Assembly: GCF_000378505.1 (NCBI RefSeq)
Contig: NZ_KB899992.1
Coordinates: forward strand, 124,001 to 188,000
Direction of reading: 5' to 3'
DNA length: 64,000 nucleotides
From: Modicisalibacter luteus DSM 23508
GTDB lineage: Bacteria > Pseudomonadota > Gammaproteobacteria > Pseudomonadales > Halomonadaceae
Numbering within the stretch: the stretch's first letter is position 1; every line of letters begins with the position of its first letter. The notes under the pieces were generated by a model. The model ran no database searches. It had not been told where the DNA came from and worked only from the letters and a program-made list of their open reading frames with translations. Positions 1 through 64,000 of the stretch are shown here, piece after piece. A program made the position numbers and the translations under genes.

Positions 1-90
1 GGACGCCATGTGCTGTGGCATGGCTGCGCCGAAATCCGTGGCGCTAAGGATTATTGCCGTACGGTATTGTCTATCTACGCAGAAACTTAG
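1..90 (+). CDS. C-terminal end of an unidentified protein (partial)
   Basis: An open frame enters from the left edge and stops at TAG 88-90, giving about 29 residues that end SIYAET. The next gene starts 24 bp downstream with its own ribosome site, so the two could be co-transcribed. Too little is present to name the product. That it is a real gene end rests only on its position and the tight spacing. Confidence 0.4.
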   Translation, partial: GRHVLWHGCAEIRGAKDYCRTVLSIYAET

Positions 91-114
91 AACCCAGCGG
101 AGGAAAGTCCAATC

Positions 115-711
115 GTGACTGGTCAGAGCGAGCGCTTCAACGAGGCCATCGAACGGCTTGATACCCTGCATGGCGATGATCCGAGGATCGAGCGGGTCGA
201 TGGCACAGACATCCCTCACGAGCTGCTGTATGCCCAACGCATGAGTGCCTGGCTGGAGCGTGTGGCACCGGCGGCGCCTGAGACGTTGCGTTTGGCGGTG
301 AGGGCCCAACACCTACAGCGCTGGCGGATTCCGCGTGACGATTATCCGCGTGATCGGCCTGGATACCTCACTTGGCGGCGCGACTTGGGGCGGCGCCAGG
401 CTGAACAGGCTGCTGAAGTACTGCGAAACGTCGGCTATGACGAAGATGAATGCGCCCAGGTGGCGCGTTGGATTCGCAAGGAAGGCCTGCGGCGCGATCC
501 CAACACCCAGGCGCTGGAGGATACGGCTTGTCTAGTATTTTTGGAATACTACCTGGCCGATTTCGCCAAGGAACATGACGAGGACAAGCTGATTCGTATC
601 GTGCAGAAGACGTGGAAAAAGATGTCGCCGCGAGGCCATGAACTGGCATTGTCGATTTCGCTGTCCGAGCCCGAGAAGCGGCTGGTGGAGAAGGCGCTGG
701 CCTCGGCCTGA
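115..711 (+). CDS. DUF4202 family protein
   Basis: The 198-residue protein matches the DUF4202 family in length and in its conserved stretches: an N-terminal RFNEAIERLD region, a central HLQRWRIPRDDYP block, and a C-terminal region with LEDTACLVFLEYYL. It is soluble, with no signal peptide, and rich in histidine and acidic residues. The biochemical role is unknown. The start is GTG at 115, with AGGA at 101-104 as the ribosome site. It follows a partial gene by 24 bp and is probably translated from the same message. The family name is recognised from memory; no function is proposed. Confidence 0.75.
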   Translation: MTGQSERFNEAIERLDTLHGDDPRIERVDGTDIPHELLYAQRMSAWLERVAPAAPETLRLAVRAQHLQRWRIPRDDYPRDRPGYLTWRRDLGRRQAEQAAEVLRNVGYDEDECAQVARWIRKEGLRRDPNTQALEDTACLVFLEYYLADFAKEHDEDKLIRIVQKTWKKMSPRGHELALSISLSEPEKRLVEKALASA

Positions 712-914
712 AAAAACCAGGGGAACCAGTACCTGCAGGTAGATTGGCAATGGCTAATCCAGTCATCACCGGTTTGACAGCGTTGCGCGTGAGGCTACGT
801 TGAAATGGCAAGCCAAGCGATGCCATGGATGGCACCACGGTGCATCAAACACTCCGCAGCCTCCATGCGTAACGATGACCCGACCGATAATGACTGTTAG
901 GAGGTAACCTTTCG

Positions 915-1367
915 ATGAACGCCCTCGAACTGCTCAAGGAAGACCATGACAAGGTGCGTGACCTGCTCAGCCAACTGACCAATACCACCGAACGCGCAGA
1001 GAAGAAACGTCCCGAACTGTTGGCCAAAATCGAGAAGGAGGTGATGGTACACAGCAAGATCGAGGAAGAGATCTTCTACCCCGCCTTCAAGAAGGCCAGC
1101 GGCAAACAGAATGACCGGATGTATTACGAGGCTCAGGAGGAGCACCACGCTGTCAACGACTTGGTACTACCGGACCTCAAGGCAGCTGACCCGACTGGCA
1201 CTGAATTTTCTGGCCGGGCCAAGGTAGTCAAGGAGCTTCTCGAACATCATATCGATGAGGAAGAGGAGGAGATGTTCGAACAGGCGCGCAAGACCATGTC
1301 GGAGCGCGAGCTGGAAGCCCTGGGTGAGCAGATGTTGGCACGCAAGAAGGAGTTGATGGCTGCCTGA
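915..1367 (+). CDS. Hemerythrin HHE-domain protein
   Basis: A 150-residue, highly charged four-helix protein of the hemerythrin HHE type, which binds O2 or handles iron, NO or oxidants at a non-heme di-iron site. Candidate ligands lie in EDHDKVRDLL near the N terminus, MVHSKIEEEIFYPAF in the middle, EEHHAVNDL after it, and LLEHHIDEEEEEMF near the C terminus, in the order expected for the fold. The start at 915 follows AGGAGGT at 900-906. It is a single gene with its own terminator. An Fnr-like regulator and a ferritin-like protein lie nearby, which fits a local oxygen or iron theme, but no shared regulation is shown. Confidence 0.85.
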   Translation: MNALELLKEDHDKVRDLLSQLTNTTERAEKKRPELLAKIEKEVMVHSKIEEEIFYPAFKKASGKQNDRMYYEAQEEHHAVNDLVLPDLKAADPTGTEFSGRAKVVKELLEHHIDEEEEEMFEQARKTMSERELEALGEQMLARKKELMAA

Positions 1368-1390
1368 CGCTCGGTACATGAGCACGCAGG

Positions 1391-1422
1391 CCCTGGCAAC
1401 GTTGGGTTGCCAGGGCTTTTTT
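1391..1422. terminator. Intrinsic terminator between convergent genes
   Basis: A perfect 10-bp stem, CCCTGGCAAC at 1391-1400 and GTTGCCAGGG at 1406-1415, with a 5-nt loop, is followed by a run of T. It ends the hemerythrin transcript and lies just past the end of the convergent oxidoreductase gene. Confidence 0.9.
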
Positions 1423-1442
1423 ATGGTTTTTCTAGGGATCGG

Positions 1443-3113
1443 TCAGCGTAGCTTGGTAGCGCGGAGTTCCTGAATCGAGACCGGAGGATGGAAGGTGTCC
1501 GGTTGGGCCGCCTGCCAGTATTCACGGAACACGGCGTGTTCGGGAACGCTATGCAGCAGCTCGTCGGGCTCGAGGAATGGGAACAGTGACGCGAAAGAGC
1601 GTATCTCGGTCTTGGAAACGCGCCGCAGGATGTGTTCGGGGCCCAGTTCGCTGGTGTCCTTCAGCCCGGCGGCAGCCAGCATTTCAGCCAACGCTTTCAA
1701 CGTGTTGTCGTGAAAATGGAACACACGCTGAGTCTTGTCGGGCACATCTAGCTTCTTGCCCCGCCGCTTGTCCTGTGTCGCGACTCCGCTAGGGCAGCGG
1801 TCGGTATGGCAGGTCATGGCTTGTATGCAACCTAGCGCGAACATATAGCCGCGCGCGGCATTGCACCAGTCCGCTCCCAAAGCAATGGTGCGAGCAATGT
1901 CGAAGGCGGAAACGATCTTGCCGGCGGCGCCGATATGGATCTTGTCGCGCAGGCCGGCACCGACCAGTGTGTTGTGTACCAGCAGCAATGCCTCGGTCAG
2001 TGGCATGCCGAGCCGGTTGATGAATTCCAGCGGTGCCGCGCCTGTACCACCCTCACCGCCGTCGACGATGATGAAGTCCGGGCGTTGACTCGTTTCAAGC
2101 ATGGCCTTGACCAGGCCGAACCACTCCCAGGGGTGGCCAATGGTCAACTTGATTCCCACCGGTTTACCACCGGAAAGCTCACGTAGACGCCCGATGAAAC
2201 CCATCATTTCCAGCGGTGTCGTAAAGGCCGAGTGAGAGTAGGGCGAGATCACGTCCTTGCCGACCGGCACACCGCGAGTAGTGGCAATCTCGGGCGTAAC
2301 CTTGGCCGCCGGCAGAATACCGCCATGGCCGGGTTTGGCCCCCTGGCTGAGCTTGATCTCGATCATCTTGACCTGCTCAAGCGTGGCGCCCTCGACAAAG
2401 CGCTCCTCGCTGAATGTGCCGTCTTCATTGCGACAGCCAAAGTAGCCTGAACCGATCTCCCAGACCAGGTCGCCGCCTTGACGGTGATAAGGCGAGATCG
2501 CACCTTCGCCGGTATCGTGATAGAACCTGCCCCGCTTGGCGCCCGCGTTAAGGGCGGTGATGGCATTTGCCGACAGCGAGCCGAAGCTCATCGCCGATAT
2601 GTTGAAGATGCTTGCCGAATAGGGTTTGGCACAATCCTTCCCGATAGTGATACGGAAGTCGTGAGAGTCGATCCGCGTCGGCTTGAGAGAGGGGCTGATC
2701 CACTCATAGCCTTCGGCGTACATGTCCTGCACCGAGCCGAACGCTTTCTTGTCCAGCACGTTCTTGGCCCGCTGATAAACCAGCGAGCGTTGTTCTCGAG
2801 AGTACGGGGTCTGCTCGGTATCCGACTGAATGAAGTACTGGCGAATCTCGGGGCCAATCGATTCCAGAAAGTACCGGAAGTGCGCCAGGATCGGATAGTT
2901 GCGGCTGACCGTATGCCGGCGTTGGTAGCGGTCATAGGTACCTAGCGCCGCCAGTAGGCCGAACGGCAATGCGGCCCAGCCCCAGGCTGACTCGAATAGC
3001 ATGGCCAGCACTGAGGCGGCGAGACCGAGCAGGCTAAGGAAGTAGACGGCATAGCGTAACGGAGGTCGTGAGTGAAGCGACGTCAGGCGGGAAGGTCCTG
3101 AGGATGATGGCAT
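1443..3113 (-). CDS. FMN-binding glutamate synthase family protein
   Basis: A membrane-anchored relative of the glutamate synthase large-subunit FMN domain. Two hydrophobic segments near the N terminus (RYAVYFLSLLGLAASVLAML and the stretch after it) are followed by the TIM-barrel synthase domain with SAMSFGSLSANA, GIKLTIGHPWEWFGLV and VDGGEGGTGAAPLEF. The CIQAMTCHTDRC motif has the Cx5Cx4C spacing of the 3Fe-4S cluster. There is no amidotransferase domain, so this is not a full GOGAT; the substrate is not known. I chose the start at 3113 because AAGGAG lies 11 nt upstream; an in-frame ATG at 3188 would add 25 residues. It is transcribed alone, towards the hemerythrin gene. Confidence 0.8.
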   Translation of the reverse strand: MPSSSGPSRLTSLHSRPPLRYAVYFLSLLGLAASVLAMLFESAWGWAALPFGLLAALGTYDRYQRRHTVSRNYPILAHFRYFLESIGPEIRQYFIQSDTEQTPYSREQRSLVYQRAKNVLDKKAFGSVQDMYAEGYEWISPSLKPTRIDSHDFRITIGKDCAKPYSASIFNISAMSFGSLSANAITALNAGAKRGRFYHDTGEGAISPYHRQGGDLVWEIGSGYFGCRNEDGTFSEERFVEGATLEQVKMIEIKLSQGAKPGHGGILPAAKVTPEIATTRGVPVGKDVISPYSHSAFTTPLEMMGFIGRLRELSGGKPVGIKLTIGHPWEWFGLVKAMLETSQRPDFIIVDGGEGGTGAAPLEFINRLGMPLTEALLLVHNTLVGAGLRDKIHIGAAGKIVSAFDIARTIALGADWCNAARGYMFALGCIQAMTCHTDRCPSGVATQDKRRGKKLDVPDKTQRVFHFHDNTLKALAEMLAAAGLKDTSELGPEHILRRVSKTEIRSFASLFPFLEPDELLHSVPEHAVFREYWQAAQPDTFHPPVSIQELRATKLR

Positions 3114-3228
3114 GAACAGCTGCGCTCCTTGCGACGAAACATGAGTCGGCCGAAACCGACCGGGTTGTCGCATTGTAACGACAGTCATGCGGGCACTTCC
3201 ATTTTACTCGCCCTGCGTCGCCAAGAGG

Positions 3229-3972
3229 TCAGCAGCGCCCGTTACTATCGGCGAGGCGGGTCAGCGTCTCCAGATCATGAATATGAAATTCTCGGCCTCG
3301 AGAAGTGATCAGGCCCTGTTGCTGGAAACGGCCCAGCAGACGACTGACCGTTTCCACCGCCAGGCCCAGATAGCTGCCAATATCGCCACGCGACATGGCC
3401 AGGTTGAAGCAGTAGGGGGAGTAGCCGCGGCGTCGAAAGCGTAGTGACATGGCGACAAAGAAGGTGGCCAGACGGACGTCCGATGTCTTGCGCAGCAACA
3501 GGTGCATCAACAGGCGCTCGTTCTGCAGCTCCTTGCTCATGCACTGGAACAGGTAGTTGCGCAGTTCGGGGCTATGGCATGAAACCTCCTCGAGTCGATC
3601 GAAGGGCAGCTCGAAGACCGTCGTGGTTTCCAGGGCAATGGCGTTACCGGAATAGCGCTGATCGCCGATAGCGTCGAGGCCGACAATCTCGCCCGGCAGA
3701 AAGAAACTGGTGACCTGTTCTTCCCGATTATCGGTCGTCGTGATCTGTTTCAGGCTGCCGGAATGGATCACGTACAGGCTCTTGAACGGCATGCCCTGCA
3801 GGTAGAGAGCGTCTCGTTTGCGCAGCGGAGCGTTGCGCTTGGCAACCACGCCGAACTTTTCGAGCGTCTCCGAACACAGAGTGAACGGCAGGCAAAGCGA
3901 ACTCAGCCGACAGGCATGGTTGTCTAGGTTGTGCTGTCGAGCAAATCGCAACACGGGGCGCGGTGTTGTCAT
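3229..3972 (-). CDS. Crp/Fnr family regulator, Fnr-like with incomplete cluster ligands
   Basis: A 247-residue regulator with the cyclic-nucleotide-type beta barrel (SLYVIHSGSLKQ; FFLPGEIVGLDAIG) and a C-terminal winged helix with the Fnr recognition helix VETVSRLLGRFQQQG, which in this family reads TTGAT-N4-ATCAA-like sites. Aligned by eye with E. coli FNR, Cys23 and Cys29 are present in HACRLSSLCLPFTL. The position of Cys20 is Asn, and Cys122 is Phe (TVFELPF against VCEIPF). Two of the four 4Fe-4S ligands are therefore missing, although an extra Cys follows FTL. Oxygen sensing by the usual cluster is doubtful. It diverges from the ferritin-like gene at 4223. Confidence 0.8.
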   Translation of the reverse strand: MTTPRPVLRFARQHNLDNHACRLSSLCLPFTLCSETLEKFGVVAKRNAPLRKRDALYLQGMPFKSLYVIHSGSLKQITTTDNREEQVTSFFLPGEIVGLDAIGDQRYSGNAIALETTTVFELPFDRLEEVSCHSPELRNYLFQCMSKELQNERLLMHLLLRKTSDVRLATFFVAMSLRFRRRGYSPYCFNLAMSRGDIGSYLGLAVETVSRLLGRFQQQGLITSRGREFHIHDLETLTRLADSNGRC

Positions 3973-4090
3973 GGTTCGCCTCCACCATTGTGCGGTTAGC
4001 CTTGAGTATGGACGAGTTTTTAAGGCGCGGGTACCGCTTCGGCCATCGGTATGACCTGCTTGGTCATTGTGAATGAAGCGGGCCGTGAAG

Positions 4091-4118
4091 TGACAATAGT
4101 CAAAGTTTTGTCATGACA
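4091..4118. promoter_or_regulatory. Two palindromes in the divergent fnr-like/ferritin-like promoter region
   Basis: TGACAATAGTCA at 4091-4102 and TGTCATGACA at 4109-4118 are inverted repeats lying between the two divergent genes. They are plausible operator sites, possibly for the neighbouring Crp/Fnr protein, but neither is a good match to the TTGAT-N4-ATCAA Fnr box. Confidence 0.35.
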
Positions 4119-4222
4119 TAGCCTGTACAGTGCGCGCCAACGGGCCTTCGGACCAACAACGAGAAAGTTAGGGCGTCGTGCCGCCGGATAGGCCGGCCAG
4201 GCGTGCCATGACGGAGACAGGA

Positions 4223-4720
4223 ATGCAGCGCATCTACAACATGACGACGACAGTGAGCCTTCTTCCCGAAGAATTGCTCGTCGCGGCATATGCCCACGAG
4301 ACCCGAGAAGAAGAGCGTTATCGGATGCTGGCGCTTCGTTTTTTACCGTTCGATGCGGTGGCCAGTCGTCTGCTACAGATGCTCGCCGATGAAAGCGAGC
4401 AGCGCCTGGAAGCTCTGCTGTGTGTTGCTGAGCGTCTAGAGTGCGCTGAGTTCCCCGTCAGGCCGGACATGGGCGGAACGGTGGTAAAGGAACGCCATTT
4501 TTTCATCGTCAATGAGCGAATGGCTGTTCAGATGCTGGCCCAGACGCTGGTCGACGAACATCGCTCGCTGTCGTTCTATCGTCAGCTGGCGGACGCTAAT
4601 GCTACGCCGCAGATTCATAAGTTACTGGCGGGTTTCATTCAACAGAAACAGGCCCAGATACGTGTGCTAGAGGAATCGCAGAACCATGAGTTGGTAAGCG
4701 GGGTTCGCTATATCGCCTGA
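4223..4720 (+). CDS. Ferritin-like (rubrerythrin-type) di-iron protein
   Basis: A soluble all-helical protein of about 165 residues. The spaced acidic/histidine motifs HETREEERYRMLA, ADESEQRLEALL and VDEHRSLSFYRQLA resemble the E-x6-Y and ExxH ligand pattern of ferritin-like di-iron folds, so a role in peroxide or iron handling is likely but not proven. I chose ATG 4223, which has GGAG at 4213-4216. An in-frame ATG at 4208 and an upstream start at 4178 exist but lack a ribosome site. It is divergent from the Fnr-like gene and ends before a strong terminator. Confidence 0.6.
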   Translation: MQRIYNMTTTVSLLPEELLVAAYAHETREEERYRMLALRFLPFDAVASRLLQMLADESEQRLEALLCVAERLECAEFPVRPDMGGTVVKERHFFIVNERMAVQMLAQTLVDEHRSLSFYRQLADANATPQIHKLLAGFIQQKQAQIRVLEESQNHELVSGVRYIA

Positions 4721-4768
4721 CCCGGCTACGTTCGGCCGCGTATATTGCAGTTCTTGAAAAGCCCTTCT

Positions 4769-4804
4769 GACGCCCGTCGGTTCTCCGACGGGCGTCTTGC
4801 TTTG
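4769..4804 (+). terminator. Intrinsic terminator after the ferritin-like gene
   Basis: A 12-bp perfect stem (GACGCCCGTCGG, loop TTCT, CCGACGGGCGTC) is followed by TTGCTTT. Confidence 0.85.
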
Positions 4805-4928
4805 CTAACCATGGCGGTCGGTTGGCGGGCTGGCGGGGCTTGACTAGGCTTAAAGGCATCGGAACAGCATGGCGAAGCAGCGTTTTCAGTCACTTGCGTT
4901 CAAGACACGGACTTCAGGAACGAGGGCG

Positions 4929-7478
4929 ATGGAAAAGCTTGGGGAATACCGACGCAAGCGCAATTTCCAGCGGACGAGCGAGCCAGCTGGAGAAGCCCCG
5001 CGTGGCGGTCAGGCTGCGGGCCAGCTGTTCGTAATCCACAAGCATGCCGCCAGCCACGACCATTTCGACCTGCGACTCGAGCAGGATGGCGTACTGAGGA
5101 GTTGGGCGCTGCCCAAGGGGCCAAGTCTTGAGCCAGGTGAAAAGCGCCTTGCCGTCGAGGTCGAGGACCACCCGCTGGAATATGCCGACTTCGAAGGCGT
5201 CATTCCCGAGAAGTCTTATGGCGGCGGCACGTCGATGCTTTGGGATCGTGGACGCTGGACTGTAAAAGGCAAGCTGGCCGAGGATCGTATCGATTTCGAA
5301 CTTGATGGCGAGAAGCTGCGTGGGGCCTGGACACTGGCACGCATGACCGGGCAACGCGAGAAAAGCGACCGCAACTGGCTATTAATCAAGCGTCGCGAGG
5401 ATGCAGGTGCGTCGATAGCGGCGCCCTCCGACGAGGATCGCAGTGTTGCCACCGGGCGTACCATGCAGGAAATTGCCGAGGACCGGGATACGCTATGGAC
5501 GCAGGAAGGTGCCGTCAGTGAGGCGCCGCCACTGCCCGATCCGCAGGGCTTGCAAGGCGCTCGAAGACAACCCATCTCGGGCGAGGTGAGCCCTCAGCTT
5601 GCCACGCTGGTCCGGCAGGCGCCGGAGGGTAAGGACTGGATACACGAAATCAAGTTCGATGGCTATCGTGTCATGGCGCGCCTGGAAAAGGGCGATGTAC
5701 GCCTGATTACGCGCAATAACAAGGACTGGACGCATCGCTTTCCCGAGCTGGCGCGAGTGGTAGCTCAGTTACCCGTAACCAATGCGCTTCTCGATGGCGA
5801 AGTGGTGTCGTTAGCTCAGGACGGCATAAGCAGCTTTCGCCGGCTTCAGGAGGCGTTGAGTTCCGGGCACACGGCGGGCCTGATTTATCAGGCTTTCGAT
5901 CTGCTCCATCTCGAGGGCCGCGATTTAAGAGATGTGATGCTTGTCGAGCGCAAGTCCGCGTTGGCTCAGCTGCTCGAGTCGGCTGGTCTCAACGGGCACA
6001 GTAGCGTGCGCTATGCCGACCACATCGAGGCCCAGGGGAGAGCCTTCTTTGATCAAGCCTGTCGTTTGGGGTTGGAAGGCATCATCAGTAAACGCGCTGA
6101 AAGCCACTACCTGAGTACCCGCAGCAAGGACTGGGTCAAGACGAAGTGCGCCAATCACGAAGAATTTGTGGTTGGCGGCTATACCGATCCCAGTGGCTCA
6201 CGAAGCGGCTTCGGGTCGCTGCTGATGGGCGCCTTCGATTCCGACGGCCGGCTGGAGTATGCCGGTAGGGTCGGGACCGGATTCAATGCCCGCCTTCTCG
6301 ATACGCTCAGTGCGCAACTGGAGGCGCAGGAGACGTCGACGTCGCCCTTCAATAGCCCAGTGCCTGATGTGCGCAGCGTACATTGGGTCCGTCCCGAAAT
6401 GGTGATCGAAGTGGAGTTCACCGAACGGACACGGGATGGCCGGTTGCGGCACCCTGCCTTTCGAGGGCTGCGCGAAGATCGCAATCCGGAGGAAATCCGC
6501 GTGAGTTCCAACAAGCCACTCTCGGCCACACCGCCCAAGTCCGGTGGCGCCCCCGCGTCCAAAGCCAAAACGCGCAGCGACGAAAGTCGTGTACTCGGTA
6601 TTCGCCTGACCCACCCCGATCGTGTGCTCTATCCCGAACAGGGGCTGACCAAGCTCGGTTTGGCGCGTTTCTACGAGGAGATCCAAGATTGGATTTTGCC
6701 GCGTCTGGCCCGCCGCCCACTGTCGCTGGTGCGCTGTCCCGAGGGGCGCACCAGTGAGTGCTTCTTCCAGAAACACCCGCGTGTCGCCATTCCTGCCAGC
6801 GTGCCACGTATCGATATCGAGGAGAAATCGGGGCGCTCGCAATATCTCTACGTGGAGAGTGCGGCCGACCTGGTCGCCTTGGTCCAGGCGGGGGCGCTGG
6901 AAATCCACCCATGGGGCAGTCGCGTCGAGGACATTGAGCGGCCCGATAATCTGGTGTTCGATCTGGACCCTGCGCCGGGCGTGGCCTGGCAGGAGATCCT
7001 GCGTATCGCCGGAACCTTACGCGAACGCCTGGAGTCGCTCGGCCTGGGCGCATTCGTGCGTACGACCGGGGGCAAGGGACTCCATGTCGTCGTGCCGATC
7101 ACACCCAGCGCGACCTGGGACGAGGCCAAGGCCTTCGCCAAGACGGTGGCACAGCAGCATGTCCAGGATGACCCTAAGCGCTTGACCATCAATATGGCCA
7201 AAAGTAAGCGTGAGGGTCGTATTTTCATCGATTACCTGCGCAACGGTCGGGGGGCCACGGCGGTGGCGTCCTACTCCGTGCGGGCGAGGGAAAACGCACC
7301 GGTCTGCGTCCCCGTGCGTTGGGATGAGCTAAACGCGGCGCTACGCGCCGACCGATACACGACCGAGAATCTGAAACGACGCCTTGCAGCACTTCGCGAG
7401 GACCCTTGGGCCGGCTACGCCGAGGCTGCGCGTCCGATCGGCAAGGACTTGCTCAATGCTGTGGGCCTTACGCGATGA
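4929..7478 (+). CDS. ligD: Multifunctional DNA ligase D
   Basis: ATP-dependent ligase of bacterial non-homologous end joining, with all three domains in the Pseudomonas order. The 3'-phosphoesterase domain comes first (HKHAASHDHFDLRLEQDG), then the nucleotidyltransferase ligase domain with the adenylated lysine in EIKFDGYRVMAR, then the PrimPol-type polymerase domain (VLYPEQGLTKLGLARFYEEI; NLVFDLDPAPG; RTTGGKGLHVVVP). About 849 residues, the normal full length. I chose ATG 4929 (MEKLGEYRRKRNF), which matches the usual family start and follows GAGG; an upstream ATG at 4869 would add 20 residues. It is followed by a zinc-ribbon gene and two ku genes on the same strand. Confidence 0.95.
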   Translation: MEKLGEYRRKRNFQRTSEPAGEAPRGGQAAGQLFVIHKHAASHDHFDLRLEQDGVLRSWALPKGPSLEPGEKRLAVEVEDHPLEYADFEGVIPEKSYGGGTSMLWDRGRWTVKGKLAEDRIDFELDGEKLRGAWTLARMTGQREKSDRNWLLIKRREDAGASIAAPSDEDRSVATGRTMQEIAEDRDTLWTQEGAVSEAPPLPDPQGLQGARRQPISGEVSPQLATLVRQAPEGKDWIHEIKFDGYRVMARLEKGDVRLITRNNKDWTHRFPELARVVAQLPVTNALLDGEVVSLAQDGISSFRRLQEALSSGHTAGLIYQAFDLLHLEGRDLRDVMLVERKSALAQLLESAGLNGHSSVRYADHIEAQGRAFFDQACRLGLEGIISKRAESHYLSTRSKDWVKTKCANHEEFVVGGYTDPSGSRSGFGSLLMGAFDSDGRLEYAGRVGTGFNARLLDTLSAQLEAQETSTSPFNSPVPDVRSVHWVRPEMVIEVEFTERTRDGRLRHPAFRGLREDRNPEEIRVSSNKPLSATPPKSGGAPASKAKTRSDESRVLGIRLTHPDRVLYPEQGLTKLGLARFYEEIQDWILPRLARRPLSLVRCPEGRTSECFFQKHPRVAIPASVPRIDIEEKSGRSQYLYVESAADLVALVQAGALEIHPWGSRVEDIERPDNLVFDLDPAPGVAWQEILRIAGTLRERLESLGLGAFVRTTGGKGLHVVVPITPSATWDEAKAFAKTVAQQHVQDDPKRLTINMAKSKREGRIFIDYLRNGRGATAVASYSVRARENAPVCVPVRWDELNAALRADRYTTENLKRRLAALREDPWAGYAEAARPIGKDLLNAVGLTR

Positions 7479-7494
7479 CTCGAAGGAGGATGCC

Positions 7495-7716
7495 TTGAGC
7501 CGCGACGAAACAGAAACGCCATGGTGGCTGGAGCCCGGTCCCGAGACCTGCCAGCACTGTCAGGGCACGTTTCATTACGAGGCGGGCTACCATTGTTTTC
7601 AATGCGATAGCCCGATCTGCCCGGTTTGCGTGGTGGAACTTCATGAAACGCGCCAGGTGAGCTGCCCTGATTGTCATGCACAGGCCGATATCTCGAATGA
7701 CGAGCAAAGCGGCTAA
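7495..7716 (+). CDS. Small zinc-ribbon protein in the NHEJ cluster
   Basis: A 73-residue protein with four CxxC pairs (CQHC, CFQC, CPVC, CPDC), the layout of one or two zinc ribbons. The likely start is TTG at 7495, placed 5 nt after AAGGAGG at 7483-7489; an in-frame ATG at 7384 lies inside ligD without a ribosome site. It sits between ligD and ku and is probably co-transcribed with them. The family is not known to me. A DNA-binding or protein-docking role in end joining is a guess from context only. Confidence 0.65.
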   Translation: MSRDETETPWWLEPGPETCQHCQGTFHYEAGYHCFQCDSPICPVCVVELHETRQVSCPDCHAQADISNDEQSG

Positions 7717-7746
7717 CCGCTAAACGGCTAGATACAGGAGAAGGCA

Positions 7747-8523
7747 ATGGCTGCCAGAGCGATGTGGAAGGGCGTGGTTCGCTTCGGGGAGGTAAACGTC
7801 CCGGTGAAGCTCTATTCGGCCGTTCAGGATCGCAGCGTGCACTTCCGTCTGCTACATGGCAAGGATCGATCCCCCGTCAAGCAGGCCATGGTCAACCCTG
7901 AAACCGATGAGACCGTGCCGTACAGCGATACCCAGCGTGCCTATCGCACCGACGAAGGTAGTCTGGTGGTGCTGGACAATGCCGAACTTGAAGCGCTGGA
8001 GCCGGAACAGAGTCGCGATATCGAAGTGATCAGCTTCCTGCCGCCCGAGGAGATAGACCATCGCTGGTACAGCCGGCCTTATTACCTGGGACCTGACGGT
8101 GCGGAGGAGGAATATTTCGCCCTGATCGAGGCGCTTGAGCACAGTGGCCGCGAAGGCTTGGCGCGCTGGGTCATGCGAAAGAAGGCGTACATTGGCGCCC
8201 TGCGCCTTCATGAAGGCTACCCCATGCTCATGTCGCTGCGCCACGATGAAGAAGTGGTGTCGCTGGATACCCTGAATCCTCCTGGCGGTGCACGTCTCGA
8301 CCACAAGGAGCTGGACATGGCCCAGCAACTCATCGGCATGCTCGAGGCGCCCTTCGAGCCCGAGCAGTATCATGACGAGTACCGCGAGCGGGTAATGTCG
8401 CTGATCGAGGCCAAGCAGCGTGGCGAGAGCGTCAAGGTGACTCCGATTCGACGGCCCGAGCCATCGGACGATGTCACCTCGGCATTGGAAGCCAGTCTGA
8501 AGGGAGGGCGCAAGCGTGCCTAG
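7747..8523 (+). CDS. ku: Ku protein, first copy
   Basis: A 258-residue bacterial Ku homologue, a homodimeric ring that threads onto DNA ends and recruits LigD. Recognisable family blocks are MWKGVVRFGEVNVPVKLYSA at the N terminus, the central EYFALIEALEHSGREGLARWVMRKK, and YHDEYRERVMSLIEAK in the C-terminal part of the core. The C-terminal tail is short. AGGAGA precedes ATG 7747. The stop overlaps the start of the second ku gene, pointing to translational coupling. Confidence 0.93.
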   Translation: MAARAMWKGVVRFGEVNVPVKLYSAVQDRSVHFRLLHGKDRSPVKQAMVNPETDETVPYSDTQRAYRTDEGSLVVLDNAELEALEPEQSRDIEVISFLPPEEIDHRWYSRPYYLGPDGAEEEYFALIEALEHSGREGLARWVMRKKAYIGALRLHEGYPMLMSLRHDEEVVSLDTLNPPGGARLDHKELDMAQQLIGMLEAPFEPEQYHDEYRERVMSLIEAKQRGESVKVTPIRRPEPSDDVTSALEASLKGGRKRA

Positions 8524-9604
8524 CAAGCAGCGGAAGGACCAGGACACTCATGAGGCTCGCGTTAGCGGACCTCGCCCGTTCTGGTCGGGCACCATCACAT
8601 TCGGGCTGGTCAGCCTGCCTGTAGGGCTTTATCCGGCAAACCGTTCCAAGTCAGTGTCGCTGCGCATGATCGACAAGGATGGTACGCCTCTGGCTCGGCG
8701 TTACTTTTGCGAAAAGGAAGAACGCCCGCTGCGCAACGACGAGTTGGTGCGTGGCTACGAGGTCGAAAAGAATGAGTTCATCGTCGTCGAAGATAAGGAG
8801 CTCGACGCCCTGGCGCCTGAAAAGTCCCAAGAAATCGATCTCAAGCGCTTCGTTAACGTGACCGACATTGATCCCATGTATTTCGAGCGAGCCTATTTCC
8901 TGACGCCCGACAAGGGAATCACCAAAGCCTACCGACTACTGGCCAAGAGCATGGAGGACTCCCAGCGGGCCGGTATTGCCACTTTCGTGATGCGCGGCAA
9001 GGAGTACCTGGTGGCGATCTTGGCCGAGAAGGGCATCCTGCGGGCCGAGACGCTGCGTTTCAATGATGAAGTCCGCACGCCCGAGAGTGTCGGACTGCCT
9101 GAGACACAGCCAGCGGAAAGCCGTCGTGTCAAGAGCATCAATAAGGCCATCGAGTCACTGTCATCCGATACCCTTGAGCGCAGTGAGTTGGAGGATTGGC
9201 ATAGCCGCAAGATCATGGATCGGGTCAAGGAAAAGCTCGACAAGGGGGAAGGGGTCATTGATATCGATCCCAAGGAGGAAGACGAAGCCGAGCAGGGCGG
9301 CGAGGTAGTCGATCTCATGCAGATACTGAAGCAGAGCCTTGAACAGGGGCAAACTTCAACCGAGGGGACAGCGACTCGCCGCAGTGACTCGGGGGATCGC
9401 AAGTCGCAGAAGAAAGCGACCGCTGCCCGGCGCCAGTGTACGCCCGGTAGCAAGGGCAAGAAACGGGCCGGAGCGCCGGCGCAAGACGAACTGGCCGAAA
9501 TGTCCCGCAACGAACTCTATGAGCGGGCACAGGCACTCGATATTCCGGGAAGGAGCAGCATGAGCAAGGAGCAGCTTATTCGTGCCATTGAGCGGGCGGC
9601 CTGA
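8516..9604 (+). CDS. ku: Ku protein, second copy with SAP-like C-terminal extension
   Basis: A 362-residue Ku paralogue with the same core (FWSGTITFGLVSLPVGLYPA; KSMEDSQRAGIATFVMRGKE; RKIMDRVKEKLDKGEGV). It also carries a long basic linker and a C-terminal segment, MSRNELYERAQALDIPG then MSKEQLIRAIE, that looks like a SAP/Rho-N type DNA-binding motif. The start is GTG 8516, overlapping the end of the first ku gene, with GGGAGGG upstream. Two unequal Ku proteins could form a heterodimer or act on different ends; this is inferred, not shown. Confidence 0.92.
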   Translation: MPSKQRKDQDTHEARVSGPRPFWSGTITFGLVSLPVGLYPANRSKSVSLRMIDKDGTPLARRYFCEKEERPLRNDELVRGYEVEKNEFIVVEDKELDALAPEKSQEIDLKRFVNVTDIDPMYFERAYFLTPDKGITKAYRLLAKSMEDSQRAGIATFVMRGKEYLVAILAEKGILRAETLRFNDEVRTPESVGLPETQPAESRRVKSINKAIESLSSDTLERSELEDWHSRKIMDRVKEKLDKGEGVIDIDPKEEDEAEQGGEVVDLMQILKQSLEQGQTSTEGTATRRSDSGDRKSQKKATAARRQCTPGSKGKKRAGAPAQDELAEMSRNELYERAQALDIPGRSSMSKEQLIRAIERAA

Positions 9605-9610
9605 GTACAC

Positions 9611-10012
9611 TCAATGACGCTTACGCTCGATGCGTGATTGTACCGCTTGGGTGTATTCCGTCGCAGGGTCCAGCAGCAACCGCTTGAGGCCGATGGCCTC
9701 GCCACTTTCCAGGCAATAGCCGTAGTCATCGTGACGTAGACGTTCGATGGCGGCATCGATGCGCCTGAGCCGCTTGGTATCACGCTCAGCTTGTCTGAGC
9801 AGGAAAGTCTGGTTGCCTTCTGCCACGGCACGGTCCATTGCGTCTCCCCAGCAGCGACGCCCTGCGATGCCGGTCTGGGCTTCGTTCAGGCGTGCCTGGG
9901 TTTCGTGACGCAAGCGTTGCAGGTAATCCATGAAGAAGGCTCGCTGCTCCTCATTCATGTAGGCGCTTTCAGGCATGCTGAGCAGGTACTCTTTATCGAT
10001 CGTCGCTGTCAT
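9611..10012 (-). CDS. DksA/TraR-family protein with incomplete zinc finger
   Basis: A 133-residue DksA-like protein: an N-terminal helical region (MNEEQRAFFMDYLQRLRHET), a coiled coil (RQAERDTKRLRRIDAAIERL) and the C-terminal YGYCLESGEAIGLKRLLLDP globule. Canonical DksA has four zinc cysteines; here only the first remains and the others are Ser/Glu or absent, as in zinc-independent paralogues such as Pseudomonas DksA2. It probably acts on RNA polymerase through its secondary channel. It is convergent with the second ku gene, with a gap of only a few bases. Confidence 0.8.
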   Translation of the reverse strand: MTATIDKEYLLSMPESAYMNEEQRAFFMDYLQRLRHETQARLNEAQTGIAGRRCWGDAMDRAVAEGNQTFLLRQAERDTKRLRRIDAAIERLRHDDYGYCLESGEAIGLKRLLLDPATEYTQAVQSRIERKRH

Positions 10013-10032
10013 GAGGCGTTAGCGCTGGGACG

Positions 10033-10050
10033 TTTGTTACCCGTAACAAA
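10033..10050. promoter_or_regulatory. 18-bp palindrome upstream of the dksA-like gene
   Basis: TTTGTTACCCGTAACAAA is an inverted repeat with 8-bp arms and lies 21-38 bp upstream of the dksA-like start on the minus strand. Its place between start codon and promoter suits an operator; the regulator is unknown. Confidence 0.45.
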
Positions 10051-10299
10051 AAAGAGCACCGGCAGCCAAGGCGGAGGACATGTTGCGGTTTCATGGTGTT
10101 CCTTGCCAGACTGACATTTAGGTTACTAAACCGATTCTAGTCCGTTTCCTTGAAAAGCAGCTTGGCCTATTAGCGAATGTTTTTCCATTTGCCGAGGCAA
10201 ATCCGTGAAATACATGCGTGCAGAGCATGACGCAGGGGGCTCGAATATCGGACAATGGTGCCGGCCGAGATGACCTGTTACCGGAAGGTGCCATTACCG

Positions 10300-10866
10300 A
10301 TGAGGCGAAAACTGCTGCTTGTAATGTCGTTGAGTTTGTGTCTGGTAATGCTAGCCTCTGGGCTACATGCTGCCGAGGAATCACAGGAGGTATGGCTGCT
10401 GGTAGACGATAAAACCTCGACTCTGCATATCTATCGTGGTGATAAGGAGATCGAACGGTTCTCTCCGATATCGCTAGGGCGAGGGGGGGCTAAGCGCCTG
10501 CGTTTGAGTGGCAGCCGGGCGACACCGACCGGGGAATTCAAAATAAATTGGATCAATGAAGATAGCCGCTTCCATATCTTCCTGGGTCTCGATTATCCTA
10601 CGCTCGCTCATGCGCGCGAAGCTCATAAGGCGGGCATGTTGAGTGAACCCGAGTTCTATGATTATCTTACGTATTATCGCCTGCATGGTTCTCCACCACA
10701 GGACACCGTGTTGGGCGGTAGCATCGGGATACATGGTCTCGGTGAAGCTGACCCGAACGTTCATCAGCGTTTTCACTGGACGGATGGCTGCGTGGCAGTT
10801 ACGAACGACCAGATCGAGAAGTTGGCGAAACTAGTACGGCTTGGCACAAAGGTAATCATCCGCTAG
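10300..10866 (+). CDS. Secreted L,D-transpeptidase (YkuD domain)
   Basis: A protein of about 188 residues with an N-terminal signal peptide (MRRKLLLVMSLSLCLVML, cleavage near HAA) and a YkuD catalytic domain. The catalytic region reads SIGIHGLGE with the conserved His, then HWTDGCVAVTND with the catalytic Cys. Such enzymes make 3-3 peptidoglycan cross-links or attach lipoproteins to peptidoglycan. It is shorter than the LysM-containing paralogue at 11322. I chose ATG 10300 because it begins the signal peptide; ATG 10255 would place 15 odd residues before it. An Lpp-type lipoprotein gene follows, which fits an envelope-anchoring role. Confidence 0.85.
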   Translation: MRRKLLLVMSLSLCLVMLASGLHAAEESQEVWLLVDDKTSTLHIYRGDKEIERFSPISLGRGGAKRLRLSGSRATPTGEFKINWINEDSRFHIFLGLDYPTLAHAREAHKAGMLSEPEFYDYLTYYRLHGSPPQDTVLGGSIGIHGLGEADPNVHQRFHWTDGCVAVTNDQIEKLAKLVRLGTKVIIR

Positions 10867-10944
10867 GTTACTAGCTGGAAGTAGCATTAGGCCTGCCTGT
10901 GCAGGAAATGTAAGTCAACCAAGGAAGACCTCAAGGAGAACCGC

Positions 10945-11208
10945 ATGAAAAAAACCAGCACCATGCTCAAGCTCGCAGCTGCAACTCTGGCCATGGGCGT
11001 TATGGCTGGCTGTGCATCACAAGCTAGCGAAGAGCAGAGCGGTCAGATGAGCCAGGCGCAAACGGAAGCCAACGAGACCCGCAGCATGGCTCGTGAAGCG
11101 CTTACCACAGCGCAGCAGGCCCAGCGCACTGCACAGCAGGCTCTGCAGCTCGCCCAGCAGAACCGTCAGGAAATGGATCGCATGTTCGAGCGTTCCATGC
11201 GCAAGTAA
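10945..11208 (+). CDS. Lpp/OprI-type alanine-zipper lipoprotein
   Basis: An 87-residue outer-membrane lipoprotein. The signal peptide ends at a lipobox (MGVMAGC), and the rest is one long helix with the AxxAxxA pattern (AREALTTAQQAQRTAQQALQ), typical of the trimeric alanine zipper of Lpp and OprI. The C-terminal residues are MRK, so the terminal lysine used for peptidoglycan attachment is present. AAGGAG precedes ATG 10945. L,D-transpeptidase genes flank it on both sides; these enzymes attach Lpp to the cell wall in other bacteria. Confidence 0.9.
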   Translation: MKKTSTMLKLAAATLAMGVMAGCASQASEEQSGQMSQAQTEANETRSMAREALTTAQQAQRTAQQALQLAQQNRQEMDRMFERSMRK

Positions 11209-11219
11209 TCGATTGATGG

Positions 11220-11282
11220 CGGCATCCTTCGGGGTGCCGTTGTCGGTTCGATACCAAGAAAGCCCTGCCTAGGCAGGGCTTT
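11220..11282. terminator. Double hairpin terminator between convergent genes
   Basis: Two stems lie here. CGGCATCC-TTCG-GGGTGCCG at 11220-11239 has a UUCG tetraloop. A perfect 24-bp palindrome at 11259-11282 has AAAGCCCTG and CAGGGCTTT arms and gives T runs on both strands. It serves lpp and the convergent L,D-transpeptidase gene. Confidence 0.85.
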
Positions 11283-11321
11283 CCGCGTTTCTGTTATCGG
11301 TACAGGAAGACAGAGAAGTCG

Positions 11322-12431
11322 TTAGACGTCGTCTTCGACCAGGGTGGTTTCCAACTGGCTATAGAGCGCTTCATGGAGTTCCAGCCAGTCGTAAAGGGTG
11401 TTGGGCTTTTCGACGATGGGTATGTCGATGGGCGCCTTGACCAACAGCAGGGATTCGGGAATACCGCTGGGGTTTTCCACCTGGGCGCGCAGCTTGGCGT
11501 AATCGACCGGGTATTTCTTTCCTTTGACGGCCACCGATACGACGTCCAGCGCATTCGTGATGCGGCTGGCCGGGGTGTCCTCCGATTCTTCCAGCGACGG
11601 ATAATTCTGTACGAATAGCGTGCCTTCTTCCGTCCAGCCGAGCTTGAAAGGTTCGTTGATCAGGCGCACCTGAGTACCGACCGGCACTCGGGGGAACAGT
11701 CGGGTAATATCCTCGTTCAGCATGCGAATGCAACCATGAGTGACGCGCATGCCGACGCCGAGAGGCTTGTTCGTACCGTGGATCAGGTAGCTCGGAATGC
11801 CCAGCCGCATGGCGTACGGGCCCAAGGGATTTTCCGGACCGGGGGGTACGACGCTCGGCAGCATGTCGCCCTGCTCGGCATGCTCCTTTCTGATCGATGC
11901 GGGCGGATACCAGGCAGGATCCTTGGTCTTTGCGGTGATCCGGGTTTCACCCAGCGGTGTCTTCCAGTCCATGCGACCCACACTGACTGGGTAGGTCTCC
12001 ACGATGGAGGGCTCACCCTTCGCCGCTTTGGGATAGTAGTAAAGCCGCATCTCGGCGATATTGACGACGATACCCTCCCGCGGGCCCGGGGGCAGGATGA
12101 AACGTGAGGGAATCACCACTTCAGTGCCTTCGCCGGGTATCCAGACGCTGACGTCGGGGTTGGCCCGGCGAATTTCCTCGTAGCCAACGCCATAGCGATG
12201 GCCGATGGAGAAAAGCGTGTCCTCTTGTGAGGCCTTGACCACCTGAACTTCCCCAACCACATCGCCTTTCGCTGGCAGGCGGTAGTGGCCTGTGGGCATG
12301 GGAGCCTCGGCCTCGACGGCCTCGGCCAGAGCAGGCTCCTGCGCCATGAGAGCCGGCGGCATCGCCAGCATTCCTACGGCCAACCAAAGCATACTTGCTT
12401 GCTTCACTCGCATCTGACGCGACCTATTCAT
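11322..12431 (-). CDS. LysM-containing L,D-transpeptidase (ErfK/YbiS type)
   Basis: A protein of about 369 residues with a signal peptide (VKQASMLWLAVGMLAM up to LMAQE), a LysM-like peptidoglycan-binding segment (EDTLFSIGHRYGVGYEEI) and the YkuD domain. The catalytic segment is YLIHGTNKPLGVGMRVTHGC followed by IRM. This is the YbiS/ErfK/YnhG architecture used to tether Lpp to peptidoglycan. I chose ATG 12431 (MNRSRQMRV); MRVKQ 18 bp downstream is an alternative. An upstream in-frame extension overlaps the end of mfd and has no family similarity. It is convergent with lpp. Confidence 0.88.
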   Translation of the reverse strand: MNRSRQMRVKQASMLWLAVGMLAMPPALMAQEPALAEAVEAEAPMPTGHYRLPAKGDVVGEVQVVKASQEDTLFSIGHRYGVGYEEIRRANPDVSVWIPGEGTEVVIPSRFILPPGPREGIVVNIAEMRLYYYPKAAKGEPSIVETYPVSVGRMDWKTPLGETRITAKTKDPAWYPPASIRKEHAEQGDMLPSVVPPGPENPLGPYAMRLGIPSYLIHGTNKPLGVGMRVTHGCIRMLNEDITRLFPRVPVGTQVRLINEPFKLGWTEEGTLFVQNYPSLEESEDTPASRITNALDVVSVAVKGKKYPVDYAKLRAQVENPSGIPESLLLVKAPIDIPIVEKPNTLYDWLELHEALYSQLETTLVEDDV

Positions 12432-12525
12432 TCCTCGAATCCGGCGGAGTGCCGGAAATTCGAGTATATTCCTGCGTAACGCCCTACGACACAATGCCTG
12501 GCCGCAATAATTTCCCTGCGCCGGC

Positions 12526-15500
12526 TCACGCCGCCTTGGCCTTGCGGTTGAGCGTGTCAAGCAGCGCCTCAACAGCCCCGAAGCGCGCCTCCTCGCCGGC
12601 CATGTCCATCTCGAAACGCAGGATTTCGGCACCTTCGAGCCGGTAATGTTCGGGATCGCGTTGTATTAGGTTGACCAGGGTCATTGGGTCGACGGCGGGA
12701 CTGGTCCCGAAGATGACGCGGCCGCGCTCGGGGCCTGCCTCGAGACGCACGATTCCGAGTCGCTCCGCTCGCTGGCGCAGCCGGGTCTGGCGGAACAGGG
12801 TCTTGACCGGGGCTGGCAGCAGGCCGAAGCGATCGATCATCTCCACTTGCAATTCCCTGAGCTCCGCTTCGTCCGCGGCGTTACTGATGCGCTTGTACAT
12901 GATCAGGCGTTGCTGAACGTCATGCAGATAGTCGTCTGGAATCAATGCCGGCAAGTTGAGGCTGACTTCTACCCCCTCGTCCAGTGGCGCTTCGATGTTG
13001 GGCGTTTTACCGGCGCGGATCGCTTTCACCGCACGATCGAGCATCTGCATGTAGAGGCTGTAGCCGATGGTTTCCATCTGGCCGCTTTGCTCGTCACCTA
13101 GAAGCTCACCCGCACCTCGGATTTCCATGTCATGGCTGGCCAGGGTAAAGCCGGCACCCAGGTCCTCGGCCTGGCCGATGGCTTCCAGGCGCTTGATGGC
13201 ATCCTTGGTAATCGCCTTGGGTGGGGGAGTGAGTAGATAGGCATACGCCTGGTGATGGCTGCGCCCGACACGGCCACGCAGTTGGTGCAACTGGGCCAGC
13301 CCGAACTTGTCGGCACGCTCGATGAGAATGGTGTTGGCGCTGGGCACGTCGATGCCGGTTTCGATGATCGTCGAACACACCAGCACGTTATAACGCTTGT
13401 GGTAGAACTCCGACATGATACGTTCCAGCGAGCGCTCCGGGAGCTGGCCGTGGGCCACGGCGACACGAGCTTCAGGAACCAGGTCGCGCACTTTCTGGGC
13501 GGCCATTTCGATGCTCTTGACCTCGTTGTGCAGGAAGTAAACCTGCCCCCCGCGCAATATTTCACGCAGGATGGCTTCCTTGATCACGGGTTCGTTGCGT
13601 TGCTGGACGAAGGTCTTTACCGGCAGGCGACGTGCCGGTGGGGTGGCGATGATCGACAGGTCGCGGATGCCGCTCATGGCCATGTTCAGCGTACGCGGGA
13701 TTGGCGTGGCGGTCAGCGTCAGGATGTCCACCTCGGCACGCAGACTTTTGAGTCGTTCCTTCTGCGCCACACCGAAACGGTGCTCCTCATCGATGATCAA
13801 TAAGCCCATGTTGGGAAACTTCATCGACTTTGACAGCAGCTTGTGGGTGCCGATAACGATGTCGGCACGGCCTTCTTCGATGCGCTTCTGGGTGTCTGAC
13901 TGTCCCTTGCCGCCGGTAAAGCGCGAGATAAGCTCGATCTGTACGGCGGTGTCAGCGAAACGGTCTCGAAAGTTATCGTAGTGCTGTTGGGCAAGCAGAG
14001 TGGTAGGAACCAGTACCACCACCTGCCGGCCCGAGTGCACGGCAAGGAACGCGGCACGCATGGCGACTTCGGTCTTGCCGAACCCGACATCGCCACATAC
14101 CACCCGATCCATGGGGCGCGGCGCGGTCATATCGCCGATTACTGCATGAATGGCAGCTCGCTGGTCGGGCGTTTCCTCGAATGGGAAATTAGCTGCAAAG
14201 CGCTGATACTCCTCGCCGGGAGGGTCACAGGCAAAGCCTTCTCGTGCTTCTCGGCGCGCATACACGTCGAGAAGTTCGGCAGCGGTGTCTCGAATCTTCT
14301 CGGCGGCTTTCTTCTTCGCCTTGTCCCAGGTATCGGAACCCAATTTGTGCAGGGGGGCTAGCTCGTCACTGGCACCGGCATAGCGTGAAATCAGGTGCAG
14401 GCTATCGACGGGGACGTAGAGTTTGGCGCCATTGGCATATTCCAGCGCCACGAACTCAGCGGCCTGGCCGCCGGCCTCCAGCGTCTCGAGCCCCTGATAG
14501 CGCCCCACGCCATGGGCTTGGTGGACGACAGGCGCACCGGGGCGAAGCTCGGACAGGTGGCGGACCGCCAACTCATTGTCGTCGGTGGCTTTCTCACGAC
14601 GCCGGGTCTGGCGGACCACTTCACCGTACAGTTCGGTCTCGGTAATGATGGCCAGCGCGGGATCGCCAAGCCATAGGCCCTCGTCGAGTTCGCCCTCGGT
14701 AATTGCCAGTCGCGAGTCCCCATTGAGAAACGACGACCAGTCATCGGTATGTGGCAGGTCGAGGTGCAGCACGCCGAGGGTTTCTTCCAGCGCCTCGCGC
14801 CGTCCCCGCGACTCGGCGACAAATAGCACACGCATGTCGCGATGAGATGTCAGGAACTCCCCGAGACGGGCCAGTGGTTTCTGGGCTCGGGCATTGATGG
14901 CAACCCGTGGCGGAGCCTGAGTGGAGGGATGACGTGCGTGCGGGTGGCCTTCATCCTTGACTAGCTCGACTCGGGGCCTGGCCTTGATGGCTGCGAAGAC
15001 ATCGGGTACCGGAATGAACGCACGAGCGGGTGGGAGCAAAGGCCGGGTCGGGTCAACACCGAGGTTCTCGTAGCGGCTCTCGATCGCAGCCCAGTGATGT
15101 TCCGCAGCCTCGAAGACGCCGGGTAACAGGGCAACACGGGTGTCGTCGACCAAATGATCGAACAGCGACGCAGTTTCCTCGAAGAACAGGGGCAGGTACT
15201 GTTCGAGCCCCGGCGAGGGGATCCCCTTGAGCGCGTCGTTGTAGAGCGGTGACTGGCGCGGATCTACGTCGAACAATGTCTCGAAGCCTTCGCGGAAGCA
15301 GGCGATGGCGGAACGCGACAGTGAGTACTCATGAGCTGGGAGCAGCTCGATGCTCTCCACCTTGTCCTGACTGCGTTGGGTATCGGGATCAAAGTGGCGT
15401 AGCGTATCGATCTCGTCATCGAACAGGTCAATGCGCAGTGGTGCGCTGCTGCCCATGGGGTACAAGTCGATGATTGCGCCACGCAAGGCATACTCACCGG

Positions 15501-15975
15501 GCTCATAGACGGTTTCCACAGCGCGATAGCCGGCTCGGGACAGGGTTTCCCGGAATCCTTCCCGGTCGAGTGTCATGCCGACCGACAGGGTCAGCACACG
15601 ACCGGCAATGTACTCGCTGGGAGGCAGGCGCTGCATCAGGGTATTGATTGGCACCAGTACGATACCGTCATGGGTATCCTGTAAGCGACGTAGGGTGCGC
15701 AGACGCTCGGAAACGATATCCTGATGCGGTGAAAAGCTGTCGTAAGGCAGGGTTTCCCAGTCCGGGAAGGGCAACACCGGCACCTTGGCAAAGAACCGCA
15801 AGGCGTTCTCCAGGCGCTGGGCCGAGGCAGTGTCCGGCGTGACGATCAGTAGCGGCGCAGCGTCGGCCAGGCGGGCCAGCGCCAGGGCCGTCGCTGCGCT
15901 GTGCGGGGCCTGCCAGTAGAGCGTATCGCGCGTTCCGGTCGGGCTGGGCGGGGCCAGCGGGGAAAAGTTCGACAT
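12526..15975 (-). CDS. mfd: Transcription-repair coupling factor
   Basis: Full-length Mfd, about 1149 residues, a translocase that removes RNA polymerase stalled at DNA lesions and recruits UvrA. The UvrB-homology N-terminal part is followed by the RNA polymerase interaction domain (ELRPGAPVVHQAHGVGRYQG). The RecG-like motor has Walker A GDVGFGKTEVAMRAAF, DEEHRFGVAQ, and motifs V/VI (STIIETGIDVPSA; QLRGRVGRSHHQAYAYLL). A C-terminal TRCF domain completes it. I chose ATG 15975 (MSNFSPL); upstream in-frame codons lack the family pattern. It is divergent from gap, as in Pseudomonas. Confidence 0.96.
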   Translation of the reverse strand: MSNFSPLAPPSPTGTRDTLYWQAPHSAATALALARLADAAPLLIVTPDTASAQRLENALRFFAKVPVLPFPDWETLPYDSFSPHQDIVSERLRTLRRLQDTHDGIVLVPINTLMQRLPPSEYIAGRVLTLSVGMTLDREGFRETLSRAGYRAVETVYEPGEYALRGAIIDLYPMGSSAPLRIDLFDDEIDTLRHFDPDTQRSQDKVESIELLPAHEYSLSRSAIACFREGFETLFDVDPRQSPLYNDALKGIPSPGLEQYLPLFFEETASLFDHLVDDTRVALLPGVFEAAEHHWAAIESRYENLGVDPTRPLLPPARAFIPVPDVFAAIKARPRVELVKDEGHPHARHPSTQAPPRVAINARAQKPLARLGEFLTSHRDMRVLFVAESRGRREALEETLGVLHLDLPHTDDWSSFLNGDSRLAITEGELDEGLWLGDPALAIITETELYGEVVRQTRRREKATDDNELAVRHLSELRPGAPVVHQAHGVGRYQGLETLEAGGQAAEFVALEYANGAKLYVPVDSLHLISRYAGASDELAPLHKLGSDTWDKAKKKAAEKIRDTAAELLDVYARREAREGFACDPPGEEYQRFAANFPFEETPDQRAAIHAVIGDMTAPRPMDRVVCGDVGFGKTEVAMRAAFLAVHSGRQVVVLVPTTLLAQQHYDNFRDRFADTAVQIELISRFTGGKGQSDTQKRIEEGRADIVIGTHKLLSKSMKFPNMGLLIIDEEHRFGVAQKERLKSLRAEVDILTLTATPIPRTLNMAMSGIRDLSIIATPPARRLPVKTFVQQRNEPVIKEAILREILRGGQVYFLHNEVKSIEMAAQKVRDLVPEARVAVAHGQLPERSLERIMSEFYHKRYNVLVCSTIIETGIDVPSANTILIERADKFGLAQLHQLRGRVGRSHHQAYAYLLTPPPKAITKDAIKRLEAIGQAEDLGAGFTLASHDMEIRGAGELLGDEQSGQMETIGYSLYMQMLDRAVKAIRAGKTPNIEAPLDEGVEVSLNLPALIPDDYLHDVQQRLIMYKRISNAADEAELRELQVEMIDRFGLLPAPVKTLFRQTRLRQRAERLGIVRLEAGPERGRVIFGTSPAVDPMTLVNLIQRDPEHYRLEGAEILRFEMDMAGEEARFGAVEALLDTLNRKAKAA

Positions 15976-16118
15976 TGGCGTCTTCAAGCAAAGGGTGGAA
16001 GTCTTGCATGAATGATAACAGGCGCGGCGCGGGACGAGAAAAACGGCGAAAGGCGGAGGCTGTTCGTTACTTTTGACACCGATGCTGGAAAAACGGTTTG
16101 TAGTCAACCCTCGATTTC

Positions 16119-16133
16119 TGTAGTGGTCTTACA
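16119..16133. promoter_or_regulatory. HexR-like operator upstream of gap
   Basis: TGTAGTGGTCTTACA agrees at 12 of 15 positions with the HexR consensus TGTARTWWWAYTACA as I remember it, including both TGTA/TACA arms. HexR, a KDPG-responsive repressor, controls gap in several gammaproteobacteria. It lies about 100 bp upstream of the gap start codon. Confidence 0.45.
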
Positions 16134-16229
16134 ACCATTGCGACCATACAGCAATTGCGCTTGCCTGCGCTTGGCAAGGATAATGAACACGAAAATTCAT
16201 TCGCGATTCCGTAAGGAAGGGAGTAGTAC

Positions 16230-17690
16230 GTGAGTCAGGAAAAGCTCGACGCTCATTTTCAGGAATGGCAGGACAATGAAGCTGTCGCCGAGGAAATGAT
16301 TCCCCTGCTCGGCAAGCTGTACCGCAAGTATAATGTCGTGCCTTCCCTCTATGGTCGTTCGCTGATCAACCGGTCAGTAATCCGTATTCTCAAGAATCAT
16401 CGCTACGTAAAGAGAGTCGAGGGCACCGAGCTTTCCGTTCGCGATACCTTTCCGCTGGTCAAGACAATGACCGAGCTCGATCTTGGGCCGGCTCACATTG
16501 ATCTGGGCAAGCTCGCCGTCGCTTTCAAGAAAAGCGGCCGCAACGATGTCGAGGCCTATCTGCGCGAGGAGCTCGCGGAGATCGTTGGCAAGCATGGTGA
16601 AAACGGCATGGGCGGTGAGCCCAAGGATGTCGTGCTTTACGGCTTCGGGCGTATCGGCCGTATCCTGGCGCGTATCCTGGTCGAGAAAGCCGGGGGGGGG
16701 AACCTGCTGCGCCTGCGTGCCATCGTGGTGCGGGGCGACGGCAGTGGCGACGATCTCGAAAAGCGTGCCAGCCTTCTGCGCCGTGATTCCATTCATGGAC
16801 CGTTTGCCGGCTCGATCAGGGTCGATCATGAAAATAACGCGATCATCGCCAACGGCAACTACATCCAGGTAATCAACGCCAGTTCACCCAGCGACGTCGA
16901 CTACACTGCCTATGGTATCGATAATGCCATTGTTGTCGACAACACGGGTAAGTGGCGTGATGAAGAGGGGCTTTCCCAGCATCTGGCCTGCAAGGGCGTC
17001 GCCAAGGCGCTGCTCACGGCGCCGGGCAAGGGCAGCCTCAAGAACATCGTTTATGGCATCAACCACCGTGACATCGGTGACGAGGATCGCATTATCTCTG
17101 CGGCCTCGTGTACGACGAACGCCATTGTCCCCGTTCTCAAGGCTATCAACGATGAGTACGGCATCGAACATGGCCACATGGAAACGGTGCACTCCTATAC
17201 CAACGACCAGAATCTGATCGATAACTACCATAAAGGCGATCGCCGCGGTCGCAGCGCGCCGCTGAACATGGTCTTGACCGAAACCGGGGCTGCCAAGGCT
17301 GTCGCCAAGGCCCTGCCCGAGCTGGGTGGTAAGCTGACAGGCAATGCCATTCGCGTGCCGACGCCCAACGTCTCCATGGCGATTCTCAACCTCAACCTGG
17401 AAAAGGCTGCAGACACAGAGAGCGTCAATAACTATCTACGTGATATGGCGCTACACTCCTCGATGCAGAAGCAGATCGATTATGTCGATTCGCCCGAGGT
17501 GGTGTCATCCGACTTCGTTGGTAACCGCCATGCGGGTATCGTTGATGCCAAGGCCACCATCGTCGACGGCAAGAACGCTGTTCTGTACGTGTGGTACGAC
17601 AACGAGTTCGGTTACAGCTGCCAGGTAGTTCGTATTCTGCAGTACATGTCTAATGTGCACTTTCTCTACCTGCCTCGTACTCGCGACTGA
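16230..17690 (+). CDS. gap: Glyceraldehyde-3-phosphate dehydrogenase, long form
   Basis: A 486-residue GAPDH with an N-terminal extension of about 125 residues before the Rossmann fold (VVLYGFGRIGRILARILVEK). The active-site block SAASCTTNAIVPVLK contains the catalytic Cys, and HSYTNDQNLIDNYHKGDRRG follows. The C terminus has the usual WYDNEFGYSCQVVR. The extension matches the Pseudomonas/Halomonas type found between mfd and nqr, thought to serve gluconeogenesis or hexose use. The start is GTG 16230 after AAGGAAGGGAG. A candidate HexR box lies upstream and a terminator directly after. Confidence 0.95.
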   Translation: MSQEKLDAHFQEWQDNEAVAEEMIPLLGKLYRKYNVVPSLYGRSLINRSVIRILKNHRYVKRVEGTELSVRDTFPLVKTMTELDLGPAHIDLGKLAVAFKKSGRNDVEAYLREELAEIVGKHGENGMGGEPKDVVLYGFGRIGRILARILVEKAGGGNLLRLRAIVVRGDGSGDDLEKRASLLRRDSIHGPFAGSIRVDHENNAIIANGNYIQVINASSPSDVDYTAYGIDNAIVVDNTGKWRDEEGLSQHLACKGVAKALLTAPGKGSLKNIVYGINHRDIGDEDRIISAASCTTNAIVPVLKAINDEYGIEHGHMETVHSYTNDQNLIDNYHKGDRRGRSAPLNMVLTETGAAKAVAKALPELGGKLTGNAIRVPTPNVSMAILNLNLEKAADTESVNNYLRDMALHSSMQKQIDYVDSPEVVSSDFVGNRHAGIVDAKATIVDGKNAVLYVWYDNEFGYSCQVVRILQYMSNVHFLYLPRTRD

Positions 17691-17702
17691 ATGACCCTCT
17701 CC

Positions 17703-17733
17703 GCCATGCCGGCTCGACCGGCATGGCATTTTT
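17703..17733 (+). terminator. Intrinsic terminator after gap
   Basis: Perfect 10-bp stem GCCATGCCGG / CCGGCATGGC with loop CTCGA, followed by ATTTTTTG. Confidence 0.9.
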
Positions 17734-17767
17734 TGCCTTCCCGTCTCAATGCCGACCTTCGGTCAGG

Positions 17768-17796
17768 TAGTCTTTCGATCCCCGTCTCTTTATAAT
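17768..17796 (+). promoter_or_regulatory. Candidate nqr operon promoter
   Basis: A perfect -10 box TATAAT lies at 17791-17796. The -35 region 17 bp upstream (TAGTCT) is weak. It lies 185 bp before nqrA, leaving a long leader in which I saw no recognisable riboswitch. Confidence 0.4.
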
Positions 17797-17980
17797 AGTC
17801 GCGATTTATTGGTGCGATCCGTCTGGCCGCGGGTCGAGCAAGACAACCTTCTGATAAGAAAAGAATCGAGCACCGTGACGCCAACTGATACGTGAATGCC
17901 ATCGCGTGGGTCAGGCTCGTCATTGCCGTGCATCGAACCCCTTTCCTTTTGAAAATCAGATCCGATAACTGGGCGAGACT

Positions 17981-19330
17981 ATGATCGAAGTCAAACGAGG
18001 CCTGGATCTCCCTATCGCCGGGGCACCGGACCAGCGCGTCGAAGATGCGCGCTCGGTACGCCATGTGGCGATCCTGGGACCCGATTACGTCGGTATGAAA
18101 CCGACGATGGAGGTCCGGGAAGGGGACAGGGTGAAGCTGGGTCAAGTGCTGTTCACCGACAAGAAGATCCCCGGAGTGCGCTTCACCGCGCCGGGCGCCG
18201 GCGAGGTGGTTGCGATCAATCGCGGTGAGAAGCGCGTACTGCTGTCGGTAGTAATCAAGCTTGATGATCAGGAAGACGCAGTCGAGTTCACTGCGCACGA
18301 TAGTAATTCCATAGCGAGCCTGGATCGACAGGTCGTCGTCGATCAGTTGGTTGAGTCGGGTCTATGGACGGCTCTGCGGACTCGGCCTTTTTCACGCACG
18401 CCTGCGCTGGATGCTGTGCCGGCGGACATTTTCGTGACCGCTATTGATACGCACCCGCTGTCCGCCGATCCTGCCGTCATCATCAACGACGCACCTGATG
18501 CTTTCGCTAACGGACTCAAGGTACTCAAACGCCTGACGCCGGGTAAAGTCTTCCTGTGCAAGGCGCCCGAGGCCGATCTGCCCGGTGGCGATGTCGATGG
18601 GGTGCAGGTCGAATCCTTCAAGGGGCTGCATCCGGCGGGCCTCGTTGGTACGCATATCCATTATCTGTCGCCGGTCAGCCTGAAAAAGCAGGTCTGGCAT
18701 CTGGGATATCAGGATGTCATCGCGATTGGCAAACTGTTCACCGAGGGTCGCCTGGATATGACGCGTGTCGTCGCTGTGGGTGGGCCGCGCGCCAAGCAGC
18801 CACGCCTGCTGCGTACGCGTATCGGGGCGAGCAGCACCGAACTGCTTGAGGGCGAGGTCAGCCAGCCGGAAGAGACCCGCATCGTTTCCGGGTCAGTTTT
18901 CGGCGGCACTACGGCAGAGGGATCGCGCCGTTTCTTGGGCCGCTTTCATAACCAGTTCTCGCTGATCGAGGAAAGCAACAAGCGTGCGTTCATGGGCTGG
19001 CTTTCGCCCGGACGCAACCGTCACTCGGTCATGGGTATCTACGTGTCCCGCTTCCTCGGCTTGAATGACTACAAGCCGGACACCTCGACCAACGGCTCCG
19101 AGCGCGCCATGGTCCCGATTGGTGCCTATGAGGAGGTCATGCCGCTGGATATCCTGCCCACGCAGTTGCTGCGATCGTTGATCGTTGGCGACATCGAGAA
19201 CGCCATGTTGCTCGGTTGCCTTGAGCTGGATGAGGAAGACGTCGCGCTGTGTACCTATGTGTGTCCCGCCAAGTACGAGTACGGTCCCATCCTGCGTGAC
19301 AACCTCACCATGATCGAGAAAGAGGCCTGA
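17981..19330 (+). CDS. nqrA: Na+-translocating NADH:quinone reductase subunit A
   Basis: A soluble subunit of 449 residues in the sodium-pumping NADH:quinone oxidoreductase, which couples NADH oxidation to Na+ export at the inner membrane. It starts with the family-typical [16 protein letters not shown] and carries [20 protein letters not shown]. There is no membrane segment, as expected. First gene of a tight eight-gene run; its stop overlaps the nqrB start (TGATG). Confidence 0.96.
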
Positions 19331-20565
19331 TGATGGGTATTCGCAAGACACTCGACAATCTCGAGCCACACTTTCACAAGGGTGGCAAGTACGAGAAGTT
19401 CTACGCCCTCTATGAGGCCGTGGACACGATCTTCTATGCGCCGCCCGACGTCACCAAGGGGACGGCTCATGTGCGTGACGGGATCGACCTGAAGCGCATC
19501 ATGATTACAGTGTGGTTGTGCACCTTCCCTGCGATGTTTTTTGGTATGTACAACGCCGGGCTGCAAGCCAACATGGCGATCGATAACGGCTACGGTGCAC
19601 TGGGCGGCTGGCGCGAAGCCGTAACGCTGGCCCTCTCCGGTGGCCATGATCCGGGCAGCATCTGGGCCAATCTCGTGCACGGGGCGACGTACTTCCTGCC
19701 TATTTATCTGGTGACTTTCGTCGTCGGCGGTTTCTGGGAAGTGCTTTTTGCCGTCAAACGCGGTCACGAGGTCAATGAAGGCTTCTTCGTCACCTCTGTG
19801 CTGTTTGCCTTGATTTTGCCGCCGACGATTCCTCTCTGGCAAGTCGCGCTGGGGATCACTTTCGGTGTGGTAATCGGCAAGGAAATCTTCGGTGGCACCG
19901 GTAAGAACTTCCTCAATCCGGCATTGACGGGGCGTGCGTTCCTGTACTTCGCTTACCCGGCCCAGATCTCTGGTGATGCAGTGTGGGTTGCCGCGGATGG
20001 TTACACTGGGGCGACGCCTCTATCAATGGTCGTCACTGATGGAATGGCCGGCTTGACCGACCAGTACAGCTGGATGGATGCCTTCCTGGGCTTTCTGCCG
20101 GGTTCGGTCGGAGAGACATCCGCCTTGGCCATTCTAATTGGTGCCGTGGTGCTACTGCTGACCCGCATTGCCTCCTGGCGCATCATGTTGGGGGTTTTCC
20201 TGGGCGTCGTGGGTACGGCCATGCTCTTCAACGCCGTTGGTTCAGAAACGAATCCGATGTTCGAGTTGCCCTGGTACTGGCATATGGTCATTGGCGGCCT
20301 GGCGTTCGGCCTGGTGTTCATGGCTACCGATCCGGTGTCGGCATCGATGACCAACAAGGGCAAGCTGATCTTCGGCATCCTGATCGGGGTGATGACCGTA
20401 CTGATCCGTGTCGTTAATCCGGCCTTCCCGGAAGGCATCATGCTGGCGATCCTGTTTGCAAACCTGTTTGCGCCGCTGATCGATCACTTCATCGTGCAGG
20501 CCAACATCAAGCGTCGCCAGAAACGTGAAGCGGCCTTCAACCCCGTTACCGAGGAGACCGCCTGA
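19330..20565 (+). CDS. nqrB: Na+-translocating NADH:quinone reductase subunit B
   Basis: An integral membrane subunit of 411 residues with about ten hydrophobic segments. The motif [11 protein letters not shown] holds the threonine that carries covalent FMN; the ApbE transferase needed for this is encoded at the end of the operon. It forms a main part of the Na+ path and binds riboflavin and quinone in characterised complexes. It overlaps nqrA upstream and nqrC downstream by a few bases, so translation is probably coupled. Confidence 0.96.
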
Positions 20566-21335
20566 TGGCTAGCAACAATTCCATCAAGAAGACGCTCACG
20601 GTCGCGCTCGCGCTGTGCATCGTCTGTTCGGTCGTCGTTTCCACTGCAGCAGTGGTGCTGCGTCCGGTCCAGGTGCTGAACCAGGAGCTCGACCGCAAAA
20701 GCAATATTCTGGAAGTCGCTCAGCTATATCAGCCGGGTGTCGACATCAACGAGCAGTTCGCCCAGCAAATCACGCCGCGTGTCGTGAACCTGGACACTGG
20801 CGAATATGCTGAAGAACTCGATCCCGTGACCTACAACCAGTTCGATGCAGCCAAGGATCCCGCCACCTCGCGGACACTGTCCGGCGATGATCCGGCGGGC
20901 CTGGGTCGCCTGGAAAACTACGCCACGGTCTATCTGGTGGGAGATGCCGATAATCCCGAGCAAATCATCCTGCCGATCCGTGGCCAGGGTCTGTGGGGCT
21001 TGATGCGCGGATTCCTGGCGCTGGAAGGAGATGGAAACACTATCGTCGGCCTTTCCTACTACGACCACTCCGAAACGCCAGGGCTTGGCGGTGAAGTGGA
21101 CAATCCCCGCTGGAAGTCCCAATGGCAGGGCAAGAAGGTCTATGCTGACAACCCGATGCAGCCGATGATCCAGCTGGTGAAGGGTGGAGCTGACTCCGAA
21201 TACGAGGCAGACGCCTTGTCCGGTGCCACCCTGACCAGTCGCGGGGTGACCAACATGCTGCAATTCTGGCTGAGCGAGATGGGCTTCGCCGATTATCTCG
21301 CCCGGTTTCATGACAATTCGCAAGGAGGAGCGTGA
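20565..21335 (+). CDS. nqrC: Na+-translocating NADH:quinone reductase subunit C
   Basis: A 256-residue subunit with one N-terminal membrane segment ([20 protein letters not shown]) and a periplasmic FMN-binding domain. [16 protein letters not shown] contains the SGAT threonine that takes covalent FMN from ApbE. Other family blocks are [15 protein letters not shown] and [13 protein letters not shown]. It overlaps the end of nqrB. Confidence 0.96.
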
Positions 21336-21337
21336 GC

Positions 21338-22012
21338 ATGGCCTCTGATACTCCCAAAAGCGTCGTCTTTTCGCCGGTATTCAAGAACAATCCCATCGCC
21401 TTGCAGGTACTGGGCATCTGTTCAGCGCTGGCGGTGACAAATTCCTTGAGCGTATCGCTGGTCATGGGGCTGGCGGTTATCGCGGTGACCTCGTTCTCGA
21501 ATCTGTTCGTCTCGTTGATCCGTAATCATATTCCCTCCTCGATTCGTATCATCGTGCAGATGACCATCATCGCCTCGTTGGTTATCGTGGTTGACCAGTT
21601 GCTCAAGGCGTTTGCCTATGAAATGTCCAAGCAACTTTCGGTCTTCGTGGGTCTGATCATCACCAACTGTATCGTCATGGGGCGTGCGGAAGGCTATGCC
21701 ATGCAGAATGGCCCGATGATGAGTTTCCTGGATGGTGTCGGGAACGGCCTGGGTTACGCCGTCATTCTGTTGTTTGTTGGTTTCGTACGTGAGTTGCTGG
21801 GGTCAGGTAGCCTGTTCGGGCTTACGATCCTCCCGGCTGTCCAGAATGGTGGCTGGTACGTGCCCAATGGCCTGATGCTGCTGCCTCCTTCGGCATTCTT
21901 CGTTATCGGGCTGCTGATCTGGATTTTGCGTTCCTTCCACCCCGATCAGGTCGAGAAGACCGAGTACCGGATCGTTGCCAATAGCAAGACCAAGATCAAG
22001 GAGACCGCGTAA
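21338..22012 (+). CDS. nqrD: Na+-translocating NADH:quinone reductase subunit D
   Basis: A six-helix membrane subunit homologous to NqrE and RnfA/E, about 224 residues. Family blocks are [17 protein letters not shown] and [16 protein letters not shown] chose ATG 21338 rather than GTG 21332 because AGGAGGAG at 21323-21330 is correctly spaced for the ATG. Together with NqrE it holds an intramembrane iron centre in known structures. Confidence 0.95.
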
Positions 22013-22632
22013 TGTTCGAGCATTATCTGAGCCTGTTCGTTCAGGCCGTGTTCGTCGAGAACATGGCGCTGGCCTTCTTCCTTGGCATGTGTACGTTCCT
22101 GGCGGTTTCAAAGAAGGTCTCCTCGGCGATTGGTCTGGGGATCGCCGTCATCGTGGTACTCGCCATCACGGTGCCAGCCAATAATCTCATCTTGCATTAC
22201 CTGCTTCGTGAGGGCGCGCTGACCTGGACCGGTCTTGAAGGTGCCGAGAACATCGATCTGTCTTTCCTTGGCTATCTCTCCTATATCGGTGTGATTGCCG
22301 CCATGGTGCAGATCCTCGAGATGTTTCTCGATAAGTTCGTACCCGCTCTCTATAACGCGCTGGGTGTATTCCTGCCGCTGATTACGGTCAACTGCGCGAT
22401 ATTGGGCTCGGTGCTGTTTATGGTTCAGCGCGATTACCAGTTCGGCGAGTCCGTGATCTACGGGGTCGGCTGTGGTGTCGGCTGGGCCTTGGCAATCACC
22501 GCACTGGCGGGGATCCGCGAGAAGCTCAAATACAGTGACGTTCCGGCCGGGTTGCAAGGTCTGGGTATTACGTTCATCACCGTGGGGCTGATGTCGCTGG
22601 GCTTCATGTCCTTCTCCGGCGTTCAGCTGTAA
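22012..22632 (+). CDS. nqrE: Na+-translocating NADH:quinone reductase subunit E
   Basis: A six-helix membrane subunit of 206 residues. It begins [20 protein letters not shown] and carries [13 protein letters not shown] and [16 protein letters not shown], the cysteine-containing blocks that with NqrD bind the membrane iron centre. The start overlaps the nqrD stop (TAATG). Confidence 0.96.
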
Positions 22633-22656
22633 GCCAACGGGAATAGGAAAACCGAC

Positions 22657-23889
22657 ATGGTTGATACATCCATCATCTTGCTCGGCGTCGTCATGTTCAC
22701 CGTGGTCATTCTTGGCCTGGTTGGGGTGATTTTGGCGGCGCGGAGCCGACTCGTCAGCAGTGGCGATGTCACCATCGAAATCAATGACGATCCCGATAGC
22801 ACCATGACCACGCAGGCGGGGGGCAAGCTGCTGCAGACCCTGGCCGCCAATGGCATCTTTCTGTCCTCCGCTTGTGGCGGTGGGGGCTCCTGTGCCCAGT
22901 GCAAGTGTCGTGTCACCGAGGGGGGAGGATCTATCCTGCCAACCGAGGAGTCCCACTTCACCATGCGTGAGAAAAAGGAGGGCTGGCGCCTTTCCTGTCA
23001 GGTTCCGGTGAAGCAGGACATGAAAATCGAGGTGCCGGAGGAGGTTTTCGGCGTCAAGAAATGGGAATGTGAGGTTATCAAGAACCCCAACGTCGCCACG
23101 TTCATCAAGGAGCTCAATCTCAAACTGCCCGAAGGCGAGGAAGTGGCCTTCCGTGCCGGGGGCTATGTGCAGCTGGTGGCACCGCCCTATGACGTCAAGT
23201 TCTCTGACTTCGATATCGAAGAGGAGTACCGTGGCGATTGGGAGAAATTCGGGCTATTCAATATTTCCCATAAGAATGACGAGGAAGTCATCCGCGCCTA
23301 CTCGATGGCCAACTATCCGGAAGAGAAGGGCATCCTCAAGTTCAACATTCGTATTGCCACGCCGCCGCCGAATACCGACCATCCGCCGGGCTTGATGTCG
23401 ACTTACGTGTTTGGCCTCAAGCCTGGCGACAAGGTGACCGTGATGGGGCCGTTCGGTGAGTTCTTTGCCAAGGACACCGATGCCGAGATGGTCTTCATTG
23501 GTGGTGGTGCAGGCATGGCGCCGATGCGCAGCCACATCTTCGATCAGCTCAAGCGGCTAGGTTCCAAGCGCAAGATGTCGTTCTGGTACGGGGCGCGCTC
23601 CTGGCGTGAGACGTTTTACAACGAGGAGTATGACCAGCTTGCCGAGGAGTTCGACAACTTCGAATGGCATCTGGCGTTGTCCGACCCGCAGCCGGAGGAT
23701 AATTGGGAAGGGCCGACCGGCTTCATTCACAACGTTCTCTACGACATGTACCTGAAGGACCATCCCGCACCGGAGGATTGTGAATACTATATGTGCGGTC
23801 CGCCCATGATGAACGCATCGGTTATCAAGATGCTGACCGATCTAGGGGTCGAGCCCGAGAACATCATGCTGGATGACTTCGGCGGATGA
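22657..23889 (+). CDS. nqrF: Na+-translocating NADH:quinone reductase subunit F
   Basis: The NADH-oxidising subunit, 410 residues. An N-terminal membrane anchor precedes a 2Fe-2S ferredoxin domain ([15 protein letters not shown], a later cysteine in RLSCQVPV), an FAD domain ([12 protein letters not shown]) and an NADH domain ([25 protein letters not shown]; the C-terminal LDDFGG). All expected cofactor motifs are intact. apbE starts before its stop. Confidence 0.97.
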
Positions 23890-24953
23890 TGGTGCCGCTT
23901 CTATGCACTGCAGCAAGGCCGGCTCCGAGAGGGCTGGCCTTGTTGTTGGTGGCCTGCCTTCTGTTACTCTCGGGGTGTAAAAACGCTCCCGAGGCACATC
24001 GTTTCCAGGGGCCCGTGTTCGGTACCGGCTACCACGTGACGCTCTATGCAAGCCTGAGCAAGGCAGGCTATGCCGAGCTCGACGCTGGTATCCAGGCCGA
24101 GCTCGAGCGTGTCGACGAGCTCATGTCGACTTACCGCGAGGATTCCGAGCTTTCACGCCTGAATCGTTATCCGGTCGGAGTGCCGTTCTTTCTGTCATCT
24201 CCCACCGCCGAAGTGATACGCGAATCGCTACGTATCGCGCGGCTCTCTAACGATGCCTTTGATGTCACCGTCGGGCCTGCCGTCAATCTGTGGGGCTTTG
24301 GTCCAGAAGGGCGGCCCGATCGTGTGCCGGATGCCGAGATACTGGCCAGCGCTCTGGCGCGTGTCGATATCCATGCGTTAAAGCTTGAGGATGGACACCT
24401 TATCAAGACCAAGCCGGTCTATATCGACCTGTCGGGGATTGCCAAGGGCTACGCGACCGATCGTGTAGCTGACTATCTGGAATCCTGGGGTATCGAGGAC
24501 TACCTGGTCGAGATCGGCGGAGAGATCCGTACCCAGGGAAAGAAGCCTGACGGCACGCCTTGGCGTATTGCGGTGGAGAAGCCGGTGTCCAGCGAACGCA
24601 GCGTCCAGAAGATCATCGATCTGGGTAGCGCCGCCGTGGCAACCTCGGGAGATTATCGCAACTACTTCGAAAGTGATGGTATCCGCTATTCGCATACCAT
24701 TGATCCTAGAACCGGCAAGCCGATAACCAATCGTGTCGCGTCGGTCACGGTTATCACCGAGCGCTGTATGACCGCCGATGCGCTAGCTACGGCCTTTACC
24801 GTGATGGGGGCTCAGGCCGGCCTGGAAATGGCTGAGCGTGAAAACATACCGGTGTATTTCGTTGTCAGAGGTGAAGACGGGTTCGATATCCGAATGAGCC
24901 CAGCCTTCGAGAATTATCTCGAAGGCACTGTGCAAGAGGGGAAAGACCCATGA
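23886..24953 (+). CDS. apbE: FAD:protein FMN transferase
   Basis: A lipoprotein of 355 residues that attaches FMN covalently to threonine in NqrB and NqrC. The signal peptide ends in a lipobox (LLLLSGC). Family motifs include [51 protein letters not shown] and [11 protein letters not shown]. It overlaps the nqrF stop and the nqrM start, so it belongs to the operon. Confidence 0.95.
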
Positions 24954-25207
24954 CTATCTGGATTCTGGCATTCGCGTTCATTCTGTTCATGGTCGCGGCC
25001 ATGTCGATCGGTGTCCTGTTGGGGCGTAAGCCTATCGCGGGTTCTTGCGGTGGGCTCAACCGGCTCGGACTCAAGCAGGGCTGCGATATCTGTGGCGGTA
25101 AGGACGAGATCTGCGAAGAAGAGAACCGCAAGCGCAACGCTACACGCGTCCGTGAGGAGGACGAGCGGCGCGGTGCGGACCTGGGATACGACGCTACCCG
25201 ACGCTGA
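24950..25207 (+). CDS. nqrM: Na+-NQR maturation protein NqrM (DUF539)
   Basis: An 85-residue membrane-anchored protein with one N-terminal helix and the four-cysteine pattern [21 protein letters not shown], as in NqrM. It is needed for Na+-NQR assembly, probably by delivering iron to NqrD/E. It overlaps apbE, completing the operon. Confidence 0.93.
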
Positions 25208-25256
25208 ACCGAGGGGCGATATAACGCAAGCGGAGCGAGAGGAGTCAACGACGCTA

Positions 25257-26648
25257 ATGGCAGTTCATAATTACGACGTGGTAGTCATTGGTACAGGGCC
25301 GGCTGGTGAAAGTGCGGCCATCAACGCGGCCAAACACGGCAAGCGGGTAGCGATCGTCGAGAAGCAGCCGGCTGTAGGGGGAAACTGCACCCATTGGGGC
25401 ACGATTCCATCCAAGGCGCTTCGACACCAGGTCAAGCAGATCATGCAGTTCAACACTAACCGCATGTTCCGCGATATCGGCGAGCCGCGCTGGTTCTCGT
25501 TTGCCAAGGTGCTCGAGCGCTCCCGTGTGACGATTGAGCAACAGGTCGAGATGCGTACGACCTTCTATGCTCGCAACCGTATCGACCTTTTCTTCGGCGT
25601 TGCCCGCTTCAAGGATGAGCATACTGTGGTTGTGCGTGACAATCACGAGGGGGCCGAGGAACTGTGCGCCCAGAAAATCGTGATTGCCACCGGCTCGCGT
25701 CCTTACCGGCCCGGCGATGTAAACTTCCGCCATCCGCGTATCTACTGCTCCGATACCATACTCGGCCTCTCGCATACCCCGCGTACCCTCATCATTTACG
25801 GGGCCGGTGTCATTGGCTCCGAGTATGCCTCCATCTTCTCTGGATTAGGTGTCAAGGTCGACCTCATCGATACCCGTGACCGCCTGTTGTCATTTCTGGA
25901 TGACGAGATCAGTGATGCTCTGTCCTATCACTTGCGCCAGCATGGGGTCCTGGTTCGTCACAATGAGGAATACGAGCGAGTCGAAGGCGACGAAGCTGGT
26001 GTCGTTGTGCACCTGAAATCCGGCAAGAAGCTGCGTGCCGATGCCTTCCTGTGGGCGAATGGGCGTACCGGGAATACCGATGAACTAGGCCTTGAAAACA
26101 TCGGTCTGGAAGCCAACGGGCGTGGCCAACTGCAAGTCGACGAGCATTATCGAACGGCCATTCCACACGTCTATGCCGTAGGGGACGTCATTGGCTGGCC
26201 CAGCCTGGCGAGTGCTGCCTATGATCAAGGACGCAATGCCAGCGCCGATCTGCTCGACGAGGAGTTCCGTTTCGTTGAGGACATTCCTACGGGTATCTAC
26301 ACCATTCCCGAGATCAGCTCTGTGGGCAAGACCGAGCGTGAGCTGACTGAGGCCAAAGTACCCTATGAAGTGGCGCAGGCCTTTTTCAAGGATACCGCGC
26401 GAGCCCAGATTACCGGCGATACTGTGGGGATGCTAAAGATCCTGTTTCATCGCGATACGTTGGAGATCCTTGGTATCCACTGCTTCGGCGACCAGGCTTC
26501 CGAAATCGTCCACATCGGCCAAGCGATCATGCAGCAAAAAGGCGAGGCCAATAGCCTGAAGTATTTCATTCATACCACTTTCAACTATCCGACCATGGCG
26601 GAGGCCTACCGCGTCGCCGCCCAGAACGGTCTCAACCGATTGTTCTGA
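25257..26648 (+). CDS. sthA: Soluble pyridine nucleotide transhydrogenase
   Basis: A flavoprotein of 463 residues that moves reducing equivalents between NADPH and NAD+. The FAD motif [14 protein letters not shown] and the [17 protein letters not shown] block are present. The second cysteine of the disulfide-reductase family is replaced by Thr, the hallmark of SthA. The second nucleotide motif [15 protein letters not shown] and the interface domain ([20 protein letters not shown]) complete it. I chose ATG 25257; upstream in-frame codons overlap nqrM and are not family sequence. A place after nqr makes sense for redox balance. Confidence 0.94.
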
Positions 26649-26656
26649 CCTCCCTG

Positions 26657-26683
26657 ATGGACCCGGTACGAGACCGGGTCCAT
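26657..26683 (+). terminator. Terminator-like hairpin after sthA
   Basis: A perfect 11-bp stem ATGGACCCGGT / ACCGGGTCCAT with loop ACGAG. No strong T run follows, so it may act with Rho or only protect the 3' end. Confidence 0.6.
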
Positions 26684-26731
26684 CTCGTTGCGTCCTGCCT
26701 CGCCAATATCCGTTAATCTCAAGCAAATGTC

Positions 26732-27598
26732 TCAGGCCGACCTGTAGCGGTAGACCCTCAGGCTAGGTAGAAAAGCCTCGTCTTCGAGCTTCTCGTCGCT
26801 TCGGCGGGCGCGTGTTCGTCCGGACGGAGGCTTGGGGAGCGGCTGATTGTGGTTGGGCAGGCGGCCATCTGTGGTGGGAATGAACAATGGCAGCGGCAGG
26901 TTCATGGCTCGGCGGAGTCGCCCATCAGGCAGGGGATCCTGAAAGAACAGGTTGGCACGCATCACTGGAGCCTGCCGTTGGACTTGGGCCAAGGGTTCGC
27001 CATCGGGGATACCGGCAAGACGACGCAGCTGAATGCGTATATGAGGCGCGTCGCTGTTCAATGCCAGCAACTTGCGCTCGGCCTCGCGTACGCTAAGACG
27101 CTTGATGGAGCGACCGCTGGTATACCAGGCCAGACGAACCCTGGCCAGCGGGGCATCAGCCACTGGCAGATGCCGCCAACACTGCTTGAGATGCAAGCGT
27201 GCCAAGCCCTGACCGCGTAAATGGTCGTGCAGTGCGGGGTGGCGGAAGGGAAGGACCGCCTTGATCTCGGGTATCAAGTCAGCTGCCTGTTCGCGAATCT
27301 GAGCAAGTACCTCGGCAAAGCGATCCTTGGCTGCATTGGTCTCGCTAACGGCGTCCAGCAGCGTTTCGTTGGCGGCAATCAGACCCACATAGCTGCGCGT
27401 GGCGCGCCCATCCTGGCCATCCTCGTACCAGAAGTCGAGCAGGACACGGCGTAGCCATGCTGCATCGGGGTGTGGCGTGTCCAATGCCCAAGCGGCATTA
27501 GCTGTCTCGTCATAGCGGGCTAACAGAGCTTCGATGCTCTGGATCACATGGTCGAAAGCCGCTTCGAGCTCGGCCAGTAATCGGTACTGTACGTCCAT
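26732..27598 (-). CDS. Tus-like replication terminus site-binding protein
   Basis: A basic protein of 288 residues. Compared from memory with E. coli Tus, the central LARVRLAWYTSGRSIKRL resembles the RFGWANKHIIKNL region, the AQVQRQAPVMRANLFF and MNLPLPLFIPTTDG stretches resemble the DNA-cradling strands, and the end FLPSLRVYRYRS resembles the Tus C terminus. Tus blocks replication forks at Ter sites in one direction. Homologues annotated this way occur in Halomonas and Pseudomonas. I did not find a convincing Ter site. ATG 27598 follows GGGAGG. Assignment moderate. Confidence 0.6.
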   Translation of the reverse strand: MDVQYRLLAELEAAFDHVIQSIEALLARYDETANAAWALDTPHPDAAWLRRVLLDFWYEDGQDGRATRSYVGLIAANETLLDAVSETNAAKDRFAEVLAQIREQAADLIPEIKAVLPFRHPALHDHLRGQGLARLHLKQCWRHLPVADAPLARVRLAWYTSGRSIKRLSVREAERKLLALNSDAPHIRIQLRRLAGIPDGEPLAQVQRQAPVMRANLFFQDPLPDGRLRRAMNLPLPLFIPTTDGRLPNHNQPLPKPPSGRTRARRSDEKLEDEAFLPSLRVYRYRSA

Positions 27599-27737
27599 GC
27601 TCCCCTCCCTTTTTTATACCGTTACCCTGGCAGGACTTGGCAATATTGCAGTATTGCACTGGAACCATGCAAGCAAGAACACGCTGCTATGGGAATGGCA
27701 AGAGCCGGACGGCGCCCACTGGGGCGCCGTCAAAAGC

Positions 27738-28694
27738 TCATGCGTTGCTTTCTTCCGAAAGCTTAGCTATCTGGCGAGGATCATGTCCGATGGGGTGAGG
27801 CTGGTTGCGTGCACGCGCCAGTTCGATCTGGCGTTGGCGTTCACGCGCGCTGGCACGCGTCTTTTCGGGAAGTGAATCCCAGCAATGCGGACAGCTGACC
27901 CCCGGTGAGTAGTGTTCCGATTGCCGATCCTCGACGGAAATCGGTCGACGGCAGGCGTGACACTGGTCGAACTCGCCCTCGGAGAGGTCATGGCGGACGG
28001 TGACGCGGTTATCGAACACAAAGCATTCGCCACGCCACAATGATTCGTTTTCGGGAACCTTCTCCAGATAGTTGAGAATGCCCCCCTTGAGGTGATAGAC
28101 CTCCTCGAAGCCTTCATTGAGCATATAGCTTGAGGCTTTCTCACAACGTATGCCGCCGGTACAGAACATGGCGACCTTCTTGTGGCGGGTCGGGTCGTAG
28201 TGCTTCCTGACGTACTCTGGAAATTCGCGGAAGGAGCGGGTTCTTGGGTCCACGGCGCCTTCGAATGAGCCGATCTCTACCTCGTAATCGTTACGCGTGT
28301 CGATCACGAGGACCTCGGGGTCGCTGATGATAGCGTTCCACTCCTGCGGCTCGACGTAAGTACCTACCCGTTGGTTAGGATCGACATCAGGCACACCTAT
28401 GGTAACGATCTCGCGCTTGAGCTTGACCTTGGTACGGTAGAACGGATGGGTGTCGCTGTAAGACTCCTTGTGGTCGAGTTCCGCGAAGCGGTCATCCGCT
28501 TTCAACCAGGCCAGCAAGGCATCGATGCTTTCTCGGGTTCCCGATACGGTGCCATTGATGCCTTCCTCGGCCAGTAGCAGAGTGCCCTTGATATCATGGG
28601 CCTTGAGCGTTTCGAGTAGCGGTTCGCGCAGGGATTCGTAGTCAGGCAGGGACACGAACTTATAAAGCGCCGCCACGATGATGGTTTGGGTCAT
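27738..28694 (-). CDS. trhO: tRNA uridine(34) hydroxylase, rhodanese family
   Basis: A 318-residue YceA/TrhO protein, which makes 5-hydroxyuridine at tRNA position 34 using O2. An N-terminal acylphosphatase-like domain ([16 protein letters not shown]) is followed by the rhodanese domain with catalytic loop [18 protein letters not shown] cysteine-rich C-terminal part ([17 protein letters not shown]) completes it. Length and motifs are normal. It is monocistronic, on the minus strand. Confidence 0.93.
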
Positions 28695-28794
28695 GCAGAG
28701 TCTCCAGTAGGTCGCCCGCGTAAAGGGCGGACCGGAACGGTCAATCGATTGCGGGACGTATTTTACGCCAAACGCCGGCGGCTTTCATGCCAGT

Positions 28795-28836
28795 GAGGAA
28801 GGAAGAAACGAGACAGGCCCGCATGTGCGGACCTGT
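28795..28836 (-). terminator. Terminator of the aguAB transcript
   Basis: ACAGGCCCGCA / TGCGGACCTGT at 28813-28836 is an 11-position stem with one mismatch, followed on the minus strand by the T-rich CTCGTTTCTTCCTTCC. Confidence 0.6.
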
Positions 28837-28858
28837 GGAGGGGGATGCGAAGCGGGTC

Positions 28859-29758
28859 TCAGCGGTCGCGGTAGCGTTTGGTCAGGTCACCGTAGGCGTC
28901 GATGCGACGATCGCGCAGATAGGGCCACATGCGGCGTACGTGTTCGCTGCGGCTCATGTCGAGTTCGACCAGTAGACGCTCGGGTTCGTCACCAGCGTGG
29001 GCCAGGAACTCACCCTGAGGGCCACAGATAAAACTGCCACCCCAGAAGTTGATCCCCTCACTCACATTGCTGTGATCAGGCTCGAAGCCGACGCGGTTGG
29101 CCACCATCACCGGCAGTCCATTGGCAACCCCATGGGCGCGCTGGACAGTGGTCCAAGCCTCCTTCTGGCGTCCCTTTTCGGGCAGGTCATCGGGTGGATG
29201 CCAGCCGATGGCCGTCGGGTAGAGCAGGATCTCGGCCCCGGCCAGTGCCATCAGACGTGCAGCTTCAGGATACCACTGGTCCCAGCAGACCAGGACGCCC
29301 AAGCGACCCACGGACGTGTCGATAGGCTCGAAGCCTTGCTCGGCATCGGCATCGCCGGGGGTGAAATAGAACTTCTCATAGAAGCCCGGGTCGTCGGGGA
29401 TGTGCATCTTGCGGTAATGTCCGACGCGACCGCGGCCGCGGTCGAGCACGATCGCAGTATTATGATAAATACCCGCCGCACGACGTTCGAAGATCGAGCC
29501 AACCAGCACGATGTCGAGCTCGCGAGCGAGGTCGGCCAAGCGAGTGGCAGTGGGGCCATCAAGCGGCTCGGCCAGATCGAAAAGCTCGGCATCCTCGCAT
29601 TGGCAGAAGTAATGCGTGGCGTGCAATTCCTGAAGCAGTACCAATTCCGCACCACGCTCGGCCAGCTCGCGAATGCCGGCTTCACTCTCATCCAGGCTGC
29701 GCTGCTTGTCCGGCCATGCGGCTTGCTGGACCAGGCCAACCTTGAGGGTCTTGCTCAT
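28859..29758 (-). CDS. aguB: N-carbamoylputrescine amidase
   Basis: A nitrilase-superfamily enzyme of about 299 residues that hydrolyses N-carbamoylputrescine to putrescine. The catalytic triad motifs are LVLLQELHA (Glu), YRKMHIPDD (Lys) and GVLVCWDQWYPEA (Cys). The later EGINFWGGSFICGPQGE block is typical of AguB. I chose ATG 29758 (MSKTLKVGL), which lies just after the aguA stop; a GTG 51 bp upstream would overlap aguA. It is co-transcribed with aguA, giving the agmatine-to-putrescine pathway. Confidence 0.95.
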   Translation of the reverse strand: MSKTLKVGLVQQAAWPDKQRSLDESEAGIRELAERGAELVLLQELHATHYFCQCEDAELFDLAEPLDGPTATRLADLARELDIVLVGSIFERRAAGIYHNTAIVLDRGRGRVGHYRKMHIPDDPGFYEKFYFTPGDADAEQGFEPIDTSVGRLGVLVCWDQWYPEAARLMALAGAEILLYPTAIGWHPPDDLPEKGRQKEAWTTVQRAHGVANGLPVMVANRVGFEPDHSNVSEGINFWGGSFICGPQGEFLAHAGDEPERLLVELDMSRSEHVRRMWPYLRDRRIDAYGDLTKRYRDR

Positions 29759-29759
29759 C

Positions 29760-30827
29760 TCAACGCTCCTCGTCGTCTTGCGGGGTCCCGGACGCTGCCA
29801 GGGTGCCACGCGGTAACTGCATCGTCAGGCAGTGTAGGCTGCCATGTTGACGTATGACACTGCGACAGTCGATGGGAACGATGTCGCGGTCGGGAAATGC
29901 ATCGGCCAGCGTCCTGATCGCTCGGGCGTCTGCGGCATCGGCATAAGTCGGGACCAGCACGGCGCCGTTGATGATCAGGAAGTTGGCGTAGGTCGCCGGT
30001 AGGCGATGGCCGTCCTCGGGATCGAAGCACGGCTTCGGCCAGGGCAGGGCAACCAGGCGATAGGGCGCCCCGTTAGACTGTCGTAGCGCCAGAAGTTCCT
30101 CTTCCATGGCGGCCAATGCGGGATAATGTGGATCGTCGCGATCGTCGCAGCGTACGTAAGCAATGGTCTGCGGATCGCAGAAGCGTGCCAAGGTATCGAT
30201 GTGACTGTCCGTGTCGTCACCCTCGAGATGGCCGTGCTTTAGCCACAACACGCGATCGACGCCGAAATCCGCCCGCAGGCGCGTCTCGACCTCGTCGCGC
30301 GAAAGCTGCGAGTTGCGGTTGTCGTTGAGCAGACAGGCTTCTGTGGTTAGCAGTGTGCCCTGTCCATCGGTCTCGATGCCGCCACCTTCCAGCACCATGT
30401 CGCGTGATTCCACCGCGGTACCGAATGTGCCGTTAGCCGCGAGGCGCTGGGTCAGAGCATTGTCGCGCTGGGCCGGGAACTTGCCACCCCAGCCAGTGAA
30501 TGTGTAGTCGAGCAGCACGACCTTGCCGTCGCGCTCCACGCCGATGGGGCCATGATCGCGGGCCCAGGTGTCATCGGCCGGCGCTTCGACCATCCGTACC
30601 CGGTCGGCAGGAATACCGAGGTTGGCAAAGGTATCTGCCAAGCGTTCACGGGTGGACTGGTCAGGGACCGTGATCAACACGTCCTGATAGCGGGCAATGG
30701 CGACCACCATGGCTTCGAGCGTAGCTTCGATGCGTTCGAGCTGAGGCGCCCAGTCGCTTTCGCGGGTCGGCCAGGTGAGCTGGATGGCATCCTGAGGGTG
30801 CCATTCGGGGAACAGACGCTGTGACAT
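29760..30827 (-). CDS. aguA: Agmatine deiminase
   Basis: A guanidino-modifying enzyme of about 355 residues that turns agmatine into N-carbamoylputrescine. Motifs are PEWHPQDAIQLTWPTRESDW at the N terminus, WARDHGPIG, LEGGGIETDGQGTLLTTE, HLEGDDTDSHIDTLARF, and a C-terminal SLHCLTMQLPR with the catalytic Cys. I chose ATG 30827, with GGAG six bases upstream; a META extension at 30839 is less likely. First gene of aguAB. Confidence 0.95.
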   Translation of the reverse strand: MSQRLFPEWHPQDAIQLTWPTRESDWAPQLERIEATLEAMVVAIARYQDVLITVPDQSTRERLADTFANLGIPADRVRMVEAPADDTWARDHGPIGVERDGKVVLLDYTFTGWGGKFPAQRDNALTQRLAANGTFGTAVESRDMVLEGGGIETDGQGTLLTTEACLLNDNRNSQLSRDEVETRLRADFGVDRVLWLKHGHLEGDDTDSHIDTLARFCDPQTIAYVRCDDRDDPHYPALAAMEEELLALRQSNGAPYRLVALPWPKPCFDPEDGHRLPATYANFLIINGAVLVPTYADAADARAIRTLADAFPDRDIVPIDCRSVIRQHGSLHCLTMQLPRGTLAASGTPQDDEER

Positions 30828-31014
30828 GGCGGTCTCCATAAGGCCAGTCGTTTACCGCACCGCTGCTTGGGGATCTACTCCGTCAGCATCGCAGTGGGCC
30901 GCGGCATTGTAGTGACCGGCGCGTAACATGCAAGTCCTTTTGAATCGTCACCCGGCGATGCGCCAGAGCGCGAAAAACCGTACCATGGCCACTCGCCGAT
31001 AAGGAACCGAATTG

Positions 31015-32256
31015 ATGCTGGATCGCCTACCCTTTCTGATCGGGCTGCGCTACGTGCGCGCCAAACGACGTAATCACTTCATCTCCTTCATTTCGTTCAC
31101 TTCCATGCTGGGGCTCACTCTTGGCGTGGCTGTGCTCATTCTAGTGCTGTCGGTAATGAACGGCTTCGATCATGAGCTTCGCTCGCGGGTGCTGGGCATG
31201 GTGCCGCATACGCGCATCGAGCAGCCCTCGGGCATGACAGATTGGAAGCCGGTGGCCGAACGCCTGATGCAGCGTGAGCATGTCGTGGGTGCGGCGCCCT
31301 ATGTGCAGCAGCAGGGCATGTTCTCGGTGAGCGGCCGAAACGAAGGTGGCCTGGTCTACGGCATCGTGCCGGAGTATGAGCGGCGTGTGTCGATCATCGA
31401 AAATCACATGCAGCAGGGTAGTCTCGATTCCCTCGAGCCCGGCTCATGGAATATCGTGATGGGCGAACTGCTTGCGCGAAATCTCGGCGTCGGGGTCGGC
31501 GATAAGGTCACGCTGCTTGTGCCCGAGGCTTCCATCACGCCGGCCGGCGTCTTCCCGCGTCTCAAGCGATTCAATGTGAGCGGAATCTTCAAAGTCGGAG
31601 CGGACATCGATGCCAGTCTCGCCTACGCCAGCATCGAGGACATGCAGACCCTGGCTCGCATGGGCGACTCCGTGGGTGGCTTGCGCCTGGAGCTCGATGA
31701 CCTGTTCCTGGCTAATCAGATCACTCGCGAGATCATCAATGACTTGGGTCACGGCTACCGAGGGATGGATTGGACCTACACCCATGGCAACCTGTTCCAG
31801 GCGATCCAGATGGAGAAACGCATGATCGGCCTGCTGCTGATGGTGATCGTGGCCGTGGCGGCATTCAACATCGTCTCGACCCTGGTAATGGTGGTTACCG
31901 ACAAGCACGCCGATATTGCCATTCTTCGCACTATCGGTGCCCGTCCTCGGTCGATCATGGGCATCTTCATCGTGCAAGGGCTGACCATCGGCATCATCGG
32001 TATTGTTATCGGGGTCATCCTGGGCATTGTCCTTGCCTTGACGGTTTCGGACATCATTGCCTGGTTTGAAGTCGCTACCGGCATTCAGTTTCTGGATCCC
32101 AATGTCTATTTCATCAGTTACCTACCGTCGCGGCTCAATCTCAGCGATGTCGGCGTCATCGTGGTCGCTGCCTTTGCACTGAGTTTTTTATCCACCTTAT
32201 ATCCGGCCTGGCGCGCGGCGCGCATCCAGCCGGCCGAAGTGCTGCGTTACGAGTAA
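31015..32256 (+). CDS. Lipoprotein-releasing ABC permease (LolC/LolE family)
   Basis: A 413-residue MacB-type permease of the Lol system, which extracts outer-membrane lipoproteins from the inner membrane. One N-terminal membrane helix (GLTLGVAVLILVLSVMNGF), a large periplasmic domain and three C-terminal helices are visible. I chose ATG 31015 over TTG 31012; AAGGAA at 31001-31006 is spaced for either. Only one LolC/E-type gene is adjacent to lolD here, whereas Pseudomonas has lolC-lolD-lolE, so this may be the single-permease LolF-type arrangement. Confidence 0.9.
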   Translation: MLDRLPFLIGLRYVRAKRRNHFISFISFTSMLGLTLGVAVLILVLSVMNGFDHELRSRVLGMVPHTRIEQPSGMTDWKPVAERLMQREHVVGAAPYVQQQGMFSVSGRNEGGLVYGIVPEYERRVSIIENHMQQGSLDSLEPGSWNIVMGELLARNLGVGVGDKVTLLVPEASITPAGVFPRLKRFNVSGIFKVGADIDASLAYASIEDMQTLARMGDSVGGLRLELDDLFLANQITREIINDLGHGYRGMDWTYTHGNLFQAIQMEKRMIGLLLMVIVAVAAFNIVSTLVMVVTDKHADIAILRTIGARPRSIMGIFIVQGLTIGIIGIVIGVILGIVLALTVSDIIAWFEVATGIQFLDPNVYFISYLPSRLNLSDVGVIVVAAFALSFLSTLYPAWRAARIQPAEVLRYE

Positions 32257-32265
32257 GGGCCCGAC

Positions 32266-32958
32266 ATGACTGAACAGACCAGACAAACAATGCTCGAATG
32301 CCGGGCACTGACACGCATTTATCGCGAGGGTCCGCAGGACGTCACCGTGCTGGACGACCTTGAGCTCGAGGTTGGCGCGGGAGAGCGTGTCGCCATCGTC
32401 GGTAGCTCCGGTTCGGGCAAGACCACGTTGCTTAACCTGTTGGGAGGGCTCGACCGCCCTACGTCCGGCACGGTGACTATCGCCGGCCAGACGCTGTCGA
32501 CGCTGGGCGACACCGCGCTAGGCGACTTTCGTAATCGCCACATTGGCTTCGTGTACCAGTTTCACCATCTGCTGGCCGAATTCACGGCTTGCGAGAACGC
32601 GGCGCTGCCACTGATCGTGCGCGGCCAGAAACGCCGCGAGGCCGAGCGGCGGGCCATGGAAATTCTCGACCGGGTGGGGATGGCCAAGCGCGGCCACCAC
32701 AAGCCCGGCGAGCTGTCCGGAGGCGAGCGCCAGCGGGTGGCGATTGCCCGGGCATTGATTACTGATCCGAGTCTCATGTTGATGGATGAGCCGACGGGTA
32801 ACCTTGATCAGGCAACGGCATCCACAATCCTCGGGTTAATGGATGAGCTGTCGGCCTCCAGCGCTTGCGCCTTTGTGATCGTGACTCACGACTCGGCACT
32901 GGCACGGCATCAGGATCGGGTGCTTCGGCTCGATGGGGGCAGGCTGGCCGCTTCCTGA
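32266..32958 (+). CDS. lolD: Lipoprotein-releasing ABC ATPase
   Basis: A 230-residue ABC ATPase with Walker A GSSGSGKTTLLNLLGGL, Q-loop FVYQFHHLLAEFTA, signature ELSGGERQRVAIARAL, Walker B LMLMDEPTGNLD and the H-loop VTHD. It matches the MacB/LolD subfamily and pairs with the permease 9 bp upstream. Full length, no anomalies. Confidence 0.95.
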   Translation: MTEQTRQTMLECRALTRIYREGPQDVTVLDDLELEVGAGERVAIVGSSGSGKTTLLNLLGGLDRPTSGTVTIAGQTLSTLGDTALGDFRNRHIGFVYQFHHLLAEFTACENAALPLIVRGQKRREAERRAMEILDRVGMAKRGHHKPGELSGGERQRVAIARALITDPSLMLMDEPTGNLDQATASTILGLMDELSASSACAFVIVTHDSALARHQDRVLRLDGGRLAAS

Positions 32959-32967
32959 GTTCGGTTC

Positions 32968-33573
32968 TCACTCTTCCGGGCGGTCGGCGTCGGCCTCCGG
33001 GGCGGGCGACTTATTGGCAGAATCAGTATCGATGGGCGAGGGTGTTTGCTTGCGTGCCTGCTGGCGCCGCCGTGCACGGCGGCGCCAGCTACGCGAGACA
33101 TTCCAGCGCCAGATCAGGCGAATCAGAGCATTTCCGGCCAAGCCGAGAACGACGGCGGAAACCAGCGAGCCGAGCAGCAAGGCCGGCAGGGCTTCCACCA
33201 TGCGTTCTGCGATCCATTGGGTGCTGATCCGGTCCGGTACCTGACTTGCTGGGATATCGAGCAACCATGCGCCGAGCCGGTAGTTACAGTAGAAGATCGG
33301 CGGCATTGTCAGTGGATTGGTCAGCCAGACCAGGCCAACCGATAGTGGCAGATTGCAGCGCAGTACCCAAGCGCCGAAGGCTGCCAGCAGCATCTGGAAG
33401 GGAATAGGCAGCAGCGCGCAGAACAGGCCAACCATGAAGGCGTTGCCCACCGAGCGACGGGTGAGCACCCACAGCGAGGCATCGCCAACGATATGGCTGA
33501 TGAAGCGCAGCGAGCGTGTACGCTTCAGCGTTTCCGGGTGGGGCATGTAGCGCTGGATAAGGCGGCGCGGCAT
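32968..33573 (-). CDS. DUF2062 membrane protein
   Basis: A 201-residue DUF2062 protein with a basic N terminus, about three membrane segments (GNAFMVGLFCALLPIPFQML; ALLLGSLVSAVVLGLAGNAL) and the family WLTNPLTMPPIFY motif. The C-terminal tail is long, basic and then acidic, probably disordered. The function is not established. It lies between lolD and comEC as in Pseudomonas, transcribed away from comEC. Confidence 0.85.
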   Translation of the reverse strand: MPRRLIQRYMPHPETLKRTRSLRFISHIVGDASLWVLTRRSVGNAFMVGLFCALLPIPFQMLLAAFGAWVLRCNLPLSVGLVWLTNPLTMPPIFYCNYRLGAWLLDIPASQVPDRISTQWIAERMVEALPALLLGSLVSAVVLGLAGNALIRLIWRWNVSRSWRRRARRRQQARKQTPSPIDTDSANKSPAPEADADRPEE

Positions 33574-33664
33574 GGCGTTGCTCGCTGGTTCGAATCCGCA
33601 TCATTATCCACACATGGCCGCCAACGTGCCACGGCTGGCCAGTCATGCGACAAGGAATGTGTCT

Positions 33665-34444
33665 ATGGGGCTGGTAGCGCCACTGGCCATTGCGGCACTG
33701 CTCGGTGCCTGCATGGGGGCTTGGGCGCCCGCCGGAGCGTTTGGCGTGGTGGCGGCAATACTGCTGATTTGTCTGGCTGCCTCCCGTTACCTTGCCATTT
33801 TGTTGATCGCTGCTGCGTCGTTCAGTGCCGGTCAGGTCCTGATCGCGCGTGGTGCTGCCTTACCTGTAGGTCTCTCCGGCGAGGATCTGGCCGTGACGGG
33901 ACGTATCCTGGCCCTGAGTGACGAGGGGCGTTTCCAGCGCGCACGTATAATGGTGGCGTCGTGTCTACCCCTGAAGTCAGGCCGCGTATCTTGCGAGAGG
34001 TTGAGACACGTCAGGGTCAGCTGGTATGACGCACCCGCTCTGGCAGTAGGCGAGCGCTGGGCGCTGACGCTGCGCTTGCGCCCACCAGCCGGGTTCGCCA
34101 ACCCGGATACCTTCGATTACGGGGCCTGGCTGTGGCGCGAGGGCATTGATGCCACCGGCTACGTTCGTAACGCTCCGCCGCCGCAGCGCCTGGCCAATGC
34201 CAGGCCTGGCATTCGCGTGCTGGCTCTTGGGTTTCTTGAGGCGCATGCGCCGGAGGGAATGGCTCGGCGTTGGCTGGCGGCGCTGACGCTGGGGGCAGGC
34301 GAGCGCCTCGATGATAGTGTTTGGGCGTTGCTCAATGCCAGCGGGACAACCCACTTGGTGGTTATTTCTGGTCTGCATGTTGGCTTGGCGGCCACCTTCG
34401 TGCTGCTCTTGGCACGCGGTCTGGCGCGGTGTAGATTCCGGTAA
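33665..34444 (+). pseudogene. comEC: comEC, 5' part, interrupted by a transposon
   Basis: The first 255 or so codons of ComEC, the inner-membrane channel for DNA uptake in natural transformation. N-terminal membrane helices, the OB-type domain (VTGRILALSDEGRFQRARIM; VGERWALTLRLRPPAGFANP) and the start of the competence domain (GTTHLVVISGLHVGL) are present. The frame then leaves comEC at about 34429 and ends on a TAA inside the mobile element. The full gene should be over 700 codons. I chose ATG 33665, with AAGGA at 33652; an upstream in-frame ATG lies at 33614. No 3' part occurs in the window. Transformation should be lost unless another copy exists. Confidence 0.9.
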
Positions 34445-34482
34445 TTAATTGCAAAAATTCTAAATTTAATTGCAAATTTGCA
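34430..34482. repeat. Transposon end with TnsB-type binding repeats
   Basis: The end begins TGTAGATTCCGG. Two identical 11-bp repeats TTAATTGCAAA start at 34445 and 34466, exactly 21 bp apart, within similar flanks, as for TnsB sites in Tn7-like ends. CGCGG at 34425-34429 would be the 5-bp target duplication. A 12-bp palindrome AGTAAATTTACT at 34510-34521 lies further in, before the tnsAB start, and may be regulatory. Confidence 0.7.
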
Positions 34483-34631
34483 AAAGTACATAGCATAGAC
34501 TATTTGTTTAGTAAATTTACTTTCGTTATACCCTTGAAATATTTTACGCACAACAAGATTGGCGAAAGAAAGCATTGAGATTTGAAGCATATGGATAATA
34601 AGTAAATGCTATGCTATTAAGGTGCTTTGTT

Positions 34632-37205
34632 ATGTATAAGAGAAAAATAAAAGCATCTCCTGTAAAGGATTTATATAAAGTGCCAAGCCATAAGAATGGT
34701 TCGGTGATGCTAGTAGAGTCATGGCTGGAAAGGAATGCTTGCTACTACCTTGAATACAGTACTAGTGTTGAGGGTTATGAATCTCAGCCTTATGGTTTTT
34801 ATTATTCCTATAAAGGGAAGATTTTTCCATATACTCCTGATTTTAGAGTAATTGATTATATAAGAGGCGATTTTTATATAGAAGTAAAAAGTAGCATCTC
34901 GTTAAATGAGGGCCCTTTAACAGAAGATTTTTTCAACCGTTTTGAAAGTAAAGTTGCGGCTGCAAAGAAGCTGGGATATGAGCTTTTATTGGTGACGGAT
35001 AGACAATTAAATGCGGCCCCGTTAATCGATAACCTAAAGCTTTTAAGGCGGTATTCAGGCTATGGAGAATCTACCCCAGAGCACGCTGATGTTCTTGCGG
35101 CGGTCAGGTCGGCGGAAAAAGTATCAATTGGAGAAATAGTCAAAAACTTAGGGATGGACTATGACTCAGTATTTGATATCGTTCTAGGTTATATTGCTAG
35201 ACATGAGTTGTTCATAAATCTTATGAAGTTAGATATCAGTGCTGATTCAATCGTTTCGTATAAAGAATTATCTTCAGAGGATGGAGGGCTGAATTCGTCA
35301 CCTTGTGATGAGTTTGAGGAATTTTTTAAAGTTAATACAAGGCGCCCGAGAAACAAGTTTTTTTGTATCGATAATTTTAATGAGCTGGGCAACGGAAATA
35401 AAGAATGTGAGTGCTTGCTAGAAGAAAAACCTTTCAATGATGATCTCAGGAAAGTGGCGGTAAAAAGATTGCAGTACATTAAATATATAGAAAAAAATAT
35501 AAGAGGTGGCTGGACCAAGAAAAATATTGAACCATTGTTGGAAGAGATTCGTAAGAGCGTTTCTGAACCAGTGCCAAGCTGGAGGACACTGGTTTATTGG
35601 AGAGAAAGGTATCTGAGCGCTGAAGGAGGAATAGGCTCTTTGATACCAAAGTTTCACCATAGGGGAAGACGCGAAGATAGAACTAGTCATGAAGAGTTAG
35701 AATGTTTCAATAGGTCGGTCGACGAAAAATTCCTAAGGTTAGAAAGGTTAAGCGTAATAAAGTGCTATAGATATTATTTATCCCTAGTTGCGAAACTTAA
35801 TTGCACGCTAGAGTCATCTGCTCAGATAGGCCCTGTGTCTTTAAGTGCCTATTATGCCAGAATAAAAAAACTACCCCAGTATGATGTAGTAGCTGCTAGA
35901 TTTGGAAAACAATTTGCTGATAAACAATTTAGAGTCGTGGGGTCACACGTTCCACTTACGAGAGTGATGGAGCGTGTAGAGATGGATCACACTAAGTTGG
36001 ATGTTTTTCTGATTGACGATAGCTTGGATGTCATATTGGGGCGGCCTTACTTAACAGCAATGATTGATTCTTACAGTGGTTGTATAGTAGGCATCTATCT
36101 TAGCTTTTCTCCTCCTAGCTATTTGTCGGTAAGTAGCTGCCTTTTTAACGCATTGAGGAATAAAGAATCAGTTCTTTCAAACTATGAGGAGGTGGAAGGG
36201 GAGTGGCCATGTGAAGGTAAAATCGAAACTTTGGTTGTAGATAACGGCAAGGAATTCTGGAGTAAAAATATGGAGTTCGCATGTGCTTCTTTATCTACCG
36301 AAGTTCAGTACAACCCTGTAAGGCAGCCTTGGTTAAAACCTAAAGTCGAGCGTATATTTAAAACCATTAATTCAGATTTTGTACATACAGTGCCTGGTAC
36401 ATGCTTTTCCAATGTTGCGGAAAAGAAAGAATATAACCCCGAAAAGCACGCTGTGATGAGGTTTTCGGATTTTATGGAGGCGCTACACATATGGATTGTT
36501 GATATTTATCATTGCAGTCCTGGTTTAAAGTGCTCGTTTCCCCCTATCTATAGATGGATGGAAAGCGTGAAAGATAGGCCTATTAAAAAGTATGAAAAAA
36601 GCGAAGAAAAAAAACTTAAAGTTGAGCTCGGGGTGACTGAGTTTCTGAAGCTTCAGCAATCAGGGGTAGAGTTTAGAGGTGTAAGATATACTAATAAAGA
36701 ACTGGTTGAGTTCATGAAAGAAAGAAAGGTGGGGGATAAAGGTAAAAAAGTGTTAGTGAAAATAGATCCTCATGATATTACAAGTGTTTATATTTATAAT
36801 GATATTAGCAATAAGTATTTTAAGGTTGATTCAGTTTCCCCGTCCGGATATATGCGGGGCCTTTCGCTTTTCGAACATGAGGTATGCCGGAGGTATGTAA
36901 CAAGACTTCTACATAAGATTGTAGATGATAGCTCTCTTATGCGGGCTCGGGAAAGAATTCATCGAAAAATTGATAATGCAGTTAGGTCAGGCGATAAGCT
37001 TAAAAAGGGCTATAGGAAGGTTGTTGGGAGTGCTGTGGCAGCAAGGTTTAGCGGGATAAGTAGCGATAACCAGAGGTCATTAATAGATATAAATAAAGAA
37101 GAGCAAGAAATTAAGTTGTTAACTGAAAATGATAAGAGTTTGTCAAAAAATGAGGGCGAAGACTCGATCATTGGGAGGAATTGGGATGATGTGGAGCCCT
37201 ACTGA
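34632..37205 (+). CDS. TnsA-TnsB fusion transposase
   Basis: One 857-residue protein joins both Tn7-type strand-cutting enzymes. The N-terminal TnsA endonuclease domain (about 1-150) has SWLERNACYYLEYS, YTPDFRV and FYIEVKSS, giving likely catalytic Glu33, Asp70 and Glu84-x-Lys86; it would cut the 5' strand. The TnsB part has an RNase H-like DDE domain with Asp452 (EMDHTKLD), Asp537 (VVDNGKEF) and Glu573 (KPKVERIF). 35 residues separate the last two, as in the DDE family. I chose ATG 34632, with AAGGTG at 34619-34624. The gene is strikingly AT-rich next to comEC. Its stop overlaps tnsC. Natural TnsAB fusions are known in type I-B CASTs. Confidence 0.92.
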   Translation: MYKRKIKASPVKDLYKVPSHKNGSVMLVESWLERNACYYLEYSTSVEGYESQPYGFYYSYKGKIFPYTPDFRVIDYIRGDFYIEVKSSISLNEGPLTEDFFNRFESKVAAAKKLGYELLLVTDRQLNAAPLIDNLKLLRRYSGYGESTPEHADVLAAVRSAEKVSIGEIVKNLGMDYDSVFDIVLGYIARHELFINLMKLDISADSIVSYKELSSEDGGLNSSPCDEFEEFFKVNTRRPRNKFFCIDNFNELGNGNKECECLLEEKPFNDDLRKVAVKRLQYIKYIEKNIRGGWTKKNIEPLLEEIRKSVSEPVPSWRTLVYWRERYLSAEGGIGSLIPKFHHRGRREDRTSHEELECFNRSVDEKFLRLERLSVIKCYRYYLSLVAKLNCTLESSAQIGPVSLSAYYARIKKLPQYDVVAARFGKQFADKQFRVVGSHVPLTRVMERVEMDHTKLDVFLIDDSLDVILGRPYLTAMIDSYSGCIVGIYLSFSPPSYLSVSSCLFNALRNKESVLSNYEEVEGEWPCEGKIETLVVDNGKEFWSKNMEFACASLSTEVQYNPVRQPWLKPKVERIFKTINSDFVHTVPGTCFSNVAEKKEYNPEKHAVMRFSDFMEALHIWIVDIYHCSPGLKCSFPPIYRWMESVKDRPIKKYEKSEEKKLKVELGVTEFLKLQQSGVEFRGVRYTNKELVEFMKERKVGDKGKKVLVKIDPHDITSVYIYNDISNKYFKVDSVSPSGYMRGLSLFEHEVCRRYVTRLLHKIVDDSSLMRARERIHRKIDNAVRSGDKLKKGYRKVVGSAVAARFSGISSDNQRSLIDINKEEQEIKLLTENDKSLSKNEGEDSIIGRNWDDVEPY

Positions 37206-38227
37206 TGAGCGATGATCAAGATGTGATAGCCAAAAAATTAGCGAGCTTCCATGACTGTTTTGTGCCTTGTAAAGCAATTAATGAGGTAATTAATGATTTT
37301 GCTGAACTGCGTGATAAATGGAGGTTTGGTGGAGAGCAAGAATGCATGTTAATAACGGGTGAATCAGGTTCGGGGAAAACTTTTGCAGTAAAGGAATATA
37401 TGAAATCCTGTCTCCCTTTCCGCGAAGGTGATATTGTCAATACTCCTGTGTTGTTTAGTAGGATACCAAGTGATGTATCATTAAAAAACACAATGCTCGA
37501 GTTGCTTGGAGATTTAGGGCAGTTTGGGATGTCCTATAGGGAAGGTAGGAGTGGTAATTCCAGTCTTACTGAAAGTCTTATAAATCTATTAGGTAAGTGT
37601 AAAGTCCAGCTAGTTATTATTGATGAGTTTCAGGAGTTGTTGGAGTTTAAGACAAGGAAGGAGGTGCAAAGAATAGCTAACAGGTTAAAGCTGATTAACG
37701 ATAAAGCTAATATTCCTATAGTTTTAATGGGCACTCCTATATGTTTGGCTATTGCAAAAGAGCCGCAATGGTCTTCAAGGTTGATTAGGAGAAGGAATAT
37801 TCCTTATTTTAGTATTAAGGATGAATGTGATGACGCAGAGTTTGTGGGCGTTTTAAAAGGCCTCGCGAATAGAATGCCTTTTCGTGAACCTCCTGAACTA
37901 CATAGAGACGAGATGCGTCTGCCTCTCTTTGCAGCATGCAAAGGAGAAATGAGGCATTTGAAAAGGATATTGGAAAATGCTCTTAGCTTGTGCTTAAAGG
38001 AAGGAGGTGACTGCCTTAAAATTAATCATTTATCCAAAGCCTATGAGAAAGTAAGCAAAGGGAGGGCGTATAACCCGTTTAATGTAAAAAATATTTCTGA
38101 TATAAAGCTTGAGTTTGTTGAAAAAGGATCAGGGTATAAATATAGCTCTGATGGAGGTGAGATTGTTCCAGAAAATTTGGAGTATAGCAAACCTTTGTCT
38201 ATAGCCGAAGTTATACGAAGAAAATAA
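37205..38227 (+). CDS. TnsC AAA+ target-capture ATPase
   Basis: A 340-residue AAA+ ATPase with Walker A GESGSGKT (about 52-59) and Walker B VQLVIIDEFQELL (Asp140-Glu141), followed by RIANRLKLINDKANIPIVLM and the sensor region MGTPICLA typical of TnsC/TniB. In Tn7-like systems it forms filaments on DNA at the chosen target and activates TnsAB. It starts in the tnsAB stop codon (TGATG), so the two are coupled. As AT-rich as tnsAB; composition changes sharply just after its end. Confidence 0.92.
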   Translation: MSDDQDVIAKKLASFHDCFVPCKAINEVINDFAELRDKWRFGGEQECMLITGESGSGKTFAVKEYMKSCLPFREGDIVNTPVLFSRIPSDVSLKNTMLELLGDLGQFGMSYREGRSGNSSLTESLINLLGKCKVQLVIIDEFQELLEFKTRKEVQRIANRLKLINDKANIPIVLMGTPICLAIAKEPQWSSRLIRRRNIPYFSIKDECDDAEFVGVLKGLANRMPFREPPELHRDEMRLPLFAACKGEMRHLKRILENALSLCLKEGGDCLKINHLSKAYEKVSKGRAYNPFNVKNISDIKLEFVEKGSGYKYSSDGGEIVPENLEYSKPLSIAEVIRRK

Positions 38228-38340
38228 CGCAAATTGCTAATGTTGGGTCTCATTCGAAGCATAACCCCGGTGATTGTCCCCGTGCCCTTGGCAGGCGTAA
38301 GTTTTACCATGATATGAGTGTGTTCTTGCTCAACAGCAGT

Positions 38341-38891
38341 GGATGAGTCGCCCCGGGTCTTCTAGACACCCGCAACGCCTGTGAAGTGAGTGGTGCAGTG
38401 AGGCCGCCAGCAGCAGCGCCGCCAGGGCTTCCTGGTAGTCGCCGGTGGAGATCCCCTTCAGGTAGAGCCAAGGGTTCAGCTCCTCGATGCTGCGAGCTCG
38501 CTTCAGTTAGGGCGGCAGCAGGCTGCTGTTGAAGCGAGCATCACCGCCGCTGCGGTCACGCACCTTGGGCACCTGCACACTTACATCGCCGATTCCGGTC
38601 TGGATCGTGCGCTCGGGCAGGTAGCCGTTGCGGACCACTGCCTGGCGGCCATCGCCGAGACGCTGGTCGACATACTGCGCCAGAAAGGTGGCCAGTTCGG
38701 CCTCGATGGCCTTGGCGATCAGGTCACGAGCGCCTTGGCGCAACAGCTCGTGCAGTGGGTCAGTGATCTGTGGTTCTGATTGTGAAAGAGCCTGGAGGGT
38801 AGAATTGGCCATGGCGTATCCATTCCGTGTTGATTGTGATCTGGCGAGATCAATCAACAGGATACGCCACCTTTCCTATCTCCTCCCGTAC
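38341..38891 (-). pseudogene. IS256-family transposase remnant
   Basis: The N-terminal part of an IS256-type Mutator transposase: [20 protein letters not shown], then [18 protein letters not shown], then [12 protein letters not shown] stop codon interrupts the frame at LLPP, after which the same frame continues as LKRARSIEELNPWLYLKGIS and decays. About 130-170 of some 400 codons remain. AT the 5' side, GATAGGAAAGGTGGCGTATC (38864-38883, minus strand) is a likely left inverted-repeat region. It sits immediately after tnsC and marks the cargo boundary. Confidence 0.8.
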
Positions 38892-38977
38892 ACCAGAAGT
38901 CACCATAGCTCGCGGGTAGCCATCTCCGACGTAATCTGCTCCCCCGTGAGCGCGGCGAGGGTTTGTGCGGATCTTGT

Positions 38978-39022
38978 TTGACATTGCAAGGTTGTCCGTA
39001 TTTATATAGGTCGTTCTATATA
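38978..39022 (+). promoter_or_regulatory. Promoter and operator of the tetR gene
   Basis: TTGACA at 38978-38983 lies 17 bp before TTTATA at 39001-39006. The -10 region overlaps a perfect inverted repeat TATATAG-N6-CTATATA (39003-39022), directly before AGGAG. This is the usual design of an autorepressed TetR gene. Confidence 0.65.
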
Positions 39023-39035
39023 GGAGTGACCATTG

Positions 39036-39602
39036 ATGCCAGCCTCCAAGCGCGACCAGCTGCTCGCCACAGCCGAGCGACTTTTCTATGAGCAGGGATT
39101 CCACGCCACCGGTATCGACCGCATCGTGGCTGACGCTGGAGTGGTGCGCATGACGCTCTACAACCACTTCACTTCCAAGGAAGCTTTGATCATGGCCGTA
39201 CTGCAGGCCCGCCATGAACGCTTCATAGCTAGCCTCGATGCGGCTGCAACCTCGGCTTCGCCAGGCAACATGACACGGGCCATTATCGAAGCGCATGGCC
39301 GCTGGCTGGAACACTACAGCCAATATGGCTGCATCATGGTCAAGGCGATGGGCGAGTTCGCCGAGCACAGCACCGAGATTCATGCCTTGGCGGTGGCCGC
39401 TAAGACCGACCTGTTGGCACGCCTCGAGGCCGCCGTAACACGGGACAAGCTGGGCCATCACGACGGCTTGGCGCGACGTCTCTTTGTAGTACTGGAAGGC
39501 AGCAATACGACAGTGGCTCTGTTTGGCATACAGACGGCCCTGCTCGACACTCGGGCAGTGACCGACGCCCTGCTTGCAGCGGCCCGGAGCAGGACCTCAT
39601 GA
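39036..39602 (+). CDS. TetR family transcriptional regulator
   Basis: A 188-residue repressor with an N-terminal TetR helix-turn-helix (FHATGIDRIVADAGVVRMTL then YNHFTSKEALI) and a helical ligand-binding domain of the TetR C-terminal type. I chose ATG 39036, nine bases after AGGAG; TTG 39033 is possible. Its own promoter overlaps a palindromic operator. The neighbouring EamA-type exporter on the same strand, 178 bp downstream, is the obvious target. The inducer is unknown. Confidence 0.9.
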   Translation: MPASKRDQLLATAERLFYEQGFHATGIDRIVADAGVVRMTLYNHFTSKEALIMAVLQARHERFIASLDAAATSASPGNMTRAIIEAHGRWLEHYSQYGCIMVKAMGEFAEHSTEIHALAVAAKTDLLARLEAAVTRDKLGHHDGLARRLFVVLEGSNTTVALFGIQTALLDTRAVTDALLAAARSRTS

Positions 39603-39780
39603 AGCCCCGTCAGCGCTCGGGCAGGGGCGGGTCCTTTTTGTTACGCCTCTAATCGTACAGTGAATGTCGCTTTTAGGGTTCCCACACTGTCCCCTATAGC
39701 GGAGATGGTCAGCGGCTTGCGTGGCAGTGCGATATTCACCGCCCCCAACCGTTTGGTTTCAAGATAAAAGCGAGGTCAAA

Positions 39781-40668
39781 ATGGTAGGTGCGAGTACAGC
39801 TTTCGTGGCGCTGGCGGCTCTTTTCTGGGGGTTATCTGGTGGTATCGGCGGAATCCTTATGGCCGATGGCTGGGACGCGTTCGTGGTTTCATTCTACCGG
39901 GGTGCGATCGGGCTGCTGTGCGTCCTCGTTTGGCTAATGCTGCGTCCACACGGTAGTGGACTGGCAAATCGCCGGCTATGGTTCTGGTCAGTCATTGCCG
40001 GCGTCGGCGTAGCAGGTAACTTTTCGTTCTATTTCCTGAGCATCGCGCACGGCAGCGTTGCGGTTGCTGCTACGCTGATGTATTGCGCACCAGTGTTCGT
40101 ATATCTCGTGTCATTCGCTTTAAAGCTGGAAAAACCGACCCCGCTGAAGTGGGCCGCGATCGCGGTGGTAATGCTTGGTATCATGTTGCTTACGCAAATT
40201 TACGACGTCGGTGCGAGCGGCGTTACGGCGATTGGTGCAGGCGCCGGTCTGCTTGCCGGACTGTCCTACGCGATATTCATTTTCGGATTCAAGTATGCAG
40301 CACCACACGGTAGCCCGCAGGCTATTCTCTCAATAGCGTTTGTGGTGCTTGCCACCATCCTTATCTGGCCGAGCGATGCCGGCCAAACAGTTTCAGCTCT
40401 GAGCACACCGGATTGGCCGCTGTTCGCAGTGCTGGGTGTGCTCGGCGCAGGCTTGTCTTTCGTTCTTTATATTATCGGCCTGGAACATACTGCCCCGGCC
40501 GTGGCCTCGATTGTGGCAATGGTCGAACCGGTTACCGCGACGCTGTTCGGTGTCGTGGTGTTAAGCGAAAACCTAGTGGGTCCGCAAATTCTGGGTATGG
40601 GACTGATATTAGTCACAGTGACCGCGCTGAGCGTATATACGAGCTCTGGACGGCCAACTGCCGGATAG
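39781..40668 (+). CDS. EamA-family (DMT superfamily) exporter
   Basis: A 295-residue membrane protein with ten hydrophobic segments in two EamA repeats, for example TAFVALAALFWGLSGGIGG and SVAVAATLMYCAPVFVYLVS in the first half, and ASIVAMVEPVTATLFGVVV in the second. DMT carriers of this type export amino acids, metabolites or drugs; the substrate cannot be read from the sequence. I chose ATG 39781 with GAGG five bases upstream; a GTG at 39721 lacks a site. Codon use looks slightly less GC-rich than the neighbours, suggesting separate origin. Confidence 0.88.
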   Translation: MVGASTAFVALAALFWGLSGGIGGILMADGWDAFVVSFYRGAIGLLCVLVWLMLRPHGSGLANRRLWFWSVIAGVGVAGNFSFYFLSIAHGSVAVAATLMYCAPVFVYLVSFALKLEKPTPLKWAAIAVVMLGIMLLTQIYDVGASGVTAIGAGAGLLAGLSYAIFIFGFKYAAPHGSPQAILSIAFVVLATILIWPSDAGQTVSALSTPDWPLFAVLGVLGAGLSFVLYIIGLEHTAPAVASIVAMVEPVTATLFGVVVLSENLVGPQILGMGLILVTVTALSVYTSSGRPTAG

Positions 40669-40768
40669 AACCACTAGCTGATTAGCATTAGTGACCTTTT
40701 CCCAGAAACCGGTCCATCACCAATGTGAGGTTTCCGCTACGTTTACTCTGATAGCAGAAGATCTCGCG

Positions 40769-40909
40769 ATGAAGCGTAACCGACATACCGAAGAGCGGCG
40801 TGAGGTGAAGCACCTGGTGACAGATGGCCAGATTTTACCCCGTCGATGTCGATCAGGCAGCTGCGGCGGGATTTATGCAGCATTTCCTAAGGCTCAAGCG
40901 CGAATGTAG
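40769..40909 (+). pseudogene. Remnant of an IS3-type orfA
   Basis: The frame MKRNRHTEER resembles the start of many IS3-family OrfA transposases (MKRxRHTEEQI) and then loses similarity. The remaining 225 bp between the EamA and DsrE-like genes contain nothing else I recognise. Confidence 0.35.
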
Positions 40910-41199
40910 GCCCAGCCTTTGGTCTGGAGTTCGGCGAGGGTGACCACCGCCGCCTCGATCTCGACGAGCTCGCGGGTATTGTCGAGGCCCTGAGCCGAGA
41001 GTGAATTGCGACATAGCCGCAGCAGCGGATCAGCGGCATCGGGGATGGCCAAGGCGGCGGACACGGCGGCATTGGCGATAATCAATACCTCGGCATCGGG
41101 CCGGGCATTGCGCAAGTTGGCGGCATTACGTCGGGCGCGGGTCAGCGCCTCGGCCGAGGGCGCGTGAAGCAGGACATGAAGCTCCCTGAGTGGGGCCAT
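40894..41199 (-). CDS. DsrE-like small sulfur-relay family protein
   Basis: A 101-residue protein resembling the DsrE/DsrF-like family: ELHVLLHAPSAEALTRARRN, then NLRNARPDAEVLIIANAAVS, then LRLCRNSLSAQGLD and a C-terminal VVTLAELQTKGWAYIR. The single Cys in LRLCRNSL is where the family carries its reactive cysteine. Such proteins bind persulfide sulfur or act beside sulfonate or nitrate-type ABC transporters. It begins 2 bp after the stop of a decayed ABC ATPase gene, so it may be the intact survivor of a transport operon. Confidence 0.7.
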   Translation of the reverse strand: MAPLRELHVLLHAPSAEALTRARRNAANLRNARPDAEVLIIANAAVSAALAIPDAADPLLRLCRNSLSAQGLDNTRELVEIEAAVVTLAELQTKGWAYIRA

Positions 41200-41201
41200 G
41201 G

Positions 41202-41528
41202 TCAGTGGTTGCCGATGCTCGCCTCGACTTGCTGTACCAAGGGCGTGAAATCGGGATGGTCGCGGCGCTCGTCCAGCGGCAGCGGGACTTCGAAGGTCTC
41301 CACCACGCCGGCGGGCCGGTTGGGAGCGGCCTCGGTGCCGACCAGTTCCTGCTGGAGTCGCCGTCGGGTGATGGCGTCCAGCGCCGAGAAGGGCTCGTCC
41401 ATGAACAGCACCCGCGGACTAACGGCGAGCGCCCGAGCGATGCCGACCCGCTGCTGCTGCCCTCCCGAGAGAGTGCGGGGCCAGCGTTCAGCGAACTCGT
41501 CCAGTCCTACCAATGCCAGCGGTTCCAA
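41202..41528 (-). pseudogene. NrtD/TauB-type ABC ATPase remnant
   Basis: The signature [20 protein letters not shown] and Walker [21 protein letters not shown] are present, but the Walker A half is missing. After QQELVG the segment that should hold the H-loop is deleted, and the frame jumps to the far C terminus. It cannot be a working ATPase. It lies in line with a decayed substrate-binding protein gene. Confidence 0.8.
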
Positions 41529-41539
41529 GGCGCGACGGC

Positions 41540-42186
41540 GGCGCTCGGCTCTTCAACGAAATCCCGCACATGGGCTGCGGCGCGTTTGGGGTCTTCGACG
41601 AGCATCTTGGTGGCCTGCAGGTGCAGTGCCATTAATTCCTGCATCGCCTCGGGATGTTCCTGCAGAGCGCCTTCGCAAGCGGCCAGCACAGCGCCAGGCT
41701 GACCCGGTAACATAGCATCGGCGCGGGCCACCACGCGGGCCCCGTCGTTACGCTGCTGCACGGTGGTGAGGATCGGCTCGAGAATCGAGGCGGCATCCAC
41801 GGCACCCGCGAGCAGCGCCTGCTGGACACGATTGGCGCCCATGGCAACGATTTCCACCGCCTCCAGACCCACACCCAGACTCGATCAGCCAGAAACGCAG
41901 TACGGTGTCCGACACCGAGCCCTGGGGGAAAGTGGCGATCTTTGGCTTGCGGCCCTCTGTCTCGGTGAAGCTGGCGATCGCTTTTGCCGCATCATTGTTG
42001 GCACGTTCGAAATGGCCCGCCCCCTATTTTGTGTTCCTTGCCCATCACTCCTCCTTGAGTTCGTGCCGTTTTGGTCGAGACTCTTACGGGTAAAATGCCA
42101 ATTTTCAGAGTTGCCGTGTGCTGGGCTCCAGCCATGGCTGTATGCAACGCATCTCGATCAATATCGCGTCTCACAGTGAGCGGCAC
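41540..42186 (-). pseudogene. NrtA/TauA-type substrate-binding protein remnant
   Basis: Pieces of a periplasmic substrate-binding protein occur in order but in different frames. A likely N-terminal TLKIGILPV lies near 42.1 kb, KIATFPQGSVSDTVLRFWLI near 41.9 kb, and VGLEAVEIVAMGANRVQQAL, AGAVDAASILEP then ALQEHPEAMQELMALHL at 41.5-41.9 kb. At least one frameshift lies near 41880. With the ATPase remnant it forms the wreck of a nitrate/sulfonate/taurine-type uptake operon. Confidence 0.7.
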
Positions 42187-42227
42187 GGTGCGAGTTGTAC
42201 ACCCTCCCGAAACATGCGCTCAGCAGA

Positions 42228-42686
42228 TCAACGTACCATCATGAGAGCTTTGCTGGCTCGCTCGTGAGCACTGGCTGTTCCGGAGGCTGGCAAACCACCA
42301 AAATCCCCTCGCAGCGCCTTGAGCGCGTAGCGTTCCTGATCGATTTCCTTTGAGGTGCGTATCCCACGTCTGCGGAAAAAGATAATCGGGGGGCACCATC
42401 CCTGCAGAGCATGTTGCAGTAAAAAGCCTGTCACGGCAGCCGGTAGCAAAAGCCAGCGTTTATCGTGTGTCGCTCCGAGGGTGATACCGGCCAAACTGAG
42501 CGCTGCTGCATTCGCTTCCAGGGTGCGTTCGATATCCCAATCGTGGTCCAACTCATGCAATCGCCGCTCGATCTCGTGAGGGTTTTCAGCGAAGTAAGCG
42601 ACATTCTCTTCTGTTTGCTGGCGTATATGCCGGTTTACGCTATCAGCTGTATTACGCTCCACCCGTGATGTCGTGGAAGGCAGCAT
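42228..42686 (-). CDS. DUF2892 (YgaP-like) membrane protein
   Basis: A 152-residue protein. The soluble N-terminal part (VNRHIRQQTEENVAYFAENP; RRLHELDHDWDIERTLEANA) precedes two hydrophobic segments (AAALSLAGITLGATHDKRWL; LLPAAVTGFLLQHALQGW) matching the DUF2892 fold, which in YgaP accompanies rhodanese domains. No rhodanese domain is present here. AAGGAG lies just before the ATG at 42686. It is divergent from dsbD; function unknown, but sulfur chemistry is a recurring theme around it. Confidence 0.7.
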   Translation of the reverse strand: MLPSTTSRVERNTADSVNRHIRQQTEENVAYFAENPHEIERRLHELDHDWDIERTLEANAAALSLAGITLGATHDKRWLLLPAAVTGFLLQHALQGWCPPIIFFRRRGIRTSKEIDQERYALKALRGDFGGLPASGTASAHERASKALMMVR

Positions 42687-42951
42687 ATCAATCTCCTTGG
42701 TTTTCGAATGGCTTAAAACCCACCCTATTGCAACAAGTATGAGGAACTAGCATATGCATAGAACTCAACCAGAAGGTAGCTGACAGCCCCTATGAGAGAA
42801 GGGCAGGAATAAAAAAGGCACGAAAAGACAAGCAACTTAACAGCCCTTTTTTCCTGACACGCGACGGCCAACCCCTGAGAAAGCCGAGTAACTAACGTTG
42901 AGTTAATCCAGGCCTGACACACTGGCGCTTTCGCGTGTTCAGGAGAGCTTT

Positions 42952-44814
42952 ATGCCGGTCCGCTTGCTAACTATCGCCATTGCTCGATGGGTCGGGCAGT
43001 TGCTGCTCCTGGCATGCCTGTCTTTCACGGCATCTGCGGCAGAGGGCTTTCTCCCGGTCGAGGATGCCTTCAAGCTGACCTCCGAGCAGCGCAATGGCGA
43101 GGTGGTCCCGCGCTGGGAGATCGCTCCGGGGTACTACCTGTATCGGCATCGCCTGGACTTTGCGGGCGAGCCGGTGGATATCATCGCTCCGGAACTCCCC
43201 GAAGGTACGCCGATCAGCGACGAATACTTTGGCGACTCGCAGGTTTACTATCAGGCCTTGCAGGTCAGTATCGATCCGGGGCAAGCCCGTCGACTCAAAT
43301 TGACCTGGCAGGGCTGCGCCGAAGACGGACTGTGCTACGCGCCCCAACACCGAACACTCGAACTCGAGCCTTCGCCGCCCTCACGCAGCGCTCTGGACGC
43401 CATCAGTGAGACACCGTCTCTGTCTGGGCAGGCGAGCCTGCCTCAGGGTGCGCCGGCCATTGAGGCGCCAGATCGCATCGAGACTTCACTAGGGGAAGAT
43501 CAGCGCCTGGCGGCCCAGCTGGCCGATGCGCATGCGGGCTGGATGCTGGCAGCCTTCTTCGGCATGGGGTTATTGCTCGTCTTCACGCCCTGTGTGCTAC
43601 CCATGTTGCCGATCCTCTCCAGCCTGGTAGTGGGCAGCGGGGCTGGGGCCAGGCGAGGCTTCTTGCTATCGCTGGCCTTCGTCGTGCCCATGGCACTGAC
43701 CTATGCCGTGCTCGGTGTCGCAGCGGCCCAGGCCGGCGCCAATCTACAGGCCCTGCTGCAGACGCCATGGGTGCTCGGTGCCTTCGCCTTGCTGTTCGTC
43801 GTGTTTGCCCTGGCCATGTTCGGCCTCTTCGAACTCCACCTCCCCAGTATGGTGCGACAGCGCCTCGATCGCCTGCAGTCCCGGCAGCAGGGGGGGACCT
43901 TGGGCGGGGCGGCAATCATGGGTGTGCTTTCGGCGCTGCTGGTCGGGCCATGCATGACTGCACCGCTAGCCGGTGCCCTGCTCTATATCGCAGACACTGG
44001 TGATGCCCTGCTGGGCGGGGCGGCGCTGCTCATGCTGGGGTTGGGCATGGGCACGCCGCTGCTGCTGGTCGGTGCGCTGGGAGCCCGGTTGCTGCCGCGC
44101 CCGGGGCCTTGGATGGTGCGTGTGAAAGCCCTGTTCGGCTTCGTCCTGCTGGGAATGGCTATCTGGTTCCTGGCGCGTGTGGTTCCCGGGCCGATCGAAC
44201 TCGGGCTATGGGGCACCTGGCTGCTCGGCGTGGCCGTGGCACTTTGGTATGCAAGCCACAAGGCAACGCCCGCGGTTGGCCACCCGATGATCAAGACGGT
44301 GGGTCTAGCCGTGGGGATATGGGGTGCGGCGATGCTCTTGGGTGCCGCTGGCGGAAGCACGAATCCTTTCCGGCCGCTCGCTGACCTGCAGGCAGGCTCA
44401 GTTGTCCAGGGCGCTGCCGAACAGGACTTCATGGCACGCTTCGACAAGGTCGAAAACCTCGCGTCCTTGAACCGGCGGATTGAGCAGGCTAGCCAGCAGG
44501 GCCAGTGGACCCTCGTCGATGTGTATGCCGAGTGGTGCGTGTCCTGCAAGGTCATTGAAAATGAGGTCTTCGGCAACCCTCGCGTACAGGCTCGACTCGA
44601 GACGATGCAGTTGCTGCGTCCCGACGTGACCGCCAACGATGCCACGGACCGGGAATTGCTCGACGCTTACGGCATCCTCGGTCCGCCTACCCTGATGCTC
44701 TTTGGGCCTGAGGGAAAAGAACGACGGGCGCAACGTATCGTTGGGGAGATCACCTCTGAGGCTTTCCTTGAAAGGCTCGAGCAGGCTGGCCAGTCCCGCG
44801 AGGAGACCCTATGA
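42952..44814 (+). CDS. dsbD: Thiol:disulfide interchange protein DsbD
   Basis: A 620-residue transmembrane reductase that carries electrons from cytoplasmic thioredoxin to periplasmic thiol proteins. A signal peptide (cut near TASAA) precedes the alpha domain with its Cys pair in WQGCAEDGLCYAP. An eight-helix beta domain has Cys in FTPCVLPMLPIL and VGPCMTAPLAG, and the gamma thioredoxin-like domain has AEWCVSCKVIE. All three redox pairs are intact. AGGAG precedes ATG 42952. It overlaps the TlpA-like gene (ATGA), so they form one operon with the DsbG-like gene. Confidence 0.94.
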   Translation: MPVRLLTIAIARWVGQLLLLACLSFTASAAEGFLPVEDAFKLTSEQRNGEVVPRWEIAPGYYLYRHRLDFAGEPVDIIAPELPEGTPISDEYFGDSQVYYQALQVSIDPGQARRLKLTWQGCAEDGLCYAPQHRTLELEPSPPSRSALDAISETPSLSGQASLPQGAPAIEAPDRIETSLGEDQRLAAQLADAHAGWMLAAFFGMGLLLVFTPCVLPMLPILSSLVVGSGAGARRGFLLSLAFVVPMALTYAVLGVAAAQAGANLQALLQTPWVLGAFALLFVVFALAMFGLFELHLPSMVRQRLDRLQSRQQGGTLGGAAIMGVLSALLVGPCMTAPLAGALLYIADTGDALLGGAALLMLGLGMGTPLLLVGALGARLLPRPGPWMVRVKALFGFVLLGMAIWFLARVVPGPIELGLWGTWLLGVAVALWYASHKATPAVGHPMIKTVGLAVGIWGAAMLLGAAGGSTNPFRPLADLQAGSVVQGAAEQDFMARFDKVENLASLNRRIEQASQQGQWTLVDVYAEWCVSCKVIENEVFGNPRVQARLETMQLLRPDVTANDATDRELLDAYGILGPPTLMLFGPEGKERRAQRIVGEITSEAFLERLEQAGQSREETL

Positions 44815-45635
44815 CCGCCCTGTCACAGAGCTTTTCCCTGGGTCCCATTGGCCTGACGTTAAACCAACTGTTGATTATCTTGGCGCTGGCGATGGCCCTG
44901 TTGACCAACACGCTGGTTGGAATGCGCTATCGCAACTCGGCAGCCAGTGTCCTCTACGACATCCTGTTCGTCGGCGTCATCGCGGCTCGCCTGATCTTCG
45001 TTCTTCGGCATCAGGACGATTATGACAGCGTCTGGGCCATGCTTGACATTCGCGACGGCGGCTTTGATCCGCTCGGCGGTGCGATCGTCGCCTCCGTCTA
45101 TACCGCTTGGCGATTGTGGCGCGTCCCCGAGCAGCGTCCTGCACTAGCCAGTGCACTGATTGCCGGCATCGCCACTTGGGGGCTTGCAGCCGGTAGCTAT
45201 GTCCTCATGGATAGCCGGGCCCGGTCACTGCCGGAGGTGGAGCTGACCACACTGCAGTACTCCCCGATCACGCTGAGTCAACTGGTCGACCAGCAGGCAG
45301 GCCAACCCATGGTCGTCAATCTCTGGGCAACCTGGTGCCCGCCCTGCCGGCGAGAAATGCCCGTGCTGCAAGCCGCCCAGCAAGCGGCAGAGGACGTGAC
45401 CTTCGTCTTCGTGAACCAGGGAGAGCATGCTCCCACGATCAATCAGTTCATTGAGCACGAAGCCCTGGATCTCAACAACGTGCTTCTCGACCCGGGACAG
45501 GCCTTGGGGCAGGCCGTCGGCTCCCAGGTCATGCCCACCACCTTGTTCTACGACGCGCAAGGCCGGCTTCAGGATACCCATTTCGGTGAGCTTTCCCGAG
45601 CCAGCCTGGCTGCCAAGCTCGAACCGCTTCGTTAA
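44811..45635 (+). CDS. TlpA-like thioredoxin-fold protein with an Lgt-like membrane domain
   Basis: A 274-residue protein with two parts. The first 140 or so residues have four membrane segments and VIAARLIFVLRHQDDYDS plus DIRDGGFDPLGGA, resembling a piece of prolipoprotein diacylglyceryl transferase. The periplasmic C-terminal part is a TlpA/ResA-type thioredoxin fold with active site NLWATWCPPCRREMP and the cis-Pro loop SQVMPTTLFYD. It is probably a membrane-held disulfide reductase that receives electrons from DsbD, with which it overlaps by 4 bp. Confidence 0.85.
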   Translation: MTALSQSFSLGPIGLTLNQLLIILALAMALLTNTLVGMRYRNSAASVLYDILFVGVIAARLIFVLRHQDDYDSVWAMLDIRDGGFDPLGGAIVASVYTAWRLWRVPEQRPALASALIAGIATWGLAAGSYVLMDSRARSLPEVELTTLQYSPITLSQLVDQQAGQPMVVNLWATWCPPCRREMPVLQAAQQAAEDVTFVFVNQGEHAPTINQFIEHEALDLNNVLLDPGQALGQAVGSQVMPTTLFYDAQGRLQDTHFGELSRASLAAKLEPLR

Positions 45636-45661
45636 TCCCTCCCTGCAAGGAAATGTGTGTA

Positions 45662-46420
45662 ATGAAAAAGTGTTCTCTGTACCGTCCCTTGGCTCTACTG
45701 GCAGTGACATGGCCGTTATCGGCGATGGCAGAAGACTGGCCCGCGCCGCTCCAGGCGCTAGAAAAGCAGGGCCTGACGATTCATGAGCGTTTCGAGGCGC
45801 CTGCCGGATTGACCGGTTACGCCGCGAGCGTCCAGGGCCGTGAGCTGGCTGCCTACGTCACCCAGGATGAAAAGTATGCCCTCGTCGGGACGCTGGTCGA
45901 TGCGCAAGGCAACGACCTGACCACGGATCGGCTCTATGAACTGGTCAAGAAGCCTCAGGATGAAGAGCTATGGAAAAGCCTGGCCGACTCGGCCTGGATT
46001 GCCGACGGTGACGATGATGCCGAGCGAATCATCTATACATTCACCGATCCCAACTGCCCCTACTGCAAAAAGTTCTGGGATCAGACTCGCCCCTGGGTCG
46101 AGGCTGGCAAGGTTCAGATGCGCCATATCATGGTCGGTATCCTCAAGCAGGACAGCCCTATCAAGGCGCTATCGCTGCTGGCCACCGATGACCCTGCCGC
46201 AGCACTGGCTGCCCATCAGCGCGGCAATGAGATCTCGATCTTCGAGGAGTATCCGCGGGATTACGAGGATGCTTTGGCCGAAAACCATCAGTTGATGCAA
46301 TCCTTGGGACTTGGGGCGACCCCGAGCACGCTCTATCAACACGATGGCAAATTGTCCGTGATGCAGGGCGTACCGCCCGCTGACATGCTGGAAACCATCA
46401 TGGGCTCGCCAGCTCCCTGA
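45662..46420 (+). CDS. DsbC/DsbG-like periplasmic disulfide isomerase
   Basis: A 252-residue secreted protein with signal peptide (LALLAVTWPLSAMAE), an N-terminal dimerisation domain, and a thioredoxin fold with active site FTDPNCPYCKKFWDQ and cis-Pro loop GATPSTLY. The CPYC site and the insertion IKQ-like MVGILKQDSPIKAL favour the DsbG type. I chose ATG 45662, eight bases after AAGGAA; ATG 45653 sits too close. Third gene of the dsbD operon and likely client of DsbD. Confidence 0.88.
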   Translation: MKKCSLYRPLALLAVTWPLSAMAEDWPAPLQALEKQGLTIHERFEAPAGLTGYAASVQGRELAAYVTQDEKYALVGTLVDAQGNDLTTDRLYELVKKPQDEELWKSLADSAWIADGDDDAERIIYTFTDPNCPYCKKFWDQTRPWVEAGKVQMRHIMVGILKQDSPIKALSLLATDDPAAALAAHQRGNEISIFEEYPRDYEDALAENHQLMQSLGLGATPSTLYQHDGKLSVMQGVPPADMLETIMGSPAP

Positions 46421-46476
46421 CCCAGGGCAGCCAGCCGGCTGGCTGCCCTATGCCTCAACGAACGGAGAGGAACTGA

Positions 46477-47423
46477 CTATTCGACCGAGCCCGGGTTGGC
46501 GCCGTAGTTGTCATGATCGCCAAGACGCTGGCCCTCGATAACGTCGCTGTAATAGCCGGAGTGCTGATGGAAGGGATGGACGGTGGTTTCCAAGGACTCC
46601 ATACCACGACGACGCGGATCCTGAGGGCGTTCATGACTGTTGATGAAGGCGGCGATATCCCAGGCATCCTCGTCGCTCAGCGAATAGGGCTTGCCCAAGG
46701 GCATGTTGGCCTTGATGAAAGCTGCTGCCGTATTTACCCGGTGCATGCCGGCTCCCCAGTTATAGGCCCCATCGCCCCACAGCGGCGGAAAGACCTGACG
46801 GTCGCCGACCTTCTGACCGGCTCCGTCAGGGCCATGGCAGACGGCACATTACTCGGCATGGGCGCTCTGGATCGTAGCCGCCCAGAGGTGTTTCCAGCTT
46901 GGCATAGCCGCGACCGGGCATGGCCTGGTTGACGGGGGCGCCGGTGGCTAGCCAATGGAAGTAGGTTTCCAGCGCCACCAGCGGCTCGCTACCGGTCTCG
47001 GGGGAATACCGTTCATGGAATACGTGAAACACCCTTGGATACGCTCGGCCAGGGTGTTCACCTTGTCGTTCTTGCCCCGGTAGGCCGGATACATGCCGAA
47101 GGCGGCCCACTTGGGCGCCGAATTGACCATGCGCCCGGCGTCCAGGTGGCAATTGCTGCAGTTCTGCTCGTTGAATACATGGATGCCGCGTAATTGCTGA
47201 GTATCTACGAAAAGCTCGCGCTCTTGCGTACCATGTCGCCATACTGGTTGTCGGGAATCGTGCTCTCCAGCGGTGGCTGAAAGACGGCATCCCCGGAGGG
47301 GGCCGGAGGCAACGGCACCTGATAATCCCGTTCGGGTTGCGCGTCCTGCGCGCCAACCGACAGGGTGACGTTGGCCAGCATGACGCCCATGGCCAGTCGA
47401 AAAGACTTGGGTAGATTCTTCAT
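46477..47423 (-). pseudogene. TsdA-like di-heme cytochrome c, frameshifted
   Basis: A secreted di-heme cytochrome resembling thiosulfate dehydrogenase TsdA, broken in several places. The signal peptide and start at 47423 (MKNLPKSFRLAMGVML) are intact. The first heme site is NCSNCH at about 47.16 kb and the second is CAVCHGPDGAG at about 46.84 kb. The tail PYSLSDEDAWDIAAFINSHE is typical of the family. Frames change near 47.22, 47.01 and 46.87 kb, and a TAA directly precedes the second heme site. Its start overlaps the stop of the intact cytochrome gene upstream. Sequencing errors could mimic some of the shifts. Confidence 0.75.
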
Positions 47424-48082
47424 GGCGTCTCCTCCTGACCGGCAGCGGCGTGTGAAGACAGCTGTTCGGGCAATGTTGCGTAGTAGGCGGTAATCAGGCC
47501 GAACTGTTCTTCGCTGAGGCGTTCGGCGATGCCTTGCATCAGGCCGTTGGGATCGTTGCTTCGGGTGCCGTTGCGCCAGGCGTTGAGCTGGGCCGCCATA
47601 TAACTGGCGTGTTGGCCGGCCAAGGGAGGGAAGATGTCGCGCACGCCTTGACCATTGGGGCCATGGCACTGGTTGCAGGCGGGGATGGTGTTTTCCCAGT
47701 CGCCACGCTCGGCAAGCCATTCTGCCGTATTCTCGGGTGCTGCCGCCTGATACGCCGTCGGCAGGTTCGGCCCTTCCAGGCTGGCGTAATACGCCGAGAC
47801 TGCCTGGATATCCTCGTCACTCAGCGCCAAGGCGAACGGTTGCATCATTGGGTTCTGGCGTGTGCCATCACGGTAGCTGCGTAGTTGATGGCTGAGATAG
47901 TCAGCTGGCAGGCCCGCCAGCCGAGGAAAGCCGACGGCGGCGTTGCCTTCGCCTTGCGGGCCATGACAGCTCAGGCAGGCTACCGCGCCTTGGCCGTTGC
48001 CTTGTTGTGAGATTGCCTGGCCTTGCTGAATGGCATCGGTCCAAGCGGGTAGGGTGGCGCATGTGCCCCACACCACGAGCAG
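47420..48082 (-). CDS. Cytochrome c4-like di-heme protein
   Basis: A protein of about 220 residues with two heme sites, VACLSCHGPQGEGN and CNQCHGPNGQGV, each followed by the methionine-ligand region (TRQNPMMQPFALALSDED; NDPNGLMQGIAERLSEEQ). This is the duplicated layout of cytochrome c4, a periplasmic electron carrier. The start is uncertain: hydrophobic signal-peptide-like sequence runs upstream to about 48110 without an ATG, and GTG at 48082 or 48079 would give a short signal. It overlaps the TsdA-like pseudogene (ATGA), so the two were partners. Confidence 0.82.
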   Translation of the reverse strand: MLVVWGTCATLPAWTDAIQQGQAISQQGNGQGAVACLSCHGPQGEGNAAVGFPRLAGLPADYLSHQLRSYRDGTRQNPMMQPFALALSDEDIQAVSAYYASLEGPNLPTAYQAAAPENTAEWLAERGDWENTIPACNQCHGPNGQGVRDIFPPLAGQHASYMAAQLNAWRNGTRSNDPNGLMQGIAERLSEEQFGLITAYYATLPEQLSSHAAAGQEETP

Positions 48083-48170
48083 GCTCGATAGCTGCCTGGT
48101 TCTCCTGTTCGTCTTCGTGCTCCGGTCGTTGTCCCGTCATGGCTGGCAATGCCGCCCGGGATGTTTGTGG

Positions 48171-49544
48171 TCATTGATGGGGCGCTATGGGAACGCCCCA
48201 TGTCACATCAGGTCGATCACTCCACTGACGTGTTTCTTCCACTATGGGAAACCAAAGCTGCGCCACGAGACCCTGGGGCGCGTTGTGCGCGAAGCTCAGC
48301 CGGCCCGAGAAACGTTCGGCAATGGCCGAAACGATCGCCAGGCCCAGACCGCTGCCATGCCCTGTGCCGTGACGCCAGAAACGCTCGGCCAGCTTTGGCA
48401 GGTCTCGATCATCTACCCCAGGTCCCTGGTCCTTGATTTCGATAGTCAGACCCGAGCCGGACTGGCTGAAGGACACATGGACCGAGCCTGGATCGGGGCT
48501 GAAACGACGAGCGTTCTCCAGCAAGTTACGTAGTGCCATGACAACCAGCTCATGAGGTACCGGCAAATAGAAGGTCTCGCTAGGCCAGGTGATGGAGAAT
48601 GTGGCTTGTGCGTCCTCGCCCAGCATGAGAAGGGCTTCTAGGGCGGCGCTTCGAGCCAGGCAATTGGCCTGCCAGGAATCATCGAGGCCGTTTTCCAGGC
48701 GTGCCAGCATCAGTAGTTGTTCCAAGGTGCCTTGTAGTCGGGAAACCCCTTTCTCCGCCTGGGCCAAGGCAAATCGTGACGCCTCGCCATGCTGACGGCT
48801 GGCGACTTGCAAGTGGGTCTTGATGGCTGTCAGCGGGGTGCGAAGCTCATGGGCGGCATCATTGGTAAAGCGTTGTTCGCGTACGAAGGCCTGTTGCACG
48901 CGGCTCAGCAGGGCATTTAGCGTCGCAACCAGCGGGCGCAGCTCGGATGGAAGATCAGGGACCTCGATCGGTGACAGGACCTCCGGGTGACGTTGGGCCA
49001 GAGCTTGCTTCAGACGAGAAAGCGGACGAAGCCCGCGTAGAATGCCTAGCCATAGCGCCGCCAGGCTGCCGATCAGGGCAAAAAGGAAAGGGATGATGGC
49101 GACCATCAACACATCGTTCAACAGGATGTTGCGCTCATCGACGCGGTCAGCCGTCGTGATAGTCAGGCTGTTACGCTGATATGTAAAAACGCGCCACTTG
49201 ACGCCTTCAACGGTGCGATAGCTATGCCCAGGCTGGCGAGGTGTCAGTACCCCACCCAAGTCCGTGTGGGTCTGGGCAATGATTTCGCCGCTAGGGGAAT
49301 TGACCTGGCAGGCCAACCCCTCGATAGGAGGGATGGAGAGGCGATGGGGTTCGGCCTGTTGCCAGACCTCAGCTGGTAATTGCGAGACCAGTCCGGCGAC
49401 CATGCGCGCGGACTGCGCCAAGCGTTGATCCAAGGTATGTTCGATTTGTCGGTGCAGATCTCGGAGCAACCAGACGGCGGTCACTCCCCAAAGCAGAGTC
49501 AGGGTAATGCCCAAGGTCCAGAGCAGGCGTTTGCGTAGGCTCAC
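48171..49544 (-). CDS. Sensor histidine kinase, QseC-like
   Basis: A 457-residue inner-membrane kinase. Two membrane segments (RLLWTLGITLTLLWGVTAVW; VLMVAIIPFLFALIGSLAAL) enclose a periplasmic sensor of about 120 residues. A HAMP-like region, the dimerisation/phospho-acceptor box DAAHELRTPLTAIKTHLQ and the ATP domain (NLLENARRFS; DQGPGVDD; GSGLGLAIVSAIAERF) follow. The pattern is that of the QseC/PmrB group. The 4-bp overlap with the response regulator gene shows it is the second gene of that pair; cytochrome genes follow in the same direction. Confidence 0.92.
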   Translation of the reverse strand: MSLRKRLLWTLGITLTLLWGVTAVWLLRDLHRQIEHTLDQRLAQSARMVAGLVSQLPAEVWQQAEPHRLSIPPIEGLACQVNSPSGEIIAQTHTDLGGVLTPRQPGHSYRTVEGVKWRVFTYQRNSLTITTADRVDERNILLNDVLMVAIIPFLFALIGSLAALWLGILRGLRPLSRLKQALAQRHPEVLSPIEVPDLPSELRPLVATLNALLSRVQQAFVREQRFTNDAAHELRTPLTAIKTHLQVASRQHGEASRFALAQAEKGVSRLQGTLEQLLMLARLENGLDDSWQANCLARSAALEALLMLGEDAQATFSITWPSETFYLPVPHELVVMALRNLLENARRFSPDPGSVHVSFSQSGSGLTIEIKDQGPGVDDRDLPKLAERFWRHGTGHGSGLGLAIVSAIAERFSGRLSFAHNAPQGLVAQLWFPIVEETRQWSDRPDVTWGVPIAPHQ

Positions 49545-50242
49545 CCGTCTGTTCCTACCGTGTTTCTGCGTAGCTCGACCGAGTCGGGACTGCCAAGCCG
49601 AAACCCCAAACCACGGACGGTCTCGATAATGCCTTTGCCCAGTTTTCTGCGCAGATGGAAAATATGCACGTTAAGCGCATTGCTTTCTACGTCTTCGCTC
49701 AATCCATACAGTTGATCCTTGAGATGATCGACCGTGAGTATGGTTCGGGGGGATTGGAGAAAGGCTTCCAGTAGAGTCACCTCTCGTCGCTGCAAGGGAA
49801 CGTGGTGGCCTGCTACGGTAACCTCTCGCGCTAGTGGGTCGAAGCATAACGGGCCGTGCTCGACCAGTGGCCGCGCCCGGCCCGCGGCTCGGCGAATCAG
49901 CGCATGTAACCGGGCCACTAACTCATCCAGGTCGAAGGGTTTGAGAAGATAATCATCGGCGCCACCCTGAAGACCGGCGACCCGATCGCAGACTGCGTCG
50001 CGAGCTGTAAGAATCAGGATGGGGGTAATAACCCCCGATGAACGCCACTCTTTCAGCAGCCCCATGCCGTCACCATCGGGAAGGCCGAGATCCAGAATGG
50101 CGACATCGCTGGAAACGGAAGCCATCGCCATGCGTGCCTCAACAAACGTCGAGGCTTGGTCAACCACGAAGTCATGGGATTCGAGCCCCGCCTGGATGCC
50201 CGATGCCACTAGGTCATCGTCTTCGATCAATAGAACATGCAT
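49541..50242 (-). CDS. Response regulator, OmpR/PmrA (QseB) type
   Basis: A 233-residue regulator. The receiver domain has LLIEDDDLV, phospho-acceptor Asp in AILDLGLPDGDG, and LTARDAVCDRVAGLQGGADD; it is followed by an OmpR-type winged helix (LTVDHLKDQLYGLSEDVESN then LNVHIFHLRRKLG). It matches the QseB/PmrA/TctD branch. A direct-repeat operator lies 39-55 bp upstream, suggesting autoregulation. It probably controls the cytochromes downstream and possibly the divergent dsb cluster, but this is inference from position. Confidence 0.93.
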   Translation of the reverse strand: MHVLLIEDDDLVASGIQAGLESHDFVVDQASTFVEARMAMASVSSDVAILDLGLPDGDGMGLLKEWRSSGVITPILILTARDAVCDRVAGLQGGADDYLLKPFDLDELVARLHALIRRAAGRARPLVEHGPLCFDPLAREVTVAGHHVPLQRREVTLLEAFLQSPRTILTVDHLKDQLYGLSEDVESNALNVHIFHLRRKLGKGIIETVRGLGFRLGSPDSVELRRNTVGTDG

Positions 50243-50280
50243 ATGGGCTTCCTTTGAATAAGACGACTATCGCCTCGCTA

Positions 50281-50297
50281 CATTAAGTCAGCATTAA
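50281..50297 (-). promoter_or_regulatory. PmrA/QseB-type direct repeat operator
   Basis: On the minus strand, TTAATG-CTGAC-TTAATG is a perfect 6-bp direct repeat with 5-bp spacer (11-bp period), the architecture recognised by PmrA/QseB-like regulators. It lies directly upstream of the response regulator gene. Confidence 0.65.
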
Positions 50298-50645
50298 TTC
50301 GCGCTTTGCACAGCGACTGGGTAGGCTACTACGGCAAAGTGAAGAAAGACTCTTTATCACAGCGAGAGGCGGGACTTGCGAGACACTTGTGCCGGCCCGA
50401 AATTTCACTATCGTTGTGGCAATCGCGCCGGTGGCCGGAGCCTATGCCTCGCGTTTGCCTCGCTGCGTCCTGCCGGTAGATCTGGACCTGCTACGCGCGT
50501 CTGCGCCACGCGAGCCTGTTGCTCACTATCGTCCAGATGATGATCAATTCGGCCGTCTCGACGGCATCGTCCACGTCATGGGGCAGCCCAGCCCAATCAG
50601 ACCAGTCGTTTCATTTCGGATATCCGGAATAAATGGTTGATGTTA
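50298..50645. other. Intergenic stretch without a supported gene
   Basis: The 400-bp gap between the response regulator and the methyltransferase gene contains the operator above and a short open frame on the plus strand (50389-50640, 83 codons) with no ribosome site and no family resemblance. I see no RNA gene or repeat. Confidence 0.5.
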
Positions 50646-51275
50646 CTAACCAGCTTCACGCTTTCTAAGTGTGAAATGGGCATAAAGGAACTGCTGAGCT
50701 TGCCCTCCCGGCGTTCGGTGCTCTTCGAGATTGCTGCTGATCAGGTCGAAGTGGGGCCCTAAATGCTCGCATAGCGATTGAGGATCGTGGCGGACTACTT
50801 CCAGCCCACTGCACTGACGAGGCCCTTCTGGCCCGAAGATAGCCATTATAAGATGTCCATTGGGAGCTAGGCTGCGTAGCGCTTGACGGACATAGGCAGC
50901 ACGTTGTTTTGGCTCGACGAGGAAGTGGAAGACAGCACGGTCATGCCAGACGGTATAACGCTGTTCGGGAAGGATCGCCTGGGTGATATCCTCCACGAGC
51001 CACTCCACTGTGTTGGCAACAGCTCCTAAGCGCTGCTGTGCTACTTTGATCGCCTTATGTGATATGTCCAGAACGCTGACATGCTGATAACCGAGCATTA
51101 GCAGATCATCAACCAACGTAGACTCACCGCCGCCCACATCAATGATAGCGGCGCTTCGATCCGATGCTGCCTCTTCGATGAGCTTAACCGACTCCTCAAG
51201 ATGCGGACGATACCAACTTACTTCATCCGGTGCCTTCTCACCGTACACAGCTTCCCAGTGAGTCTTGGCTGACAT
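50646..51275 (-). CDS. Class I SAM-dependent methyltransferase
   Basis: A 209-residue methyltransferase. The N-terminal HWEAVYGEKAPDEVSWYRPH is typical of a family often annotated as class I methyltransferase, followed by the SAM loop AAIIDVGGGESTLVDDLL, the acidic residue in VSVLDISHKA, and HDRAVFHFLVEPKQRAAYV. The substrate is unknown; relatives act on thiols, selenium/tellurium or small molecules. It is monocistronic. Its place beside sulfur genes is suggestive only. Confidence 0.85.
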   Translation of the reverse strand: MSAKTHWEAVYGEKAPDEVSWYRPHLEESVKLIEEAASDRSAAIIDVGGGESTLVDDLLMLGYQHVSVLDISHKAIKVAQQRLGAVANTVEWLVEDITQAILPEQRYTVWHDRAVFHFLVEPKQRAAYVRQALRSLAPNGHLIMAIFGPEGPRQCSGLEVVRHDPQSLCEHLGPHFDLISSNLEEHRTPGGQAQQFLYAHFTLRKREAG

Positions 51276-51391
51276 AGCTTCCTCATATAGGGCAGACTGC
51301 CTTCGACTTGACTGATTAGGACCACCGTGAGCTACACGGGCGCTTTATCAAGCTATCGGAAGTTAGAGCAATAGGGGGCTCGATCAACCAG

Positions 51392-51655
51392 TTAATCTGG
51401 CACCCATAAATTTGAGCCACCACACCAGTCCCGATCCCCGCGCCATTCCGCCGCTTGTCGTATTGTGTATTGCTTAGTCCTCAATAAATTCAGAGTGTTC
51501 CTCGCAAGCAAAAACAAGGCTGACGCTGCTGTGAGTTGCTCAATCCAATTTGGATGGGTCTGTCGCACACCCGTAACCTGGCAGAAGTCCAGTATGGCTT
51601 TCGAGGCTGAACAGACATCTATCCCGGCATAGCAGGGACGAGAACACTTAGTCAC
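51392..51655 (-). CDS. Hypothetical protein, doubtful
   Basis: An 87-codon frame with several cysteines at the N terminus (KCSRPCYAGIDVCSAS) and a basic middle. I see no recognisable domain and only a weak ribosome site. It occupies the 485-bp gap between the methyltransferase and Spy-like genes, which otherwise shows nothing; it could be chance or a decayed piece. Confidence 0.25.
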   Translation of the reverse strand: MTKCSRPCYAGIDVCSASKAILDFCQVTGVRQTHPNWIEQLTAASALFLLARNTLNLLRTKQYTIRQAAEWRGDRDWCGGSNLWVPD

Positions 51656-51760
51656 GATTACCTTTAAGTTGTCTTAAGCGATAACCTTGTACGCTGCAAA
51701 GATTGCGGCAACAAGCAAGGAGCGGCACCCATTAACAATGACTGACGAGCTTGGTAACCT

Positions 51761-52258
51761 TTATTGAGACGCGTCCTGTTGGAGTTGCTTGCGTTGTTCC
51801 TCGGTCAGGATATTCTGCATCTCATTGTGCATCCGAACCTTGTCGGCCATCGATTCACCTTGAAGCTCGGCCATGCGGGTATAAAGCTTTTTTATCTGTT
51901 CGGGATCGGAACTCTGCTTTTGCATTTCAGCCATCATCTCATCGCGCAGGTCCATGGTTTCTCTCATGCGCTCAAATTGCGCAGCGCGATATTTCTTCCT
52001 GATTTCGCGCATACTTCTTTGCTGCTCCTCGTCCAGCAGCGATTGCATGCCACCCATACTGCCGATCATTGGGCAGGGCATCATGCTTCCCTGGCCGCCC
52101 ATCATGCCCTGGCCGCCCATCATGCCCTGGCCACCCATCATGCCCTGGCCGCCGCTCATCATTCCTTGGTCACCATCCGCCGACTGTTGCGCCTGAACCG
52201 AGCTGACAGCGAGACCGAGAGATGAAGCAAGTAGTAGTGAATGCCATAGTTTGCTCAC
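51761..52258 (-). CDS. Spy/CpxP-like periplasmic protein with Gly-Gln-Gly-Met-Met repeats
   Basis: A 165-residue secreted protein: signal peptide (SLLLASSLGLAVSSVQAQ), a low-complexity stretch of GGQGMM hexapeptides, then a helical domain of the Spy/CpxP type with two LTxxQ-like motifs (LLDEEQQRSMREI and LTEEQRKQLQQ). Relatives are ATP-independent periplasmic chaperones or metal-stress proteins (CnrX/ZraP-like). The methionine-rich repeats suggest soft-metal (copper or silver) binding. It follows the persulfide/YeeE operon by 180 bp on the same strand. Confidence 0.82.
   Translation of the reverse strand: MSKLWHSLLLASSLGLAVSSVQAQQSADGDQGMMSGGQGMMGGQGMMGGQGMMGGQGSMMPCPMIGSMGGMQSLLDEEQQRSMREIRKKYRAAQFERMRETMDLRDEMMAEMQKQSSDPEQIKKLYTRMAELQGESMADKVRMHNEMQNILTEEQRKQLQQDASQ
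52087..52158. repeat. 18-bp in-frame tandem repeats in the Spy-like gene
   Basis: About four copies of an 18-bp unit with core ATGCCCTGGCCGCCCATC encode the GGQGMM hexapeptide. Copies differ by one or two bases, so copy number could change by slippage without breaking the frame. Confidence 0.8.
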
Positions 52259-52438
52259 GATGCATCTCCTTCCATTCAGTATGTTGAGTCAGGTAACGGC
52301 CATACGGCGCAAATACCCCGTTTTCGACAGGCTAGGAAAGCTTCGGGACGCTTGCCATGATTTCTGGCAGGCGGGAGCTGTTTAGTTTTCTTCGCCCCAG
52401 TGCCGTGCTCCATGCGTTAAGCCAGGGTGACCTCCCTA

Positions 52439-52852
52439 TCAATGGCTACCTGAGAACCGCTTTGCCAGCCACCACCCGCCGATCATCGCCAGTAGCATGG
52501 CTATGAGGGGAGCGGTCAGCCCAGCGAAAGAGGCGAACGCCGGTCCGGGGCAATAGCCGGACAATCCCCAACCGACGCCGAACAGTGCCGCCCCGCCAAT
52601 CAGCCTTGCATCCAGATCGCGCCGAGTGGGCAGCTGGAAGGCCTGAGCAAACAGCGGTTGCGAGCGACGCAATACAAGCCGATAACCGATGAAGGTCGTG
52701 ACCACGGCGCCACCCAGGACAAACATTAGCGTCGGATCCCAGTCGCCAAAGATATCCAGAAAGTTGAGGACCCGTGTTGGGTCGGTCATGCCGCCGATCG
52801 CCAGCCCCAACCCGAACAGCAACCCGGCGAGATAACCCATCAGTGTTTTCAT
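52439..52852 (-). CDS. YeeE/YedE family membrane protein (DUF6691 type)
   Basis: A protein of about 137 residues with four membrane segments. MGYLAGLLFGLGLAIGGMTD and the cysteine motif GWGLSGYCPGPAFAS identify the short C-terminal-half type of YeeE/YedE, a thiosulfate or sulfur-species importer family in which this cysteine contacts the substrate. I chose ATG 52852, directly after the stop of the partner gene (TGAACATG). A longer upstream frame overlaps the partner and is not family sequence. Confidence 0.87.
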   Translation of the reverse strand: MKTLMGYLAGLLFGLGLAIGGMTDPTRVLNFLDIFGDWDPTLMFVLGGAVVTTFIGYRLVLRRSQPLFAQAFQLPTRRDLDARLIGGAALFGVGWGLSGYCPGPAFASFAGLTAPLIAMLLAMIGGWWLAKRFSGSH

Positions 52853-52854
52853 GT

Positions 52855-53322
52855 TCACCCCCCTAATAAATGGCGCATGATAAAGACGGTCGCCATGGCA
52901 ACTCCCAGGAAAGTCAGGGTGGCGACCAGCGAGCGGGGGGATAGCCGGGCCAAGCCACACACACCATGACCACTGGTACAACCACTGCCGATGCCTGTAC
53001 CAACGCCGACCAGGAGGCCCGCGATCACCATTAACCCAACACCGCCCGCCGGTGCGCCGATGACCTCGTCAGGGGCATCAGCAACATTGCCTAGTTCCCC
53101 ACCCAGCAGTATGAGCACCATAGGCCCGCTAACCAGGCCCAGCAAGAAAGCCAGCCGCCAGGCTGAATCACCCCGGGGCCGCTCCAGCAGTAGCCCTGAG
53201 AGAATGCCACTGACACCGGAAATGCGTCCTAGTGACCCCATCAGCCAGACGGCAGACAGGCCGATAAGGATGCCGCCCAGTAACCCTGAAAGACTTGCCC
53301 CTATATCCACGTGTCGCTCCAT
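52855..53322 (-). CDS. YeeE/YedE family membrane protein (N-terminal half type)
   Basis: A protein of about 155 residues with four membrane segments. SLSGLLGGILIGLSAVWLM and the motif SGCTSGHGVCGLARLSPRS, with conserved cysteines, match the first half of YeeE/YedE sulfur transporters; with the next gene it makes a complete split transporter. I chose ATG 53322 (MERHVDIGASL); upstream codons overlap the SulP gene. It lies 8 bp from SulP and shares its transcript. Confidence 0.88.
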   Translation of the reverse strand: MERHVDIGASLSGLLGGILIGLSAVWLMGSLGRISGVSGILSGLLLERPRGDSAWRLAFLLGLVSGPMVLILLGGELGNVADAPDEVIGAPAGGVGLMVIAGLLVGVGTGIGSGCTSGHGVCGLARLSPRSLVATLTFLGVAMATVFIMRHLLGG

Positions 53323-53329
53323 GAAACCA

Positions 53330-55120
53330 TTAGCTTTTTGAAAAATGGTGAATGATCCTGTTTGGCATCGCGTGTTTGCCAACCTCGGGTGTGCTCAACT
53401 CGGCAGGTCTTGCCCCGTGCAGGGCGTACCAGGCGTCGAACGTGCTCAGGTACACCTCGCCACTGAGGTTGCGTAGAAAGGCCGTGTTCTGCAGTCGATC
53501 CATCACCGGACCCTTGACTTCACTAAGGTGCAATTCAACATCTGCATCACGCAGGCGAGCGTTGACCGCCTCCAGGCTATCGAGTGCCGAAGCGTCAACC
53601 AGGTTGACGGCTTGGCAGGCCAGGACCAGGTGACGTAATTTCGGCTGGTTAGCAGCCAACTCGAGAACGGTGTCTTCCAGATAGCGGGAGTTGGCAAAGT
53701 AAAGACTTTCATCGATACGTAGAATTGCCAGTCGCTCATCAACTTCAACACGGTGGCGTTCAATGTTCCGGAAATGCTCGCTTTCAGGAACTCGTCCGAC
53801 CAGTGCCGTATGAGGGCGGCTGGTACGGTACAGATGAATGATCAACGACAAGCCCACCCCCGCCAGAATTCCACTTTCTACGCCGTAGAACAGCGTAATC
53901 AGGATGGTTGCCAGCATGGCCATAAAGTCATTGCGAGAATACGCCCAGGTTCGCCTGATAGCACTGAGGTCAATGAGCGTCACAACGGCGACGATGATCG
54001 TTGCTGCCAGCGTCGCCAAGGGAAGGTAGGCAATTAATGGTGTCAGGGTTAGGCTGGCCAGGGCAATCCCCGCTGCAGTAAATGCACCGGCTGCTGGCGT
54101 TTCGGCTCCGGCATCGTAGTTGACTACCGAGCGCGAGAAGCCACCGGTGACGGGCATGCCACCGGTCACTGACGCCGCCAGGTTAGAAGCACCTAGACCG
54201 ATGAGTTCCTGGTCGGGATCGATCCGCTGACGGCGTTTTGCCGCCAAGGTCTGGCCCACCGACACCGATTCGACAAAGCCCACGATACTGATCAGCAACG
54301 CTCCGACAAACAAGTCCCGCCAGACAGCAAGGTCCATGTTGGGCAGAGCGATGGGCGGCAGACTGGCGGGAACCTGTCCCACCACGGCCACACCTTGCTG
54401 GTTGAGCTGGAGTGCCCAAGTCAGGCCGACCGTGACGGCGACAGCCAGGATCGGTGCGGCTTTGGTCAACAGTTTGGCTGGCCGGTCAGGTATGCCTAAC
54501 CTGGCCAGCCCAGATCTTAGCCAGCGTCGTGCCGCGTATAAGAACAGCAGAGTGCCTGCACCGAGTGAAAGAGTTCGCCAGTGCACATTCGGTAGATTAC
54601 TGATGAGCCCATGTGTCAGATCGAGGAGGGTATGTCCTGAGGCTTCGATACCTAGCAGGTGCTTTAGCTGACTGGCTGCAATAATGATTGCCGACGCCGT
54701 CATGAACCCCGAAATCACGGGATGGCTTAAAAAATTGGCCAGCAGGCCCAGGCGGGCAATTCCCATCACAACGAGAATTAGCCCCGATAGCATGGCTAGT
54801 ACCAGTACGACGCCCTGATAAGCCAAGTCACCTTGGCCCGCCACTTGCCCCGCCACCGTCGCTGTCATTAACGCAATGATCGCCACCGGCCCCACTGACA
54901 GCGTCCGGCTAGTGCCGAAGACCGCATAGACCAGCAGCGGAGCAATACTGGCGTAAAGGCCGACCTGAGCAGGCAGGCCCGCCAGCATGGCATAGGCCAG
55001 CGACTGCGGAATGAGCAGGACGGTAACGATCAGCGCGGCAAGCAGGTCATTGACCAACGTGTCACGCCCGTAACCAGGCAGCCACTGCATAATGGGGAGA
55101 TAGCGGCGCAGACGTGACAT
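53330..55120 (-). CDS. SulP family anion transporter
   Basis: A 596-residue SLC26/SulP protein. The membrane domain begins LLIPQSLAYAMLAGLPAQVG and has the family SVGPVAIIALM and NLAASVTGGMPVTGGFSRS blocks. A C-terminal cytoplasmic STAS domain (LRIDESLYFANSRYLED; AVNLVDASALDSLEAVNARL) follows. Such carriers take up sulfate or bicarbonate. In persulfide-dioxygenase operons this gene may export sulfite or sulfate. It lies 6 bp after the DUF442 gene. Confidence 0.9.
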   Translation of the reverse strand: MSRLRRYLPIMQWLPGYGRDTLVNDLLAALIVTVLLIPQSLAYAMLAGLPAQVGLYASIAPLLVYAVFGTSRTLSVGPVAIIALMTATVAGQVAGQGDLAYQGVVLVLAMLSGLILVVMGIARLGLLANFLSHPVISGFMTASAIIIAASQLKHLLGIEASGHTLLDLTHGLISNLPNVHWRTLSLGAGTLLFLYAARRWLRSGLARLGIPDRPAKLLTKAAPILAVAVTVGLTWALQLNQQGVAVVGQVPASLPPIALPNMDLAVWRDLFVGALLISIVGFVESVSVGQTLAAKRRQRIDPDQELIGLGASNLAASVTGGMPVTGGFSRSVVNYDAGAETPAAGAFTAAGIALASLTLTPLIAYLPLATLAATIIVAVVTLIDLSAIRRTWAYSRNDFMAMLATILITLFYGVESGILAGVGLSLIIHLYRTSRPHTALVGRVPESEHFRNIERHRVEVDERLAILRIDESLYFANSRYLEDTVLELAANQPKLRHLVLACQAVNLVDASALDSLEAVNARLRDADVELHLSEVKGPVMDRLQNTAFLRNLSGEVYLSTFDAWYALHGARPAELSTPEVGKHAMPNRIIHHFSKS

Positions 55121-55125
55121 GCTGT

Positions 55126-55566
55126 TTAGCGTCCTGACTTCGCCTGGTTTGCCTGCTGCTCGAGACGCTCACGTAGGGGCTCCAGATCGTAGCCGGCGGA
55201 TTGGGCAGCCTCGATGAGCTCCGGAACGGGGCGATGCGCTGCTTGTGACAGAGCCCAAAGATGCGCAACGCGCTTGCCCGAACGGCAGAAGCCAAGAACG
55301 GGGCTAGGGGAACTATTCAATACGTGGGCGAAGCTCTCGATATCAGCTTGGGAATATTCACCCGGCTTGACCGGAACTTCATGCCAGGCCATGCCCAAAG
55401 ATTCCGCCTTGGCTTTCAGAGCATCAGGATCCGGCTGGTCTTCGCTTTCGCCCCGTGGCCGGTTGGAGAGGATCGTGCCAAACCCCTGAGAAGCAAGCTG
55501 CTCAAGCTCACTGATTTGGGGCTGCGCAGTTACGCTCAATCGGTCATCAAGTGGTTTGATATCCAT
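55126..55566 (-). CDS. DUF442/TIGR01244 phosphatase-like protein
   Basis: A 146-residue protein of the beta-lactamase-hydrolase-like phosphatase group (TIGR01244). It carries VTAQPQISELEQLASQGFGT near the N terminus and the cysteine loop LGFCRSGKRVAHLWAL. In other bacteria the domain is fused or adjacent to persulfide dioxygenase (Blh), as here, and may act as a sulfurtransferase. It starts 20 bp after the dioxygenase gene. Confidence 0.87.
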   Translation of the reverse strand: MDIKPLDDRLSVTAQPQISELEQLASQGFGTILSNRPRGESEDQPDPDALKAKAESLGMAWHEVPVKPGEYSQADIESFAHVLNSSPSPVLGFCRSGKRVAHLWALSQAAHRPVPELIEAAQSAGYDLEPLRERLEQQANQAKSGR

Positions 55567-55586
55567 GATTTCCTCACTTCGCTCAA

Positions 55587-56498
55587 TTAGTTGCGTGCTT
55601 CATCCCAAGCGGCGCCGGGTAGCGCATCAAGCGGGATCTTAAGATAACGCCGGCCGTTAGCCTCCGGTTCCGGCAAGTCGCCGCCACGAATGTTGACCTG
55701 TAGGGACGGCAGGATCAGCTTCGGCATGGGCAACCCAGCATCCCGTTCGTTGCGCATGGCCACGTAGCCTTCGAGGGTCTGACCGTTACAGAGGTGGATG
55801 TTGGTCTCGCGCTGGCAGCGTACGGTGCTTTCCCACTCCGGTTCGCGACCGCCGGGCATGTAATCATGCCCCGTAAAAAGCCGGGTATCGTCTGGTAGCG
55901 CTAGAATGGCTTGGATGGAGTCCCAAAGCTTGTGCGCATTGCCCCCGGGAAAGTCGGCACGTGCCGTCCCGCCGTCAGGCTGGAACAATGTGTCGTGAAC
56001 AAAGGCGGCGTCCCCTACCACATATGTGATCGAGGCCAGTGTGTGCCCCGGTGAGAACATTACGCGGCCCTCGATCTCCCCGACTCTGAACGTGTCATCT
56101 TCGCTGAACAGGTGATCCCACTGACGGCCATCAGCCGGAAAGTCAGGCCAGTGATAGAGGTCTTTCCACAGCGCCTGGACTTTCGTGACATAGCTTCCAA
56201 TTGCCGTGGGTGCTCCGGTCTTTTCTTTCAGGTACTGCGCCGCTGAGAAATGGTCGGCATGAGGATGGGTGTCGAGAATCCACTCCACCTCTAATTGCTG
56301 AGTTGCCACGTAGTCCAGTAGCTCGTCGGCATGGTGCGTTGCGGTGGCTCCAGACTTTTCATCAAAGTCCAGAACCGGGTCGATGATCGCACAGCGTCGG
56401 GTCGTTGGGTCGCTGACCACATACTGCACACTTGAAGTTCGTGTTTCATAGAAGCCAGCCACGTCTGGCTTGCCAGGTGAGTGTCGAAAGGTTTGCAT
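55587..56498 (-). CDS. Persulfide dioxygenase, metallo-beta-lactamase fold
   Basis: A 303-residue MBL-fold enzyme of the ETHE1/Blh type that oxidises glutathione persulfide to sulfite. The iron-binding motif DTHPHADHFSAAQYLKEK, a later His in SPGHTLASITYV, the Asp in DAAFVHDTLFQPDGG and a C-terminal TGHDYMPGGR are in place. GAGGA precedes the start. First gene of the operon, followed by DUF442, SulP and the YeeE pair, a layout known from sulfide-detoxifying bacteria. No adjacent BigR-type repressor was seen. Confidence 0.9.
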   Translation of the reverse strand: MQTFRHSPGKPDVAGFYETRTSSVQYVVSDPTTRRCAIIDPVLDFDEKSGATATHHADELLDYVATQQLEVEWILDTHPHADHFSAAQYLKEKTGAPTAIGSYVTKVQALWKDLYHWPDFPADGRQWDHLFSEDDTFRVGEIEGRVMFSPGHTLASITYVVGDAAFVHDTLFQPDGGTARADFPGGNAHKLWDSIQAILALPDDTRLFTGHDYMPGGREPEWESTVRCQRETNIHLCNGQTLEGYVAMRNERDAGLPMPKLILPSLQVNIRGGDLPEPEANGRRYLKIPLDALPGAAWDEARN

Positions 56499-56779
56499 GA
56501 GTCCTCTTCAGAAGCTTTGATTTGGTTACTAGGATAGCTAAAAAAAGAATAAGGTGAAGCCTCTTGGACCAAGCGACACAAATCATCAAGAGAATTTACT
56601 GAATCGCCACCTACCGCTTCAGACGGTTTGGTGGAGTGGGGCACTATTACTGCCGCAGGCACAGCTACAGTGAGGCCAAAAGACGAAGCGAGGCATGGAT
56701 TGGGGACAACAAGGTGTTGGTATAACGACGCACGAATAATGGTTTTGGAGCCGCCGATATCGCATGGGCCTTCTAACCC
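56499..56779. other. Intergenic stretch upstream of the persulfide operon
   Basis: I see the promoter-proximal region of the persulfide dioxygenase gene here but no convincing gene, RNA or repeat. The composition is mixed, which fits decayed insertion material. Confidence 0.4.
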
Positions 56780-56953
56780 ATGAGGGCGATCCTCGGCTTC
56801 GGGTTGGAGTCGTTTCTGTACGTGCCGGTGTACGCGGGGAATGTGCTCAGCACGATCAACTTCCTACGCGACTTGCCCGTCTTCGACGAGGTGGCGACAA
56901 CTACTGGCCAGATCCATGCAGCCGCACTCGCTTCCAAGGGCGAGATTTCCTGA
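56780..56953 (+). pseudogene. Short unidentified frame, probably a gene fragment
   Basis: A 57-codon frame, MRAILGFGLESFLYVPVYAG then NVLSTINFLRDLPVFDE, reads like the hydrophobic-to-amphipathic start of a real protein and has GC-rich codon use, but it ends at once and has no clear ribosome site. I do not recognise the family. It lies beside an IS481 remnant. Confidence 0.3.
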
Positions 56954-57003
56954 GCATCACCGGGGGGTGATTTTCAAGGATGACACTGTTCTCTAAACCT
57001 AAC

Positions 57004-57935
57004 TGTGTGGTCCCGAAGAGTAATGGTTTGGATCGTCATAAAACCTTTCGTGCTTTTTCTGCCATAGCTCAAGAATTAATCCAATTGGTGTTTTGCCCTT
57101 GCGCGCCCTAAGTGGCCGGGCACTGTTATAGGTCTATAGGTAATTATTCAGGTGAGACTGAAGCTGACTCAGAGAGGTGTAATGGAATGCTCGGGTTGTT
57201 GCATCCTTGATGGTGCGGTTCATCCGTTCCACCTGTTCGTTGGTCCTAGGGGGGAAGGGCTTCATCAGCCGATGCTCGATGCCGTGGCGGTAACAGGCGA
57301 CATCGAAGGTATGCGGCTTGTAAGCCTCTGTCCCGGCCTTCTTTGCGAACTGCACTCCATTGCCTGTCTGCACCGTATGGACGTGGTAAGGCAGGGCCTG
57401 CAGCGTGTCTTCGAGAAAGTCGGCGGCGATTTGCTTCGTCATTTGTCGATACAGCTGGGTATGAACGAACTTGGAGGTGCGGTCCACGGAGACGAACAGA
57501 TAGGCCTTGCTCTCACCTGTGCGGACTTCACTGATATCCATGTGCAGGTACCCGACCGGGTAACGCGTGAACGGCTTTTGCTCGCGTTTCTGGTCGCCAG
57601 CCCTTGGCAACTGACTGATGCCGTGACGCTGGTAGAGCCGATGCAGGCTTGAGCGGGTTAGTGAGAGAATTTCTCACTGAAGCGCACGAAGGCAGTCATC
57701 GAGGGGGAACAGGGTCTTCTGCCGAAAGGTCGGCAGCGGCTTCCTCCAGGCGTCAGCGACGTGGAGCGAGGGGCCCTGGGGCCCTCCGGGTGTCTTGTAG
57801 GGTATCGCGGTTGCGCCACTTGCTTACGGTCTTGGGGTTGATGCCGTAGCGGCGGCTCAGCGTCGCGGCCGACTCCGTCAATCGCTGGATTTCTGCTCGG
57901 ATGGGGTGCGTGGTCGTGGCGCGTTTATGAAAAAT
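57004..57935 (-). pseudogene. IS481-family transposase remnant
   Basis: An IS481-type transposase read in pieces. The N-terminal HTH part (SAATLSRRYGINPKTVSKWR) lies near 57.83 kb. The integrase core YLHMDISEVRTGESKAYLFV, then VERMNRTIKDAT, is at 57134-57610, and the C-terminal NSARPLRARKGKTPIGLILE follows an in-frame stop at about 57.13 kb. The second catalytic Asp is lost: TGNG replaces TDNG. There are frameshifts and stops in the N-terminal half. Inactive. It marks the cargo edge just before the xre gene. Confidence 0.85.
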
Positions 57936-57973
57936 CTATGCCTATGTAGCGCCTCGTGTGGAATCCTATGGAA

Positions 57974-58204
57974 TCAAGACGCCGGTAGGTTCGATGGATC
58001 AGGCAAGAAATCGCAAGGGTGGCAGTCAAGTGCACCAGCGATCCGGTAGAGCTTCTGTATGGTCAGGTTGACCTCTCCCCGCTCGATTCGACCCATATAG
58101 CTTCTATCAATCTCACAAAGCAGCGATAGCTTGTCCTGCGATATCCGTCGACTCTTCCGGATTTGGCGAATGTTCTGTCCCAATGCAGTCGCAAGCGGAT
58201 CCAT
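57974..58204 (-). CDS. Xre-family regulator of the CAST
   Basis: A 76-residue single-domain Cro/CI-type repressor: LGQNIRQIRKSRRISQDKLS, then LCEIDRSYMGRIERGEVNL with the HTH, then a short tail. Xre proteins of this size occur beside tniQ-cas in I-F3 elements, where one has been shown to control guide-RNA expression. GAGG precedes the start. It is divergent from the winged-helix/helicase/tniQ-cas operon and probably represses the shared promoter region. Confidence 0.85.
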   Translation of the reverse strand: MDPLATALGQNIRQIRKSRRISQDKLSLLCEIDRSYMGRIERGEVNLTIQKLYRIAGALDCHPCDFLPDPSNLPAS

Positions 58205-58240
58205 AGTTGCCTCGTGATTTCAAGGCGAAACTATGCTGCG

Positions 58241-58286
58241 TTGCGGTCTTAACGGCCACGGACTATAATCCGCATTTTGCGATCGC
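58241..58286 (+). promoter_or_regulatory. Promoter of the accessory/tniQ-cas operon with candidate Xre operator
   Basis: TTGCGG (58241-58246), 17 bp, TATAAT (58264-58269) form a good sigma70-type promoter reading toward 58313. The palindrome GCGATCGC at 58279-58286 lies about at the transcription start and is a candidate repressor site. Confidence 0.55.
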
Positions 58287-58312
58287 TATGGCTTTCCCAT
58301 CTCAGGTGCTGC

Positions 58313-58906
58313 ATGAAATCTCGACCCTTTCCGCTCGATCAGCGCCTTCACGACCTGCTTATGCAGGAGGGTTACGCTGCCTTCACCATCCCACAGCTGC
58401 GAGATGCTTACGCGGAGCAGATCAGGGAATTCAAATTCGATATCAAGGACTTGAGAAGATACCTATACGGCTATATCAATCGCATGATCCGAAGTGGCTG
58501 GGTTGAGCGGGACGCTGAGCGGCGTGCGCATGGTCAGGTATACCACATGCGGGAGAAGCCTAAAGGACTGAGAGTCAAACTGATCTCTCCGGGCTTTGAA
58601 GCTAAGCTTTATATCAACGAGCCGAAAGCCACACATGCCTTGTCTTCAGGCAGGCAGAAAAATTCAATTAAGCAAGATCCCAACCCGGTTGCAGGCCTTG
58701 CAGCTCAATGCAAGGAAACCCAGCTGGATATGCTAAGTAGCTTGGGCGAGGCGGAGAAATATAAGAGCCTGATGGTGGAACTGCCCCAGATCGCTGACGC
58801 GTTGGAAGCGGAATACCTCGATGCTCGTCATCGCAGCTCTCGTCTCTTGGGACAGCTTCGTGCTCTGGAAAAAACGCTGCAGACCCTGCAAGGGAATGGC
58901 ACATGA
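58313..58906 (+). CDS. Winged-helix-like CAST accessory protein, unknown function
   Basis: A protein of about 197 residues. The N-terminal 90 residues (RLHDLLMQEGYAAFTIPQLR; RRYLYGYINRMIRSGWVERD; GQVYHMREKP) look like a winged helix with a beta wing. The middle is basic and probably disordered. The C-terminal 60 residues (LEAEYLDARHRSSRLLGQLR) predict a coiled coil. I do not recognise the family. I chose ATG 58313, with AGGTG upstream, rather than ATG 58277. Its stop overlaps the helicase start (ATGA), so the two proteins likely work together. Confidence 0.75.
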   Translation: MKSRPFPLDQRLHDLLMQEGYAAFTIPQLRDAYAEQIREFKFDIKDLRRYLYGYINRMIRSGWVERDAERRAHGQVYHMREKPKGLRVKLISPGFEAKLYINEPKATHALSSGRQKNSIKQDPNPVAGLAAQCKETQLDMLSSLGEAEKYKSLMVELPQIADALEAEYLDARHRSSRLLGQLRALEKTLQTLQGNGT

Positions 58907-60282
58907 AGCTACGCCAGTGGCAAAGCCGCTGTATTGATCAGGCCGTACTGCAACTGAGTCCGCAGTCTCCCCATTTTTTCTGCCAGGCTACACCAGCAGC
59001 GGGCAAGACGCGCATGGCTGCCGGGTTGGCGTTGGCCTTACTCAAGGCTGGCCGAATCGACTTGGTGATCTGTTTTGCTCCTTCTCGACAAATCGTTGCA
59101 GGGATCCAGAGCACCTTTGCTGATGTGCTGGGCAGGCGGCTGGATGGAGCCATAGGTGCCGTCGGAGCAACCTATACCTACCAGGCCATGCCATTTCTTG
59201 ATGCTTCATTCTGGCAATTGCTTGATCAGTACCGGGTATTAGCAGTCTTTGTTGAAATCCATCACTGCGCAGGTGGTGATCCTGTAATAAGCAACCGATG
59301 GGGGCAGGAGATCCTCCAGCGGGTGCAGGATCGAGCGACCTATACACTAGCATTGTCCGGAACGCCTTGGCGCTCTGATGAGCGTTGTATTGCTCTGGCC
59401 CGCTATTCAGATCCACATGGGACGCTGGTTTGCGATTATAGCTATGGGCTGGAGGCGGCCGTCAGGGATGGCGCTTGTCGGTCGCCTCGGATTGTGTTGC
59501 TGGATAATCAGCAGGTCAGACTGGAGCTGCAGGAGAGTCAGGCCAGGGAAACGAAAGAGTTTGGCAGTGTGGGCTGCCTGTTGCGTGAGTCTCCGGTCAC
59601 CTATGAGGATTTGTTGCACCATGAAGATATCATGGTGCGGCTACTGAATCTTGCGTTAAAAAAGCTGACAGAGGTTCGAAGCCACGTAGCCGATGCGGGC
59701 GGGCTGGTAGTGGCCACGGATGTTGAACATGCACACCTCATCGCCAGCTATCTAGCAAGAATGGGGGAGGACAGCATGATCGTTACTTACCGGTCGCCTG
59801 ATGCCCAGAAACGTATCGAAATCTTCCGCCATGGCAAGACAAAATGGATTATCTCGGTTGGCATGATCAGCGAGGGGACCGACATCCCACGTTTGCAGGT
59901 ATGCTGCTATCTGAGTCGCATCAGGACAGAAATGTATTTTCGTCAAGTTCTGGGGCGGATTTTAAGAAGGCGGCAAGACAATGATAACCATGCTTGGTTA
60001 TATGCGCTTGCCGAGCCGATGATAAAACGCTTTGCAAAAAGAATAGCAGACGATTTGCCAAGTGATTTGGCGGTGCTGTCCAAAGTAAAAGAAGAAAAAT
60101 ACAAGCCGGAAGAAAATCCAGGTCAGGCTAACCATGAAGCTTCCCATCAGCTGCGTTACAGCTCACGTTTAGAGGGGGAGAGGCATGAGAAAAATGGAGA
60201 GGCGTCCTCCAGCCCTTCAGTGGTGTGGATGGAGGTGTACTTCTCTCAGCAGTACCGGCAGCAACTGTTGGCGGTTTACTGA
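58903..60282 (+). CDS. SSL2-type superfamily 2 helicase
   Basis: A 459-residue DEAD/DEAH-class helicase. It begins MKLRQWQSRCIDQAVLQL and has Walker A ATPAAGKTRMAAG, motif III-like LSGTPWRSDE, motif IV/V region (IISVGMISEGTDIPRLQVCC) and motif VI FRQVLGRILRR. Motif II reads VFVEIHHCAGG: the metal-binding Asp of DExH is Val, a one-base change from GAT, while Glu and both His remain. This may weaken ATP hydrolysis. It overlaps the winged-helix gene by 4 bp and precedes tniQ by 49 bp on the same strand. A role in transposition or in defence is possible; neither is shown. Confidence 0.85.
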   Translation: MKLRQWQSRCIDQAVLQLSPQSPHFFCQATPAAGKTRMAAGLALALLKAGRIDLVICFAPSRQIVAGIQSTFADVLGRRLDGAIGAVGATYTYQAMPFLDASFWQLLDQYRVLAVFVEIHHCAGGDPVISNRWGQEILQRVQDRATYTLALSGTPWRSDERCIALARYSDPHGTLVCDYSYGLEAAVRDGACRSPRIVLLDNQQVRLELQESQARETKEFGSVGCLLRESPVTYEDLLHHEDIMVRLLNLALKKLTEVRSHVADAGGLVVATDVEHAHLIASYLARMGEDSMIVTYRSPDAQKRIEIFRHGKTKWIISVGMISEGTDIPRLQVCCYLSRIRTEMYFRQVLGRILRRRQDNDNHAWLYALAEPMIKRFAKRIADDLPSDLAVLSKVKEEKYKPEENPGQANHEASHQLRYSSRLEGERHEKNGEASSSPSVVWMEVYFSQQYRQQLLAVY

Positions 60283-60331
60283 AAGGTGATGGTTAAAGGA
60301 TTACTGTGTTGATCAATAACAAGGGATAGGC

Positions 60332-61576
60332 ATGGAAGACATGCAATTACTGGTTAGGCCAAAGCCATTCCTTGACGAGTCATTAGAGAGTTATTTGCTG
60401 CGCTTGGCTGAAGCCAATTTCATTGAATCGTATCGATTGTTGAGTGGAGCCGTCAAGGAGTGGTTGCTAGAGCAGGACCATGAGGCAGGCGGGGCCTTTC
60501 CATTGGATTTGGCAACTGCGAATATTTGGCATGCACGTCAGAGCAGTAGCTTTCGTATTCGTGCATTTTCACTCTTAGAGAAGCTAACAGATAACGAAGA
60601 CCTTCCGCTATTAGCGCTCTCTCTGAGGCATTCAGCCGCAGATTTCTGCGGAGGTTATCGTGCATTGGCACGAGGCGGCGTTCATATCCCACGCTGCTTT
60701 ATACGGAAGTCGACTATTCCTGTTTGTCCTCTTTGCCTTTCCGAAAATATCTATATTCCACAGGCATGGCATTATCAAGCCTACACCGCATGTGTAAGGC
60801 ATGGAGTAAAACTGATAGATAAATGCCCGAGCTGTGGCGAGTCATTGTCGTATCTTGAAAGCGAAATGATAGGGAGTTGTCGATGCGGATACGATTTGTC
60901 TCTAGCGCAAACTATTCAGGCGGATGAAAAAAACATATTGCTTGGCAAGTTAATTACCTGCGAAGAAACCGAGTTCCCTGGTCCATTAGGATACATGTCA
61001 TCTATCTCTATAAGAAATGCTGCGTTGCTTTATTATTGCATCATAAGCTCAGTAAACGTGGAGGACGAGCTAGAGGTATATGAGTCGCTTCTGTTGGCCA
61101 TGGATTTTTATGCAAGCTGGCCGTTTCGGTTCAAAGAAATTCTTTCTGAAAGCTTTGATAAAGCCAATGAAATACTGATAAGGCCATATAACAAAACGCC
61201 CATATCGTTTGCCATAGGATCATGCTTGCCAGCATCGACAATGATAAAAGGAATGAGGCAAGAAGAAAACTTTATTTTAAGCGAGCTGTTTGGCTGTTTA
61301 AAGAACATCGTAGAAAACAATCCCAAGTCAAGGGTAGGCAATCGTGGCGATATGCTGCTAACGATTGTAGAAGCCGCCGTGCTGTTACGGACAACCCACG
61401 AGCAAATTTACCTGCTCTTGGAAAGCGGATACCTCAAGGCTGCTGGCCGCATCAAAATACACCAAAAAGTTTCGCCACATGAGCCTACTTTTTATCTTCG
61501 CCAGGTGGTTGAACTAGCAGAATCCCGAATGCCGTCTGATTTTGGTGTCGTTGCCACCTACCTTCCTCACCGGTGA
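60332..61576 (+). CDS. tniQ: TniQ, I-F3 CAST targeting protein
   Basis: A 414-residue TniQ that joins the Cascade complex to TnsC. It starts LLVRPKPFLDESLESYLLRL, closely like V. cholerae TniQ, and shares the FPLDLATANIWHARQSSS and IPVCPLCLSEN blocks. Zinc-binding residues are Cys132/Cys135, Cys154/His157, Cys165/Cys168 and Cys183/Cys185. A C-terminal HTH-like part (LTIVEAAVLLRTTHEQIYLL) follows. The length is that of I-F3 TniQ rather than of Tn7 TnsD. AGGGATAGG precedes ATG 60332. The cas8/5 gene follows after 4 bp. Confidence 0.95.
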   Translation: MEDMQLLVRPKPFLDESLESYLLRLAEANFIESYRLLSGAVKEWLLEQDHEAGGAFPLDLATANIWHARQSSSFRIRAFSLLEKLTDNEDLPLLALSLRHSAADFCGGYRALARGGVHIPRCFIRKSTIPVCPLCLSENIYIPQAWHYQAYTACVRHGVKLIDKCPSCGESLSYLESEMIGSCRCGYDLSLAQTIQADEKNILLGKLITCEETEFPGPLGYMSSISIRNAALLYYCIISSVNVEDELEVYESLLLAMDFYASWPFRFKEILSESFDKANEILIRPYNKTPISFAIGSCLPASTMIKGMRQEENFILSELFGCLKNIVENNPKSRVGNRGDMLLTIVEAAVLLRTTHEQIYLLLESGYLKAAGRIKIHQKVSPHEPTFYLRQVVELAESRMPSDFGVVATYLPHR

Positions 61577-61580
61577 AAAA

Positions 61581-63665
61581 ATGCATATTAATGACATCCT
61601 TAATATTCAAGACGTGAGGGAGCGCTCAGATTCGCTCAGAAAGTGCTTTTGTCCTTATAGTGAGTTAGTCGATGTAACGGGGAGCGAAGCGTCTGCTGTA
61701 ATCGTTTTGATAAACTTGTCGGTGAAGAAAGGAATCGTAGAAGACCTTTCCAGCAGGAAATCAGCGCAACAGTTACTGGCTGACAAAAAGCACCTGCTGT
61801 CCTGCATTAGAGAAATAGGTTGGCAGCATAGCCACAACCTCAAGCATCCAGACGCAAGGGTTTCTGGTGGACGAATAATGGTGAATCCACCGCTTAACTA
61901 TGCAGGATATATATCATCCAATGCTTTGGAAAAAGAGTTTGGATGGTCCCATGATTCCAAAACCTACAATACTGCAAAAATGTTCTGCGCAGCCTTTCTA
62001 TGGAATGGGTGCGTAAATAACCTGTCAATGCTTCTTAGCGAAGGATACACGGTATGGCGAGATGCTGTACGGTCCCTTGGGTTGAAAGGAAAAAAATTTG
62101 AAGAGTTGGTAGGCGCTATTAATAAGTGCATTGCATATCCTTTACTTCCTAATGAGGTAAGCCAGTTTTCCCCTCAGGTACGCTTCTTTTATCAAGGAGA
62201 TTACGTGGCGGTAACGCCAGTAGTTTCTCATGCCATGATGGTCTATATTCAACGGCTTGTAAGAAGAAAAGTATGTTCCTCTGTTGGGTTAGGCTTTCCC
62301 CGTCCTGCGTCTATTGGTGACTTGGCAGGGTCTGTGGGAGGGCACATCAATGCATTGTACTATCCCCCTCGCCTCAAAAGGCAAGCTAATGGTGGCCTAT
62401 CAGAGGCAAGGGTTCATGCCATAATGCAAGGTAAGCACTTTTTCTATAAAAGTTGCCTCTCTGATGATGGTTTTCTAGCTGCATGTGAGGTTCTGGTAAA
62501 TGCGAAGCGCTTTTCAACTGATCGGGTAAGGCGACAAGAGAAGAGGCATGCAGCTTCTAAGATAAAAAGCACGTTGAGAGAATGGTTGTCCCCAGCTTAC
62601 GAATGGCGAGAAATTTTCAAAGGAAAAATTGAAGGTTCTTCCTTTAAGCTGTTAGATAGCCTCGAATGGCGAATCTCCTCACTAGAAGGCAATCCACCGC
62701 CGGCCCTTGTGCGAGAATTGAATATTGTCCTAAATGACCAACTGGGTAGCTATTCTAAAGCAAGGCGGTTTGCATACCATCATGAGTTGATGATGCCTTT
62801 CAAGGCAATCCTGAGGGGCAGTTTAAAGGCGAGTGGCTTTAGAGAGGAACTGGTATCCAAGTCGAACTGGGACGAAGGTGGTCGTGGCTTATATATTTAT
62901 CTGAAAAACATCCAAGTTTACGATGCTTTGGCAATGGCCAACCCTTACCTCTGCGGGATCCCTTCTTTAACTGCCTTGTGGGGACTAACCAAAGAATACG
63001 AAATTAAATTAAAAGCACTGTCACATACCTCTTTGAAATTTGATGGGGTGGCATGGTTTCTGCGTGAGTATCAGGAACGGGGTGACATAAAGATTCCTGC
63101 CCCAACCAAGCTGGCAAGGGAGCCCGGCAGGCTGATGCGGTCCGGGCTGCTGCCTGCTCGGTTCTGTGACATGGTGATGGATGTAGTCATTCGAGTAAGT
63201 GATCCTGACATTGAGCTAGCGGCGATTGAGCCTCACCTGTTACAGGCAGCATGCCCGGGTCGATTTGCAGGAGGCGTGTTGCATCCCCCCGGGCTGCGAG
63301 ACGAACGTCATTGGTGTCAGGTAGCGGAGGGTAATGGTTTATTTAAGCAGTTGCGGCGATTACCGCGTAGTGGGCGCTGGGTAACTCCTGGATCTATGCA
63401 GTCTGACAGCCTGTTTGAAACTTTAGAACTGTGTAATAAATTCAGTGATTTAAGGCCTGTATCGGCAGGGTATGCATTGCTAGAAGATCCCATTGGGCGG
63501 GCGGGAAGCGTGATGGAACAACATGCTTTTGCTGAGTCACTGATTAGCCTGGCACATCTGGTCTCGCCGATCGTATATCGTTGGGAAGGGTGGAAGGCGT
63601 TTACGCAGCAGGCGTTTTGGGGGATGCGTCCAGAAAACCGCGCTATGCTGATGTCAAAAGCCTAG
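61581..63665 (+). CDS. Cas8f-Cas5f fusion of the type I-F3 Cascade
   Basis: A 694-residue large subunit that binds the 5' end of the guide and reads the PAM. Aligned by eye with V. cholerae Cas8/5, shared blocks are ASAVIVLINLSVKKG, EKEFGWSHDSKTYNTAKMF, YVAVTPVVSHAMM, CGIPSLTALWGLTKEYE, CPGRFAGGVLHPP and SAGYALLEDPIGRAG. The order shows the Cas5 part embedded in Cas8, as in I-F3. It is a little longer than its Vibrio relative. I chose ATG 61581; earlier in-frame codons lie inside tniQ. cas7 follows 11 bp downstream. Confidence 0.94.
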   Translation: MHINDILNIQDVRERSDSLRKCFCPYSELVDVTGSEASAVIVLINLSVKKGIVEDLSSRKSAQQLLADKKHLLSCIREIGWQHSHNLKHPDARVSGGRIMVNPPLNYAGYISSNALEKEFGWSHDSKTYNTAKMFCAAFLWNGCVNNLSMLLSEGYTVWRDAVRSLGLKGKKFEELVGAINKCIAYPLLPNEVSQFSPQVRFFYQGDYVAVTPVVSHAMMVYIQRLVRRKVCSSVGLGFPRPASIGDLAGSVGGHINALYYPPRLKRQANGGLSEARVHAIMQGKHFFYKSCLSDDGFLAACEVLVNAKRFSTDRVRRQEKRHAASKIKSTLREWLSPAYEWREIFKGKIEGSSFKLLDSLEWRISSLEGNPPPALVRELNIVLNDQLGSYSKARRFAYHHELMMPFKAILRGSLKASGFREELVSKSNWDEGGRGLYIYLKNIQVYDALAMANPYLCGIPSLTALWGLTKEYEIKLKALSHTSLKFDGVAWFLREYQERGDIKIPAPTKLAREPGRLMRSGLLPARFCDMVMDVVIRVSDPDIELAAIEPHLLQAACPGRFAGGVLHPPGLRDERHWCQVAEGNGLFKQLRRLPRSGRWVTPGSMQSDSLFETLELCNKFSDLRPVSAGYALLEDPIGRAGSVMEQHAFAESLISLAHLVSPIVYRWEGWKAFTQQAFWGMRPENRAMLMSKA

Positions 63666-63676
63666 GAGTAGACTGT

Positions 63677-64000
63677 GTGATCGAACTCGCTAGAAACCTT
63701 AGCTATCGCAGATCGTTGTCACCAGGAAAAGCCGTCTTTTTTTATAAAACGAAGGATAGCGAGTTTGAGCCGCTGGAGGCTGAGAGCAGCCGGTTGCGTG
63801 GTGTCAAGGCCTCGTTTTCTGAAGCCTATGACGGAGAAGGCAAAACCAAAAATGATGATGCAGTAGGAAAGCTGCCATTTGGCAATCCGATCTTCATCGA
63901 ATCCTGTTTTGTGCCTCCGCTAATTGAACACATGTATTGTCGTTTTTCCCTCCGTGCTGAGTCAAATGTAATGCAGCCTCTGGTGTGCAGCGATTTAGCA
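63677..64000 (+). CDS. Cas7f (Csy3) backbone subunit, partial
   Basis: The first 108 codons run to the window edge. The GTG start at 63677 gives IELARNLSYRRSLSPGKAVF, then FGNPIFIESCFVPPL and CRFSLRAESNVMQPLVCSD, matching the Cas7f N terminus, for example NLAYERSIDPSDVCFF in V. cholerae. Cas7f polymerises along the guide RNA spacer. The ATG-less start is supported by the 11-bp spacing to cas8/5 and the alignment. The remaining two-thirds, and cas6f, lie outside. Confidence 0.92.
   Translation, partial: MIELARNLSYRRSLSPGKAVFFYKTKDSEFEPLEAESSRLRGVKASFSEAYDGEGKTKNDDAVGKLPFGNPIFIESCFVPPLIEHMYCRFSLRAESNVMQPLVCSDLA

Follow-up and report, generated by a model that had tools for sequence, protein, structure and literature searches.

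A mosaic type I-F3 CRISPR-associated transposon inside comEC of Modicisalibacter luteus and its probable homing by an encoded guide

Introduction

What has interrupted the competence gene comEC in Modicisalibacter luteus DSM 23508, and how was it directed there? We analyzed a 64,000-nucleotide stretch of the genome (the window) and followed the contig beyond it. The sequence-only reading of the window had proposed a type I-F3 CRISPR-associated transposon (CAST), a Halomonas-like host and a complete element, and all three points are upheld once the contig is followed past the window. The element spans window coordinates 34430-65822 (31,393 bp; Table 1). Type I-F3 CASTs are a kind already known; the main feature of this one, its comEC target together with the homing guide that it encodes, had gone unmentioned. 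Very probably, a complete type I-F3 CAST with an I-F3b-like targeting module homed into the host comEC by RNA guidance.

Gene content and extent of the element

The element carries tnsA, tnsB, tnsC and tniQ together with a cas8/5 fusion, cas7f and cas6f, the gene set of type I-F3. The tnsAB fusion, tnsC, xre, tniQ, cas8f-cas5f and cas7f recognized earlier are all there, and the key residues were rightly described as intact: the TnsA-type E/D/ExK residues are in place, as are those of the TnsB DDE motif (at about 459, 544 and 580) and of the Walker A and B motifs of TnsC. Csy2 has one match in the whole genome. Reading and partial HMM scans of the ORFs in window 33400-64000 and L002 1-12000 recognized no Cas1, Cas2 or Cas3. 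Past 64000, where cas6f and a short array with an atypical guide were anticipated, cas6f precedes a short array with a diverged last repeat, after which come a transposon end and the remaining part of comEC; the alternative outcome, cas1/cas2-3 without an end, did not appear. The NCBIfam model ComEC_Rec2 matches both comEC halves, only the second above the model cut-off.

Table 1. Features of the element and its insertion site in window coordinates (L002 is contig C4:186001-206000; L002 position + 62000 gives the window coordinate)
Feature	Position	Strand	Remarks
comEC 5' part, host gene interrupted	33572..34429	+	Pfam DUF4131; Competence PF03772 positions 1-47
Homing-guide protospacer in comEC	34349..34380	+	Codes THLVVISGLH; -2/-1 bases CA
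Target-site duplication (TSD), left copy CGCGG	34425..34429	.	Right copy CGCGC at 65823-65827
tnsAB-proximal transposon end (right end, RE)	34430..34486	+	TGTAGATT- and TTAATTGCAAA-type repeats, about 21-bp spacing
tnsAB fusion, 864 aa	34611..37205	+	Mu-transpos_C above cut-off, rve below; PDB PseCAST TnsAB E 2.6e-158
tnsC	37205..38227	+	TniB, AAA_22; PseCAST TnsC E 6.2e-66
Mutator-family (IS256-type) transposase, truncated; cargo left border	38507..38857	-	Pfam Transposase_mut profile positions 7-85 of 379
Cargo	39033..56498	.	58.6% GC
Integrase-core transposase fragment; cargo right border	57134..57610	-	Pfam rve, rve_3
xre-family regulator, 76 aa	57974..58204	-	Pfam HTH_3; 66% identity to G091 counterpart
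209-aa protein and DEAD/ResIII-like helicase	58277..60282	+	Pair common to other I-F3 elements
tniQ, 414 aa	60332..61576	+	Pfam TniQ; PDB AsCAST TniQ 333.6 bits
cas8/cas5 fusion, 694 aa	about 61581..63665	+	Cas_Csy2; PDB PseCAST and AsCAST Cas8
cas7f	63605..64711	+	Leaves window at 64000; start codon not fixed
cas6f	64729-65346		Past window
Array, 3 repeats and 2 spacers	65500-65648		Past window
Repeats	65500-65527, 65561-65588, 65621-65648		Last repeat diverged
Spacer 1	65528-65560		Past window
Homing spacer (last spacer)	65589-65620		Past window
Array-proximal end	up to ACA 65822		Then TSD CGCGC 65823-65827; comEC resumes
comEC 3' part	L002:3798-5345; part runs to 67348		Competence PF03772 positions 51-268

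The proposed cargo of about 20 kb lies between tnsC and xre. It encodes TetR, EamA, DsbD, TlpA-like and DsbC/G-like proteins, cytochrome c, a histidine kinase with response regulator and a methyltransferase, as well as metal-resistance-like, DUF6691/sulphur transport, SulP, BLH phosphatase and metallo-beta-lactamase-fold proteins. The cargo is not common as a block to the M. muralis (see below) or g8 elements, and plasmid matches to it cover at most 6%. In the element on the plasmid of Vibrio sp. THAF190c, the helicase gene is of equal length and has a small ORF ahead of it.

The suggested comparison with I-F3a and I-F3b members showed that TniQ and Cas8 both lean towards I-F3b: TniQ scores 333.6 bits to AsCAST and about 139 to VchCAST, and Cas8 464.6 and about 114, respectively. 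The diverged (atypical) last repeat likewise agrees with the homing crRNA of I-F3b. The usual I-F3b att site, ffs or rsmJ, is replaced by comEC; in PMC11406308, that att-site rule is worded as 'mostly', not as absolute.

The last spacer and its target in comEC

The last spacer and comEC agree at 24 of 32 bases. Seven of the eight mismatches (positions 3, 10, 12, 15, 18, 24, 27 and 30) fall on third codon positions, and four occupy every-sixth positions. The next best non-self match reaches 19/32 in the 102 kb examined. The repeat beside this spacer has the loop GTAA instead of GCATA and a changed 3' part. The tnsAB end lies 49 bp downstream of the protospacer, and the same distance is reported for VpCAST (PMC12774636). 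By base matching alone, about 0.04 sites as good would be expected by chance per genome of such size (G000, 24/32). On that count the match is modest, and it is the position that convinces. With up to 3 mismatches allowed, spacer 1 matches only the array itself in the M. luteus genome, and it has no match covering 80% among plasmids and phages (E 3 or worse).

The same site is occupied in Modicisalibacter muralis DSM 14789 (G145/L031; family Halomonadaceae), a member of the same genus that has the closest element. Its element of 79,985 bp lies in comEC at the same 49-bp spacing and is flanked by CGCGC/CGCGC; its guide differs from that of M. luteus at 3 of 32 bases and matches comEC at 22/32. 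The two elements have similar Cas8 (69% identity), TniQ (71%) and Cas7 (75%), whereas in the M. muralis element tnsA and tnsB are separate genes, the ends match each other, the duplication is perfect and TnsB is only 43% identical. The protospacer and the C at -2 are kept in all 14 Modicisalibacter genomes, and comEC forms one long frame in 12 of these; the two genomes in which it is split are those that carry the element. A pattern covering both comEC guides, with up to 3 mismatches, found only those two arrays in the 275 family genomes. Elsewhere in the family, three further types of guide likewise match DNA outside the tnsA end. A foreign-species origin of the left comEC flank was considered, of which there is no sign: identity to G149 is similar for the left flank (80.7%) and the right flank (82.1%).

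That the insertion was a chance or TniQ-only event, with a last spacer resembling comEC by accident, is scarcely credible: the match is imperfect, a 22/32 site like that of M. muralis is expected about twice per genome by base matching alone and a 21/32 site does occur elsewhere in the 92 kb of that genome read, but position, orientation and 49-bp spacing are right in two genomes, the mismatch pattern is codon-shaped, and family elements with other guides adjoin genes matching those guides.

The DNA itself shows the genes and the array, the match of the guide, the spacing of 49 bp, the interrupted frame and the recurrence in a second species. By analogy with known I-F3 biology, the M. luteus element would transpose under RNA guidance. 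The last spacer, beside the diverged repeat, would give rise to a crRNA loaded into Cas8/5-Cas7-Cas6-TniQ; the guided complex would bind the codons of the conserved ComEC motif THL(V/I)VISGLH and recruit TnsC and TnsAB, and the element would insert 49 bp downstream with its tnsAB end nearest the target. Both the assembly of this complex and the transposition step are modelled on other I-F3 systems.

Distribution of related elements

The extension of the host range to Halomonas suggested earlier is a minor part of the finding, because 14 of the 275 family genomes searched have a Cas8 match. Among genome contigs one locus was found, that of M. muralis; viral contigs contained no Cas8 relative. 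Plasmids were also searched for a relative that carries this guide, and the one candidate was rejected: a Photobacterium damselae match shares the repeats only, the best guide match being 18/32. In the order sample, 17 of 390 genomes had matches at E up to 0.001, mostly weak and partial; the strong ones came from four other genomes (G499, G357, G582 and G453, the last only partial). In the class sample, only the own genome matched Cas8 at 1e-20 (1/303), and two of 369, the own genome included, matched TnsAB at 1e-60.

Mosaic structure of the element

The tnsAB-tnsC-RE block has a history other than that of the tniQ-cas-array block. Its GC content is 38%, and its TnsB and TnsC are only 43-45% identical to the copies of the nearest tniQ-cas relatives, which share 71-78% among themselves (the identity comparison leaves out the cut rows tnsA G091/G110, 28 aa, cas7 Ptor, 7 aa, and Vpen, 36 aa, and helicase Vpen, 73 aa, as well as the partial tnsB and split-frame cas8 of THAF). 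The AU test rejects a grouping of M. luteus (G000) with M. muralis (G145) for both TnsB (p 0.0005) and TnsC (p 0.007). One clade of all four is not rejected for TnsB (p 0.257), and the result for TnsC is marginal (p 0.046). Several branches in the TnsB and TnsC trees are long. Trees were built without a VchCAST row, with THAF left out of TnsB and Cas8 and G803 out of TniQ.

The two ends differ as well. The TGT end noted earlier does start at 34430, and an ACA end is present on the far side; both have repeats, but of different types, and RE is not an inverted copy of the far end. The inverted TTAATTGCAAA end predicted there is absent, because the two ends differ and the target duplication is imperfect: the left copy reads CGCGG, as expected, and the right copy CGCGC, agreeing at 4 of 5 positions, whereas the duplication is perfect in all nine other elements with both ends read. 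Since the ends differ, the M. luteus copy might no longer move.

Such a structure could have formed in place. A second CAST, with fused TnsAB and an unrelated end, may have landed beside an older M. muralis-type element already present in this comEC site, or recombined with it; a deletion would then have joined the two, leaving immobile debris of two homing events. The unlike ends, the GC contents (38% vs 46%), the TnsB/TnsC identities and AU rejections, the imperfect duplication and the truncated transposase gene just 3' of tnsC would all fit. However, the scanned motifs revealed no leftover end between tnsC and xre, the mismatch in the duplication could be one point mutation, and a long-branched sister lineage may be the source of the block, because the AU test does not reject one clade of all four TnsB and is marginal for TnsC. 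Moreover, the ffs-homing hybrids G241 and G206, with swapped RE and tnsABC and the common far end, have perfect duplications and can therefore move as units. We regard formation in place as possible but somewhat doubtful. Two stacked elements, a possibility raised earlier, were also considered and set aside; scans for both end types found no end between tnsC and tniQ, a region in which a diverged end could be missed.

The mosaic also provides pairs made by nature, G241 and G206 vs G242 and G228, whose TniQ-Cas modules are near-identical although their TnsABC and end types differ greatly. These should be useful for determining which TnsC, TniQ and end contacts must match.

Consequences of homing into comEC

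The insertion breaks ComEC, because protospacer and insertion point both lie inside its reading frame. DNA uptake should therefore stop, and the element would thus be protected from replacement by transformation, a gain that we infer. With somewhat less than even confidence, we propose that the guide of a Modicisalibacter I-F3 CAST lineage tolerates codon variation and is directed at the best-conserved ComEC motif, that homing itself switches off natural transformation, making the lineage an RNA-guided counterpart of comM-breaking Tn7-like elements, and that Halomonadaceae CASTs have repeatedly exchanged the end and tnsABC together as one whole block, with their tniQ-cas-guide block staying the same and the hybrids still being mobile.

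Alternatively, comEC may be merely a convenient non-essential landing site, with DNA uptake lost to no benefit of the element. This is a strong contender that we hold just short of an even chance: the homing sites of family relatives, namely ffs, a position upstream of a dehydrogenase gene and the interior of a DUF72 gene, have no competence link, but other Tn7-like elements and an I-B1 CAST independently chose comM (PMC11406308 and PMC10293859). Because a guided landing inside comEC breaks the DNA-uptake channel, a programmable element makes it possible to test if the loss of transformation is of advantage to mobile elements.

Comparison with known systems

No report linking comEC with CASTs or Tn7 was found in the part of the literature covered, the att-site tables of Petassi 2020 and Klompe 2022, papers reportedly on I-F3 att sites, being outside its scope. 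According to PMC12774636, 94% of I-F3 homing events are at yciA, ffs, guaC and rsmJ. Tn6900/AsCAST (I-F3b) of Aeromonas salmonicida pS44-1 has the same tnsA-tnsB-tnsC-xre-tniQ-cas8/5-cas7-cas6 set and order, with identities of 44% (TniQ), 47% (Cas7) and 37% (Cas8); it differs in its separate tnsA and tnsB and its att site ffs (PMC12774636) in place of comEC. A subgroup of I-B1 CASTs is likewise directed by a crRNA into the coding region of a gene for transformation, but belongs to another CRISPR subtype and targets comM, not comEC (PMC11406308). Tn6022/AbaR and Tsy, too, break a transformation gene (comM) by recognizing a conserved motif, but are described in PMC10293859 as protein-guided (TnsF), whereas the M. 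luteus element would be RNA-guided; in M. luteus the comM match lies in an uninterrupted frame, as does dprA, and comM with a protein selector is not the mode of targeting. The nearest solved TnsAB, TnsC and Cas8 are those of PseCAST from Pseudoalteromonas, whose solved TnsAB is an artificial fusion, whereas that of M. luteus is natural.

The I-F3 element interrupts comEC

All genes on which the sequence-only reading had based its proposal of an I-F3 CRISPR-associated transposon (tnsAB, tnsC, xre, tniQ, cas8f-cas5f and cas7f) are present in the Modicisalibacter luteus genome (4.5 Mb). The window occupies positions 124001-188000 of a contig of 341,316 bases, and extending the sequence rightward, as that reading had advised, completed cas7 and added cas6f, a two-spacer array with three repeats, a transposon end (ACA) and the other half of comEC. 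The complete element spans 31,393 bp and splits comEC cleanly, with positions 1-47 of the Pfam Competence domain encoded on one half and 51-268 on the other. The anticipated CGCGG target-site duplication was not borne out: CGCGG is found at one side and CGCGC at the other, i.e. the duplication is imperfect.

Coordinates of the features discussed (window coordinates for M. luteus; L-numbers are loci read in other genomes)
Feature	Genome	Sequence	Coordinates
I-F3 element	M. luteus	window	34430-65822
comEC protospacer	M. luteus	window	34349-34380
Cargo with Dsb and sulphur-related genes	M. luteus	window	42952-56498
Small protein and ResIII-like helicase	M. luteus	window	58277-60282
Homing site at 3-hydroxyisobutyrate-dehydrogenase-type gene	G091 and G110	L094; L095	12598-13626; 3843-4835
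Insertion in DUF72 gene	G157	L071	3933-4600
tnsA fragment	G241	L025	~7296-7950
Transposase gene	G224	L024	~5700-7100
Homing spacer	G224	L024	7092

The guide is the last spacer, which precedes a diverged repeat. It agrees with comEC at 24 of 32 positions; the runner-up non-self site within the 102 kb analysed agrees at 19. Of the eight mismatches, seven are at third codon positions and the remaining one exchanges Val for Ile. Read in codons, the guide gives THLIVISGLH and the gene THLVVISGLH. Four mismatches lie at every-sixth positions, which complexes of this kind reportedly flip out (PMC12774636). The insertion point is 49 bp downstream of the protospacer, with the tnsAB end closest to the target. 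By base matching alone, sites as good as this are expected about 0.04 times per genome; it is the position that carries the argument for comEC targeting.

Recurrence in Modicisalibacter

A Cas8 search returned matches in 14 of 275 family genomes, M. luteus included. In one of them, Modicisalibacter muralis DSM 14789 (G145), an element of 79,985 bp interrupts comEC at the same site, again with a spacing of 49 bp to the protospacer, and has the duplication CGCGC/CGCGC. The guide of this element differs from that of M. luteus at 3 of 32 bases and matches the G145 comEC at 22/32, which is not significant alone (within the 92 kb read, another site reaches 21/32). comEC is present in all 14 genomes searched in the genus: 12 have it in one frame (778-810 aa), and only the two that harbor the element have it split. 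The protospacer is kept in all 14 (21-24/32 against the M. luteus guide, C at -2). A pattern spanning both guides, with up to three mismatches allowed, was found in 2 of the 275 family genomes, solely in these arrays.

Breaking DNA uptake may shield the inserted element from replacement, by analogy with the argument made for comM and other transformation genes (PMC10293859, PMC11472951). The dprA and comM frames of M. luteus are uninterrupted.

Other homing sites in the family

Guides of the ffs type are present in 9 of the 14 Cas8 loci; one locus was checked beside the SRP RNA by Rfam and others by reading. In G091 and G110 the guide targets the start of a 3-hydroxyisobutyrate-dehydrogenase-type gene, which is a further I-F3 homing site; both elements are inserted upstream, leaving the coding part intact. 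comEC is thus not the only gene with an insertion in its frame: in G157 a 21,959-bp I-F3 element lies inside that of a DUF72 gene (guide match 28/32, spacing 49 bp, duplication AAAGC/AAAGC). The 5-bp duplications are perfect in all nine other elements with both ends read.

In G241 a tnsA fragment directly follows the array-side end and duplication, resembling the decayed remains of a second, tandem insertion at ffs. In G224 a transposase gene apparently lies between cas6 and the homing spacer.

Mosaic composition of the tns and tniQ-cas blocks

In the trees, M. luteus pairs with G145 by Cas8 (100/100) and TniQ (91/80), followed by G091 and G110. By contrast, its TnsB and TnsC are 43-45% identical to those of G145, G091 and G110 alike, whereas G145 shares 71% (TnsB) and 78% (TnsC) identity with G091/G110. 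The AU test rejected the pairing of M. luteus with G145 for both TnsB (p 0.0005) and TnsC (p 0.007); for a single clade of all four, TnsB gave no rejection (p 0.257) and TnsC a marginal one (p 0.046). The two ends differ: that on the tnsAB side (TGTAGATTCC...TTAATTGCAAA) does not resemble that on the array side (TGTCGTTTGCAGCATAA, reading inward), and the latter belongs to the M. muralis type. GC content is 38% in the tns block, 46% in tniQ-cas and 59% in the cargo. The tnsA and tnsB genes are fused in M. luteus and separate in G145, G091 and G110; another fusion occurs in G241.

Within the ffs group, tniQ and cas8 of G241 and G206 are near-identical to those of G242 and G228 and the array-side end type is the same, but the tnsAB-side end and tnsABC differ (AU test of G241 with G242, p 1.7e-5). 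Because the swapped end and tnsABC of G241 and G206 come with perfect duplications, hybrids of this kind appear able to move.

Accessory genes and cargo

Genes for a small protein and a ResIII-like helicase, close to an xre gene, recur in several I-F3 elements: all three are found in G091, G145 and G260, while two Vibrio plasmid elements have the helicase and the small protein, and G157 has the helicase. The cargo includes many disulphide-bond (Dsb) and sulphur-related genes, among them SulP and a metallo-beta-lactamase-fold protein gene that adjoins one for a BLH phosphatase, perhaps for persulphide handling.

Comparison with known systems

The main I-F3 sites given in PMC11406308 are guaC, yciA, ffs and rsmJ, with a parE-type branch in addition; the same source describes a I-B1 group whose guide targets comM. 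Shewanella adds cobO and others (PMC12452197). PMC8649781 was used here for boundary work only. The literature searched, with the main I-F3 surveys outside its scope, yielded no report of comEC as a site for such transposons or of Halomonas I-F3 elements. I-F3 insertion is described at a distance of 49 bp (PMC12774636), with the att gene at the tnsA-near end (PMC12452197), and the M. luteus element agrees with described I-F3 elements in both this spacing and the orientation of its tnsAB end.
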